This document shows, piece by piece, positions 1 to 41,274 of a stretch of DNA of 41,274 nt. Position numbers and translations under genes: made by a program. Below the pieces are notes generated by a model. That model worked only from the letters and a program-made list of their open reading frames with translations. It was not told the DNA's origin and ran no database searches. The stretch comes from a virus: positions 1 through 41,274 of IMG/VR virus record IMGVR_UViG_3300017987_000168; one strand, 5' to 3'. How positions within the stretch are numbered: the stretch's first letter is position 1; each line of letters opens with the position of its first letter.

Positions 1-1253
1 CCACCGCCCCCCGTGTTGTACTCGGGGAGCCACAAGTCCACGAGGGGACCAGATGGCGCTGCGGGGGTGGAGTCACCGAACGCCCCATTGAGGATGGCAA
101 AGTTCGCAGGCGGGAACCCGCTGTTGTCTTGGATCTGGAGGTCGTACAGGTCGGGGACCCCCGCGAGGTCGAACGCGAAGATTTCCGCGTCGATCGTCCA
201 CGGGGTGCCGGGTCCCCCAGGCTGGTCCGCTGCCGTCACGTTGAGGAACAGGGGGAACCCGGGCCCTTGGGGGATCAGGAGCACGGCGATGTCGAGCAGG
301 GCGGGAAGGGTGCCACCGGTTCCGCTGATCACGATGGGCACGGGGGCGGGGTTGGGCCCTGCGAAGGTGTCCGGCACCACAGAGAGCACCGTCCCCGGCG
401 GCGGCGGGGTGAAGTCCTTGACCGCCTCCCACTGGATCACCGTGTACCCGGTGAACGTCCCCGCGGGGTACGTGAGGGCGGGCGCTGGGGCAGCGGCGGT
501 CAGGAAGTCCACGATGGAGTCATCCCCGCCCGCCAGGGTGATCTCCAGGTCCGCGGAGGGGTTGCCGAAGGGAAGGACCACGGAACACCGCCGGCCGCCG
601 CCCGCTTCCGCGGGGGTGATCTCTGGGAGGACCAGGGACATGGGCGGGGGGAAGGGAAACGGGCCGGAGTTGATAAACACCACCCGCTCACCGAGCGCGG
701 GGGACAGTGTGTCCCCAGGCCCTCCCGTGAGGGCGGGGTTGGTGATGGCCTCGGTCCCGCCGCCGCTGCCGCCGATCGCCCCGGCCACGGCCTGGAGGAG
801 GTGAAGCCACTGGTCCAAGTCCTCCCACCACCCGGTATCGTTGGGGTTGCCAGGGTTGGCCCACGCGGCCTCCCAGTTGGCCTCCACGGTCTCGGCGCTT
901 GCGATGTACCGGGTGTTGAACGTGTCCGGGCCGATCGTGATCGGTGCGTTGCGCACCGCCACCGCCACGGTGTCCACCTCCCCGGTGAGCCCCTCGTTCA
1001 CCTGGAGTTGGATCAGGTACGTCCCCTCGATGTCCGGCTCCAAGGTGGGCTGCGCGGCCACCACGTTGGACAGGACCGCGCTGGAACCGCGGGGAACAGA
1101 CAGGAGGGTCCACCGCCACCCCCGCACCCCGTTGTCGTCGGCGTTGGACAGCACCACTGGATTGGCGCCGGAGAACAGTGCGATGTCGTCGCGGCTCACG
1201 CCGGGAGCACCACGCACGCCACTCTGGGTGATCACGATGTTCGCGGCGGCCAC
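1..1253 (-). CDS. Partial virion structural protein with Ig-like N-terminus
   Basis: This reading frame is open from a GTG at 1253 to the window edge, so about 417 residues are seen and the C-terminus is missing. GTG is the first possible start because an in-frame TAG lies four codons upstream. It lies 4 bases after the stop of the preceding gene. Residues 1-110 look like an Ig/PKD-type beta-sandwich (pattern NPVVLSNADDNGVRGWRW, then EGTYLIQLQV). A tryptophan-rich stretch follows (WEAAWANPGNPNDTGWWED), then Gly/Pro-rich beta-strand sequence. Its place after spike and hub genes suggests a baseplate, fibre or other appendage protein. The family is not recognised. Coding is supported by consistent G/C third positions and no stops over 1.2 kb. 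Confidence 0.75.
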   Translation of the reverse strand, partial: MAAANIVITQSGVRGAPGVSRDDIALFSGANPVVLSNADDNGVRGWRWTLLSVPRGSSAVLSNVVAAQPTLEPDIEGTYLIQLQVNEGLTGEVDTVAVAVRNAPITIGPDTFNTRYIASAETVEANWEAAWANPGNPNDTGWWEDLDQWLHLLQAVAGAIGGSGGGTEAITNPALTGGPGDTLSPALGERVVFINSGPFPFPPPMSLVLPEITPAEAGGGRRCSVVLPFGNPSADLEITLAGGDDSIVDFLTAAAPAPALTYPAGTFTGYTVIQWEAVKDFTPPPPGTVLSVVPDTFAGPNPAPVPIVISGTGGTLPALLDIAVLLIPQGPGFPLFLNVTAADQPGGPGTPWTIDAEIFAFDLAGVPDLYDLQIQDNSGFPPANFAILNGAFGDSTPAAPSGPLVDLWLPEYNTGGG

Positions 1254-1257
1254 GGCC

Positions 1258-1557
1258 CTACTCTACAACCGGGGGGACCATGGCGTCGAGTTCGTCGTCC
1301 ACGGGTTTGCGGCGGGTAGGCTCCTCCCACCCTCCGGCGGCGATCTCCGCGCCGTGCTTGAGCCACATGGCGCCCATGATCCGCCGCAGGTGGGTGGGCA
1401 CGAACCCCCGGGTGAGCACCTCCACGCACGAGTCCACTTGGGACCCCCCGATGTCCAGGTGGCCGCCGCGGTGCGCGCGGAGGAGCCGTCCGGCGATCCG
1501 CTTGACGGTGGCAAGGCGGGGAATCCAGTTCGCCCCGGGGGAGGGGGGCTCAACCAT
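1258..1557 (-). CDS. Small baseplate-region protein, unknown
   Basis: A 99-residue protein encoded between the spike gene and the partial virion gene. Its ATG overlaps the stop of the upstream spike gene by 8 bases, which suggests coupled translation. The sequence is basic and helical in the first two thirds (for example RLATVKRIAGRLLRAHRGG) with a conserved-looking segment GFVPTHLRRIMGAMW, and it has an acidic C-terminus. It is shorter than gp25-like wedge proteins and lacks their features, so I give no baseplate subunit name. Position alone suggests a tail or baseplate role. Confidence 0.65.
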   Translation of the reverse strand: MVEPPSPGANWIPRLATVKRIAGRLLRAHRGGHLDIGGSQVDSCVEVLTRGFVPTHLRRIMGAMWLKHGAEIAAGGWEEPTRRKPVDDELDAMVPPVVE

Positions 1558-2461
1558 CGGCGCAAGTGTTGAGGGATCCGTCTGCGTGCTGGGAGGTGAG
1601 CGTGCTCGGCGGGGGGACAGGGGGGAGGGTGACGGTTCCGGGCACCAGGGCGTTGACGTAGGCCGCCAACTGGCCCACGGCGGTGCCCATGGCGGCCACC
1701 CAGGCCCAGAACGCCTGGTCGATGGTGATGTTGCTCTGAACGGGGTCCTTGATCCGCACCACCCCGTCCGCGGGCTTGGGGACCGGGGGGACCACCGTGG
1801 TGTCGAGCACCGGGGGGATCACGGTGTTGGTGTTGGGGATGGGGACGTAGTTCACCCCGGGGTCGCCAGGCGCTGCGAACCCCGCGTCGGTCACCTGTGC
1901 CCCCGTGGGAGGGGAGGTCCAGTCGGCACCCGCGCCGATGTGCGTGCGTCCTGTGAGGAGGATGTGCTCCCCAGCCAGGGTCTTGAGTTGGAGGCCGCCC
2001 CCGCTGTGAATCAGAATGTCGGCCCCGTCCCCCGTCTGGATGGCGAGAAGCTGGCCGTCCGCGGTGCGCAGGAACACGAACATGGGGGCGCTGGGGCCGG
2101 TGCTCACCCCCGCCACGCTAGGTGGGAACGGCCACGCCTGGTCGTTGCACCGCCCCACGATCACCGCGTCCCCGCCCCGCCCCTGGGGCGTGGCCACCAC
2201 CACCCGCTGGCCATAGGAGATGGGGAAGTACAGGCCCCCGGTGTCCACCGCGGACAGATCTAGGCGCGCCACGATCTCGTCGCCGCTGGGGGCCAGGGTC
2301 ACCTCCACGAGCACGTCCCCGTCCTGCACCCGCACGTACTCGGGGGTGAAGTCCAGGTGGCCCACCGTCCCCATGCTGATGAAGTTCTTGGGCATCCCCC
2401 GCATCCCCTCCCGTTGGCGGGACCAGTCGCGGGGCGGCGGCGCTGTGCGGTGCATGGGCAT
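1550..2461 (-). CDS. Baseplate spike / assembly protein V-like
   Basis: A 303-residue protein resembling the gpV/gp45/gp5 OB-fold spike family, which forms the membrane-piercing tip below the hub. Residues 40-120 give an OB-like beta-barrel pattern (VRVQDGDVLVEVTLAP, then LYFPISYGQRVVVATPQG and AVIVGRCNDQ). Residues 150-190 have the alternating strands typical of the spike stem (ILIHSGGGLQLKTLAGEHI). A helical and proline-rich tail follows. The start at 2461 directly follows the hub gene's TAA, and later Met codons at residues 3, 20 and 23 are alternatives. Gene order (hub, spike) is the usual one for contractile tails. No lysozyme domain is seen. Confidence 0.75.
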   Translation of the reverse strand: MPMHRTAPPPRDWSRQREGMRGMPKNFISMGTVGHLDFTPEYVRVQDGDVLVEVTLAPSGDEIVARLDLSAVDTGGLYFPISYGQRVVVATPQGRGGDAVIVGRCNDQAWPFPPSVAGVSTGPSAPMFVFLRTADGQLLAIQTGDGADILIHSGGGLQLKTLAGEHILLTGRTHIGAGADWTSPPTGAQVTDAGFAAPGDPGVNYVPIPNTNTVIPPVLDTTVVPPVPKPADGVVRIKDPVQSNITIDQAFWAWVAAMGTAVGQLAAYVNALVPGTVTLPPVPPPSTLTSQHADGSLNTCADG

Positions 2462-4384
2462 TTACAGATCCTCGATCACCGGCAGGAACACCTCCGCCAA
2501 CTCCACGGCGGCGGGGAGGAAGTCTACGGACTGGCGGATCAGGGCGTACCGCGCGTCCAGGAAGTTGATGGCTTGGATGTCGAACTTGAACCCGCTGTCG
2601 TACTGGAAGTCCACTGCCACCTCCCGCACGTAGAACACGGTCTGGAGGAGGTCGCTCTCCATGGCCAGGGCCAACTGGGCCGCGATCACCGGGTCGAAGT
2701 CGTAGGTGGTGATCAGCGCCTCGATCCGCTCCGGGGTGGACAGCTTCCAGAAGTTGCCGGCCTGGGTGACATACGTGTTCTCCACGTTGTCCGGCAGGCT
2801 CGGCACGATCACGATCTCCACGGGGTCCCCGGCGCGCAGTTGGAGCATGTCAGGGGTGCCCGTGCCCCGGTTGCTCGGGAACGCGTTGAGGGAGGTGGTG
2901 GACACTTTGATCTCCATCTCCTTGCGGCCGAACTGCTCGTACAGGGACTCCGCGATCCGGTCGAGCACCTCCTGGGCGCGGTCGCTGGGGATCCGGTCTT
3001 GGAGGACCACGGTCTTGTACTCGGCGCGGTCCCCCGTCCCCAGGGGGTTGGCGCCGGCCTTGGTGGTCAGGGGGAGTTCGGGGAACCTGCTGGTGATGCT
3101 CCGCCCGGTCTTGGCCTCGGTGGCGGTGACGGCCACTCCCGTGGGGACGTTCCGGCCGTTGTAGTTGCGCACCACAGACAGGCTGTCCACGTTGTCCCCG
3201 TAGGCGAACCGCCGCAGTTCCTGGCCGCTCTCCTTGTAGTAGGTCTTGGGGAGGTCGATCACCAACTCCGCGGGAGGGAGCGCACCCAGGGCGCCCTGGG
3301 TTTCAATGGGGGTGCGCATGTAGCAGATCAGCCCCACCCCCACGCACAGGTCCGTGACGAAATCCCAGTAGCTGATCTGCTCTTTGGCGCCGCCGCCCCG
3401 CGCCTTCTTGGCGTTGCCCTTGCTGTCAAACCAAGTGGCCCCCTTGAGTTCCCCGATCGTGGGGAGTTCCTCCCCCGTGGCGTTGACCACCTCCAGCCCC
3501 CGCATCCCGGGGAGGCCGTACCGCTTGGCCAGGATCGGGAGTGCGTCTGCGGCCGCGGCCTGTGCGGTGGCGGCAGTGAGGTTGGCGGCGATGGCCGACT
3601 GCTTGGCGGTGAGGCGGGCGATCTCCGCGGTCACTTCAGCGCTCGGGGGTTGCTGGGCGGACAACTGGGCCAGCTTCTTGGCCACGATCCCCGCCTGGTA
3701 CGTGAGCCGCCGAACATCCCGGCGCGCATCGATCCGCCCGGCCCGCTGTTCTCGCGCGTCCACGGGGAGGAACTGGGCCTGCTCGTCCCCCACCACCACG
3801 GCCTTGATCACCTCATCGATCGGCGTGGACGCGGGGATCCCCGCCAGGCCGTCAATCGGCATCTCGGTGTCGATCAGGATGGCGGTGATGTCCCGCGCCG
3901 AGATGGTGATCGTGTCGCCCCCGTCTTGGCTCACCTCCCAGTCGTCAATGAACCCCCGGAAGATCTCGTTGCTGGTCTCCTCCAGCAGGACGATGTCCTC
4001 CCCCGCCGGCAGGCCGTAGGTCCCCGTCTCGGGGATCAAGGTCAACTGGCTCTCGCCGCTGATCGGCCCGATCCCGTCCGCGAAGTCCTGGGGGTTCTCA
4101 AACGTGCCCGCGTAGATCTGGACCGTGGCCTGGCGGAGAACCCGGGGGTCGATCGGCAGGGCGCCGTAGGGGATGGTGACCCGCGCCTCGTCGGCCTGGC
4201 GGTACGAGTTGAGAGTCACTTGCGCGCTGATGGGGATGATCTTCTTGTCCAGGGTGACGAACCCACCCTGGTCCACGGGGTCCCCGTCAAACGTGGGTTG
4301 GGGGAGCGGCGGCGGCACCGAGATGTAGTCTTCGAACCGGAGCTGGAGGCGGATCCAGCACTGGGGGTAGAACACGTCCGCCAC
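2462..4384 (-). CDS. Baseplate hub protein (gpD/gp27-like)
   Basis: A 640-residue protein starting at GTG 4384, just after the TAG of the LysM gene. It looks like the gpD/gp27 hub family, which makes the trimeric ring joining the tail tube to the spike. Residues 30-180 contain the typical first barrel (ARVTIPYGALPIDPRVLRQA, then EIFRGFIDDWEVSQDGGDTI and ISARDITAILIDTEM). An Ala-rich coiled-coil insertion occupies about 215-290. Residues 350-560 hold the later barrel segments (DFVTDLCVGVGLICYMR, RAGDPVEIVIVPSLPDN). The protein is longer than P2 gpD, mostly because of the coiled coil and a C-terminal extension of about 90 residues. Confidence 0.8.
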   Translation of the reverse strand: MADVFYPQCWIRLQLRFEDYISVPPPLPQPTFDGDPVDQGGFVTLDKKIIPISAQVTLNSYRQADEARVTIPYGALPIDPRVLRQATVQIYAGTFENPQDFADGIGPISGESQLTLIPETGTYGLPAGEDIVLLEETSNEIFRGFIDDWEVSQDGGDTITISARDITAILIDTEMPIDGLAGIPASTPIDEVIKAVVVGDEQAQFLPVDAREQRAGRIDARRDVRRLTYQAGIVAKKLAQLSAQQPPSAEVTAEIARLTAKQSAIAANLTAATAQAAAADALPILAKRYGLPGMRGLEVVNATGEELPTIGELKGATWFDSKGNAKKARGGGAKEQISYWDFVTDLCVGVGLICYMRTPIETQGALGALPPAELVIDLPKTYYKESGQELRRFAYGDNVDSLSVVRNYNGRNVPTGVAVTATEAKTGRSITSRFPELPLTTKAGANPLGTGDRAEYKTVVLQDRIPSDRAQEVLDRIAESLYEQFGRKEMEIKVSTTSLNAFPSNRGTGTPDMLQLRAGDPVEIVIVPSLPDNVENTYVTQAGNFWKLSTPERIEALITTYDFDPVIAAQLALAMESDLLQTVFYVREVAVDFQYDSGFKFDIQAINFLDARYALIRQSVDFLPAAVELAEVFLPVIEDL

Positions 4385-4386
4385 AG

Positions 4387-5589
4387 CTACACCCCCTGCG
4401 CGCCGTCCAGTGCTGGAATCCTGACGATGGTCCCCCGCGGCGCGATCGACCCCTTGAGGCCGTTGAAGTCCGCGATCAAGGTCCAGTTGTTGGCGGTCCC
4501 GTAGAACTGGGTGCTCACGTCCCGCAGGGTCACGTCCTCGGGGGACGTGAACGTGCCCAGGATGTCCGGGCTCTGGAGGTCACCAAGTTGGTCCCGGGTG
4601 ATCGCGGACTCCACACCCAACTTGGCCGCGTTGAAGGCGATAGCCGCGGCCGCCTCGGCAGCCAGGTTGGCGTCGTTGCTGTTGCCCCCGTCCCGGGTGG
4701 CCCCGTAGGCCGCGGGGATGGAACGGATGGTGTCGATCAAGTCCTTGCAGGCCAGGACGATCGACGTGAGTTGCTGCTGGAGGACCCCAAGCAGTTCCGC
4801 GGGGGCGAACACCAGGGACACGAACCCGTTGAGGGCGTCGATCAGCCCCGCCACCAACTGGCCGATCTTGGTGATCCGCTGGGACACCAGGGTGAGGTAC
4901 CCCCGGGCGATGGCCAGGGCGGCGTTGACCGCGTTGAGGAACGCCTGGATCGCCGCCAGGATCGCCGCGAGCAGGCCCGGGGGGTCGAGCTTGGGGCGGA
5001 TCTTGAGCTTGGGCGCGCTCGCGGTGTCACCGATCCACTTGAACGTGATCTCCCACCGGATGTCCTCCTCCCGGTCGTGGTCCGCTTCGAAGGCCGAGAT
5101 GAACCCGTACCGCACCATGCTCCCCCACTCCACCCGCAGGAGTTGGCCCCCGCGCTGGAGGAGGAAGATCGCGTCCCGCACCACCCGGGCCCGCTTGGCG
5201 TCTCCGGGGATCGGCGTGGCGCCGCCGCTGGCGAACGACTTGCCGCCGAAGTTGGCCGACCCGGGGCGCCCCTCCGTGCTGATCCGGGGGAAGTTGACCA
5301 GGGTCACCTTGCTGTCGTCGTTGAAAAGGAACGCGTCCTTCCACATCCCGGTCATGGTGGTGTCGGTCCACGTGGGGCCGAGCACCTGGGCCTGGGCCAC
5401 GGGGTTGCCGGGGAAATACTTGGTCTCCACCCGCAACTCCGCGCCCCACGGGACGCCGCGGTAGGGGAGGCTCCGGCCGCGGAACACCATGGTCCGCCCC
5501 TCCCCCGTCACCTCCTGGATGAATAGGGGGAACGCCTGGGACGGGACGGCGTCGAGCTTGGCCAGGGCCTGGGGGTTGACCTGGACCAT
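4387..5589 (-). CDS. LysM-containing tube initiator / baseplate protein
   Basis: A 400-residue protein directly downstream of the tape measure. The N-terminal 160 residues look like the contractile-injection-system tube-cap domain (FPLFIQEVTGEGRTMVFRGR, then LRVEWGSMVRYGFISAFEAD and IRWEITFKWIG). The middle, about 190-280, is a long amphipathic helix rich in Ala, Leu and Ile. The C-terminal 55 residues form a LysM-like motif (DVTLRDVSTQFYGTANNW, then IADFNGLKG and GTIVRIPAL). LysM modules in phage baseplates bind glycan or help dock the hub on the tube. The order tape measure, LysM protein, hub, spike is the standard contractile-tail arrangement, which supports the call. Confidence 0.75.
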   Translation of the reverse strand: MVQVNPQALAKLDAVPSQAFPLFIQEVTGEGRTMVFRGRSLPYRGVPWGAELRVETKYFPGNPVAQAQVLGPTWTDTTMTGMWKDAFLFNDDSKVTLVNFPRISTEGRPGSANFGGKSFASGGATPIPGDAKRARVVRDAIFLLQRGGQLLRVEWGSMVRYGFISAFEADHDREEDIRWEITFKWIGDTASAPKLKIRPKLDPPGLLAAILAAIQAFLNAVNAALAIARGYLTLVSQRITKIGQLVAGLIDALNGFVSLVFAPAELLGVLQQQLTSIVLACKDLIDTIRSIPAAYGATRDGGNSNDANLAAEAAAAIAFNAAKLGVESAITRDQLGDLQSPDILGTFTSPEDVTLRDVSTQFYGTANNWTLIADFNGLKGSIAPRGTIVRIPALDGAQGV

Positions 5590-5592
5590 GGG

Positions 5593-7659
5593 CTACACCC
5601 CTTGCTCCTCCAGGGCCAGGCTGCTCGTGCGCTTCTCGATCGAGCGGTCCACCGCCCGATAGAACGCGCCGATCACTCGGTCGGGGTCTTGGTTCCGCAG
5701 GTCTTGGTGGACCACCATCTTGTGGATGTGGGTGGCGCGGCCGCCACCGCTGGGTGGCTTCTTGCCCCCCGCGCCCCCCATGGTCCCCAGGTCCATGTCC
5801 TTGTCTCCCTCCTTGCGCCACGACGCCAGGCCCTCGCGGAGCCCCTTAGTGATCCCCGCATCCGGGTCGGCGCGGGCGTTCTCAAACGCGTTGGCGTACT
5901 CGAAGAACTTGGTGGCCTCCTTGGCGTCGTCCTTCATCCCCATCACCGTCTCCTTGCTGGTGCGGTACAGGGAGTTCATCCCGTTCTGGAGGGTCTGGCT
6001 CATGTCGTCCAGGCCGATCGCGTCGGCCGCGGCCTTCATGATGCCCACGATCCCCATGATCATGGCGATCATGCCGAGCTTCACCGTCTTGGCGCCCATG
6101 ATCAGCATCTTCCACACGAAGTAGAACGCGCCGATCACCCGGATGCCCGTGACCATGATCCCCATGAGGAAGTAGATGGCCTTGCCCAGGAAGTCCACCA
6201 CCCCTTGGAGGAGCCCCGCCGGGCTGCTCGTGCCGAACATAGCGTTGCCCAACGCCACGAGCGCTGCCCATAGGTCATCGATCGCGTAGAACAGGGGCTC
6301 AAACGCCAGGGCCCCGGACTTCACCGCGTCCACGATGTCCTGCCAGTGGGCGATGATGTACGCAGCCACGGCGCCACCGATCGCGGCCACACCTGCCAGG
6401 GCAAAGCCCAGGACCAGGATCGCCGGAAGCGCCCACAAGGCCGCGGCGCCCATCTGCATGATCACGGGCCAGACCTTCTGGATCCCCTGGATGGCCTTGC
6501 CCACGCCCTTGCCCACCATCCCGGCGCCCTTGAGCCCCATGCCGACCCCCACGCTGGCGATCTTGGCCTTGAGCACCATCTTCACCGCGCGTTCGAACCG
6601 ATCGATGAAGTTGAATAGCTTGGTGAGGTTGTCCTGCCAGTTGTCGGCCCAGTCCTGGATCCACCGCCCCATGGGCTCCACGGCGCGGCTCACGAACATG
6701 CCGAGCTTGGACCCCAGGAACGACGCCGCCTCGCGGAGCTTGTTCATGGTCTCCCCCGTGGGGTCGAGCACTCCGCCGGTTTGGGTGAGGCCCTTGAACG
6801 TCTCCTTGAGCGCGCCGAACGTGGCGCTGGTCATCTCCTTCTTGAGAATCTGGAGGTCGGACATCATGGTGCTGGACACACCAGCCCACGTGCCGCCGAA
6901 CGCCTCGGTGGCCACCCCCAACTTCTCGGTGGCGGCGCGCACCAGTTCGAACCGCTTCTCCGGGGACAGGCGGTTGAACTCCTGGGTGAGCTTGGTGCCC
7001 AAGGCCATGTTGTCCCCGAAGTAGTCCAGGGACTTGCCCGCCTCCAGGATGGGCTTTTGGAGCACCTTCCACGTTTCGAACTCCGCACCGGCGCCGCCGG
7101 TGAGGATCCGGCTCATCTGCGCGCCGGTGGTGGCGAAGTCGCCACCCATGATCATGCCCAGGGCCAGGGACTCCTTGGACAGTTGGAGGATGTCCTCCAT
7201 GTTGTCCGTCACCGACCGGGCGCCGGGGAGCATGTTGGTGAACATCTGGCTGGCCTGCTCAAAGCTGGCCGGCGACTTGGCGGCGATGGCGAACAGGCGG
7301 TTCTGCACCACCTCGCTGATCTGGAGGTTCTTGTTGAAGTCCCCCTGCGCGTGCCCCATGAGCTGGAGGGTGGAGGCCATGCTGTACTGCATCTGCTCCA
7401 ACTGCGCGTTGAACGCGAACCCCTGTTTGACCATGGCCACCAGGCCCGCTGCGCCGGCGGCTGCGGCGATCGACGCCCCGAGCTTCCCCCACAGCGCCAC
7501 CGTCTGGAACGTGTTGCCGATCAGGCGGTTGCCGACGTTCTCCACCCCCTGGGACACGCGGACGATCCCGGCCGCCCACTTGTCCAGCTTGGACGCAGCG
7601 TTCCGTCCCTTCCGCGCCTCCAAGATCGCGCGGACGTGATACTCGATCCCTTGGGCCAT
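5593..7659 (-). CDS. Tail tape measure protein
   Basis: A 688-residue tail length ruler. The N-terminal half is helical, with the usual tape-measure pattern of Ala/Gly-rich segments and amphipathic helices (LAIAAKSPASFEQASQMF, MGGDFATTGAQMSRILTG). Two strongly hydrophobic stretches are at about 398-438 and 493-545, as expected for a protein that inserts into the host membrane during ejection. The end carries a basic linker and a beta-helical tail (ATHIHKMVVHQDLRNQDPD, then VIGAFYRAVDRSIEK), also common in this family. At roughly 1.5 angstrom per residue the tail would be about 100 nm. It lies immediately after the chaperone-like gene pair. Confidence 0.85.
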   Translation of the reverse strand: MAQGIEYHVRAILEARKGRNAASKLDKWAAGIVRVSQGVENVGNRLIGNTFQTVALWGKLGASIAAAAGAAGLVAMVKQGFAFNAQLEQMQYSMASTLQLMGHAQGDFNKNLQISEVVQNRLFAIAAKSPASFEQASQMFTNMLPGARSVTDNMEDILQLSKESLALGMIMGGDFATTGAQMSRILTGGAGAEFETWKVLQKPILEAGKSLDYFGDNMALGTKLTQEFNRLSPEKRFELVRAATEKLGVATEAFGGTWAGVSSTMMSDLQILKKEMTSATFGALKETFKGLTQTGGVLDPTGETMNKLREAASFLGSKLGMFVSRAVEPMGRWIQDWADNWQDNLTKLFNFIDRFERAVKMVLKAKIASVGVGMGLKGAGMVGKGVGKAIQGIQKVWPVIMQMGAAALWALPAILVLGFALAGVAAIGGAVAAYIIAHWQDIVDAVKSGALAFEPLFYAIDDLWAALVALGNAMFGTSSPAGLLQGVVDFLGKAIYFLMGIMVTGIRVIGAFYFVWKMLIMGAKTVKLGMIAMIMGIVGIMKAAADAIGLDDMSQTLQNGMNSLYRTSKETVMGMKDDAKEATKFFEYANAFENARADPDAGITKGLREGLASWRKEGDKDMDLGTMGGAGGKKPPSGGGRATHIHKMVVHQDLRNQDPDRVIGAFYRAVDRSIEKRTSSLALEEQGV

Positions 7660-7674
7660 GGGAGCGGGCCTAGC

Positions 7675-8004
7675 CTACCACGCCCCGGACGCCGCGGAGT
7701 TGGGGCGTGTGGGGTCGGGGTTCTCCTTTTCCAGCAGGTCCCCCAGGAGGCGGACTACCCGCACCACCTCGGAGATCGGCCAGTCCTTCATGGTCTCGAT
7801 GTCCTGGGCCCCGTACCGGGCCGCGGCCACCATGAGCTTCCACGTGTGCTGGATGTTGCGGGACCAGTCCGCCATCACCAGATCGCACCACGTCTGGAAG
7901 GACGCGGCGTACCCCTCCAGCGGGTCACGCTGGACGGGGAAGGGGGTCACGGCCACGAGGTGGCCGTTGTCGTATCGGAGCCGCGGCGCGAAGACGTGCT
8001 CCAC
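7675..8004 (-). CDS. Tail assembly chaperone-like, second of pair
   Basis: A 109-residue protein between the 142-residue chaperone-like gene and the tape measure, the usual position of the second (GT or T) chaperone reading frame. It has the aromatic, helical look of that group (YAASFQTWCDLVMADWSRN, then EVVRVVRLLGDLLEKE). It can start at GTG 8004, where GGAG sits 6 bases upstream. The frame is also open upstream through the end of the preceding gene, back to a TGA near 8095. A +1 or -2 frameshift product is therefore possible but not required. Confidence 0.65.
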   Translation of the reverse strand: MEHVFAPRLRYDNGHLVAVTPFPVQRDPLEGYAASFQTWCDLVMADWSRNIQHTWKLMVAAARYGAQDIETMKDWPISEVVRVVRLLGDLLEKENPDPTRPNSAASGAW

Positions 8005-8026
8005 GTCGGGCTCCGGCTTGTCTGGC

Positions 8027-8455
8027 TCAGACCGCGGGCTTCCCGGCAGCCAGAAAGTTTTCCACGTCGGCCTCCTCGACCGACTGCATCTTCATGAACG
8101 CGGCCTCCACCAGCCGGCGGCCCTTGGACCCGATCGCGTCCCACCACTTGGTGAGCTTCTCCCGGTTGTCCCGGGTGGTCCAGCCGCCGATCTTCCAGAT
8201 CGCCGCGTACAGGAGTTCGCGGCTCAGGATCGACGGGTTGTTGTTGGCCACCTTGGCGGCGTGATCCTGCTGCCGCGGGGTGATCTCGATCATCTTGAAG
8301 GTGCGGTCCTCATCCGAGAACCCCTCCGCCGAAAAGGCGATCCCCACCATGCTGGCGGGAAGGGTGTACTCGATGTGCGGGCGGGCCTTGTCGGTGATAA
8401 GGCCGCTCGCGGCGCCGCGGTTGGGGATTCCGAGTCCGGGGTCGTTGTCACTCAT
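8027..8455 (-). CDS. Tail assembly chaperone-like, first of pair
   Basis: A 142-residue protein starting at ATG 8455 with a strong AGGAG about 7 bases upstream. It looks like the gpG/gp13-type chaperones that coat the tape measure before tube assembly. It has a beta-rich N-terminus (HIEYTLPASMVGIAFSAEGF), then ITPRQQDHAAKVANNN and two helices with conserved-looking aromatic residues (ELLYAAIWKIGGW, LTKWWDAIGSKGR). Size and position (tube, then two small proteins, then tape measure) fit. The gene starts a minus-strand unit facing away from the plus-strand gene at 8518, so a promoter is likely between them. Confidence 0.65.
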   Translation of the reverse strand: MSDNDPGLGIPNRGAASGLITDKARPHIEYTLPASMVGIAFSAEGFSDEDRTFKMIEITPRQQDHAAKVANNNPSILSRELLYAAIWKIGGWTTRDNREKLTKWWDAIGSKGRRLVEAAFMKMQSVEEADVENFLAAGKPAV

Positions 8456-8477
8456 GGGTGTTCTCCTGGCGGTGCCC

Positions 8478-8483
8478 ACCGTA
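8478..8483 (-). promoter_or_regulatory. Possible -10 box (TACGGT) before the chaperone gene
   Basis: On the minus strand TACGGT lies 22 bases before ATG 8455, preceded by TTGCGC at a spacing of about 18. It sits in the short divergent gap between 8455 and 8518. It fits the TAnnnT boxes found in other gaps of this window. Confidence 0.35.
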
Positions 8484-8517
8484 CCCCACGCCGCCGCGGT
8501 GGCGCAAGATGGACCCG

Positions 8518-8901
8518 ATGGCACTTGATACAGACGGCGAGCGGGTGGTGGACTCCCTGGACCAGATCATCTGGGAGCGGCACCACGACGGCCAGCAGGT
8601 CGTGAGGCAGCCTGCGCCCCCCGTGGTGGTCCAGCAGGCCAACGGGTGGGCCACTGTCCTCCTGACCCTCCAAGACCGGCGCGCTGGGGCGTGGGGACCC
8701 AGGCGGTGGGTGATCACCCGGTGGAAGCGAGACCGGGGGGCCTGGAGGCTGTACGACAAGTTCCGCCTGTCCGAGGCTGCCCTCCGGGGGCTGGTGGTCC
8801 AGGGCGCAACGGTGCTGGCCGGAGCGCGCAAGGACCCGGACGATGGGACGACGGAAAACAGTCAAGGACCGGAACAAGGACTTGCAGATAGCCCTGCGTA
8901 G
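8518..8901 (+). CDS. Unknown plus-strand protein in the tail module
   Basis: A 127-residue protein on the strand opposite to almost every other gene here. The start is chosen at ATG 8518; ATG 8509 is an alternative and neither has a clear ribosome site. G/C-ending codons and a natural composition (GWATVLLTLQDRR, RRWVITRWKRDRGAWRLYDK) show that plus is the coding strand. It looks like a small alpha/beta protein with an acidic N-terminus, a basic tryptophan-rich middle and a disordered acidic C-terminus. I do not recognise the family. It overlaps the next plus-strand gene by 59 bases. Insertion into a tail operon in reverse orientation is typical of moron-like accessory genes. Confidence 0.65.
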   Translation: MALDTDGERVVDSLDQIIWERHHDGQQVVRQPAPPVVVQQANGWATVLLTLQDRRAGAWGPRRWVITRWKRDRGAWRLYDKFRLSEAALRGLVVQGATVLAGARKDPDDGTTENSQGPEQGLADSPA

Positions 8902-9385
8902 GCTTGACCCCGACCAGGGCCCCCGGGCCAGGGCCAACGCACGGGAGGCCGTGGTGGACGCCCTGCGGGAACTCCGGGCCACCGTGGACAGGGACTACCC
9001 CCACACCCGCAAGCGAAAGCCCAGGGCCAAGCTCCAGCCGGGGCACAAGGAGAACCGCCTACGGTCCCGGGGGTGGGTCCCCGTCCCCCACAATGGCAAG
9101 TCGGCCGCCCTGGCGGCGAGCATCGGGATCAAGGGCCAGCCGGATCCTCGGGGGGTGGCGAGCCTCCAGGAGCGAGCCCGGCGGAACAAGGTCAAGGTGC
9201 CCACCGCCGCGGAGTGCAAGACCGCCGACGTGTGGGTTCCACGGTGGGTGTCGATCGCGTCCCGGGTGGGGGTGTCCAAGGCCGACGCACTGGCCGCCAA
9301 GAAATCCCCGACCAAGCGGCGGTCCCTCCTGGCACAGGCCATGCTCACCGCCGATGACGACGACTTGGGGTTCACCACGCCGTAG
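8843..9385 (+). CDS. Unknown basic plus-strand protein
   Basis: A 180-residue protein, ATG 8843 with AAGGA 8 bases upstream. It is strongly basic in its first 70 residues (MGRRKTVKDRNKDLQIALRR, then HTRKRKPRAKLQPGHKENR), which suggests nucleic-acid binding. A second part has KSAALAASIGIKG and a conserved-looking WVPRWVSIASRVGVSKADAL, which could be a helix-turn-helix-like helical pair, but I would not assign it. The gene overlaps the previous plus-strand gene, so the two probably form a unit. It ends 14 bases inside the 3' end of the convergent SpeD-like gene. No family recognised. Confidence 0.65.
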   Translation: MGRRKTVKDRNKDLQIALRRLDPDQGPRARANAREAVVDALRELRATVDRDYPHTRKRKPRAKLQPGHKENRLRSRGWVPVPHNGKSAALAASIGIKGQPDPRGVASLQERARRNKVKVPTAAECKTADVWVPRWVSIASRVGVSKADALAAKKSPTKRRSLLAQAMLTADDDDLGFTTP

Positions 9386-9740
9386 CGCGGGTGCTCAAGC
9401 TCGCCGCGGGGATACCCAGGCGCCGCTCCACCACCTCCAGGACGGCCTGGCCGTCGATGGGGTCGGTGGCGGTCACGTCGAGCAGGTACCGGGGTGGCAG
9501 GCGCCCCGCGGCCTCGTAGGTGTGCAGGATCGCGTGGCCCCCGGGGAACAGGCACGACGCGGACAGGCCCCCCTCGGGGGGCTCCATCCGCGCCACTTGG
9601 GGGTCGTAAGCGGTCTGCCCGGGGCCCACCTTGTCGGCCAAGGCGATCAGCAGCGCCTCGGCTCGTTCCGCGTCCACCATGCGCACGGAGTACGCGTGCT
9701 CCACCACGGCCTCCACCCGGAACGTGTGCAGGGTGGGCAT
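9372..9740 (-). CDS. SpeD-fold-like protein lacking the pyruvoyl serine
   Basis: A 122-residue protein between the tube gene and the reversed gene pair. Residues 53-110 resemble the core of prokaryotic S-adenosylmethionine decarboxylase: PPEGGLSASCLF, then GGHAILHTYE, YLLDVTATDP and a final helix. In the enzyme this region reads GVSGVVxxxESHxxIHTxPE and VDxFTCG. The two histidines (69 and 73 here) and HT are kept. The serine that becomes the pyruvoyl cofactor is Gly68, and the catalytic cysteine position is not Cys. If it is a homologue it cannot be an ordinary decarboxylase. The length matches the family. The alternative is an unrelated tail protein with a chance resemblance. Confidence 0.5.
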   Translation of the reverse strand: MPTLHTFRVEAVVEHAYSVRMVDAERAEALLIALADKVGPGQTAYDPQVARMEPPEGGLSASCLFPGGHAILHTYEAAGRLPPRYLLDVTATDPIDGQAVLEVVERRLGIPAASLSTRATAW

Positions 9741-9747
9741 GGGCCGC

Positions 9748-10185
9748 CTAGATGATCTTGTAGTTGCTCGCCTTGCCGGCCAGCGTGAACTCGATGAACT
9801 CGTTGCGGCCGCCGATGTTGAACGGCAGGTTCTCGAAGTACACGTCGGGGATCACGATCGACGGGAAATCCCCGTTGGGGAACGCGAACGACCCGATGAT
9901 GTCCACCCGCACCAGGCCGCCCGCGCGGCGCTGGGACCGGGCCACGATGGCGTCGGCCAGTTCCAGGTACGCCTGGCTGTTGGCGTGGCCGGTGAGGTTG
10001 ACCCGGATCAACTTGAAGACCGAGTCCACCCGGTCGCTCGTCTCCCCCAGGTACCCCTCCTCCAGTAGCTCCTGTTCGAACTCGATCTCGGCGCTCTGGA
10101 TGGTGTCGATCTGGGTTTGGAGGGCACCGTCCACCGTGATGGCGATCGATACCTCCTGGCCTTTTGCGCGTTGTGCTGCGGGCAT
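9748..10185 (-). CDS. Tail tube protein
   Basis: A 145-residue protein right after the sheath gene, start ATG 10185 with GGAG upstream. It has the beta-rich pattern of tail tube subunits of contractile phages: EVSIAITVDGALQTQIDTIQ, then EIEFEQELLEEGYLGET and DSVFKLIRVNLTGH, ending in strands NGDFPSIVIPDVYFENLPF and FTLAGK. The size equals the usual 140-170 residues. The tube lies inside the sheath and is the DNA channel. The order sheath then tube is nearly universal in this phage type, which supports the call as much as the sequence does. Confidence 0.8.
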   Translation of the reverse strand: MPAAQRAKGQEVSIAITVDGALQTQIDTIQSAEIEFEQELLEEGYLGETSDRVDSVFKLIRVNLTGHANSQAYLELADAIVARSQRRAGGLVRVDIIGSFAFPNGDFPSIVIPDVYFENLPFNIGGRNEFIEFTLAGKASNYKII

Positions 10186-10220
10186 GTTTCAGTCTCCTGC
10201 GGGTGGGCGGCGCGGCGGCC

Positions 10221-12761
10221 TTAGCTGCTGATCTCCTCCACGTTGACGGTAGTGCCAACCGTGGTGCGGAACACGATGAAGTCCATGGATGCGAACAGGC
10301 GCACCGCGATGGAGATGATCTGGAACCCCTGGCCGCGCTGTTCCTCCGTGGTGTCGTCCACCACGTTGAAGTCCTCGATCCGGGAGGACTCCGGCTGGTT
10401 GGCGCTCTGGAGCTGCTCCAGGAATCCGTTGAGGGTGCCCAGGAGGGCCCGCCGGCGCACGGGGGTGTTGAGCTTCTTGACGTACCCCACCCCGATGTCG
10501 CTGAACGAGTCGATCAGGAAGTCGCCCATGAAACGGCGCTTGGCGTCCACCAGCGCGGGCTGGGTGGCCGGCTGGACCGAAGTCACGTCGCTCTGGAACA
10601 CGATCCCCGCCACGCGGTCGGTGCGGGGGGCGATGATCCCGTTGGCCTTGAAGTCGATGTAGTCATCGATCGTGAGGCCGATTCCGCCCTGCTCCTTGTT
10701 GTAGGCGTCCTCCAGGCCCAGGGCGTTGAGGGGGCCGTAGTTGGTGTCGCTCAACTGCTGGCCGCGGTTCTCCTCGGGCGGCAGGATGGAACCCACGCTC
10801 GCGTAGAACCCGTCCGACCGCGCCTGGATCACCCCGTCGTCGGTGAACCCGGGGCCGCCCAGTTCCCCCTTGGCGGCGATCTCGGGGATGAACGTGATCA
10901 GGCCGGGGAAGGCGTAGAACACCCGCTGCTCACGGCCCACGTTGCCCACCCCGACCCCGCTGGCCGCCTTGGCGTCGGCGCGGCTGGTGGCGATCGGGGG
11001 AGACACCACGGCCTTGCGGGCTCGGTGGCCCGTGGCCGTGGCCTGGAGGGCGTTGTCCCGGAGCTTCTGCATGATCCGCTCGCTGGTACGCGCCGAGTAC
11101 ATGATGTTGATGTCGTGGGGGACCCCGCTCACGTCGATCGTGGTGTCGATCGCCTCCAGGTACCGCACGTCCATCTGGGCCGCGGTGAGACGAGACAGAG
11201 CCGCCGCGTTGGTGACGGAGAACCCATCCAGGAGGGTGTCCACCAACTCCGACAGGTCACCGATGGCGGCCGTGGGGGTGGTGTCGTCGTCCACACCCGG
11301 GCGCACCTTGATGTCCAGGGCGCTGCTCTGGTTGGCGGGGACCGTGGTGTCCTCCAGGGTCACCCACAGGGCACCGCTGGTCACGTCCCGCACGCGGGTT
11401 CCTGCGGGGATCACGGTCTCCGTGCCCACGTTGGCGAACACGGTGGTCCCCGTGGTGAGCCCCAGGGCCGCAGCGCCGGTGCTCGTTCCGGCGATCAGGA
11501 TGGACCCGGTGGCCGGGGTGGTGGTGGCGCAGATCCGCAGGTTGCCGTCCGGGTTGGCGTCCACGGCCACGCCCGCCAGGGCGCCCAGGATGGACGCCAC
11601 CTCGGCCTGGGTCACCAGGAGGAGGTTGGCCACGTTGCCCGTACCCACCCCCAGGGAGAACACCCCCGGGGTGGTGAGGGCAATAGTCATGTCGCCGCCG
11701 GCCGGCTCTGCGACCACGGAGGTGGTGAACGGAACGTTCACGTCCCCCTCCACCGTCATATCGGCCACGCCGCTGGTGGCGTAGGTGACACCCGGGACTC
11801 CAAGCCCCTGTGCCGCGAGCAGGAGGTTGTCCCGTACCACGGCAGGGGTGTCCAGAGCGCCGGCCACGTAGGTGGCGTCGAAGTCCGTGCTCACCCCGTC
11901 GATCACCACCGTGGTGCGCAGGGTGAACGCGCCACCGCCGGTGTTGCTGTTGATCGTGACCGTGTCCAACTGCTGGACCGGAGGGAACGGGAGGCCGAAG
12001 GTGGCCACCGCGGTTCCGCCGATCACCTCGATGGTGCCACTGTACCCCTCCACCAGGGAGCGCAGTTCCAGTTCGCCGCCCACTTCGAAGGCCACGTCGG
12101 CGGCCAGGACCGCGTTGATCCGGTCCCGCACCTGGAACACGGTCTGATCGGCGGCGGTGAACGTGATCACCCGGGTGGGGCCTCCGTCCACGCTCACCTC
12201 CAGGGTCTCGCCCCCCACGAAACCCGTGGGGTACACGCCACCCACGCCGGTGAGGATCCCCTTGGTGCCCAGGAACGTGCCGGTGACCGGCGCTGCGCCG
12301 TCCACCGAGATGTCCACGGTGTCGCCGTTGACCAGTTCGAACGGCCCTCGGCCGCCCACCACGCACGCCAGGCGGCTGAAGGACACGGTCCCGGGGGAGT
12401 TGTCCACCCGCACCAGGATCAGGCCGCTGAACCGCTTGTTGCGCAGGGCGATGAACCCGTTGCCGTTCCAGAAGTTGTCGGTGTCGGATCCGGCCGACTT
12501 GGCGGCCACTGGGAGCTGGTTGGTCTCCCCGTTGTAGGTGTGGCCGAAGCCCCCGAAGGTGGCCTCCAGGTCACTCCCGCCGAACACGCGGAGGGGGGTG
12601 TTGACCGGGCCGCGTTCGAACTCCCCGATGACTGCCGTGACGCCCACACCCGCGCCCAGGGGCGCAGCGGGAGGGGGAATGTCGATCGTGTTGACGCTCT
12701 CGATGTTCCCGAGGATGTTGAAGCCGGGGAACTGAACGAATACGCGCTTGAATCCTGCCAT
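10221..12761 (-). CDS. Contractile tail sheath protein
   Basis: An 846-residue sheath subunit. The N-terminus (MAGFKRVFVQFPGFNILGNI, then VTAVIGEFERGPVNTPLRVF) and the C-terminal domain (IMYSARTSERIMQKLRDNAL, then TPVRRRALLGTLNGFLEQLQ) are typical of the family. ATG 12761 has AGGAG 11 bases upstream. Between about residues 140 and 500 lies a large beta-rich insertion with two similar modules (185-257 and 358-437) that resemble the flagellar-hook IN motif: VITFTAADQTVFQVRDRINA followed by GELELRSLVEG and TIEVIGGTA. The insertion probably decorates the outside of the tail. The protein is longer than most sheaths because of it. Confidence 0.9.
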   Translation of the reverse strand: MAGFKRVFVQFPGFNILGNIESVNTIDIPPPAAPLGAGVGVTAVIGEFERGPVNTPLRVFGGSDLEATFGGFGHTYNGETNQLPVAAKSAGSDTDNFWNGNGFIALRNKRFSGLILVRVDNSPGTVSFSRLACVVGGRGPFELVNGDTVDISVDGAAPVTGTFLGTKGILTGVGGVYPTGFVGGETLEVSVDGGPTRVITFTAADQTVFQVRDRINAVLAADVAFEVGGELELRSLVEGYSGTIEVIGGTAVATFGLPFPPVQQLDTVTINSNTGGGAFTLRTTVVIDGVSTDFDATYVAGALDTPAVVRDNLLLAAQGLGVPGVTYATSGVADMTVEGDVNVPFTTSVVAEPAGGDMTIALTTPGVFSLGVGTGNVANLLLVTQAEVASILGALAGVAVDANPDGNLRICATTTPATGSILIAGTSTGAAALGLTTGTTVFANVGTETVIPAGTRVRDVTSGALWVTLEDTTVPANQSSALDIKVRPGVDDDTTPTAAIGDLSELVDTLLDGFSVTNAAALSRLTAAQMDVRYLEAIDTTIDVSGVPHDINIMYSARTSERIMQKLRDNALQATATGHRARKAVVSPPIATSRADAKAASGVGVGNVGREQRVFYAFPGLITFIPEIAAKGELGGPGFTDDGVIQARSDGFYASVGSILPPEENRGQQLSDTNYGPLNALGLEDAYNKEQGGIGLTIDDYIDFKANGIIAPRTDRVAGIVFQSDVTSVQPATQPALVDAKRRFMGDFLIDSFSDIGVGYVKKLNTPVRRRALLGTLNGFLEQLQSANQPESSRIEDFNVVDDTTEEQRGQGFQIISIAVRLFASMDFIVFRTTVGTTVNVEEISS

Positions 12762-12803
12762 GGTGGGGTGTCTCCTGCTGGGTCGGGTGGGGCGCCGCCG
12801 GCA

Positions 12804-12809
12804 AGTCTA
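12804..12809 (-). promoter_or_regulatory. Possible -10 box (TAGACT) before the sheath gene
   Basis: The 81-base gap before the sheath gene contains TAGACT on the minus strand, 42 bases before the ATG. A TTGACG lies further upstream, but the spacing of about 23 is too long for a normal -35. The same hexamer precedes the gene at 16146-16694. Confidence 0.35.
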
Positions 12810-12842
12810 ACCCAGCACGGCGCCGCCTGTCGCGTCAAGTGC

Positions 12843-13586
12843 TCACGTGGCCTGTACGTCGATCCGCGGCACAAGGAGGGTGGCGGGCGCCTGGACCAGT
12901 TTGACCAACTGGATGTCGGCGTCGAAGCGGGCCACCAGGGGCCAGATCTTCTGCCGGGCATCCGTGGGGTTGTCCTGGTAGGCCACGTCTCGCAGTGAGA
13001 ACCGCGCCACCCGGTCAAAGTATTCGGGGACGGTGACCCGCCGCCCTCCGCGCTCGTCGTCGGGCTCTGCGATGAACGCGTTGATCATCTCCCGGCGCAC
13101 CGCGGCCCGCTCGTCCTTGTGGGCCACCCAGAACACCACCTGGATCGTGGTGGACACCTCCCCCAGATGGCGGAGGACCGTCCCCTCCCCGTACACCCCC
13201 ACGGTGTCCTCCAGCAGTTGGCGGCCACTCAGGGGACCCGCCAACTCGATGTCCTGCGCGTCCGGGGCCATCACGGTGGCGCTGGGGACGGGGACTTGGT
13301 CGTCCTCCGTGTCCGGCCAGTCCAGGAACACCCGTTCCACCCGCATCTCGTTGGCCTCCACCCGCCGGTCCTCCAGGAGGGCCTTGCGGTCGATCGTGGT
13401 GAACGTGAGGCTGGTGAGGATGTCCGCCATGCCCACCTGGAGGGCGGTGAGGTCGTCCACGAACAGGCGGGGGGACAGCCCCTCGTTCTGGCCCGGGGGG
13501 ATGATCTGGCGGACACCGTCGTGCTCCCCATCCCATGGAACGGTGGTGCCGTCCGCGTTCTCGTGCTGGTGGTGCTGGTCAGTCAT
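12843..13586 (-). CDS. Tail terminator/completion-like protein, unknown family
   Basis: A 247-residue protein between the gp10-like gene and the sheath gene. Its ATG overlaps the upstream stop by 4 bases (ATGA). The N-terminal 40 residues are hydrophilic and look disordered. A long alpha/beta region follows with FTTIDRKALLEDRRVE, STTIQVVFWVAHKDERAAVR and a beta-strand C-terminus (LVKLVQAPATLLVPRIDV). The place just before the sheath is where tail terminator or completion proteins usually lie, and the beta-strand and helix mixture would suit them. I infer the role from position; no family motif is clear. Confidence 0.65.
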   Translation of the reverse strand: MTDQHHQHENADGTTVPWDGEHDGVRQIIPPGQNEGLSPRLFVDDLTALQVGMADILTSLTFTTIDRKALLEDRRVEANEMRVERVFLDWPDTEDDQVPVPSATVMAPDAQDIELAGPLSGRQLLEDTVGVYGEGTVLRHLGEVSTTIQVVFWVAHKDERAAVRREMINAFIAEPDDERGGRRVTVPEYFDRVARFSLRDVAYQDNPTDARQKIWPLVARFDADIQLVKLVQAPATLLVPRIDVQAT

Positions 13587-14287
13587 GGGGTGAGCTTCTT
13601 GAGGGCCTTGCCCAGTTGGCGGTTGATCTCGCGCTTGGCGTACTTCTGGATCCGCGGCATGGTGCGCAGGAGAACGTACCGCCCCTGCGTCCCCCGCTTA
13701 CCGATGGCCCGCGCCACCATCCAGGCGAACGCCTCCTGGTGCTCAGCCTTTCGGAGGGCGGCCTTGCTTGGCTTCTTGGCCCCCTTGGGCTTCTTGGGGG
13801 CTTGGGGTCCGCCCCCGCTCCCCGTGGGACCGTACTTGGCGGCCAGATCTCGCTGGGCCTTGTCGGCCGCCCTTTGACCGGGGGACTTCTTCTTGGCGCT
13901 CCCTTTGCGCTTCTTGCCCTGGCCCTTCTTGACCACCTTCCCCTGCTTGTCAAACTTGAACCGCTTGATCTTGACCCACTCCAGGATGGGTTCCAGGGGC
14001 GGCATCTTGCCGGGGCGGCGGCCCACCTCCACGAAGATCGAGTGCCGGGCGCTGTTGCCCAGGACGGCGCCGGTCTTGGTCTTCTTGATCTCCCACGCTT
14101 GATCGTAGGTCCCATGGGCGATCGGCTTGGGGCTGGTCTGGCGGGTGGTCCGTCGAACCGCGCCCAGGCCGAACTCCGCGGTCTTGACCATGGCGATCCG
14201 CACCGCGTTGCCCGTGGCCATGTCCAGCTTGTTGGCCGCGGCCCGCATCCGGCTGGGATGGGGAAGGGTGATCCGCTTGTACGCCAT
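13583..14287 (-). CDS. HK97 gp10-like tail completion protein with basic insert
   Basis: A 234-residue protein. The two halves match the HK97 gp10 head-tail joining family: HSIFVEVGRRPGKMPPLEPI and the following WV near the middle, then FAWMVARAIGKRGTQGRYV and RIQKYAKREINRQL at the end. Normally these parts lie close together. Here an insertion of about 75 residues (roughly 108-185) is very rich in Lys, Pro and Gly (KKGQGKKRKGSAKKK) and looks disordered. The protein probably binds the tail end or the head-tail joint. The ATG at 14287 lies 3 bases after the upstream stop. Confidence 0.7.
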   Translation of the reverse strand: MAYKRITLPHPSRMRAAANKLDMATGNAVRIAMVKTAEFGLGAVRRTTRQTSPKPIAHGTYDQAWEIKKTKTGAVLGNSARHSIFVEVGRRPGKMPPLEPILEWVKIKRFKFDKQGKVVKKGQGKKRKGSAKKKSPGQRAADKAQRDLAAKYGPTGSGGGPQAPKKPKGAKKPSKAALRKAEHQEAFAWMVARAIGKRGTQGRYVLLRTMPRIQKYAKREINRQLGKALKKLTP

Positions 14288-14290
14288 CCA

Positions 14291-15010
14291 TCACGTCCGC
14301 AGGGTCCCGCGCCTACGCCTGCGGAGACGCGCGGGCTTGAAGGTGTTGTCCCTGTCCGGGGTGTCCGGTCCCGGCGCGGCAGCCCGGGGGTGATTCTGGG
14401 ACCCGATCACCATGAAATACTGGAACTGCTCCCCGTCCAGGTAGGGGATGGCGGTGGGGGTGAACCGCCCGGGGTTGATCGGCGGCGTACCTACGCACCG
14501 ACCGATCTGCTGGACCTCGTAGAAGAACTCCACCCCCGGAGGTGGGTCGGCGCCGTCGATCTTGCCCAGGAGGGTGGCCTGGTCCACTTGGACCGGGGAG
14601 ATCTCGGACAGGAGGAGGTCCCCTTGGTCCTGCATCCCCGCCTCCGTCAACTCCCAGTCCAGGTCGTTGAACGTGCTCACCTGGACCGGGGTCAACTCCA
14701 ACTCCCGGTAGATCTTGGTGAACCGCTGGCGGCCGTCTCGCTCCCACCACACCAGGCGCACCCGGTACGGCCGAAGGCCGAGGTCGTGCTGGATCTTGCG
14801 GGCCGAGTCCACCGCGTCCTGAAGGCACACCCCCAGGCTGTTGGCGTACTCCTCGTCCGTGATCGGGACGTTGGCCGGTCCTGGGGCGCACACCCCTGGG
14901 GCGGGGACCACTGCCCCCGTGACGGGATCAACGATGGCGCCGCACGCCCCGCAGGGCGCGCCCGGGGTGACTGCCCCCGGTGCGCCGCAAGCGGAGCAGC
15001 ACGACATCAT
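14291..15010 (-). CDS. Zinc-ribbon N-terminus fused to unknown connector-region protein
   Basis: A 239-residue protein. The start is chosen at ATG 15010 because it overlaps the upstream TGA as ATGA. The first 30 residues hold clustered cysteines (SCCSACGAPG, then CGACGA), which would form a zinc ribbon like those in the right half of the window. The rest is alpha/beta (EEYANSLGVCLQDAVDSARK, then YRVRLVWWERDGRQRFTKIY) with a beta-rich region, and ends in a very basic tail (ARLRRRRRGTLRT). It lies among head-completion genes, so a connector or head-tail role is inferred. No family recognised. Confidence 0.65.
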   Translation of the reverse strand: MMSCCSACGAPGAVTPGAPCGACGAIVDPVTGAVVPAPGVCAPGPANVPITDEEYANSLGVCLQDAVDSARKIQHDLGLRPYRVRLVWWERDGRQRFTKIYRELELTPVQVSTFNDLDWELTEAGMQDQGDLLLSEISPVQVDQATLLGKIDGADPPPGVEFFYEVQQIGRCVGTPPINPGRFTPTAIPYLDGEQFQYFMVIGSQNHPRAAAPGPDTPDRDNTFKPARLRRRRRGTLRT

Positions 15011-15504
15011 CCGCCTCCGAGGGGCTTGACCAGGATCCGGTACTCGCCGCCCGCCGGGCCGCCCGCGGCTGCGGACACCCGGAAGGCGAACTGGTTCTGC
15101 GCTCCACCGATCCCAGGGAGGCGGGCCACGATGGCGGCGGGGAGGGTGAACGACCACGCCGTGAGAGGGGTGGTGGGGTCCTCCACCGCCATGATGTGTG
15201 GCGCGCGGTCGTTGTAGTCACCGCTGAACTGGACCACCTCCACCACGTCCACGTCCACGGACACACCCGCGGGGACCTGCACGTTCCCGTGTGCGTCCAC
15301 TGCCACCACGGCTACAGCGCACCCCTTGGCGGGGCGGCCGGGGAGGTTGGGCACCTGGAAGGCCCGGGAAGGATTCCCGGCCCCGTCCAGGAGGCGGGGG
15401 TCCTGGGTGGCAACCCAGTCCGGGTCAGGCGCGAACCCGTCCACCGCGATCTGGCGGGCCACGATCCACTCGTTGTAGCGGGGGGTGTCTCCTGCCAGTC
15501 CCAT
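15007..15504 (-). CDS. Unknown head/connector-region beta protein
   Basis: A 165-residue protein between two small connector-region genes, ATG 15504. It has an N-terminal helix (YNEWIVARQIAVDGFAPDPD), then mostly beta-strands with Gly and Pro turns (NVQVPAGVSVDVDVVEVVQF, AFRVSAAAGG). The stop overlaps the next ATG by 4 bases. The beta-rich composition would suit a virion decoration or joining protein, but nothing specific is recognised. Position is the main evidence for a structural role. Confidence 0.6.
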   Translation of the reverse strand: MGLAGDTPRYNEWIVARQIAVDGFAPDPDWVATQDPRLLDGAGNPSRAFQVPNLPGRPAKGCAVAVVAVDAHGNVQVPAGVSVDVDVVEVVQFSGDYNDRAPHIMAVEDPTTPLTAWSFTLPAAIVARLPGIGGAQNQFAFRVSAAAGGPAGGEYRILVKPLGGG

Positions 15505-15506
15505 GA

Positions 15507-15728
15507 TCAGTCACGCGTCCCGTCGATCAGGTCCATCACGTCCGCCTTGGTGCGGGCGTCCTGGTAGTCCGCGACCCCGTTGTCCTGGCACCACGCGTCC
15601 AGTTCCACCCCCTTCCAGTCCTCGCAGGGGTCCCCCTCCGGGTACGGCCGCGGCGGCGGATCGTCGGTGGCGGGCGCGGGATCGGGCGCGCCCTTGGTGC
15701 GGATGATGCAGTTGGTGTTGACGGGCAC
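15507..15728 (-). CDS. Small protein with HeH/SAP-like C-terminus
   Basis: A 73-residue protein starting at GTG 15728 with GGAG 7 bases upstream. The first 35 residues are proline-rich and probably extended. Residues 40-72 (ELDAWCQDNGVADYQDART, then KADVMDLIDG) look like a helix-extended-helix (HeH/SAP-like) motif, in which a short helix, a loop and a KADL-type helix can bind DNA. Such motifs occur in small head-region proteins of phages. It may contact packaged DNA or the portal ring, which is inference. Confidence 0.55.
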   Translation of the reverse strand: MPVNTNCIIRTKGAPDPAPATDDPPPRPYPEGDPCEDWKGVELDAWCQDNGVADYQDARTKADVMDLIDGTRD

Positions 15729-15737
15729 GGGGTTCTC

Positions 15738-16142
15738 CTACGATGGGTTGATGACGACGTACTCGCCCCCGACGCGCTGGTGCTTTTTGCTGAACGGGTT
15801 TTTGTTGACGCCGAAGATGTCCACGAGGGCGTCGGTCCAGTAGTCGTACTGGTCCTCCAGGGCCTCAAGCTCCTCCGGCCCCCGGAGGATCACCCCGCCC
15901 ACCGACACCGCCTGGAGGCGCTTCTTGGCGTCCATGATCTGGCGCTCAATGCACTCGCATTGATGGAGCACCTCCCTGAACTTGGGCTCGGCCTCCGGGA
16001 CGATGTCGTTCATGGCGGCCTCCAGGAGGTACGCGGGATGCCCGGCCGCGGGGAACCCCAGGGCCAGCGCCGCGCCGGCGGCGATGTTGGGGAACCCCAG
16101 GTGATACCGGGTCCGTGCGCGTTCTTCCTGGGTGAGTGCCAT
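15738..16142 (-). CDS. Head-tail connector-like protein, unknown
   Basis: A 134-residue helical protein, ATG 16142 with AGGAGG upstream. The N-terminus (MALTQEERARTRYHLGFP) is a pattern I associate with small head-completion proteins of contractile phages. A long helix pair follows (FREVLHQCECIERQIMDAKK, then EELEALEDQYDYWTDALVDI), and it ends in a short basic beta segment. Position between the coiled-coil protein and the HeH protein in the head-joining region supports a connector role. The assignment stays tentative. Confidence 0.6.
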   Translation of the reverse strand: MALTQEERARTRYHLGFPNIAAGAALALGFPAAGHPAYLLEAAMNDIVPEAEPKFREVLHQCECIERQIMDAKKRLQAVSVGGVILRGPEELEALEDQYDYWTDALVDIFGVNKNPFSKKHQRVGGEYVVINPS

Positions 16143-16145
16143 GGG

Positions 16146-16694
16146 TTACCCTCCTGCGGCGATTGCCTCGGCTCGTGCAGCGGCCATCCGGGCCTCGGCG
16201 CTCTCGATCTGCGCCTTGGCCAACTGTCCCTCGGCCTCGGCGGCCGCGAGCCGAGCGGCGTGCTCGGCCTTGAGCTTGGCGATCTGGGCCGCCTGGTCCT
16301 GGGGGATCCCCACCTTGAGTCCGTGGCGCACGTAGTCCACGAGGTGGGGCACGTGGTCCGCGCGGACGATTGCCCCCTTGCGGAACTGGCTGTTGGCGCT
16401 CTTGGCCCAGTCCTCCAGGATCTCCAGGCGGGCATAGGGGTTGTCCTGGACCATCCCCGCCAAGGCGTCGGCGTTGAGGGCGCGGAGTTCCGCGGGAGCC
16501 GCCACCTCCATGATCTCCAGGCGGGTGCAGTTGGCCGTCACCACGTTGGTGAGGTGCTCCACCTTGCTGGTCAGGGTGGTCACTTGGTCGCGGAGCGCGG
16601 CCAGTTCGGTGTCCTTGGCGTCCATGGCGGTTCGGAGTTCTGCCACCTGCTCCTTGAGAGGGGCGGGCTTGCTGGTCTTGGGGTCGTTGGGCAT
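16146..16694 (-). CDS. Coiled-coil protein in the head region
   Basis: A 182-residue protein starting at ATG 16694 with AGGAGG 6 bases upstream; a Met 7 codons earlier has no such site. Residues 14-60 form a coiled coil (LKEQVAELRTAMDAKDTELA). The middle part (MVQDNPYARLEILEDWAKS, then VRADHVPHLVDYVRHGLKVG) is helical, and the C-terminal 50 residues are an Ala/Glu-rich single helix. It is the first gene after a predicted terminator and has its own likely promoter. A scaffold, core or joining role is possible; I see no family motif. Confidence 0.65.
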   Translation of the reverse strand: MPNDPKTSKPAPLKEQVAELRTAMDAKDTELAALRDQVTTLTSKVEHLTNVVTANCTRLEIMEVAAPAELRALNADALAGMVQDNPYARLEILEDWAKSANSQFRKGAIVRADHVPHLVDYVRHGLKVGIPQDQAAQIAKLKAEHAARLAAAEAEGQLAKAQIESAEARMAAARAEAIAAGG

Positions 16695-16715
16695 TGGTGT
16701 CCTCCTGGCGCGCAC

Positions 16716-16721
16716 AGTCTA
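16716..16721 (-). promoter_or_regulatory. Possible extended -10 (TGGTAGACT)
   Basis: Minus-strand TAGACT preceded by TGG, 21 bases before ATG 16694 and just downstream of the terminator at 16726-16764. This is the expected place for restarting transcription. There is no clear -35. Confidence 0.4.
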
Positions 16722-16725
16722 CCAG

Positions 16726-16764
16726 GAAAACGAAGCCCCCGGCACGCGGGGCGTGGCGGGGGCT
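16726..16764 (-). terminator. Rho-independent terminator
   Basis: On the minus strand AGCCCCCG (16764-16757) pairs with CGGGGGCT (16741-16734) and is followed by TCGTTTTC. It lies after the stop at 16793 of the 67-residue gene and before the gene starting at 16694. Confidence 0.7.
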
Positions 16765-16792
16765 CGGTCTGAAGGAGGGAAGGGCGAGGAGC

Positions 16793-16996
16793 CTACTGCT
16801 CGGTGGAGCCGCCCCCGGCCTTCATGGGACCGGTGGCCGCCGCGTGACCTTGGCCTGGGTGCTTCTCCCCCTTGGGGGCGGTGTTGCTCCCCTTCTGGGG
16901 AAGGACGCTGCCCAGGGAAGTGCCCCCCGGCGCGGACGGGCCACACTCGTTGCGGCACAGGCTGTTGGTCTTGTGGACGGGCTGCTTCTTGGGCAT
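16793..16996 (-). CDS. Small disordered head-region protein
   Basis: A 67-residue basic protein, ATG 16996 with GGAGG upstream. It is rich in Gly, Pro, Ser and Lys, has two cysteines (NSLCRNECGPS) and no predicted secondary structure. It lies alone between a promoter-like box at 17018 and the terminator at 16726, so it appears to be a separate short transcription unit in the head module. Function unknown; a minor virion component or a DNA-binding peptide are possibilities. Confidence 0.55.
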   Translation of the reverse strand: MPKKQPVHKTNSLCRNECGPSAPGGTSLGSVLPQKGSNTAPKGEKHPGQGHAAATGPMKAGGGSTEQ

Positions 16997-17017
16997 CTGC
17001 GTGTTCCTCCGGGTTGA

Positions 17018-17023
17018 ACCCTA
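17018..17023 (-). promoter_or_regulatory. Possible extended -10 (TGGTAGGGT)
   Basis: In the 63-base gap 16997-17059 the minus strand has TGGTAGGGT, 21 bases before ATG 16996, with the ribosome site in between. Other boxes of this type occur in most gaps of the window. Confidence 0.4.
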
Positions 17024-17059
17024 CCACACCCGGTGAGGTGAGAGCCGCGGCGGCGAGGC

Positions 17060-17485
17060 TTAGGGCCCCGCCTCCTCGGCCATGAGGGCCTTGAAGTTGG
17101 GGGGGAGGAGGTTGGCCACCATCTCGCACTCCGTCACCGCGTCGGCGGCGTTGAAGTTGACGGTGGGGATCCCGTTGGCGTCGTAGGCAACCTGCGCCTC
17201 GCCGGCCGCGGGAGCGCCAGCCACGATGGTCTTGTCACCGGGGGCGCCACCAGCGGTGACGTTGACCCGGACCACCTCGCCGGCGAACCCGGTCTTGGCG
17301 GCGGCGTCACCCAGGGCGCCGGTCGTGTCGGCGGCCACGGCCACGGCGGTCACATTGGCGTCGCGGGCCACGGGGGGAAGGTTGGACTCCAGCGCGGAAC
17401 GGAGCGCGGGGGCGATGACCCGAAGCTGGTCCAGGTAGTCCGTGGGGGAGTGCTTGTCGATCTGTGCGCTGCGCGGGTTGGCCAT
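17060..17485 (-). CDS. Possible capsid decoration protein
   Basis: A 141-residue protein directly after the major capsid gene, start ATG 17485 with GGAG upstream. The N-terminus (DKHSPTDYLDQLRVIAPALR) is helical. The rest is Ala/Gly/Val-rich beta sequence with VTAVAVAADTTGALGDAAAK and VRVNVTAGGAPGDKTIVAG, and an acidic helical end. Small beta-rich proteins encoded next to the capsid often decorate the capsid surface, which is the best guess from position and composition. A hairpin separates it from the capsid gene. Confidence 0.6.
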   Translation of the reverse strand: MANPRSAQIDKHSPTDYLDQLRVIAPALRSALESNLPPVARDANVTAVAVAADTTGALGDAAAKTGFAGEVVRVNVTAGGAPGDKTIVAGAPAAGEAQVAYDANGIPTVNFNAADAVTECEMVANLLPPNFKALMAEEAGP

Positions 17486-17512
17486 GTCTCTGTCTCCTGC
17501 GGGAGGGTGGGG

Positions 17513-17518
17513 GTTCTA
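17513..17518 (-). promoter_or_regulatory. Weak -10-like box (TAGAAC)
   Basis: Minus-strand TAGAAC immediately downstream of the hairpin 17524-17554 and 27 bases before ATG 17485. The last base departs from TAnnnT, so this is a weak candidate. Confidence 0.2.
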
Positions 17519-17523
17519 CCCCC

Positions 17524-17554
17524 AAAGCCCCGTGCGGCGAACCGCTACGGGGCT
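17524..17554 (-). terminator. Hairpin with UUCG loop after the capsid gene
   Basis: On the minus strand AGCCCCGT (17554-17547), a bulged A, GCGG, loop TTCG, CCGC and ACGGGGCT (17533-17526) form a strong hairpin. Only TTT then follows before a run of G. It lies 22 bases after the capsid stop. It may act as a partial terminator or protect the 3' end of the capsid mRNA. Confidence 0.55.
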
Positions 17555-17576
17555 GGGGTCGATCAGGGGTTGAGGA

Positions 17577-18992
17577 CTAGTCCTCCGACCCGCTCTCGAT
17601 CACGATGGCCCGCTTGTACCGGCCGCCGGTCTGGCCGCCGAGCAGGTCCGTGGGGACCCCCCAGTCGCCACTCCAGGACCAGGACTGGGAGACCTGCTGC
17701 TGGAGGCGGTCCTGCGGGGCGCGGATGATGTACCGGATCCGCTCGGTGCTGATCTGGATCCCGTTGTTGACCACCGAGAACTGGCCCACCTTGCCCACGT
17801 ACCCGGCCTCGGTGAGGTAGTCGCTCTCCTCATCGATCCACTTCTCCATGATGGAGCCGCCGCCGGTGATGATCGTGCGGATCACGCCCACGCCCGCGGC
17901 GTTGCGGACCTCGCCGTAGTGCTCGGGGCTGGCCAGAGCCGAACCCGCGGACAGGGGGCGGCTCCCCACCAGACCAGCGCCCTGGAGGGGGTCGCTGTTG
18001 AACACGTTGGGGCTCTCGTTGTTGGTGAAGAAGATCGCACCCAGGAGGCGCCCGATGGCGAACTCGGCGTAGCGCAGACCGTCCGGCACCCCCTGGTTGA
18101 GGCGCTGGAACTCGTTGTCGTTGTAGATCTGCGACTCGGCCACCGGGTCCAGGTGGACGTGGTAGTACCCGTCCGCGTGGGTGGGCACCCGGTTGCGCCG
18201 GAGGATGGCAATGGCCTGGCGGATCTCCTTGAGGGAAAGAGCCGACACGGCGGTGAGGCCGTCCACGGTGGCGGCACCACCCACCCGGATGATCCGGGGA
18301 GCGTCCACGGCCAGGACGCGAGCGCCTGCCAGGAACGTGGTGGCCGCGGCCAGGGTGAGGGTACCCGGGCCGAAGGGGTTGTTGGGATCGGCGGGGGCGG
18401 CCGCGATCACGTTGTGGGTTCCCGCCACGCCGCTGATCCGCACCACCTTGGGGTTGCCGCCGCTGATCGGGACCTCCTGGCCGTTGACGATCGTGGTGGT
18501 GAACCCGTTGAGGCTCGCGACCACGAGGGTGGCGGAAGGTGCACCGGCATTGTCGGTCACCGTGTCCCCGCCGGTGTAGGCGCAGAACAGGCGGTTACGG
18601 GCCACCCGGTTGAGGCTCTGGCCAGCCTGGAGGCCCAGGGTCTTGGCGTTGCGAGCGAAGATCGGCGCCAGGCTGGTGCGGCTCGACGGCATGTGGGTGT
18701 CCATCGAGTCGCCGTACTGCTCGGCGCGGACGCTCCACTGTTCGAACGACGGCTGCTTGGGCGTGGGATCCGTCCCGGGGGTGAGCGGCTTCACGGCCGG
18801 GGGCAGCAAGCTGCTCCGGGTGAAGATCTGCGAATCGCCCACGTTGATCTCCCACTTCTCGGGCATGGCTTCCTCGCGGAACAGGAGCTGCGGGAACAGA
18901 GCGTCCCGAAACTCGCGCGCCAGGGTGTTGTCCTGCACGATGGGGTCGAGGAAAGCGAGGGGCGGAAGAATGGATCCGAGTCCGGCGGCCAT
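17577..18992 (-). CDS. Major capsid protein
   Basis: A 471-residue protein, ATG 18992 with AAGGAG 12 bases upstream. The segment RAEQYGDSMDTHMPSSRTSL followed by IFARNAKTLGLQAGQSLNRV and RNRLFCAYTGGDTV matches the pattern of the N4 gp56-like branch of HK97-fold capsids (QYG... followed by a long helix and a strand). An E-loop-like region, a Gly/Ala/Pro-rich beta insertion (about 165-255) and a C-terminal region with NDNEFQRLNQGVPDGLRYAE follow. It comes after a scaffold-like gene, and the size is right. The largest head-module gene, it also has its own downstream hairpin. Confidence 0.8.
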   Translation of the reverse strand: MAAGLGSILPPLAFLDPIVQDNTLAREFRDALFPQLLFREEAMPEKWEINVGDSQIFTRSSLLPPAVKPLTPGTDPTPKQPSFEQWSVRAEQYGDSMDTHMPSSRTSLAPIFARNAKTLGLQAGQSLNRVARNRLFCAYTGGDTVTDNAGAPSATLVVASLNGFTTTIVNGQEVPISGGNPKVVRISGVAGTHNVIAAAPADPNNPFGPGTLTLAAATTFLAGARVLAVDAPRIIRVGGAATVDGLTAVSALSLKEIRQAIAILRRNRVPTHADGYYHVHLDPVAESQIYNDNEFQRLNQGVPDGLRYAEFAIGRLLGAIFFTNNESPNVFNSDPLQGAGLVGSRPLSAGSALASPEHYGEVRNAAGVGVIRTIITGGGSIMEKWIDEESDYLTEAGYVGKVGQFSVVNNGIQISTERIRYIIRAPQDRLQQQVSQSWSWSGDWGVPTDLLGGQTGGRYKRAIVIESGSED

Positions 18993-19054
18993 GGTGTGTG
19001 TCTCCTTGTGTCAGTCGTTCGCGCGGGGCGGTTGAGTGCCCCTGGGTGGGGCCG

Positions 19055-19852
19055 CTAGTGGAGGTTGTGTTGCCTCCGCTTGTACTCCTCATACTCTGCG
19101 CGGCTCATTTTCATGGTGTCAACCCCCTGGGACGGCTTTTCCCCCGCGGCCGGCGTAGCAGTCGGCTTTGGGGCGCTGGGCGCCGTTGAAGGGGCAGGCA
19201 CGGGCGCCGGGGGTGCCGGCGTGGGATCGGGCGCGGGGGCGCTGGCGGGGGTCGCGGCGGTTTTCACCAGCCACGGGCTGTCCGCGAGCACCTTCTTGAC
19301 GGCGGCGCTCATGGACAGGCCGTCGTCGTCGGCGCAGGCCTTGAACGCCTGGTACCGAAGGTACTCCACCGCCTTGGCGTCCTGGAGTTGAGTCCCCTCG
19401 CTCACCAGGACGTTGGCCAGGTCTCGTTCCATGGCCGCCTCGGTAGCGGTGGCCTCGGCCTTGGTGGCGCGAGCTTCCAGGTCGGCCTTCTCCGCCTTGA
19501 GCCGTTCCACCTCGTCCATCTTGGCCCGTTCGGCCGCCACGCGTGCCGCTTCAGCTTCGGCCTCCCGGGCTTCCTTGGCGGCCTTCTTGGCAGCCTTGGC
19601 GATCTCCGCCTGGATCTCCGGGGTCTGGAGCAGTTCGCTCACCGGGGGGGTGCGCGGGGTGGGGGCAGGTGCAGGTTCCGGCGACGGAGCAGGTGGGGTC
19701 GCGCTCTCGGGGGCTGGACCAGTGGGGGGAGTAGGGGTGGGTCCCGGCTGGGACTGCGGCGCACCCGGTGCGTGCCCGCTCTCCCCAGCGCCGGGTTCGG
19801 TGGCGGGCAGGGGTGCGGGGTTGCTTGGCGTGGCGTGAGTCGGGTTGGTCAT
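19055..19852 (-). CDS. Capsid scaffold-like protein
   Basis: A 265-residue protein directly upstream of the major capsid gene. Residues 1-75 are Pro/Ala-rich and disordered. Residues 75-150 form a charged coiled coil (EIAKAAKKAAKEAREAEAEA, then MDEVERLKAEKADLEARATK). A helical middle (LRYQAFKACADDDGLSMSA), a second Pro/Ala-rich linker and a short basic C-terminal helix (MKMSRAEYEEYKRRQHNLH) follow. A coiled-coil protein with a basic C-terminal helix is typical of phage scaffolds, where the last helix binds capsid protein. No protease domain is seen. ATG 19852 has a good AGGAGG site. Confidence 0.7.
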   Translation of the reverse strand: MTNPTHATPSNPAPLPATEPGAGESGHAPGAPQSQPGPTPTPPTGPAPESATPPAPSPEPAPAPTPRTPPVSELLQTPEIQAEIAKAAKKAAKEAREAEAEAARVAAERAKMDEVERLKAEKADLEARATKAEATATEAAMERDLANVLVSEGTQLQDAKAVEYLRYQAFKACADDDGLSMSAAVKKVLADSPWLVKTAATPASAPAPDPTPAPPAPVPAPSTAPSAPKPTATPAAGEKPSQGVDTMKMSRAEYEEYKRRQHNLH

Positions 19853-19876
19853 GTCGGAGTCCTCCTGGCGGGGGCA

Positions 19877-19882
19877 AGACTA
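19877..19882 (-). promoter_or_regulatory. Possible -10 box (TAGTCT) before the scaffold gene
   Basis: The 75-base gap before the scaffold gene holds minus-strand TAGTCT, 24 bases before ATG 19852. It is preceded at 17 bases by TTGCCT, a fair -35 candidate. Transcription from here would cover scaffold and capsid. Confidence 0.4.
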
Positions 19883-19927
19883 GCGCTACGGCCGCGCAAA
19901 AGGCAAGGGTGTTTGGAGCGCCCTCCC

Positions 19928-20233
19928 CTACCCGTATGCCTGATCGTGATCCTGGCACGCGGCGTCCAGGGCATCCACCGGGTCGGCGGACTCCCCGTCT
20001 GGTAGGCCGTGGCCCACCCCGCAGTATTCCCCGTGCCGGAAAGAACCCACCAACGCCTCCAGTGCCTTGGTGGGCTTGGCGTGCCACCCCAGCGCAACCC
20101 GCAGGGCGAACACAGCCCATACCTTCCGGGCTGCACGACGAGTGGACCGGGACTGCTTCCGGTCCCGCGCGATGGACCACGCGATCCTGCACAGACGGCG
20201 GTCGGCGGCTCGGCGGTCACGCCAGGTGCTCAC
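19928..20233 (-). CDS. Small phospholipase A2-like protein
   Basis: A 101-residue protein starting at GTG 20233, overlapping the upstream stop as GTGA. The N-terminal 60 residues are basic and helical. Residues 70-100 carry the hallmark of secreted and parvoviral phospholipase A2: the calcium loop YCGVG, then LPDGESADPVDALDAACQ and the catalytic pair HD with following QAY. The spacing is like parvovirus VP1 (GxG...D.A...HDxAY). The protein ends one residue after this motif, so the third helix with the second active-site Asp is missing. Membrane entry at infection would be a role by analogy with parvoviruses. Activity is uncertain. Confidence 0.65.
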   Translation of the reverse strand: MSTWRDRRAADRRLCRIAWSIARDRKQSRSTRRAARKVWAVFALRVALGWHAKPTKALEALVGSFRHGEYCGVGHGLPDGESADPVDALDAACQDHDQAYG

Positions 20234-21570
20234 TGGCCCGCCCCGTTTTCATCGATCGCGTACACCGACGCGTTGGCGTACTCCCCACCGTAGGGGATGT
20301 CGTGCCGCAAATGGATCTTGACCCGTGTGCCGTTGGCTCCCACCAGCAGGCGCGCCGCGGCCTCCTCGTAGGGCCACCGCCAAGTGAACCAGTCCACGGT
20401 CATGCCGCGGCTGTTGGCGCCGCCCACCTTGGCCATCAACGGGTAGGCGCGCTGGCTCTCCACGATGAAGTCCCGCACCACCTTGTACTCGTGAATATCC
20501 GCGCTCACGTCCAAGTACGCGTCGTCCTGGAGGGGGAGGCCCACCCCGGCCTTGAACTGCTCCACCGTGACCCCCTGGGACGCGGCTGCGGCCGCGTAGA
20601 ACGGTGCGGCGTCGGCCTCCCGGCTGGCCAAGATCATGGTCCCGGGCAGACCAGTGAGTCCCAGCCCTGCCATGGCAGCCGGTGTGATCCCTATGGCCGC
20701 GGCCTCCTGGTCCAACTCCCCGATCGCAGCAGCGGCCGCCGCCAAGATCTGCGGCACGAAACACACCGAGTCCCGCATCACCACGTCCATCGACGCGTTG
20801 ATCTCCACCGCGAGCAGGTGCAACTGGTGACCGACATCCGGTGTGATGTACCAGGCGCTGGACACCGCGTCGCTCCAGTCGCATGTGACCACCCCTGCCG
20901 GTGGGGACTTGAAGGTGATCGTGCCGGTGGCGTAGTCGCAAGTCCAGTCACCCGCGGCGAACGGGTTGGGCCGAGTGGACCCGTCCGGGAGCACGTGGGG
21001 GTCGGCCTCGTAGTCCGCCCACCCGAACTCCTCCTCGGGCACCTCCACCCCGTCCACGTACACACGCAGGCGCATGTCCGCCAGGCGACGCTCCTGCGTG
21101 ATCTTGCCATGGGTTACGTCCACCACCCCGTAGGTGACTCCGGTGATCCGGTACACCCCGCCACCCTGGTCGGCTGGCACGTGTGCGGTGTGGCGCACGC
21201 TGTCCGTGTGCCACGTGGTGGGGTCCGTCCAGTTGACGGAGTAGTCCTCGTAACTGGTCCCGTCCCGCGGCCGGACCTCCACCCGTAGCTTACCGTTGAC
21301 CACGTCCGGCTCGGCCGACACCGCCGGGATCCCAGTGTGGTCGTTGACTACCTGCTGGACAAGGATCCGCTCAGCGGGTGGCACTTCGGCGCGGTAGGTG
21401 ATCGTCCCCACGTCGTTGGTGCTCCCACCGGACACCCCGTCCAGAGCCTTGGTGACCGCAAGCCCCCGCAGGGCGTCGTCCAACGAGGCGGGGTCCAGTC
21501 GGGCGAACTTGGTGTCCGCCGCAATCGAGAACGTGAGCACGGTGCCTTCGGGGTTCCATTCCATGGCCAT
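20230..21570 (-). CDS. Virion structural protein, unknown
   Basis: A 446-residue protein. Residues 1-110 and 150-240 are beta-rich. The segment LRVYVDGVEVPEEEFGWADY, followed by WTCDYATGTITFKSPPAG and VTCDW, is the repeat-like strand pattern found in many phage appendage and virion proteins. The C-terminal part has a long Ala-rich helix (about 290-330) and ends in beta-strands with HLRHDIPYGGEYANASVYAI. The size is close to a portal, but none of the portal features are seen. It lies between the fibre genes and the phospholipase A2-like gene. Its ATG forms TGATG with the previous gene. Confidence 0.65.
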   Translation of the reverse strand: MAMEWNPEGTVLTFSIAADTKFARLDPASLDDALRGLAVTKALDGVSGGSTNDVGTITYRAEVPPAERILVQQVVNDHTGIPAVSAEPDVVNGKLRVEVRPRDGTSYEDYSVNWTDPTTWHTDSVRHTAHVPADQGGGVYRITGVTYGVVDVTHGKITQERRLADMRLRVYVDGVEVPEEEFGWADYEADPHVLPDGSTRPNPFAAGDWTCDYATGTITFKSPPAGVVTCDWSDAVSSAWYITPDVGHQLHLLAVEINASMDVVMRDSVCFVPQILAAAAAAIGELDQEAAAIGITPAAMAGLGLTGLPGTMILASREADAAPFYAAAAASQGVTVEQFKAGVGLPLQDDAYLDVSADIHEYKVVRDFIVESQRAYPLMAKVGGANSRGMTVDWFTWRWPYEEAAARLLVGANGTRVKIHLRHDIPYGGEYANASVYAIDENGAGQ

Positions 21571-22229
21571 CAGTCAGCCCTCCACAGGAAGAACCGCGAG
21601 CGCAGGCACGAAGCCGTCCCCGCACCAGTCACGCGGCGGAACTGGGACAGGAGGTTGTGGGGACCCACGGCCAGGGCCACGTCCAGGATCTCGGTGTACG
21701 TCACCTCCCCCAAGGCCCCCGCGCCGGGGCGGACTGCACCGCCGGCGAAGGGGATACCGTCCAGGCTGATCAGCCCCTCCACCCGGGTTTGGTTGTTGTC
21801 GCCCCCCACGGTGATCTGGGCCAGGATCAGAAACTGCCCCGCCTCGGCCACCGTGAAGTCGAAGTCCAGGTGGTCCACGAACGTGGTGCCCGTGGTGAAC
21901 AGGTCGTCCAGGCGGGAGGCCCGGTGGATCTCCTTGCCGAACACCGCCCCCGGCACCGCCGCCTCGTTGAGGGTAGGCGCGGGGTAGTTGCCGGACAGGG
22001 CGCCGCCGGCCGAACCGAACGGAGACGCCGAGATCTCCAACCACGCGCCGCCATCCCACACCTGGGGACGCACGGCGCCGCCGTCGATCAGCCAGAACAG
22101 ATCGCCTGGCTCGCTGCCCGCGGCGGGCCGCTGGGCGAGGGTGCCGAATCCCCACACCTCGATCTCCGAGAGGATTTCGATGGGCAACCCCGTGGCAGGG
22201 TCCGTGTAGATCAGGCGACGGTCGGGCAC
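21570..22229 (-). CDS. Tail fibre / virion protein with collar-like segment
   Basis: A 219-residue protein starting at GTG 22229 with AAGGAG 6 bases upstream. The N-terminal 75 residues have the pattern of small virion tip proteins (FGTLAQRPAAGSEPGDLFWL, then RPQVWDGGAWLEI), followed by the common fibre linker AGGALSGNYPAPTLNEAAV. The rest is a C1q/TNF-like jelly-roll pattern (HLDFDFTVAEAGQFLILAQI, then VEGLISLDGIPFAGG), ending in FFLWRAD. Such C-terminal domains make the knob of receptor-binding fibres. I infer a fibre or spike subunit. Confidence 0.65.
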   Translation of the reverse strand: MPDRRLIYTDPATGLPIEILSEIEVWGFGTLAQRPAAGSEPGDLFWLIDGGAVRPQVWDGGAWLEISASPFGSAGGALSGNYPAPTLNEAAVPGAVFGKEIHRASRLDDLFTTGTTFVDHLDFDFTVAEAGQFLILAQITVGGDNNQTRVEGLISLDGIPFAGGAVRPGAGALGEVTYTEILDVALAVGPHNLLSQFRRVTGAGTASCLRSRFFLWRAD

Positions 22230-22238
22230 GACCGCTCC

Positions 22239-24344
22239 TTATGGCGTGCGCGAGAGGTACTGCGGCTGGTAGATGATGGTCGGCGTGGTGGTGACACCGT
22301 CCGCGCCTTGGAGGTAACCCAGGAGGAACCGGGTGGTGCCACTCCCCGTGGGCGGGGTAAGGGTGGCCAACCCCGGAGTGCCACTCACGTACACCGGCCG
22401 CCGGTTGTTCGCCCCTGCGGGCGCCACCGCGAACCGAACCGGCACCAGGCAGCCCGGCACGGTGACCACGTCCACGTCGGCGCCGGCGCCTGCCGATCGA
22501 AGGGCGATCCCCACGGACAGACCATCCAGTGCCGCCGCGCTCGCGTCGGCCTGCTCCACCTCCCCGGAGGCGTTGAGGGTGAGAACGTCACCCGCGGTCA
22601 CGGCCGGGGTAGCGGTGAGGCGGACCCCCGCGGTGCCCTGGACGTTGAGGAACGTCCCAGTGACCAACTGCTCGGCGCCGCTGGTGCTGTCCGCGGTGAA
22701 GAAGTCCGTACCACCCGCCGACAGAGTGGCCGCGGCGGCCTGTCCGGTGGCCACGTTCATGTCCAGCGTGGTGCTGGTCAGGTCGATCTCGTCGTCGGCC
22801 GCCACTAGGACGTTGCCCGTACCCGCGCCGGCGTTGGTGGCCGACAGGGTGAGGTCCGTGGCAGAGCCGCTGTTGCCGGCGACCGTTAGGTTGCTCGACG
22901 CGGTGGCGTCCAGGGACAAGGACTGGGCGTCGATCTCCGCGGCGCCGGTGATGTCGGCGTCCAGGGAGGCCCCGTCGATGTCCACCACCGCGTTGGCGTT
23001 GAGGACCACATTGCCGCCGGGGGCCTGCACCGTGGCGTTGTTGGCGGTGGCCGACAGGGTGGCACCCGTGGCGCCGGTGAGCCCGAGGGTGGTGCCCGCG
23101 TCGATGGTCGTGGCGGCGGTGGAGTCCATGTCCACCGTGGCGCCGTCCAAGTCCAGGGTGGCGCCGCTCGTGATCGCGGCATCGCCCGTGGTGTCCACGT
23201 CCAGGGTGGCGCCGTTGATGTCCACGACGGTGTTCGCCGTGATGTCCACCTCGCCCGCCGGGGCGGTGATCTGGGCCTGCCCCGCCGTGGCGGTCATTGT
23301 CGCTCCGGTGCCGCCGGTCAGGCCCAGGGTGGTACCCGCGTCCAAGGTGGCCGCCCCGCTCGCGTCCAGGTCCAGGGTGGTCCCGTCGATGTCCACCAAG
23401 TCGGCAGCGGACAGGATCACGTCGGAACCCGCGCCCGTGGCCGCCAGGGTGAGGTTGCCGTTGGCCACCGACAGGTTGCTTGCCGCCGTGCCGTCGATCG
23501 AGAACCCATTGGCCCCGGTCATCTGCACGTCGAACACCGACACGTCGAAGTCGGCCACCGTGTCCACGTTCAGGCCGCCGGTGGCGGTGATGATGAACGC
23601 CTCGGTGCCGCCGATGGTGACCGAGCCGTTCGCCGCGTCGGTGGTGATCGTGTTGCCTGCCTGGTAGTTGGGGTCCAAGCCCGCCGCGCCGCCGCCAAGG
23701 GCGGTGAAGGTGAGGGGGGTGCCCGTAGGGCTGGATCCCCCGGCCGCGGACTCCCACACGCCGCTGGCGTTGGCCCGCAGGATCGACACCGTGTCCAGCT
23801 TGGTGATCGTGCCCTGCGCCGTGGCGTCGGCCGTGAAGTCCGTCTGCGTGAACCTCTCTTGGGCGGCGGTCACCCCCACGCCGCGGATCTCCAGGGCGGT
23901 CCCCACGTGGGACAGCACCTCATACAGCCCGTCGTTGCCGGGATCCGCCGCGCCGCTGATCTGGATGAAGTCCCCCGTCGAGAACGTGTTGCTCCCTGCG
24001 GTGGTCACCACGGGGTTGCTAGTGGCTAGCACGCCCGCCACAAACGCGCCGTTCACGGTGTCACTGGTGACGCTCGGCAGGACGTTGACCACCAGGCCGC
24101 CAGTCTTGGCCACCGGGTTGGTGTACCCATTGTTGAGGTATGGGTAGCCGTCCTGGATCAGCACGCGCTCCTCGTCGGTGGCCGTGAGGGTGCCGTTGAT
24201 GGTCAGGTTGGCGTTGATCGTGGTGTCCCGGTTGAGCGTCAAGGGGACGTTCAACTCCAGGGTGTCCGCCGAAGGATCGAGAACCCGCGTGAGGAACGGG
24301 TCGGCGGGGTCGAGAATCTGAACTGCGTCTGTGAGGGCGGCCAT
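22239..24344 (-). CDS. Long repetitive fibre protein
   Basis: A 701-residue protein with a helix-free repetitive middle. Repeats of the type VDIDGTTLDLDASGAATLDA and LGLTGATGATLSATAN occur with a longer period of about 80 residues, as in beta-helix or triple-beta-spiral fibres. The N-terminus (TLELNVPLTLNRDTTINANL and a following TINGTLTATDEERVLIQDG) is the common attachment region of phage fibres. The last 80 residues (RFAVAPAGANNRRPVYVSGT, then LLGYLQGADG and IIYQPQYLSR) are shared with the next fibre gene upstream. It is probably a receptor-binding or whisker-like fibre. ATG 24344 has GGAG upstream. Confidence 0.75.
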   Translation of the reverse strand: MAALTDAVQILDPADPFLTRVLDPSADTLELNVPLTLNRDTTINANLTINGTLTATDEERVLIQDGYPYLNNGYTNPVAKTGGLVVNVLPSVTSDTVNGAFVAGVLATSNPVVTTAGSNTFSTGDFIQISGAADPGNDGLYEVLSHVGTALEIRGVGVTAAQERFTQTDFTADATAQGTITKLDTVSILRANASGVWESAAGGSSPTGTPLTFTALGGGAAGLDPNYQAGNTITTDAANGSVTIGGTEAFIITATGGLNVDTVADFDVSVFDVQMTGANGFSIDGTAASNLSVANGNLTLAATGAGSDVILSAADLVDIDGTTLDLDASGAATLDAGTTLGLTGGTGATMTATAGQAQITAPAGEVDITANTVVDINGATLDVDTTGDAAITSGATLDLDGATVDMDSTAATTIDAGTTLGLTGATGATLSATANNATVQAPGGNVVLNANAVVDIDGASLDADITGAAEIDAQSLSLDATASSNLTVAGNSGSATDLTLSATNAGAGTGNVLVAADDEIDLTSTTLDMNVATGQAAAATLSAGGTDFFTADSTSGAEQLVTGTFLNVQGTAGVRLTATPAVTAGDVLTLNASGEVEQADASAAALDGLSVGIALRSAGAGADVDVVTVPGCLVPVRFAVAPAGANNRRPVYVSGTPGLATLTPPTGSGTTRFLLGYLQGADGVTTTPTIIYQPQYLSRTP
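23085..23370. repeat. Near-repeat inside the fibre gene
   Basis: Two copies of a segment encoding AGTTLGLTG plus flanking residues lie at about 23078-23110 and 23318-23350, exactly 240 bases (80 codons) apart. Shorter repeats with VDIDG and ATLDLD patterns fill the region between and around them. Confidence 0.6.
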
Positions 24345-24354
24345 GGTGTGTCTC

Positions 24355-25203
24355 CTACGGGCGGCGGCTGATGTACTGGGGCTGATACAGGATCGGCGGC
24401 GTGGCGGACAATCCGTCCGCGCCTTGGAGGATACCTACCAAGTACCGCACGCGACCAGCGGAAGAAACGTCCGGCGGCGTAAGGGTCACCTGCCCCGGTG
24501 TGTCGTCCAGGAACACTGGTCGCCGCTGGGAAGACGCCGGCGGCGCGGCGGCGAACCTGGCAGGGACCACCTGGGCGTGAACCTCATGGACCAGGACGGC
24601 GGCACCTGCCAAGGCACCCACCGCTGCGATTCCCGCGGGCTGCCACAGGCCGCTAGCGAAGGTGGCGTCCGCAGGGCGCACCTGGCCTACCACCGTGTCC
24701 AAAGCCACCACGTCCCCCGCGGCGATAGCAACCGCGGCCACCCGGGTGACGGGGGTGAGTCCCCCTCCTCCTGTCCCGGCGCCCCCAGACAGAACCCACT
24801 CCCCCCGGGTCTGGTCCCACAGGAGGGTCACGTCCCCGCCAGGAGCCACCAGCACCGTCGCGCCGGCCCCACGGGCGGACCCCGGGGGTAGGGCCACCGC
24901 AGCCTGGGTTGGGCTCAGCCGGACGCGCTGGCCGTCGTAGGTCCCGGGCCGCATCACCGGGTTGCCCAGGGTGATGGCCGAGGGGTGGTCCAGGAAGTAC
25001 ACGCTGTCCCCTGCGGGGTTGGGGAGTGGCTCCCCGTCCCTGTCCTCCCCGGGAGCCGGGAGCACGTCACCGTTCCGGGCGCTCACGCTGAACGGGCGTA
25101 GACCCTGAAGGGTCTTGGCCTGGGTGGCCTTCCACTCCCCGATCTGGTCCAGGATGGACGGGGCGGTGGTCCGCAGGTCGATCTTGTCCAGCACCAGGCT
25201 CAT
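24355..25203 (-). CDS. Fibre protein sharing the C-terminal domain
   Basis: A 282-residue protein overlapping the previous gene by 4 bases (ATGA). The N-terminal 40 residues (LDKIDLRTTAPSILDQIGEW) may bind the fibre base. The middle is beta-rich with Gly/Pro turns (LLWDQTRGEWVLSGGAGTGG). The last 80 residues match the end of the 701-residue fibre downstream: RFAAAPPASSQRRPVFLDDT, then LVGILQGADG and ILYQPQYISR. The two genes are probably partners or alternative tips of one appendage. Confidence 0.7.
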   Translation of the reverse strand: MSLVLDKIDLRTTAPSILDQIGEWKATQAKTLQGLRPFSVSARNGDVLPAPGEDRDGEPLPNPAGDSVYFLDHPSAITLGNPVMRPGTYDGQRVRLSPTQAAVALPPGSARGAGATVLVAPGGDVTLLWDQTRGEWVLSGGAGTGGGGLTPVTRVAAVAIAAGDVVALDTVVGQVRPADATFASGLWQPAGIAAVGALAGAAVLVHEVHAQVVPARFAAAPPASSQRRPVFLDDTPGQVTLTPPDVSSAGRVRYLVGILQGADGLSATPPILYQPQYISRRP

Positions 25204-25679
25204 GCGGTCCTCCGGCGAAGGTAGGGGGTGACGGTGATCCCCCCGATGGCCGATGCCGCCACCGAGATAGCCACCCCGCTGGGGGCGGGCACCAGGAGGG
25301 CCCCGTTCCCGGCGTCGTCTTCCAGGTCCAGGCGGCGGAAGGCCGGGCCCCCATCGGCGATCTCAATCTCCCGGAGAAGCACCGAGGCCGCACCTTGGGA
25401 GGTGTAGATCCGAAGGGTGTAGTCCGCGCCGGCCAGGAGGCTCACCCCCAGGGCCAGGATCTCCGTGGGAAACACCTGGGGCCAGTACGTGTCCGCGCCG
25501 ATCGCGGAGGTAGGGTCCCGCCCGGCCGGGGAACCGTACAGCTCGGTGCCGGGAGCGGTGATCACCCCCCAGGAGAAGGTGGGCCCCTCCTGGACAGGGC
25601 ACGACAACGCCTCCCGCAGCAGGCGTGCATCCTGCGGCGCGAGGCGGTCGTTGAACAGATCCGCGGGCAGGTTGCGCAC
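25200..25679 (-). CDS. Beta-rich virion protein, unknown
   Basis: A 159-residue protein, GTG 25679 directly after the upstream TAG. It has a helical N-terminus (LFNDRLAPQDARLLREALSC). The remainder is beta-strand (TYWPQVFPTEILALGVSLLA, then YTLRIYTSQGAASVLLREIE and VAISVAASAIGGITVTPYL). The pattern and position among fibre genes suggest an appendage subunit or adaptor. No family recognised. Confidence 0.6.
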   Translation of the reverse strand: MRNLPADLFNDRLAPQDARLLREALSCPVQEGPTFSWGVITAPGTELYGSPAGRDPTSAIGADTYWPQVFPTEILALGVSLLAGADYTLRIYTSQGAASVLLREIEIADGGPAFRRLDLEDDAGNGALLVPAPSGVAISVAASAIGGITVTPYLRRRTA

Positions 25680-25901
25680 CTACTCGGCGTCCCCTCCCGC
25701 CGCGGCGTCGTTCCCTTCGGCCTCGGGCTCCGGCATGGGGACCACCTTGAGCGCGTCCAGTTCCGCCTGGAGCGCGTCCTTCTGCGCCAGTTCGGCCTGG
25801 ATCAGGTTGATGGCGTTCTGGAGGGCCACGTGATCCTCCCGTGTTCCCTTGTAGGCGCGGCACGCGTTGTCCAGGAACTTGATCGCTTGCTGTCGGGTCA
25901 T
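25680..25901 (-). CDS. Small coiled-coil protein
   Basis: A 73-residue protein, ATG 25901 with a run of G as a ribosome site. Residues 3-50 are helical with a heptad pattern (DHVALQNAINLIQAELAQKD, then LQAELDAL). The C-terminal 20 residues are acidic and disordered (PEPEAEGNDAAAGGDAE). It is probably a small oligomeric helper of the neighbouring virion proteins. No family recognised. Confidence 0.6.
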   Translation of the reverse strand: MTRQQAIKFLDNACRAYKGTREDHVALQNAINLIQAELAQKDALQAELDALKVVPMPEPEAEGNDAAAGGDAE

Positions 25902-25922
25902 GGTCCCCCCTTGCGACTTGAC

Positions 25923-26330
25923 CTACGCCTCGTCACCCGCGCACAGCCATTCGAACTCGCCGGCGCCCTCCACGGTGACCCCCGTGATGAACTCGTCGTC
26001 GGCCGGGACCAGGACGAGCATCCCGTTCTTGTTGGCCGCGGCCACGGGGTACACCGTGGCCCCCTGGGCGTCGTGGGTCACCGTCACGTCGAAGGGACCC
26101 CCGGCCAGGGCCTTGAAGTACAGGAACCGCCCCTGGAGGTTGGCCGGGAACGGAAGGGGGTCGGGACCGGGGTCTACCGCGGCCCGCTGCTGGCTGATCT
26201 CCAAGTCCGCCGCCAAGGGGAACTTGTTGGTGTACCCGCTCCCCGGGGCGGTGGATCCGCCGGGGCAGGTGCCGGAGTCCAGGCGCACGTCGAGCGCCAG
26301 GTCAACGTCCAGGGAGATCTTCGCCGCCAT
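25923..26330 (-). CDS. Beta-rich virion protein, unknown
   Basis: A 135-residue protein. The start at ATG 26330 is chosen because a TATAGT box sits 6 bases upstream and the protein looks natural from there (MAAKISLDVDLALDVRLDSG). No ribosome site is seen, which fits a leaderless mRNA. The protein is mainly beta (FLYFKALAGGPFDVTVTHDA, then GMLVLVPADDEFITGVTVEG) and ends in EWLCAGDEA. Its place at the head of the fibre group suggests a virion role. Confidence 0.6.
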   Translation of the reverse strand: MAAKISLDVDLALDVRLDSGTCPGGSTAPGSGYTNKFPLAADLEISQQRAAVDPGPDPLPFPANLQGRFLYFKALAGGPFDVTVTHDAQGATVYPVAAANKNGMLVLVPADDEFITGVTVEGAGEFEWLCAGDEA

Positions 26331-26336
26331 GGGCGG

Positions 26337-26342
26337 ACTATA
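26337..26342 (-). promoter_or_regulatory. Possible leaderless promoter -10 (TATAGT)
   Basis: In the 37-base gap between stop 26368 and ATG 26330, minus-strand TATAGT ends 6 bases before the ATG. Transcription would start at or very near the start codon. Confidence 0.45.
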
Positions 26343-26367
26343 CACCACGGCGCCCCCGGGTTGGCCA

Positions 26368-26655
26368 CTACTCCGCGGAGGGCCGCTCACGGTGCCGTGC
26401 AGCCAGGACCACCACGATGATCACCACGTCCAGGACGGTGGTCACCGCGTAGGCGATCAAGGCCTGGGGAGCCAGGAGCTTTTCCGTGTACACCCACCCT
26501 CCCAGGTTGGCGGCGGCGAACAGGACCCAGGACAGAACGGACACCCCCGTGGTGTCCCCCTGGCGGGCCGCTCGGATCGCTGCGGCCAACGCGGCGGCCG
26601 TGGCGGTGGGGAGAACTACGGCGGGGACCCACCCGGCGATGTCGGCGGCAGTCAT
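26368..26655 (-). CDS. PQ-loop / SemiSWEET-like membrane protein
   Basis: A 95-residue protein, ATG 26655. It has three hydrophobic segments at about 8-30, 39-57 and 65-86. The sequence between the first two (RQGDTTGVSVLSWVLF) and the following N/W pattern (AAANLGGWVYTEKLL) match the PQ-loop/SemiSWEET repeat, where TxS or TTGVS precedes TM2. The family's PQ dipeptide is replaced by PT (residues 16-17). The length fits one three-helix unit. SemiSWEETs form dimers that carry small sugars or similar solutes. In a phage it could also serve as a holin-like protein, because it precedes virion genes and has a short basic tail. Activity is unknown. Confidence 0.6.
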   Translation of the reverse strand: MTAADIAGWVPAVVLPTATAAALAAAIRAARQGDTTGVSVLSWVLFAAANLGGWVYTEKLLAPQALIAYAVTTVLDVVIIVVVLAARHRERPSAE

Positions 26656-26662
26656 CCCCACC

Positions 26663-26668
26663 ACCCTA
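26663..26668 (-). promoter_or_regulatory. Possible leaderless promoter -10 (TAGGGT)
   Basis: Minus-strand TAGGGT ends 7 bases before ATG 26655, in the 57-base gap after the stop at 26713. The bases between (GGTGGGG) could also act as a weak ribosome site, so either reading is possible. Confidence 0.4.
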
Positions 26669-26712
26669 CCCCACCGAGTGCTGGCGAACATCGTCGTCCG
26701 CCCAGTTGGGCG

Positions 26713-27012
26713 TCAGTCGTCGTCCTCCACCATGGCGGCCACTTCCACCGCGCGGATCGCGTCCCGGATGTCGGGGAGAGCCGCGGCCACCACGTCCAGG
26801 GCAGCCACCTCGTCGGCAGCCCACTGGCGCATGTAGGGCTCCTCCACTTGGATCCGGGTCCGCTCGGAGTCGTACCGCCCCTCCCCCACGGGGTACACGG
26901 TCACCCGGAACCGAGGGGCCGCTCCCCCGTTGGGGGTGGGGACGAACACCTTGTCGATCCGGAGGCCCAGGGTGATCGACTCGGCCACCGGCAACTTGGC
27001 GCCCTTGGTCAC
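26713..27012 (-). CDS. Small protein with acidic C-terminal motif
   Basis: A 99-residue protein. GTG 27012 overlaps the upstream stop as GTGA. It has beta-strands (ITLGLRIDKVFVPTPNG, then RFRVTVYPVGEGRYD), a helical part (MRQWAADEVAALDVVAAALP) and ends in VEVAAMVEDDD, the tail motif common in this block. Function unknown. It is the last gene of the small-gene array before the PQ-loop protein. Confidence 0.6.
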   Translation of the reverse strand: MTKGAKLPVAESITLGLRIDKVFVPTPNGGAAPRFRVTVYPVGEGRYDSERTRIQVEEPYMRQWAADEVAALDVVAAALPDIRDAIRAVEVAAMVEDDD

Positions 27013-27392
27013 TGGTCGCCCTCCAGCATTGCCGCGGCGGCGTACCCCATGGTGGGGGGGTCGTCGGGCGCGCCGGGGGGCTCCCCCATGGCCCCGATCC
27101 CCCACCCCAACTCGATGGCGGCACGGGCATCCAGTTGGATCAACCCCCGGGTGCCAGGGTTGCGCATCATGTACGCCACCCCCTCGTGGGGGTCCCGGAA
27201 GTAGGGCGGGGCCCGGTGCGCCCCCAGGGCGGCGCGGCCGTCGAACCTGTCCTTCCAGTAGGTCCGGGTCCGGCCCCCGGCGTACACCAGGCTGTTGACC
27301 TCCCCGCTGTCCGGGCGGGGCATCAAGGCCATGATCACCACGGGGGTGTCCCCGTTGAGAGTGTCCTCGCTGATCCTGCTCACCCCCACCAC
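27009..27392 (-). CDS. Small protein with AAAAML tail
   Basis: A 127-residue protein starting at GTG 27392, or at GTG 27389, directly after the upstream TAA. It has a possible beta start (TPVVIMALMPRPDSG), a basic aromatic stretch (TRTYWKDRFDGRAALG) and a C-terminal helix ending in GYAAAAMLEGDQ. Function unknown. Translationally coupled to its neighbours. Confidence 0.6.
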   Translation of the reverse strand: MVGVSRISEDTLNGDTPVVIMALMPRPDSGEVNSLVYAGGRTRTYWKDRFDGRAALGAHRAPPYFRDPHEGVAYMMRNPGTRGLIQLDARAAIELGWGIGAMGEPPGAPDDPPTMGYAAAAMLEGDQ

Positions 27393-27956
27393 TTACGCGG
27401 CGACACGAGCCCTGTGCTCGGTGGCCGCGTTGCGGAGGATGGCCTTGGTGTACCGGTACACGTGGTCCCTGCGGAGGCCCTTGAGGGCGTAGTTCTCCCA
27501 CAGCACTCGGGGGCGGTCCTCGATGTACGCGTCCACGGCCTTGTCGCTGGCCCCCATGCTGATCATGGCCCGCACCGACTCGCAGTAGGCCTGGACCTCG
27601 ATGGCCCACCGCCACCGAGTCCAGAACACGTACCGGGTGCGGAACTTGGTCGGCTCCCACCACCGCCACTGGCGGGCGTGGAACAGCTCGTGAGCCAGCA
27701 GCCGCGCCTTGGGGAACGGCTTGTAGTTCTGGGCCCCAGTCCCCAAGCGCAACTCCCGGTAGTACGTGGTGGACATCCGAGACAGGCGCCCCCAGTGGCT
27801 CGACTTGTTCTCGATCCGCAGCCCCAGGCGCTTGGCCTCGGCCTCGTACCGTGCCACCAACTCCTCGGGGGAGCGGTGGCGGTCCAGGTACTTGTCTCGC
27901 AAGCGGTCGTCCTCCGCCAGGCGGCGGTCACTTCGGCGGATCTTGATCAGTCCCAT
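27393..27956 (-). CDS. Metallopeptidase-like protein (HExxH)
   Basis: A 187-residue protein. Residues 89-93 are HELFH inside LLAHELFHARQWRWW, a zinc-binding HExxH, and a third ligand candidate is Glu120 in AIEVQAYCESV. The layout (HExxH, about 26 residues, then E) suits a gluzincin-like minimal peptidase, as in many phage-encoded and M78/SprT-like proteins. No signal peptide is seen. The N-terminal 30 residues are strongly charged. It could process a protein or cleave peptidoglycan; the substrate is unknown. ATG 27956 has AAGGGA upstream and lies inside the end of the zinc-ribbon gene before it. Confidence 0.65.
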   Translation of the reverse strand: MGLIKIRRSDRRLAEDDRLRDKYLDRHRSPEELVARYEAEAKRLGLRIENKSSHWGRLSRMSTTYYRELRLGTGAQNYKPFPKARLLAHELFHARQWRWWEPTKFRTRYVFWTRWRWAIEVQAYCESVRAMISMGASDKAVDAYIEDRPRVLWENYALKGLRRDHVYRYTKAILRNAATEHRARVAA

Positions 27957-28179
27957 GGTGGTCCCTTGGACACGGAGGATACTCCCCCAAGGGGCACGGT
28001 GGCGACAAGGACCCCCGCCCCCCGCACGTGGGGCACGTATCCCGGGAAAACCCCACCCCCGCGAGCCCCCGGAGGTCCACCCGCAGGGTTTGCATGATCT
28101 CCGGGGGGAGGACTTCGATCACCCGCCCTGAACCCCCGCACGTGGGGCACGCGGGAGGGCTAGTCCTGGCACGTGGCAT
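27928..28179 (-). CDS. DnaJ-type zinc-ribbon protein
   Basis: An 83-residue protein, ATG 28179. CPTCGGSG at 11-18 and CPTCGGRG at 49-56 are two exact copies of the DnaJ zinc motif half, spaced so that they can bind one zinc. There is no J domain or peptide-binding domain. Between them is IEVLPPEIMQTLRVDLRG, a possible helix and strand. It overlaps both neighbours, by 20 and 29 bases. Confidence 0.65.
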   Translation of the reverse strand: MPRARTSPPACPTCGGSGRVIEVLPPEIMQTLRVDLRGLAGVGFSRDTCPTCGGRGSLSPPCPLGEYPPCPRDHHGTDQDPPK

Positions 28180-28441
28180 CGGTGGTCTTAGGGGGCGGCA
28201 CCCGCCACCACGTGTGATCCGGGCCCACGTACACCTGATTGCGCTCCTCCACCGTCCGACCATCGCGCCCCCGCACGGCCTCAAAGCACTCCACCATGAG
28301 CGCATCCCGCCCGTTGGCGGTGGTGGGGGTGATGCTCCCGATCCGGTACACCGGCCCCATCAAGGCAGGCGCGGCCAAGTCGCCGCGCACCAGCGCGGTT
28401 CCCGGAACAAGCTCTGCCTCCACGATCATGCGGACGCGCAT
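28160..28441 (-). CDS. Small beta-rich protein, unknown
   Basis: A 93-residue protein with one of the best ribosome sites in the block (GGAGGAGG, 5 bases before ATG 28441). It has beta-strands with MIVEAELVPGTALVRGDLA, VYRIGSITPTTANG and RNQVYVGPDHTWWRVPP. This looks like a small barrel. Function unknown. Confidence 0.6.
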   Translation of the reverse strand: MRVRMIVEAELVPGTALVRGDLAAPALMGPVYRIGSITPTTANGRDALMVECFEAVRGRDGRTVEERNQVYVGPDHTWWRVPPPKTTDATCQD

Positions 28442-28530
28442 ACCACCTCCTCCGGGGGTGTGCCAACTGCGCCGGGTGGAGTGAGCAGATTGAAGGACGG
28501 TGGAGGTGGCGGTGTTTTGCAGTGGTCCAT
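28426..28530 (-). CDS. Possible 34-residue peptide
   Basis: An ATG at 28530 opens a 34-residue frame (MDHCKTPPPPPSFNLLTPPG and so on) that overlaps the start of the next gene by 16 bases. It is proline-rich and has no ribosome site, so it may simply be a leader region carrying the strong ribosome site of the 93-residue gene. The region has no other candidate. Confidence 0.2.
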   Translation of the reverse strand: MDHCKTPPPPPSFNLLTPPGAVGTPPEEVVCASA

Positions 28531-28537
28531 GGGCCGA

Positions 28538-28606
28538 TCAGCCTATCACCGCGTCCACCAGGAGGGTGGGCCCGTTGAGGACGCACGTGGTGGGGTGCCC
28601 TTTCAC
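28538..28606 (-). CDS. Possible 22-residue peptide
   Basis: A GTG overlapping the upstream TGA as GTGA opens a 22-residue frame (VKGHPTTCVLNGPTLLVDAV and two more). The GTGA coupling is like that of real genes here, but length and composition give little support. Confidence 0.2.
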   Translation of the reverse strand: MKGHPTTCVLNGPTLLVDAVIG

Positions 28607-29079
28607 GCCCCCGCCTCCTGGTCGGGCTCGTCCTCCGGCGGCCACGTCCCGTGGGCCAGCACGTGGTCAAGCATGTCCGCGAAAGCGCGGGCCGCCCCGC
28701 TCAACTCTGGGTGCCCCGCATTGAGGTGATCCCTATCCGCCTTGCGCCACGACGCCACCAGGCGTTCCAGGGGCGGGGTGGGAACCGTGGCGGTGGGGTC
28801 CACCAAGGCCAACTCCCGGATGCACACCGCGGCGTCGGGGCGGAACAAGGCCCCCAGCCCCGTGGCGATCTCCACCGCCAAGATCCCGTCGTCTCCCCCC
28901 TCGTACCCCGGGTACGTCTGGACCATCCACGCCCCGCGCCCCCATGCCTCCTGCGGAGTCCATGGGAACCGCATCTGGACCACGGCCTGGTCGGGGTTCT
29001 CGATCCACACCACGGCCCCGGGCATGGCGTCTCGGAGGGTGTCGCTGAACTCGTCTGGTCGGGTGACGCGAACGTCCAT
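28603..29079 (-). CDS. Small acidic protein, unknown
   Basis: A 158-residue protein, ATG 29079 (GTG 29085 is an alternative). An alpha/beta pattern: MDVRVTRPDEFSDTLRDAMP, then AVVWIENPDQAVVQMRFPW, then GILAVEIATGLGALFRPDAA. The last 50 residues are helical (LERLVASWRKADRDHLNAG, then ARAFADMLDHVLAHG) and the end is acidic. Resembles small modulator-like proteins, but no family recognised. Confidence 0.6.
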   Translation of the reverse strand: MDVRVTRPDEFSDTLRDAMPGAVVWIENPDQAVVQMRFPWTPQEAWGRGAWMVQTYPGYEGGDDGILAVEIATGLGALFRPDAAVCIRELALVDPTATVPTPPLERLVASWRKADRDHLNAGHPELSGAARAFADMLDHVLAHGTWPPEDEPDQEAGA

Positions 29080-29095
29080 ACCCACACCCTTGCGC

Positions 29096-29521
29096 CTAGT
29101 CGTGCGACACGGAAAGGGCGTCGCCCGTGATCGTCACGTCCGCCACCGCCACCGCGGCCACCCCATCCACGTCGGCAAGGGCCTTGGCTACTTCGGCCGC
29201 GGTGTAGGGGACCGGGCCCAGGTCGGCCATGGACGACTCGGGGTCGTTGGCCAAAAGCCACTCCGCGGCGGCGTCCTGGTCGGCCCATCCCGTCCCATCG
29301 CACGTGGAGCACAAGGTCATGCTGGCCTGGGCGCGAAACCGACGAGCCACCACGTCCTGGGGGGTGGTGGTGGAACGAACGTCCGGGGTGACCCCGGTCC
29401 CCTCACAGCAAGGGCACTCCACCCGGCCCACGGCGCGCTTGGCCGCGGCGATCTCCGCCGACAAGGCCGTTTCCAGGACGGCCTTCAGCCGCTGGCGTGT
29501 TTGGTCTGGGGTCTGTTCCAT
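29096..29521 (-). CDS. DnaJ-type zinc-ribbon protein with AAEWLL helix
   Basis: A 141-residue protein. An N-terminal helix (RLKAVLETALSAEIAAAKRA) is followed by CPCCEGTG at 36-43 and CSTCDGTG at 71-78, two DnaJ-type halves 35 residues apart, and then by DQDAAAEWLLANDPE, the helix found after the zinc motif in many genes here. The C-terminal 45 residues form a separate alpha/beta piece (YTAAEVAKALADVDGVAAVA). Function unknown. Confidence 0.65.
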   Translation of the reverse strand: MEQTPDQTRQRLKAVLETALSAEIAAAKRAVGRVECPCCEGTGVTPDVRSTTTPQDVVARRFRAQASMTLCSTCDGTGWADQDAAAEWLLANDPESSMADLGPVPYTAAEVAKALADVDGVAAVAVADVTITGDALSVSHD

Positions 29522-29739
29522 TGGGGAGCCACGTCCTCGATGTCATCGTACACCGCCTCGGCCTCGGCCTCGGGGTGCGTTCCGCAGTAAGGGCACGGCG
29601 CGCCGTCGTCCGGCTTGTAGTGCAGGGGAAACCCTGGTGAGGCAGAACACCACCTCCACCCCGGCGGGGGTTTGATCGGATCCCAGATCAACTGGTTGCC
29701 GTCCGCATCGTAGGCGTACACCCGCCCGGGGACCGCCAT
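29485..29739 (-). CDS. Small cysteine-pair protein
   Basis: An 84-residue protein, ATG 29739, forming TGATG with the previous gene. Residues 27-55 hold a Trp/Cys/Pro-rich stretch (PPPGWRWCSASPGFPLHYKP, then CPYCG), one complete CxxC plus a single upstream Cys. The N-terminus MAVPGRVYAYDADGNQLIWD is beta-like and the C-terminus acidic. The 3' end overlaps the next gene by 37 bases. Function unknown. Confidence 0.55.
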   Translation of the reverse strand: MAVPGRVYAYDADGNQLIWDPIKPPPGWRWCSASPGFPLHYKPDDGAPCPYCGTHPEAEAEAVYDDIEDVAPQWNRPQTKHASG

Positions 29740-29984
29740 CAGTCCCCTCCCTCCAGCATGGACTTGCTGGCGGCCAGTTTGAGCGCCGCGGCGATCACCT
29801 CGGCCCCATCGTACCCCAGCCGCAGGGTGAGCTTTACGGTAGGTTCTGCGCTGGCCGGGGCAGTAAGGGCCAGTTGATCCACCTGGACCCCGCTGTCCGC
29901 GCCCTTCTCCACCACGAACGCCACCGCGGCCCGAAGGCGGGCGTCCTGCTCCTTGCGGGTGATGGTCTTCTTCTTGGGGGGCAT
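29739..29984 (-). CDS. Small protein, paralogue of the gene at 35830-36108
   Basis: An 81-residue protein. It aligns along most of its length with the 92-residue product of 35830-36108: AAVAFVVEKGADSGVQVDQL here against AALATLVEFGPAAGVDVTHI there, then LTLRLGYDGAEVIAAALKL against LTVRVWGDGMETLAAAVKA. Both end in the block's tail motif (SKSMLEGGD here). The Lys-rich N-terminus MPPKKKTITRKEQDARLR could bind nucleic acid. Function unknown. Confidence 0.65.
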   Translation of the reverse strand: MPPKKKTITRKEQDARLRAAVAFVVEKGADSGVQVDQLALTAPASAEPTVKLTLRLGYDGAEVIAAALKLAASKSMLEGGD

Positions 29985-30298
29985 CAATCTTCCCCCAGGA
30001 GGCGCTGGGCGCACTCCTCCGCGGTGGTGAGGATCTTCCACTCCACCTTGACCCCCGCGGCTCGGCGGGCGTCCACGGCTCGGCGGGCTTTCTCGATCCA
30101 CCGCCGGTCCATGGCCGACGCGTTGGGAGCCTCCACCACCACGTGGACCACCCCGCCAAGGAAAACCTCCTTGACCGCGTAGGCCCGGAAGAACCCCGCG
30201 GCCACCCCACCATCCAGGAGCTTGGCCAGGTCGGCCCGGGTGAGGGCGTCGTCGTCGGCCGCCACCACGAACTCGGCCAGTTCCGGCCAGTCACTCAT
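29984..30298 (-). CDS. Small helical protein with acidic tail
   Basis: A 104-residue protein, ATG 30298 overlapping the upstream stop by 8 bases (ATG 30307 is an alternative). Helices and strands alternate: DWPELAEFVVAADDDALTRA, then FFRAYAVKEVFLGGVVHVVV. The end TTAEECAQRLLGED fits the common C-terminal tail. Function unknown. Confidence 0.6.
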   Translation of the reverse strand: MSDWPELAEFVVAADDDALTRADLAKLLDGGVAAGFFRAYAVKEVFLGGVVHVVVEAPNASAMDRRWIEKARRAVDARRAAGVKVEWKILTTAEECAQRLLGED

Positions 30299-30467
30299 GT
30301 TGATCATCCACCCCTCCCTTGGCCACCACGGACACGGCCCCCAGAAGCCCCAGGGCGGCCACCACGAACACCACCCACGCAGGCCACCACTGCTGACCCA
30401 CCCACGCGGCGGCAAAGGCCAGGACCACCCACACCACCACCCACACCAACGCGCGGCCGCGGGTCAT
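30291..30467 (-). CDS. Small two-span membrane protein
   Basis: A 58-residue protein, ATG 30467 (ATGA overlap). Two hydrophobic segments, at about 7-24 (LVWVVVWVVLAFAAAWVG) and 30-49, with a short polar end (GGVDDQHE). Positive N-terminus (MTRGRAL). Size and topology would suit a small holin or a membrane anchor, but it lies in the small-gene array rather than beside a recognised lysin. Function unknown. Confidence 0.6.
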   Translation of the reverse strand: MTRGRALVWVVVWVVLAFAAAWVGQQWWPAWVVFVVAALGLLGAVSVVAKGGVDDQHE

Positions 30468-30847
30468 CCCGGGTTCTCCATGAGCCACGCGGCGGCCTTG
30501 GCCTTCAAGATCCGCCGCCGGCCGCGGCACAGGTCGCACTTCTCCACCATGTTGGTGTTCATCCACGTGGCAGGGTCCCCGTACTCCGCCCCGTACTCGT
30601 CGTCGTGGTCCCACTCCGCCATCTGGGCCTCTACGGAGAACGGGTCGTAGTCCCGGTCGTAGTCGTCGTCGTTGTCGGCGGCCACCCCCGCCACCATCTG
30701 GCGAAGGCGGCGGACGGCGTCCTCCCCCGCGGGAGGGCGCTCCGTGCTGGGGTTCATGATCGACCCCTTCTCCACCTGGAGGCCTGTCCCACCGCACGAC
30801 GGGCACAGAACGAACTCCGCGGCAAGCACCCGGCGGTGATCCGTCAC
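30464..30847 (-). CDS. DnaJ-type zinc-ribbon protein with AAAWL tail
   Basis: A 127-residue protein. GTG 30847 overlaps the upstream stop as GTGA. CPSCGGTG at 15-22 and CDLCRGRR at 104-111 would be the two zinc halves, separated by a very acidic Asp/Tyr-rich stretch (DNDDDYDRDYDPFSVEAQ). It ends in KAKAAAWLMENPG, the helix typical of this block. Function unknown. Confidence 0.65.
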   Translation of the reverse strand: MTDHRRVLAAEFVLCPSCGGTGLQVEKGSIMNPSTERPPAGEDAVRRLRQMVAGVAADNDDDYDRDYDPFSVEAQMAEWDHDDEYGAEYGDPATWMNTNMVEKCDLCRGRRRILKAKAAAWLMENPG

Positions 30848-31500
30848 GCCCCCTCCACCCGGTGGACCTCCACCCGCACCTTGACAGGCCGGGCCGTGGT
30901 CCTCCACGACGGGTGGCCGCCCCGCACCAGCTTGCACCGCTCCCTGGCCAGGTCCCGGGTGTCGAAGGTGGCCACGGGAGGCATGTCCCCTCGCCCATGG
31001 CGGGGCCCCAGGGGGTCCCCAGGGGAGTCGAAGTAGAACCGACCGGCCAGGAACGGCTTGTCCACCGCCTTGCCGTTCTTCCAGTAGGTGATCTCCACAG
31101 CCCACCGCACCTCCGCGCGGGCCAGGGACGGAACCCCCGCCGCCGCCGTCTTGGCCCGGGTCTTGGCGGCCTTGCTCAACTCGGCGGCCCTGTCCTTGAC
31201 GGCCCGTTCGGCACGTAAGCGGCGGCGGTCGGCCACCAACTTGGCCAACGTCCCCTTGCGTGCGGTGATCCACTGGCACCCCGGCCCCCCGTAGTACCCC
31301 ACCCGCACGTCCGTGGCTTTGGGGTCCCCTTGGATCCGGTACCGCACATTGTTGGGGGTGGTGTCCTGGCCCTTCCACCGGATGGGGTCGTCGCCGCTCC
31401 CCAGGTAGTCGTCCAGTTCTGCGAACGCCGTGCTCGCGTTCATCTTCTCCGGGGCCAGATGCTCGATCTGGTCGTACCGATCCCAGTGTCGCCGCGCCAT
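30844..31500 (-). CDS. Unknown 218-residue protein
   Basis: ATG 31500 forms TGATG with the upstream gene. The N-terminal half contains TPNNVRYRIQGDPKATDVRV and YYGGPGCQWITARKGTLAKL. A strongly basic helix follows (RRRLRAERAVKDRAAELSK), then a beta-rich C-terminal part (RWAVEITYWKNGKAVDKPFL, then KVRVEVHRVEGA). The middle helix could bind DNA or RNA. It is among the largest genes of the array and lacks both zinc and tail motifs. No family recognised. Confidence 0.6.
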   Translation of the reverse strand: MARRHWDRYDQIEHLAPEKMNASTAFAELDDYLGSGDDPIRWKGQDTTPNNVRYRIQGDPKATDVRVGYYGGPGCQWITARKGTLAKLVADRRRLRAERAVKDRAAELSKAAKTRAKTAAAGVPSLARAEVRWAVEITYWKNGKAVDKPFLAGRFYFDSPGDPLGPRHGRGDMPPVATFDTRDLARERCKLVRGGHPSWRTTARPVKVRVEVHRVEGA

Positions 31501-31772
31501 CAGTAGTTGTCCCTCACCACCCGCGGCCCCTGGGCGCAGTTGGGTTGCTGTACGGGGGCGCCCAGGGAGGCCACCACGTCGGCGCAGAACTCCCGCCCCT
31601 CCTCCGTGATCCGCCACTGGTAGGCGCACGTGGGGTTGATCGACACCAGCCCCCTGGCCGCCAGCCGTTTGGCCGCCGCGTTGTACCCGTTGACCGGGTG
31701 ATTGTCGTGCCCCTCGGCGGCGCACTTCCACAACGCCACCAGGAGGACCAAGTCGTTGATGCAGTGGGTCAT
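31500..31772 (-). CDS. Winged-helix-like protein
   Basis: A 90-residue protein with ATG 31772 (ATGA overlap). The pattern VNGYNAAAKRLAARGLVSI, then YQWRITEEGREFCADVVASL is that of a winged-helix fold: recognition helix, a short wing and a closing helix. Similar patterns are seen in the gene at 40783-41262. It could bind DNA or act as a regulator of the array. The last 20 residues are extended. Confidence 0.5.
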   Translation of the reverse strand: MTHCINDLVLLVALWKCAAEGHDNHPVNGYNAAAKRLAARGLVSINPTCAYQWRITEEGREFCADVVASLGAPVQQPNCAQGPRVVRDNY

Positions 31773-32011
31773 GCGCGGCTCACGATCACCCGGGCCCGCA
31801 CGGGCTGGGAGCCGTACACGTACTCGTCGGGGTTCACCTGGGCGGCCGACTCGGCGGCCACCCGGCTCACGAGCACCCCCCGCTTGACCAGGCGCCGGAT
31901 GGCAGCCCGGTGTTCCCGGGGGGCGGGTTGGGGCTTGTGGGGGGTGGTGTTGGCGTCCACCCACGCCAGGGCCGCGGCTTCTTCGGCCGCACGTCGTTCT
32001 CTCTTGGACAT
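31769..32011 (-). CDS. Small basic protein, unknown
   Basis: An 80-residue protein, ATG 32011. Helical N-terminus (MSKRERRAAEEAAALAWVDA), then REHRAAIRRLVKRGVLVSRV, which has a weak helix-turn-helix look, and a beta end (EYVYGSQPVRARVIVSRA). Very Arg-rich. Coupled to the winged-helix-like gene. Function unknown. Confidence 0.55.
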   Translation of the reverse strand: MSKRERRAAEEAAALAWVDANTTPHKPQPAPREHRAAIRRLVKRGVLVSRVAAESAAQVNPDEYVYGSQPVRARVIVSRA

Positions 32012-32016
32012 ACCCC

Positions 32017-32364
32017 CTACTTGCGCGGGTCCTGGCCATTCCGTACTGCGTTCTGCGCCGCCGCGGTGTCCCGGAGCACCTTTTCGGCGGCGGCCACCAA
32101 CCCCAGGATGTCCCGGGCCCCCTCGTGGTCCAGGTTCACCTTCCCCTCCAGGGTCACCAGCCGCCGGCGGCTGAACTTGGCCACCAGCTCCCCCAGGACC
32201 AGGAGGGCCATGTCCCGCTGGTCGCACGCGGCTTCGTTCATGGCCGACACCCGCTCCAGGCGGCCGGTGATCTCCTGGCACGCGGCCAGGGCCTGCTCGG
32301 CCACCTCCAGGTACTCCTTGGCCAGGATCCGGTACTTGGCGGCCTCGTGGGTGAAGTCAGTCAT
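32017..32364 (-). CDS. Helical protein, unknown
   Basis: A 115-residue all-helical protein, ATG 32364 in the 8-base overlap ATGACTGA. Its pattern (EAAKYRILAKEYLEVAEQAL, then ARDILGLVAAAEKVLRDTAA) suggests a helical bundle with a short basic middle (KFSRRRLVTLEGKVNL). The C-terminus ends NAVRNGQDPRK, so the acidic tail is absent. Function unknown. Confidence 0.6.
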   Translation of the reverse strand: MTDFTHEAAKYRILAKEYLEVAEQALAACQEITGRLERVSAMNEAACDQRDMALLVLGELVAKFSRRRLVTLEGKVNLDHEGARDILGLVAAAEKVLRDTAAAQNAVRNGQDPRK

Positions 32365-32599
32365 CGTCGGTCAGCAGTTCGTTGGCAGCCAGGTTTACGA
32401 TAGGGTGGAGGGACCCGCTCCAGCCTGCCCGACACGCGGCCATCACGTCCACTCGGTTGAGCCCCCCGCACAGGGGGCACGCGGCCATCCCGCGGTTCTT
32501 GCCGATCGGCGGGCCGGGGACTTGGCCCCTCCCCTGGCACTGGGGACAGGTGGCGGTACCGCGCCCCGTGGCGCGTGTGCCCGCAAGTCCCCTGCGCAC
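32357..32599 (-). CDS. Zinc-ribbon protein with AANELL tail
   Basis: An 80-residue protein, GTG 32599 directly before the upstream TAG. CPQCQGRG at 18-25 and CPLCGGLN at 41-48 form a two-half ribbon. It ends in NLAANELLTDDD, a clear copy of the tail motif. A further Cys at 56 is unpaired. Function unknown. Confidence 0.65.
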   Translation of the reverse strand: MRRGLAGTRATGRGTATCPQCQGRGQVPGPPIGKNRGMAACPLCGGLNRVDVMAACRAGWSGSLHPIVNLAANELLTDDD

Positions 32600-33064
32600 C
32601 TACACCCCGCTGCCGCGGCGGTGGTCCGGGGCTTCACTCCCGGGGATCGTGGTTTGGACAGGCTGGCCCCTGGTCTCGGCGGCCACCTTGAGCACCCGCC
32701 GCATGGATCGGTTGACGCTCTTGGCGGCCTTGGTCCCCGTCCCGAACACACACCCCACGGCGTACTCCCCCTCCACCCGCACGGCGTAGGTGTACCCCCC
32801 GGCCACGGTCTTGAGGTGGAACGGGTCGGCGGGGTTGGCCCACGGCTTGCCGGGGGCGTAGGCCACGGCCTGTTCCACCGCGTCCTGTAGCCACTGGCCC
32901 CGGCCGATCCTGTCCCCGTGGAACCCCTTGCCGGGCCCGTCCCACAGCACCACGTGGGTTACCCCGTCGAGCCGCCGCAGATTGTCCATCTGCTTGAGGA
33001 CCAGATGGTGGATGGGCGGGCCGCCGCCGCTGGGGTCGGTGGTGCGGAGCTTGAAGGACGGCAT
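32600..33064 (-). CDS. Unknown 154-residue protein
   Basis: ATG 33064 forms TGATG with the upstream gene. It looks like a compact alpha/beta protein: IHHLVLKQMDNLRRLDGVTH and VVLWDGPGKGFHGDRIGRGQ in the first half, then GYTYAVRVEGEYAVGCVFGT and KSVNRSMRRVLKVAAETRG. The end is basic. It lacks the zinc and tail motifs of the neighbours. No family recognised. Confidence 0.6.
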   Translation of the reverse strand: MPSFKLRTTDPSGGGPPIHHLVLKQMDNLRRLDGVTHVVLWDGPGKGFHGDRIGRGQWLQDAVEQAVAYAPGKPWANPADPFHLKTVAGGYTYAVRVEGEYAVGCVFGTGTKAAKSVNRSMRRVLKVAAETRGQPVQTTIPGSEAPDHRRGSGV

Positions 33065-33303
33065 CAGTACACCTCCCCCCGGACTACCGGCGCGGTTGAG
33101 CGCGCAGGTACGCGCACCACTTTGCTGGGATGGGGGACGGTGATCGGGGACAGGGCCCCGCCCAGGGGGCTCACGTACAGGCTCGCCTCCCTGGCGTCGA
33201 GCACCTTGCATGGAGTCCACGGGTCCCCGGGCCGAGGGGCACCCCCGGTTCCGCGGAACACCCCGGCCCACACCTCCACTGTGTCGTCGGCACGAACGGT
33301 CAT
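33064..33303 (-). CDS. Small beta protein, leaderless
   Basis: A 79-residue protein with beta-strands throughout (MTVRADDTVEVWAGVFRG, then LYVSPLGGALSPITV, then KVVRVPARSTAPVVRGEVY). A 24-base gap separates it from the upstream gene, with a TAGTGT box ending 5 bases before the ATG and no ribosome site. Function unknown. Confidence 0.6.
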   Translation of the reverse strand: MTVRADDTVEVWAGVFRGTGGAPRPGDPWTPCKVLDAREASLYVSPLGGALSPITVPHPSKVVRVPARSTAPVVRGEVY

Positions 33304-33308
33304 GTCTC

Positions 33309-33314
33309 ACACTA
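33309..33314 (-). promoter_or_regulatory. Possible leaderless promoter -10 (TAGTGT)
   Basis: In the 24-base gap 33304-33327, minus-strand TAGTGT ends 5 bases before ATG 33303. The stop of the upstream gene is further upstream (TAG at 33328), so this box is not a stop codon. Confidence 0.4.
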
Positions 33315-33327
33315 GCGCGATCCCCGG

Positions 33328-33618
33328 CTAGTCGTCCATGTCCAGCAGCTCCTGCGCGGTGGGGCGCCGGAGATCCACGGCGGGGCAGTAGTACCGTCCC
33401 CCGCTGTCGAACCCGCCCACCAGGGCGCTCTTGGACAAGTCCTGGGACAGCACCATCCACGTGGCCGACCCGTCGTGCCGCGGCCCCCGGCCACCGTCCC
33501 GGTTGGGGGCGCACGCCCGGAGGACCGTCACGGGGATCGCCTTCCAGTCCCCGAACAGGATGGGGACCATCAGGGTGGTCCCGTTGGCCGCAGCGGCGGC
33601 CACCTCCTCGTCGGTCAC
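33328..33618 (-). CDS. Array protein with TAQELL tail
   Basis: A 96-residue protein starting at GTG 33618 (GTGA). It has an N-terminal helix (DEEVAAAAANGTTLMVPILF), then strands and loops with GRYYCPAVDLRRPTAQELLD and ends in MDD. The end is shared in form with the genes at 33615, 34187 and 34826, which also have a basic beta-strand followed by xTAxELL or xTAADLL. Probably one small family with different N-terminal parts. Function unknown. Confidence 0.6.
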   Translation of the reverse strand: MTDEEVAAAAANGTTLMVPILFGDWKAIPVTVLRACAPNRDGGRGPRHDGSATWMVLSQDLSKSALVGGFDSGGRYYCPAVDLRRPTAQELLDMDD

Positions 33619-33908
33619 GTCCACAACCCCGTGAAGTCCGGGATGGAGATCCACGCCGGGGCCGGCGGGGCCTGGACTTCCCCGGTGAGCAACTCGGCCG
33701 CGGTGGCTAGGCGGATGTCCGCGAAGTTCCGGTTGAAGATCCGGGTCCCCAACTGGACCCGCCCGTACCGCTCCCCAAACCGGGGGACGCACACGTCCAG
33801 GGTGTCCATCACCCGAAAGTCCAGCGCCTCCCCCTGCGGGGTGTAGCGCACGTAACTCACCACGGGGAGGTTGTCCTCCACGGCGCGCCTGAACTCCGCC
33901 TCAGTCAT
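33615..33908 (-). CDS. Array protein with ATAAELL motif
   Basis: A 97-residue protein, ATG 33908 overlapping the upstream stop by 8 bases. Beta-rich (LPVVSYVRYTPQGEALDFRV, then RYGRVQLGTRIFNRNFADIR) with the motif LATAAELLTGE, followed by a short tail rich in Pro and Trp. It belongs with the three neighbours that carry the same motif, but here 20 residues follow it. Function unknown. Confidence 0.6.
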   Translation of the reverse strand: MTEAEFRRAVEDNLPVVSYVRYTPQGEALDFRVMDTLDVCVPRFGERYGRVQLGTRIFNRNFADIRLATAAELLTGEVQAPPAPAWISIPDFTGLWT

Positions 33909-34194
33909 GGTCCTCCACCATGGCCTTGGCGGCCGCGTTGGCGTACTCCTCCCGAAGGGCCAGGAGCTTCCCCCACCGAGCGCACGGGAGGCACCGGGAC
34001 CCATCCCCGGCACACTGGCAGTCGTGGGCCATGGCGATCTCCAGGGCCTCCCCGATCCGGGGATCGCACAGGACCCGGATGGCCGCGTCTCGCTCCTGCT
34101 CGGCCTTGGTGAGGGCGGACTCCAAGCCCTGGGCGGCGCGGCCCCCCAGGGGGTTGGCGTCCCTGGCCACATCTCGCACTGTCCGTTTAGTCAT
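33901..34194 (-). CDS. Helical protein with cysteine cluster and AAKAMV tail
   Basis: A 97-residue protein, ATG 34194. A long helix (GLESALTKAEQERDAAIRVL) is followed by HDCQCAGDGSRCLPCARW, four cysteines that could bind one zinc, and the end NAAAKAMVEDHD. The overlap with its upstream neighbour is 8 bases (ATGACTAA). Function unknown. Confidence 0.6.
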   Translation of the reverse strand: MTKRTVRDVARDANPLGGRAAQGLESALTKAEQERDAAIRVLCDPRIGEALEIAMAHDCQCAGDGSRCLPCARWGKLLALREEYANAAAKAMVEDHD

Positions 34195-34579
34195 CGGCCA
34201 CCAGCAGTTCCGCGGCGGTCAGCCGCCGCACGTGTTGTCCTTCCACGTGCCCCCGCCCGCTGTGATGCACGTCCTTGTACCGATCCCCCGCCCCGGGGAC
34301 CAACTTGGCGGCCAGGATGAACTCCACCACCACCTCGTGGCAGGTCCGATTGTGGGCCATGGACCGCACGCTCACGTCCACCATGGTGGCGGGGACCCAC
34401 TCCCGCATGGGCACCGTGGTGATCGTGCTCGCAGGGCTCGACGCGGTGAACCACCCCATGGGGTCGAACGCCACCGCGTCCTTGCGCTCCAGGTGGACCA
34501 TCACCACCTCCCCCCGAAGGGCCAAGTCCCGCAGGGTCTCGGCACGTTCAAGCACCTCCCGCGCGATGTCACCCCGCAT
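34187..34579 (-). CDS. Array protein with LTAAELL tail
   Basis: A 130-residue protein, ATG 34579 chosen because the frame before it is unlike the rest. Helix at the start (DIAREVLERAETLRDLAL), then strands (EVVMVHLERKDAVAF, then VPATMVDVSVRSMAHN) and HEVVVEFILAAKLVPGAG. Ends in VRRLTAAELLVADD. It overlaps the neighbour by 11 bases. Function unknown. Confidence 0.6.
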   Translation of the reverse strand: MRGDIAREVLERAETLRDLALRGEVVMVHLERKDAVAFDPMGWFTASSPASTITTVPMREWVPATMVDVSVRSMAHNRTCHEVVVEFILAAKLVPGAGDRYKDVHHSGRGHVEGQHVRRLTAAELLVADD

Positions 34580-34829
34580 GAGGGTCCTCCCAGGGGAGAG
34601 AGTCGTACTCGCAGTCATCGGGCGGGTCCAGGTGGCGTTCCAGGTAGCAATCGCGCCACGCCTTGGCCACAGCCCGCGCCTGGTCCCGCTCCGCGGTGAG
34701 GGCCTCCTCCTGGTCCAAGATCCACCGGAGAGCAGACGCCTCCTGGGCGTCATACGATCCCCCATAGCGAGCCTTGAGGTGGGCCAACCGGCGCTCCAGG
34801 AACTGCCGCCGTTCCGATCGCTTGGTCAT
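34569..34829 (-). CDS. Small helical protein, unknown
   Basis: An 86-residue protein, ATG 34829 (ATGA). Mostly one long helical stretch (RRQFLERRLAHLKARYGG, then EEALTAERDQARAVAKAWRD) with an acidic end (LDPPDDCEYDSLPWEDPHAG). It lacks the tail motif. Possibly a coiled-coil partner. Function unknown. Confidence 0.6.
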   Translation of the reverse strand: MTKRSERRQFLERRLAHLKARYGGSYDAQEASALRWILDQEEALTAERDQARAVAKAWRDCYLERHLDPPDDCEYDSLPWEDPHAG

Positions 34830-35089
34830 GGGCCCTCCACGAGCAGGTCGGCGGCGGTGGCCACCCGCACTTGGTCCGGCCACAGCCAGAAGTGGCCACT
34901 CGCCACAGCGCTCGGAACGTCCCCCCGGAACGGGAGGGACGTGCCCCCCAGGGTGTCCGCCCCCTTGACATACTTCACCACCATCCCGGCGTTGGTCCCC
35001 TCCCGCATGACGAACAGGGCCCCCTGTGCGGCCAGGCGCACCACGTCTCGCCGTTGGAGCGGGAGCGAAGTTACCGGTTGATCAGCCAC
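34826..35089 (-). CDS. Array protein with ATAADLL tail
   Basis: An 87-residue protein. GTG 35089 has GGGGGAGG 8 bases upstream and overlaps the upstream gene by 19 bases. A GTG at about 35047 is the alternative. Beta-rich (GALFVMREGTNAGMVVKYVK, then SGHFWLWPDQVRVATAADLL) and ends VEGP. Same tail arrangement as 33328, 33615 and 34187. Function unknown. Confidence 0.55.
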   Translation of the reverse strand: MADQPVTSLPLQRRDVVRLAAQGALFVMREGTNAGMVVKYVKGADTLGGTSLPFRGDVPSAVASGHFWLWPDQVRVATAADLLVEGP

Positions 35090-35334
35090 TGGGCGGCCTC
35101 CCCCTTGGTCACGGTCTTGTATCCTTGGCACAGTGGACACTTGCGCTGCTCCCCCGTCCGTGTGTACTCCCACGCGGCGGCGCGGCGGATCGCCTCGTCG
35201 GGTTGGACGGGGCCGCCCCGCGCCGCGTGTGCGTCTCGGATCCACCCCGCATCGAAGTCGCACCAGGGGGCGCCATTGTTCTGGGTGTCCCCTGTCCCGT
35301 AACACCCCGGGCACTCGATCCGGTGGTCATCCAT
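35071..35334 (-). CDS. Zinc-ribbon protein with AAQWL tail
   Basis: An 87-residue protein, ATG 35334 (8-base overlap). CPGCYGTG at 8-15 and CPLCQGYK at 66-73 form the two halves, with a helical region between (WIRDAHAARG, then PDEAIRRAAAWEYTRTGEQ). Ends KGEAAQWLINR. The helix without an acidic tail marks it as a variant of the family. Function unknown. Confidence 0.65.
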   Translation of the reverse strand: MDDHRIECPGCYGTGDTQNNGAPWCDFDAGWIRDAHAARGGPVQPDEAIRRAAAWEYTRTGEQRKCPLCQGYKTVTKGEAAQWLINR

Positions 35335-35635
35335 CGTCCCCCTCCACCATCACCTTGGCCGCGGCGGCCTGGAGGACCGCGTCCCAGTCGTGGCCCCCGT
35401 ACTTCTGGGCCAGGCGGCACAGGTCGGCTAGCACCCGCACGTTGTGCAGGGTGGTGTGGATCTCGGCACGGACCATGGTCCCCCGATGCTCCCGGACGGC
35501 CATGCCCACAGGGGTGTGCTCCTCCGCGTAGTCGTGTTCCATGGACAGGGTGTGGATCCCCGCCCACCGAAGGGCGTCCAGGAGGTCGTGGTACTCGTCG
35601 GCCCCGGCCGGGGGCTCGGAACTACGGCGAGCCAT
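35327..35635 (-). CDS. Helical protein with AAAKVMV tail
   Basis: A 102-residue protein, ATG 35635. Helical with YHDLLDALRWAGIHTLSMEH, VREHRGTMVRAEIHTTLHNV and LADLCRLAQKYGGHDWDAV, ending QAAAAKVMVEGDDG. Conserved-looking His residues could bind a metal. Function unknown. Confidence 0.6.
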   Translation of the reverse strand: MARRSSEPPAGADEYHDLLDALRWAGIHTLSMEHDYAEEHTPVGMAVREHRGTMVRAEIHTTLHNVRVLADLCRLAQKYGGHDWDAVLQAAAAKVMVEGDDG

Positions 35636-35843
35636 GGCCCTCCTTGGCGGCCGCGTCGGCGCTCACGATCTCGTCGTACCGCTCCTCCGGGCTGTGCAAG
35701 GTGGACCCCAGAACCCGCTCCACCAAGGCGATCCCCGCGGCCCGCTCCTCGGCCGACCCCTTGGGGGCGGTGCCGTAGCACCAGGCCAAATACCGCAGGC
35801 TCCGGTTGTTGGGGTCCAGGTACCGCCGCTTAGGTGGGGTCAT
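35622..35843 (-). CDS. Small protein, unknown
   Basis: A 73-residue protein, ATG 35843, overlapping both neighbours by 14 bases. Basic start (MTPPKRRYLDPNNRSLRYLA), a helix (AEERAAGIALVERVLGST) and the end YDEIVSADAAAKEGHGSP, a weak version of the tail. Function unknown. Confidence 0.55.
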   Translation of the reverse strand: MTPPKRRYLDPNNRSLRYLAWCYGTAPKGSAEERAAGIALVERVLGSTLHSPEERYDEIVSADAAAKEGHGSP

Positions 35844-36108
35844 CGGGGGCCTCCAGGAGCTTCTTGGCCACGTACGCCTTGACCGCGGCGGCCAGGGTCT
35901 CCATGCCGTCCCCCCACACCCGAACGGTAAGGCGCGTTTCCAACTCCGCCTCCGGGGCCGCGCTCCCCAGGGCCTCGATGTGGGTCACGTCCACCCCGGC
36001 GGCCGGGCCGAACTCCACCAAGGTGGCCAAGGCGGCGGACTGATCCCGCCTCTTGGCACGGGACGCGGCCATCTCCCGGCGGTGGCGGGCTGCTGGGTCC
36101 TCTGCCAT
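35830..36108 (-). CDS. Small protein, paralogue of the gene at 29739-29984
   Basis: A 92-residue protein, ATG 36108 (TGATG). The alignment with the 81-residue paralogue covers almost the whole of that protein; the N-termini differ (here RHRREMAASRAKRRDQSAAL). The end is AYVAKKLLEAPDDPT. Both have a strand pair followed by a helix and the tail. They lie 6 kb apart in the same operon-like block, so the array probably grew by duplication. Function unknown. Confidence 0.65.
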   Translation of the reverse strand: MAEDPAARHRREMAASRAKRRDQSAALATLVEFGPAAGVDVTHIEALGSAAPEAELETRLTVRVWGDGMETLAAAVKAYVAKKLLEAPDDPT

Positions 36109-36650
36109 CACCCGCCCCCCATGGCCCGGAGGAGGGCCTTGGCGCAGTCCTGGACGGGGTACCCCTGGGGCGGGTGGTACCGCCACACGTGGCGGGCCCC
36201 CAGGCCGTCCGGGTCGTCCGCCAGGGCGCCAAGGAACTCCCGGTCCAAGGTGTACCCCGGCCACGTCACCACCCGGGAGGCCCACACGTCCAGGGGGACG
36301 GGGTCGGGGAGCCCCGGGCGGGGGAGGATCGCGGTGGACCGCAGGAGAACGGCCGCCTCATCCACCACCCGGATCGCCCCCATGGCGTCGTTGGTGGCCC
36401 GCTCCCCGTAGTCGCCCCCCACGATCTCCATGAGGGCCGCGGCGGTGGCCTCCAACTCGGCCAGGTTGTACCCGAACTGGATGTGGCCGGCGGCCACCAC
36501 ATTCCCCCCGGTGTGCTCCCAGGGGACCTGCGCGTCGGGCTTGCCCTGGTTGCGCCTGTCCGCGCGGGACCAGTACAGGGCGTCAAACACCTTCATGCGC
36601 AGGTCGGCGGGGATCAGGACTCGCCTCTCGGCCAGTTTCATGGTCTTCAC
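36108..36650 (-). CDS. Unknown 180-residue protein with DCAKALL tail
   Basis: Start GTG 36650 overlaps the upstream stop as GTGA; ATG 36641 is the alternative. Helical with a strand at the start (RRVLIPADLRMKVFDALYWS), then NVVAAGHIQFGYNLAELEAT and DAMGAIRVVDEAAVLLRSTA. Ends YPVQDCAKALLRAMGGG, which resembles DMDCANALLLAHED at the end of the 40783-41262 gene. Function unknown. Confidence 0.6.
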   Translation of the reverse strand: MKTMKLAERRVLIPADLRMKVFDALYWSRADRRNQGKPDAQVPWEHTGGNVVAAGHIQFGYNLAELEATAAALMEIVGGDYGERATNDAMGAIRVVDEAAVLLRSTAILPRPGLPDPVPLDVWASRVVTWPGYTLDREFLGALADDPDGLGARHVWRYHPPQGYPVQDCAKALLRAMGGG

Positions 36651-37216
36651 TGTCCCCCCTTGAGCATGGCGTCGGCCTTTGTGTTGGCGGGGACCAGGGC
36701 CACCAAGGCGTTGACCTGCGCCGGGGTCATGGTGATCTCGGCCTTGCGGTCGTTCCAGTTGCGGTCCACGTGCTCCCCGATCAGCATCCCCACCAACTCG
36801 GCGGCGGCATTGGCCGCGTCCCGGTAGCCCGCCTTGGCGTCCTGCTTGATCTGCCGAGCGGCGTGCTCGGCCTCCTCCACGGTGGCGTCCCCTTCGGCGT
36901 ACTGGATCAGGCCCAGGCTCACGCTGGTGGGCGCCCCCCACGTCCCGCTTTCGTGCCACTGCTCGATGATGGCGTGAGGGGCGGGGTCCTTGGCCCTGGA
37001 CTTCCGCCTGCGCTCATCCCGGGTGAACGTCACCACCTTCCTCTCGCGCCTCCCGGTCTGGGGGTTCCACTTGTGGCGGATCTCGCAGTCCTCGTCGGCC
37101 TTGACGATCCGAATCCGCACACGGGGGGCACCCTTGCGGGCCGGGGCCAGGGAGCAGATCCGGCCGGGGGTGAGCTTCTCCTGCTTGCGCTTCCAGTTGG
37201 TGGTGGTCTTCGGCAT
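36647..37216 (-). CDS. Basic protein, unknown
   Basis: A 189-residue protein, ATG 37216. The N-terminal third is basic (TTTNWKRKQEKLTPGRICSL, then ETGRRER-like and TFTRDERRRKSRAKD), so nucleic-acid binding is likely. The second half is helical (EEAEHAARQIKQDAKAGYRD, then MTPAQVNALVALVPA) and ends TKADAMLKGGQ, a variant of the tail. A 31-base gap precedes it without a clear promoter. Function unknown. Confidence 0.6.
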   Translation of the reverse strand: MPKTTTNWKRKQEKLTPGRICSLAPARKGAPRVRIRIVKADEDCEIRHKWNPQTGRRERKVVTFTRDERRRKSRAKDPAPHAIIEQWHESGTWGAPTSVSLGLIQYAEGDATVEEAEHAARQIKQDAKAGYRDAANAAAELVGMLIGEHVDRNWNDRKAEITMTPAQVNALVALVPANTKADAMLKGGQ

Positions 37217-37247
37217 GTAGGGTTCTTGCGCCGCTGGGAAAGGGTGG

Positions 37248-37688
37248 TCACCGGCCGCCCCGGGCCGCCGAACTGTAGAACCGGAGGCGAACTCGGAACC
37301 GCTCGTCGTCCTCTCCCGGGCGGCGGGTGGCCCCGTATGCCTGGGCCAACCTGTCCAGGCCACTCCCGTGGGCCGTGTTGATCGCGGCGAACGCCGTGGT
37401 CCCGTCCCCGTCCTCCTCCAGCATGGCCTGGGCCGCCAGGGGGCGGACGGCCGCGGCCACCTCGGGGCGCACAACCCCCGCCCCCCGGCACCAGGGGCAT
37501 AGGCGGCTCAAGCCGTGGAACTTGACGTAGGGCCACCCCCGGCACCAGGGGCACACCTCCGTGTCCGCGGCCGTCCGCTGGCGCCGGTTGCGCTCGTTGC
37601 ACCGGCTCCAGTCCCAGTCCGGGGCCTCGGGGTAGAACGCCCCGGCCACGATCCGGTGGTCGGCCCGGATGGGAAGGGGGCCGCTCAC
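37248..37688 (-). CDS. Zinc-ribbon protein with AAQAMLEED motif
   Basis: A 146-residue protein, GTG 37688 (GTGA). CPWCRGWP at 46-53 and CPWCRGAG at 64-71 form the ribbon and are unusual in having Trp in the centre. LAAQAMLEEDGDG follows. After that comes an extra helical, Arg-rich domain of about 50 residues (LDRLAQAYGATRRPGEDDER). Function unknown. Confidence 0.65.
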   Translation of the reverse strand: MSGPLPIRADHRIVAGAFYPEAPDWDWSRCNERNRRQRTAADTEVCPWCRGWPYVKFHGLSRLCPWCRGAGVVRPEVAAAVRPLAAQAMLEEDGDGTTAFAAINTAHGSGLDRLAQAYGATRRPGEDDERFRVRLRFYSSAARGGR

Positions 37689-38020
37689 TGGTCGGCGCTC
37701 CCGTCCAGCATGGCCGCGGCGGCCCGGCCCGGGGTCACCCACCGAACCCCCAGGCAGCAGGAGCAGTCGTTGTAGGCCACGGGGGGCAAGTCCACCCGCC
37801 GAATCACCCCCGTCCCGGCGCAGTACCCGCAGGCGTGTTTCCCCAGGCTCGGACTGGCCAGGCGGCCGGTCCCGTCACACGCCACGCACGGGACGTACCC
37901 GCACACGGGGCACAGGACATCGGCGGCCGCGGGGGTGGTGTCAGCGGCCGCGGCGGCGGCTTCCCCGCCGGGGGAAGGGTGTTCCGAAGGGGCTTGGGAA
38001 CGGGCTTCCGACTTGGGCAC
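37685..38020 (-). CDS. Zinc-ribbon protein with four CxxC
   Basis: A 111-residue protein, GTG 38020 soon after the upstream TAG. An Ala/Pro-rich start of 35 residues, then CPVCGYVPCVACDGTG (37-52), CGYCAGTG (64-71) and CSCCLGVR (86-93), four CxxC, enough for two zinc sites as in the DnaJ central domain. Ends TPGRAAAAMLDGSADQ. Function unknown. Confidence 0.65.
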   Translation of the reverse strand: MPKSEARSQAPSEHPSPGGEAAAAAADTTPAAADVLCPVCGYVPCVACDGTGRLASPSLGKHACGYCAGTGVIRRVDLPPVAYNDCSCCLGVRWVTPGRAAAAMLDGSADQ

Positions 38021-38026
38021 GGTGTT

Positions 38027-38497
38027 CTACTTCTTTCGCGCGCGCGATGGAGTTCGGGTGAGCCACCGGGCCATCCTGGGGAAACGGTCCAAAACGGCCT
38101 CCAGCAGGTTGCCAAGGCCCTTCCCCACGTGGTCGTGGTCGTGGACCACCCGGCGCTTGGCGGGGGCGGGGTCCAGGTGGACCTTGCCCATGTCGTCCAC
38201 CACCACGTGGTACGGGATCTCCCCTGCCGCCCTGGCGGCTCGTTCCATGGCTTGGTTGAACTGGCGGGCGGACTTCCCTGCTTGGCGGACCCCCTGAACG
38301 GCGTAGGTGTGCCAGGCGATCCCCGCGGGGTAGCTCACCTCGGGGCGGGGATCGTCGTCGTCCCCATGTTCCAGGAGCCACTGGGCCGCCTGTTCGGGTG
38401 TGCATTGGCCTACGTCCAGGCAGCAGGGGCACGACTCGGCGTTGTAGTTGCGGAGTTCCGGGGTGCAGGCCGGGCACGGCACGAGGTTGTGGGTCAT
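38027..38497 (-). CDS. Zinc-ribbon protein with extra C-terminal domain
   Basis: A 156-residue protein, ATG 38497 (ATGA). CPACTPEL at 8-15 and CPCCLDVG at 23-30, then TPEQAAQWLLEHGDDDDP, the clearest copy of the post-zinc helix and acidic tail. About 105 residues follow: a helix (SARQFNQAMERAARAAGEIP), a strand pair (YHVVVDDMGKVHLDPAPA) and a basic end (RTPSRARKK). So the helix and tail unit can be internal and need not end the protein. Function unknown. Confidence 0.65.
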   Translation of the reverse strand: MTHNLVPCPACTPELRNYNAESCPCCLDVGQCTPEQAAQWLLEHGDDDDPRPEVSYPAGIAWHTYAVQGVRQAGKSARQFNQAMERAARAAGEIPYHVVVDDMGKVHLDPAPAKRRVVHDHDHVGKGLGNLLEAVLDRFPRMARWLTRTPSRARKK

Positions 38498-38931
38498 GGG
38501 CCCTCCTTAGCGGCGTCGATCGCGCGGGTGAAGGCGTCCACCAGGCGGTCAGGGTCCACGCTGGTCCCCACCTCCGTGTTGATGGTGATCCGGTGGATGC
38601 GCGGGTGGAGGAACCCCTCCAGTTCCGGGTCGGCGGCCAGGATGGCGGCGGCCGCGGCGCCGGGGGAGCACCGCCCTTCTCCCCCGCACGTGGGGCACGT
38701 GCGCTGGTAGTGCCACGTCCCCTGGGGCATGTACCGCCGGGGTGTCCCGTCCTTGGACAGCCACGCGTCGGCGTCCTCCCGGGAGCATGACTCCGTGCAT
38801 TGCTCCCCCCTCCCGGCGCCGCACGTGGGGCACTCGTGGACCAGGGCGCGCTGGTGAGGGGAGAGCACGTCCCGGTTGGGGTGGTGACTCAAGTCGCACG
38901 TGGGGCACGTCACCAGGGCGGGGTCAGTCAT
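38494..38931 (-). CDS. Zinc-ribbon protein with tape-measure-like end
   Basis: A 145-residue protein, ATG 38931 in the 8-base overlap ATGACTGA. CPTC at 9-12, CPTCGAGR at 34-41 plus two more Cys (45, 49), CPTCGGEG at 79-86, then SPGAAAAAILAADPELEG. The last 35 residues (HRITINTEVGTSVDPDRLVD and AFTRAIDAA) resemble the end of the tape measure (HKMVVHQDLRNQDPDRVIGA and FYRAVDRS). Function unknown. Confidence 0.65.
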   Translation of the reverse strand: MTDPALVTCPTCDLSHHPNRDVLSPHQRALVHECPTCGAGRGEQCTESCSREDADAWLSKDGTPRRYMPQGTWHYQRTCPTCGGEGRCSPGAAAAAILAADPELEGFLHPRIHRITINTEVGTSVDPDRLVDAFTRAIDAAKEGP

Positions 38932-39163
38932 CGGTGGCGCACCTGCACTGGATGTGGAGGGGAGGGGTCCCGAAGGGAGACCCCACTGGCTCGTCGGCCG
39001 CCAGTAGGGCCGCGGCCACGTGATTGCGGTACGCGGCGGCGTCCTCCGGGGGAACTCGGCCGTACCCTGCGCACTCGTCGCACGGCAGGGGAGGGTCGTA
39101 GGTCCCGGGCTCGGCCCGCCCGCCGTGGCAGTGAGGGCAGGTGACCAGGGTGGAATCAGGCAT
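38924..39163 (-). CDS. Small zinc-ribbon protein
   Basis: A 79-residue protein, ATG 39163. CPHCHGGR at 9-16 and CDECAGYG at 28-35 form the ribbon. PPEDAAAYRNHVAAALLAAD holds the helix. The short end contains CRC (73-75) and DD. Overlaps both neighbours by 8 bases. Function unknown. Confidence 0.65.
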   Translation of the reverse strand: MPDSTLVTCPHCHGGRAEPGTYDPPLPCDECAGYGRVPPEDAAAYRNHVAAALLAADEPVGSPFGTPPLHIQCRCATDD

Positions 39164-39506
39164 CGTCTTCCTCCATGAGGCGGCGGTACATCTCCGGGTG
39201 GATGGCCACCGTCGCGGGAACCGGGACCGGTTTGGCGTTTCGAAGGATCTCCGCGGCCCGGCGGACATCGGCGGCGGTGAGGGCCCCGGGGGTGGGGTCG
39301 TCTTCCAGGATCAGGGCCGCGGCGGCCTTGTCGGGGGTGGTGTGGCCGGCGCCGTCGCACACAGGGCACAGACCCGTCCCGTGGCACGCAGGGCACTCCA
39401 CCCACCCGCTGCTGCTCACGGCCTGCTTGCCCGTGCCGTCGCACGCCCTGCACCGCACGGTCTCCCCGTGGCACAGAGGGCACGGGACTTGGCGTTCTCC
39501 GTCCAC
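39156..39506 (-). CDS. DnaJ-type zinc-ribbon protein, four CxxC
   Basis: A 116-residue protein, GTG 39506. CPLCHG (9), CRACDGTG (19), CPACHGTG (38) and CPVCDGAG (47) give the full set of four CxxC of a DnaJ cysteine-rich domain. TPDKAAAALILEDD follows, then a second helix (LTAADVRRAAEILRNAK) and the end YRRLMEEDDA. There is no J domain. A TAGGTT box ends 5 bases before the GTG, so a leaderless mRNA is likely. Confidence 0.65.
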   Translation of the reverse strand: MDGERQVPCPLCHGETVRCRACDGTGKQAVSSSGWVECPACHGTGLCPVCDGAGHTTPDKAAAALILEDDPTPGALTAADVRRAAEILRNAKPVPVPATVAIHPEMYRRLMEEDDA

Positions 39507-39511
39507 GTCCC

Positions 39512-39517
39512 AACCTA
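39512..39517 (-). promoter_or_regulatory. Possible leaderless promoter -10 (TAGGTT)
   Basis: In the 31-base gap 39507-39537, minus-strand TAGGTT ends 5 bases before GTG 39506. No ribosome site is visible. Confidence 0.4.
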
Positions 39518-39537
39518 GCGCGGCGGGACCGCGGTCG

Positions 39538-39999
39538 TCACGGGGGGATCGTGGCGGGGATGTAGATGTCGGTGACCTGCCGGGGCGGCCCCGTGAGCTT
39601 GCGGAACGTGCCCCGGAGGCGGCGGTTGGCGTCGTTGTCGGGGTTGGTCCCGATGGGGCCGCTCGCGCCCAGGGTGTCCGGGACCGGAACGTCCGCCAGG
39701 GTGCGTGCCTGGATCGTCTCCACGGGGACCCGGCGCAGAGCGTCCTGGGCGGTCATCTTCTCCACGTCCTCCCCCCGAAGGCCCTGCTCGCGATAGAACC
39801 GCTCGATGTCGATCGCCTCCTGGTCGTTCACCTCCGCCCCCAAGGCGCCGGTGACCCGGGTGATGGGGATGGTGAGGGCGCCGACCCACGTGGGCGGGGT
39901 GGGGTCCACCGACACGTCCATGGCCTTGCCGGCCGGGCCGTCGAAGTACCACTGCACGGTGCGGGTGCGGATCTCGGATAGCGAGACAACGGCGGCCAT
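39538..39999 (-). CDS. Unknown 153-residue protein
   Basis: ATG 39999 with a TAGAAT box 9 bases upstream and no clear ribosome site. Start with strands (MAAVVSLSEIRTRTVQWYFD, then WVGALTIPITRVTGALGAEV) and a helix region (QEAIDIERFYREQGLRGEDV, then KMTAQDALRRVPVETIQAR). It ends with RLRGTFRKLTGPPRQVTDIY and extended residues. It has no zinc or tail motif. The acidic-to-basic layout and strand start might suit a virion protein. No family recognised. Confidence 0.6.
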   Translation of the reverse strand: MAAVVSLSEIRTRTVQWYFDGPAGKAMDVSVDPTPPTWVGALTIPITRVTGALGAEVNDQEAIDIERFYREQGLRGEDVEKMTAQDALRRVPVETIQARTLADVPVPDTLGASGPIGTNPDNDANRRLRGTFRKLTGPPRQVTDIYIPATIPP

Positions 40000-40008
40000 A
40001 GGCCGCCG

Positions 40009-40017
40009 ATTCTACCA
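40009..40017 (-). promoter_or_regulatory. Possible promoter, extended -10 (TGGTAGAAT)
   Basis: The 24-base gap 40000-40023 contains TGGTAGAAT on the minus strand, the best extended -10 match in the window, 9 bases before ATG 39999. An mRNA from it would have almost no leader. Confidence 0.45.
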
Positions 40018-40023
40018 CGGGAG

Positions 40024-40326
40024 TCACCCGTTGAGGAGGGCCCTGGCCCCAACGTCCCGGGGGACCGTCTTGGCCCCCTGGCACAGTGAGCACGGGACGT
40101 TGCCCCTCCCCCCGCAGTTGGGGCAGTCGTGGGACCCCTTGGGGTCCTCCCCGTCCCCCTGGCACTCCCTGCACACCTCCGTGCCGAAGGCGTAGTCCTT
40201 GGCACCCCCGCAGTCCTGGCAGGGGACCATCACCCGACGACCCCCCTCCAGGGTGGGGTGCTGTCCATGCTCGTCGCAGCGGTGGCAGCGTCCCCAGCAG
40301 GCCGGACAGGGGACCCGGTCAGTCAT
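40024..40326 (-). CDS. Zinc-ribbon protein, six CxxC
   Basis: A 100-residue protein, ATG 40326 in the 8-base overlap ATGACTGA. CxxC at 7, 14, 36, 52, 68 and 79, most followed by a Gly-rich DnaJ-like half (CRECQGDG, CPNCGGRG, CSLCQGAK). It is close to a complete DnaJ cysteine-rich domain plus an extra pair. The end VGARALLNG is a short form of the tail. Function unknown. Confidence 0.65.
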   Translation of the reverse strand: MTDRVPCPACWGRCHRCDEHGQHPTLEGGRRVMVPCQDCGGAKDYAFGTEVCRECQGDGEDPKGSHDCPNCGGRGNVPCSLCQGAKTVPRDVGARALLNG

Positions 40327-40687
40327 GGTCCCCTTGTCGGGCCGTCCACACCGGCAGGCCGGTGCGCAGGGCCTCCTGGCGTGCCTGGGACACGACCCGG
40401 AGCCTCCCATCCCAGTCCGCCCCCGGGGGGTCGTCCTGGTCCATGAGCCACTGGGCGGCCTGGGCCCTGGTGACGGTCCCTTCCCCGTGGAGTTCTCCGC
40501 ACAGGTCACACGCGGCGAACCCTGTGCCGCCGCAGGCGCCACACCACCCCTGGCTGTCCTCCGGGTCCCCGAACCCGGACCCGTCGCAGTAGGGGCAGGT
40601 GGCGCTTTGGGCCACGTCGGCGCAGGCGGGGCACTGGATGGCCTCCTGGGCGGCAAGCACGTCGGCCGCGGTAGTGTCGTCGGTCAT
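40319..40687 (-). CDS. DnaJ-type zinc-ribbon protein with AAQWLMD motif
   Basis: A 122-residue protein, ATG 40687 with a run of G upstream. CPAC (19), CPYCDGSG (31), CGACGGTG (49) and CDLCGE (60) give four CxxC, then TRAQAAQWLMDQDDPP and a 30-residue Arg-rich end (DGRLRVVSQARQEALRTGLP). It is the first gene after the terminator at 40721-40760. Function unknown. Confidence 0.65.
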   Translation of the reverse strand: MTDDTTAADVLAAQEAIQCPACADVAQSATCPYCDGSGFGDPEDSQGWCGACGGTGFAACDLCGELHGEGTVTRAQAAQWLMDQDDPPGADWDGRLRVVSQARQEALRTGLPVWTARQGDHD

Positions 40688-40720
40688 ACCCCCCCCTCTA
40701 TCGCCGCGCGCCCAAGGCGT

Positions 40721-40760
40721 AAAGAAACCCGCCGACCTACCAGGGGGCGGGTCGGCGGGT
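40721..40760 (-). terminator. Rho-independent terminator
   Basis: On the minus strand ACCCGCCGACC (40760-40750) pairs perfectly with GGTCGGCGGGT (40737-40727) around a 12-base loop and is followed by TTCTTT. It lies 23 bases after the stop at 40783 and separates this gene from the next at 40687. Confidence 0.8.
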
Positions 40761-40782
40761 GGCCGGGGGGCGGGGTGGCGGC

Positions 40783-41262
40783 CTAGTCCTCGTGGGCCAG
40801 GAGGAGGGCGTTGGCGCAGTCCATGTCGTACCGGGCGGCGAAGCGGACCAACTGGGACCCACGGGGGACCCGGTAGGTGAGTTCCACGAACGTGGACCCG
40901 CACCCGTCGTCCACCTTCTTGCGGTCGGTGACCCGGATGAACCCCCGGTTCTCCAGGGCTCGGATGGCGCCGCTCTGGGCCCGGGTGACCCCCTCGATCC
41001 GGCCGCGGCGGAACTGGCGGGTGGACGATGGTGCCCGAAGGACCCCCCGGCCCATGGCGATCAGCATCTCCCGCGCGGCGGCGTTGAGCTTGGACCACAC
41101 CGCCTCGGGGTCCACCCCCTGGGGGATCGACCCGATGGGCTTGTGCATGATGCGGAGGCACCACGCCATCTGCTCGGCGCGGGGGGACATGCCGTACAGG
41201 TACACCCGGCTGCCGTTGTAGTCCCCCGTGGTGGACTTGTAGTGCTCATACGTGGCCGTCAC
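40783..41262 (-). CDS. Winged-helix-like protein, perhaps 5' partial
   Basis: A 159-residue protein with GTG 41262 as the first start inside the window. The frame is open to the edge, so the true start may lie outside. The region AREMLIAMGRGVLRAPSS, then RIEGVTRAQSGAIRALENRG and FIRVTDRK is a winged-helix pattern: helix, recognition helix, wing. It may be a regulator or DNA-binding protein. The C-terminus (MDCANALLLAHED) is a copy of the tail motif found downstream, which ties it to the array. The terminator at 40721 follows. Confidence 0.55.
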   Translation of the reverse strand: MTATYEHYKSTTGDYNGSRVYLYGMSPRAEQMAWCLRIMHKPIGSIPQGVDPEAVWSKLNAAAREMLIAMGRGVLRAPSSTRQFRRGRIEGVTRAQSGAIRALENRGFIRVTDRKKVDDGCGSTFVELTYRVPRGSQLVRFAARYDMDCANALLLAHED

Positions 41263-41274
41263 CGAGCCGCGGAG

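Follow-up and report, generated by a model that had tools for sequence, protein, structure and literature searches.

Otherwise diverse small phage proteins can have only a short terminal targeting sequence in common, as described for the T4 internal proteins and the P1 DarB signal (PMC3012670, PMC9026906, PMC9024508). In Anti-TRAP (RtpA), the C-terminal helix that follows the zinc ribbon makes a three-helix bundle trimer (PMC11255114). Among MoxR AAA+/VWA systems, the MIDAS of CbbQO binds acidic side chains of substrates (PMC4660213) and that of NorQD probably does so (PMC9976466), while a MoxR-vWA-peptidase pair of jumbo phages has been proposed to act in virion assembly (PMC7824862). Here, we analysed a window of 41,274 nucleotides (the whole of the stretch studied; IMG/VR record IMGVR_UViG_3300017987_000168, positions 1 to 41,274) from an uncultured phage in which roughly two in three small accessory proteins bear the same short helix, mostly at the very end.

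In the minus-strand gene array at 26713-41262, 26 of the 40 called genes bear the unit [A/T/C]-A-x-x-[L/M/W]-[L/V/I/M], with an Ala three residues ahead of the hydrophobic pair in nearly every unit and D or E often following. The common helix and acidic tail read here by the first-pass annotation are real. The unit is C-terminal in 18 array carriers and internal in 8, and one plus-strand gene (8954-9385) brings the window to 27 units. The annotation had described the unit as usually terminal, which stands, and as internal at 38027-38497, which proved to be one of eight such genes. Terminal units leave 2-7 residues between the hydrophobic pair and the C-terminus, with a peak at exactly 4 (9/18); at least two acidic residues are present in 12 of the 18 terminal tails and none in 4. 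All tails quoted in the annotation sit in genes with a strong GC3 coding signal.

Eleven carriers form one zinc-ribbon paralogue family, in which the unit follows the zinc ribbon (coordinates of the gene, then of the unit, all on the minus strand). It is internal as AAQWLMDQDDP (40319-40687, 40430-40462), AAALILEDDPT (39156-39506, 39294-39326; this gene ends MYRRLMEEDDA), VAAALLAADEP (38924-39163, 38987-39019), AAAAILAADPE (38494-38931, 38623-38655), AAQWLLEHGDD (38027-38497, 38360-38392), AAQAMLEEDGD (37248-37688, 37404-37436) and AAEWLLANDPE (29096-29521, 29240-29272), and terminal as GARALLNG, which has no acidic residue (40024-40233, 40024-40050), AAAAMLDGSADQ (37685-38020, 37685-37723), the non-acidic AAQWLINR (35071-35334, 35071-35100) and AAAWLMENPG (30464-30847, 30464-30499). 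This family means that not every carrier counts as independent. The spacing between the last CxxC and the unit is fixed at 10 residues in 7 of the 11, suggesting that the helix may belong to the fold in these proteins. In the AlphaFold model of gene 40319, the sole array carrier modelled, a predicted helix at residues 74-84 is followed by a loop (mean pLDDT 88; block 71-80).

Genes 29739 and 35830 are likewise paralogues. Outside the zinc set and this one pair, no convincing similarity was found among the carrier bodies; the annotation's statement that the N-terminal parts are unrelated thus holds for these bodies but not for the zinc-ribbon family or the pair. Also on the minus strand are the terminal units CANALLLAHED (40783-41262, 40783-40818), which does not overlap the next start (gap 95), the non-acidic KADAMLKGGQ (36647-37216, 36647-36679) and CAKALLRAMGGG (36108-36650, 36108-36146), TAAELLVADD (34187-34579, 34187-34219), TAQELLDMDD (33328-33624, 33328-33360; next start 24 bases off), AANELLTDDD (32357-32488 or longer, 32357-32389; next start overlapped, with no Shine-Dalgarno match found), CAQRLLGED (29984-30307, 29984-30013) and EVAAMVEDDD (26713-27012, 26713-26745; next start 21 bases off), together with the internal TAAELLTGEVQ (33615-33908, 33672-33704), which leaves 23 residues after the hydrophobic pair.

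Tails were scored with the regular expression A..[LMWI][LMVI].{2,8}$ plus at least one D/E, and shuffled last-20 residues served as the null. The expression matched 12 of the 40 array genes, against 0.76 ± 0.90 expected, and 0-3% in every control set; these sets were the same phage's structural genes, the relative phage G002, Streptomyces phages Kromp and mu1/6, Myxococcus phage Mx8, Komagataeibacter phage phiKX1 and GC-rich IMG/VR loci. The strict helix part alone occurred in 16/40 genes (0.38 expected) and, with the zinc genes and one paralogue left out, in 10/27 (0.30 expected). Motif discovery against shuffles, which the annotation had proposed, also succeeded: the de novo EM motif of the array reached an LLR of 148.8 versus 116.1 ± 6.6 in shuffles (maximum 125.9), and none of three control sets rose above its own shuffles. 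Over the last 16 residues of the array proteins, units reached a density of 29.7 per 1000 residues, versus 1.0 in the phage's other proteins. The regex, EM motif and strict-helix tests exclude that the motif is no more frequent than in Ala/Leu/Asp-rich termini, and the shuffles and GC-rich control phages exclude an artefact of GC or Ala/Asp composition. Codon sharing among the units, compared with the expectation from codon usage, was 0.41 versus 0.36 for Leu, 0.68 versus 0.81 for Asp and 0.65 versus 0.73 for Glu. Being about as expected or lower, and not clearly above expectation, this argues against recent copying of the tail at the DNA level, which we rejected; Ala codons are the exception and are shared above expectation.

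Two carriers lie beyond the array, namely gene 8954-9385 on the plus strand, with the subterminal unit LAQAMLTADDD at 9329-9361, and, on a sister contig of the same phage, a DUF6744 protein; both keep the unit in G002 at less than 30% overall identity. The C-terminal residues of the DUF6744 protein are AQALLEDDED and those of its G002 homologue (29% identity) are AHALLVEDED; among 42 pairs, this end ranks third in over-conservation. The G002 protein scored 49.3 bits against PF20529 (DUF6744), above the cut-off of 27; the protein of the present phage, at 22.3 bits, lies under that cut-off and is homologous to the G002 protein (E 2e-22). A fold comparison of DUF6744 for function gave no significant PDB match. 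Gene 8954 has KRR..xA..MLT.D in common with its G002 homologue (63807-64250, ending AEKMLTED; 27% identity), and no homologues of this gene were found beyond the two phages. Free loss of the tail by homologues, which the annotation had named as a refutation, was not seen in these two testable pairs, although most DUF6744 homologues in unrelated phages retain the helix end without the acidic end. Collectively, the findings support a shared, selected helical unit, which is far above chance, confined mostly to one module and kept in two diverged homologue pairs.

INPHARED yielded no relatives of the array proteins beyond a match through Cys repeats to a huge phage, IMG/VR yielded none of gene 36647, and the DNA pattern AA[QE]WL[LM] plus D/E gave 11 matches in IMG/VR with no comparable zinc-ribbon tail. 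No other tail-rich phage was found, and in the libraries searched no known family turned up with this tail, in line with the annotation's remark. A terminase scan matched a Gammaproteobacteria MAG contig (76%), which may be misbinned, so the host was not assigned from this match.

We tentatively favour the explanation that the unit serves for docking, as a short amphipathic helix with a usually acidic end that gathers diverse accessory proteins on one partner or on one another. The large set of otherwise different small proteins would be collected by a common partner or would assemble mutually via the helix, the Ala-Ala/Leu-Leu stripe (positions i, i+1, i+4, i+5) would pack against the partner, and the acidic end could contribute charge contacts with it. 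Support for docking survives once the zinc genes and one paralogue are set aside (10/27 versus 0.30). The docking tag of the first-pass annotation is upheld in part, as a shared and selected helical unit, with simple paralogy behind some of the sharing; we infer that all carriers may bind one partner or adaptor, and the present analysis found no partner for the unit. Counting against docking are the extra residues after the unit in gene 8954, which are absent from the G002 homologue, the four terminal copies that have no acidic residue, the zinc-ribbon family with its possibly fold-bound helix, the acidic end missing from most DUF6744 homologues, and the relatives G002, G008 and G009, which have many small genes and few or zero such tails.

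It is possible, if doubtful, that a few families (zinc ribbons, small beta proteins and helix proteins) were amplified and retained an ordinary C-terminal helix, making a common partner unnecessary, and that the acids come mainly from Shine-Dalgarno sequences (GGAGG, translated as x-E-G/D) and overlapping starts (GATGA) that fall within the final codons. Paralogy of the eleven zinc genes and of the 29739/35830 pair favours this, and GGAGG lies within the tail codons, 3-7 bases ahead of the next start, in the minus-strand genes ending VAKKLLEAPDDPT (35830-36108, unit 35830-35871), AAKVMVEGDDG (35327-35635, 35327-35362), TAADLLVEGP after a probable strand (34826-35044, 34826-34858), AAKAMVEDHD (33901-34170, 33901-33933), ASKSMLEGGD (29739-29984, 29739-29771) and AAAAMLEGDQ (27009-27392, 27009-27041). 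The next start is overlapped by 12 of the 18 genes with the tail, coupled genes without the tail likewise end in EGP, EGA or EDP-like residues, and the helix starts read as ordinary T-x-x-E type caps. However, coupling is unable to produce an A-A-x-x-L-L helix, overlap is about equally common in tail-less genes (12/22), and uncoupled genes still carry the helix (5/15 versus 0.39 expected); nor does this account fit the bodies that lack convincing similarity or the unit kept in two diverged homologue pairs. A pure Shine-Dalgarno artefact is excluded for the helix. The acidic residues, by contrast, do arise in part from Shine-Dalgarno sequences embedded in the tail codons and from overlapping starts, and the annotation's acidic tail is qualified to that extent. 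Should only paralogy and translational coupling be at work, the array would be a useful warning on embedded ribosome-binding sites shaping protein ends.

It is improbable that the phage's MoxR-type AAA+ ATPase and its DUF2201 metallopeptidase-VWA partner recognise the tail, with the acidic end binding the VWA MIDAS metal and marking substrates for remodelling or cleavage. The tail-bearing DUF6744 gene adjoins the ATPase and DUF2201-VWA genes in both this phage and G002, both phages conserve the MIDAS residues D-x-S-x-S, T and D, and some marine phages have, between ATPase and VWA, a gene whose product ends TASLLEDD or KLLGDD. Yet loci with the same VWA gene showed tails in 12/1958 versus 1.1% in shuffles, with no general excess, leaving such a tag unsupported across phages for the whole set; most DUF6744 homologues lack the acidic end, and several array units are not acidic. 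Protection from proteolysis appears very unlikely: an Ala/Leu-rich C-terminus would invite tail-specific proteases, and an acidic cap would stabilise the small proteins. Polar C-termini stabilise bacterial proteins, and the ends here do run from Ala/Leu into acidic residues, but this leaves the recurring helix, the internal copies and the absence in other GC-rich phages unexplained.

Set beside known systems, the eleven zinc paralogues resemble Anti-TRAP in having a zinc ribbon and then a helix, which is internal, not terminal, in most. Anti-TRAP 2zp9 was the top Foldseek match of the 40319 model, without significance (E 2.9); PF15777 scored 17.5 bits against a cut-off of 32, and neither phmmer nor the zinc-family profile found an Anti-TRAP chain. 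The sub-cut-off Pfam matches span the zinc part only, and, unlike in Anti-TRAP, the unit is also borne by proteins without a zinc ribbon. In gene 38027, AAQWLLEHGDDDD gave a weak UBA_7 match (E 4.3e-4, 20.6 bits against a curated cut-off of 27); only the last (third) helix matches and the remainder is zinc ribbon, so a UBA domain was rejected and the match is most likely a coincidence. Like CbbQO, NorQD and RavA-ViaA, this phage encodes a MoxR AAA+/VWA pair, here beside a tail-bearing protein, but the array is not general among phages having this pair. To our knowledge, no terminal helix common to the known MoxR/VWA substrates serves to mark them.

A bolder and rather unlikely reading makes the C-terminal docking helix a common address label, by which some twenty small proteins, perhaps anti-defence, would be sent to one place (the prohead core or the phage AAA+ machine), a modular tag that accepts new proteins by grafting. 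If true, the small phage genes would become readable as clients of one system rather than twenty puzzles, the proteins that newly enter the system could be predicted, and the T4 capsid-targeting sequence would gain a C-terminal counterpart, which might serve for cargo loading. The P1 Dar proteins are without a shared consensus, unlike the unit here. The T4 capsid-targeting sequence sits at the N-terminus and is cut off by the prohead protease, whereas the unit is C-terminal or internal in all carriers and without evidence of cleavage. Both are nevertheless short sequences common to otherwise diverse small phage proteins, and the docking logic would resemble that by which the capsid-targeting sequence gathers the T-even internal proteins into the head core.

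Within the minus-strand array (window 26713-41262), 40 small genes were called, and 26 of them carry the unit, which is C-terminal in 18 and internal in eight; a further copy lies close to the end of the plus-strand gene 8954-9385, outside the array. The core runs from a small residue and Ala through two variable residues to a large hydrophobic pair, and among the aligned units only about one lacks the Ala. The pair stands exactly four residues from the C-terminus in nine of the 18 terminal units, and is followed by at least two acidic residues in 12 of the 18 and by none in four. Ala codons in the window's units show an agreement of 0.67, against 0.44 predicted by codon usage; Asp and Glu show no such excess.

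The first-pass annotation had described a shared tail in this array, and comparison with chance bears this out. A regular expression for the tail matched 12 of the 40 array genes, where shuffling of the last 20 residues predicts 0.76, and its rate was 0-3% in the structural genes of the same phage, in the relative phage G002 and in five GC-rich control sets. The helix part alone, with no acid required, was present in 17 of the 40; its strict form was present in 16 (0.38 expected) and, after removal of the zinc-ribbon family and one paralogue, still in 10 of 27 (0.30 expected). Because the expression and the definition of the unit were drawn up after the tails had been seen, the unsupervised motif search against shuffled controls, which the annotation had proposed, is the less biased test: it recovered [AT]A..[LM][LV]E[AG]D at a score five standard deviations above the shuffles, and none of three control sets rose above its own shuffles.

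The window, a linear IMG/VR virus record of 41,274 bases and about 70% GC in which no tRNA genes were found, encodes a contractile-tail phage (sheath, 10221-12761). Its major head protein (17577-18992) has its nearest cultured counterparts in Streptomyces phage Kromp (34%) and two Komagataeibacter phages (31%). The sister contig G001 (59,745 bases) aligns with window 1-33343 at 99.9% and adds 26 kb beyond the window, G002 (68,356 bases) has about 72% DNA identity in aligned parts, and G008 and G009 are more distant, their sheaths matching at about 50%. Only two carriers have G002 homologues, and the unit is kept in both. In G001, the DUF6744 protein (L007:17253-18146) has the end AQALLEDDED and its 29%-identical G002 homologue the end AHALLVEDED, which ranks third of 42 pairs for excess conservation; homologues in other phages retain the A-x-x-A-x-L helix end, the acids being absent. 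KRR..xA..MLT.D is common to the 8954 protein and its 27%-identical G002 homologue (L011:3807-4250), although the former, unlike the latter, carries extra residues beyond it. The two genes differ in location: the window phage has its copy among structural (tail) genes, and G002 has its copy in the small-gene region. No array homologues were found in G008 and G009, which have few tails of the array type. Several small genes of G009 (L125-L129; near 10483-16886 and 47649) share a similar N-terminus, e.g. MTNAT or MTNAA, which looks as though gene starts, and not gene ends, are reused among related phages.

In the AlphaFold model of the 40319 protein (moderate overall, pLDDT 74), the unit lies inside helix 74-84 and is followed by a loop. 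The last helix of the DUF6744 model (pLDDT 84) spans residues 274-296 of 297, so in this model the acidic residues belong to the helix and not to a flexible tail. Neither model gave a significant PDB match.

Paralogy combined with translational coupling might also produce such tails, and we regard this as possible, ranking it below a docking helix. Some twenty unrelated carriers had been proposed; 11 are DnaJ-type zinc ribbons followed by the unit, which in most begins 10 residues past the last CxxC, 29739 and 35830 are paralogues, and R-x-T-A-x-[ED]-L-L follows a probable strand in four proteins, internally in one. The remaining bodies, compared minus their last 22 residues, showed no convincing similarity. 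The unit is therefore common to several families, though to fewer than twenty. Array genes often overlap the start of the next gene, the Shine-Dalgarno GGAGG is translated as x-E-G/D in six tails, and GATGA overlaps supply Asp; in coupled genes, these signals account for some of the acidity. However, they do not account for the helix, and the acidic end is present also in the uncoupled genes 40783, 33328 and 26713 (for 34187, coupling is possible should its neighbour begin at an upstream ATG). Of the tail genes, 12 of 18 overlap the next start, a share only slightly above the 12 of 22 among the others.

A MoxR/VWA machine is a candidate reader of the tail, since the DUF6744 gene adjoins genes for a MoxR-like ATPase and a DUF2201 metallopeptidase-VWA protein, the MIDAS residues of the latter are intact, and VWA partners of this kind engage acidic residues through their MIDAS sites (PMC4660213, PMC9976466). 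Loci sharing the VWA gene, however, showed no general tail excess, and we therefore consider this recognition improbable; that the tail protects against a protease seems slightly less probable again. The three-gene set is kept in both G001 (L007:13969-18146; G001 53969-58146) and G002 (L008:10125-13833), and is partly present in many IMG/VR loci; a role in the virion assembly of jumbo phages has been proposed for a similar MoxR/VWA pair (PMC7824862). In marine phages (L031, L033, L034, L049, L040, L047), a protein whose gene lies between, or next to, those of the ATPase and the VWA protein ends in SLLEDD, SLLGDD or KLLGDD. Beside DUF6744 lie genes for a protein with sigma-70 region 2 and a ParB-like protein (L007:18219-18812, L007:18835-19473). 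Within the tail array, window 27393-27956 encodes a tailless 187-aa protein with no Pfam or PHROG match, whose HELFH (HExxH) sequence suggests a small zinc metallopeptidase.

We tentatively favour the docking helix. The earlier proposal of a common docking tag stands in part: the chance tests and both G002 homologues support a shared helical unit, and no partner was found. The tail finding is statistically striking and testable, in an array so far seen in one phage. The closest working analogy is with the internal proteins of T-even phages, which are diverse and have one short capsid-targeting sequence in common (PMC3012670, PMC9024508).
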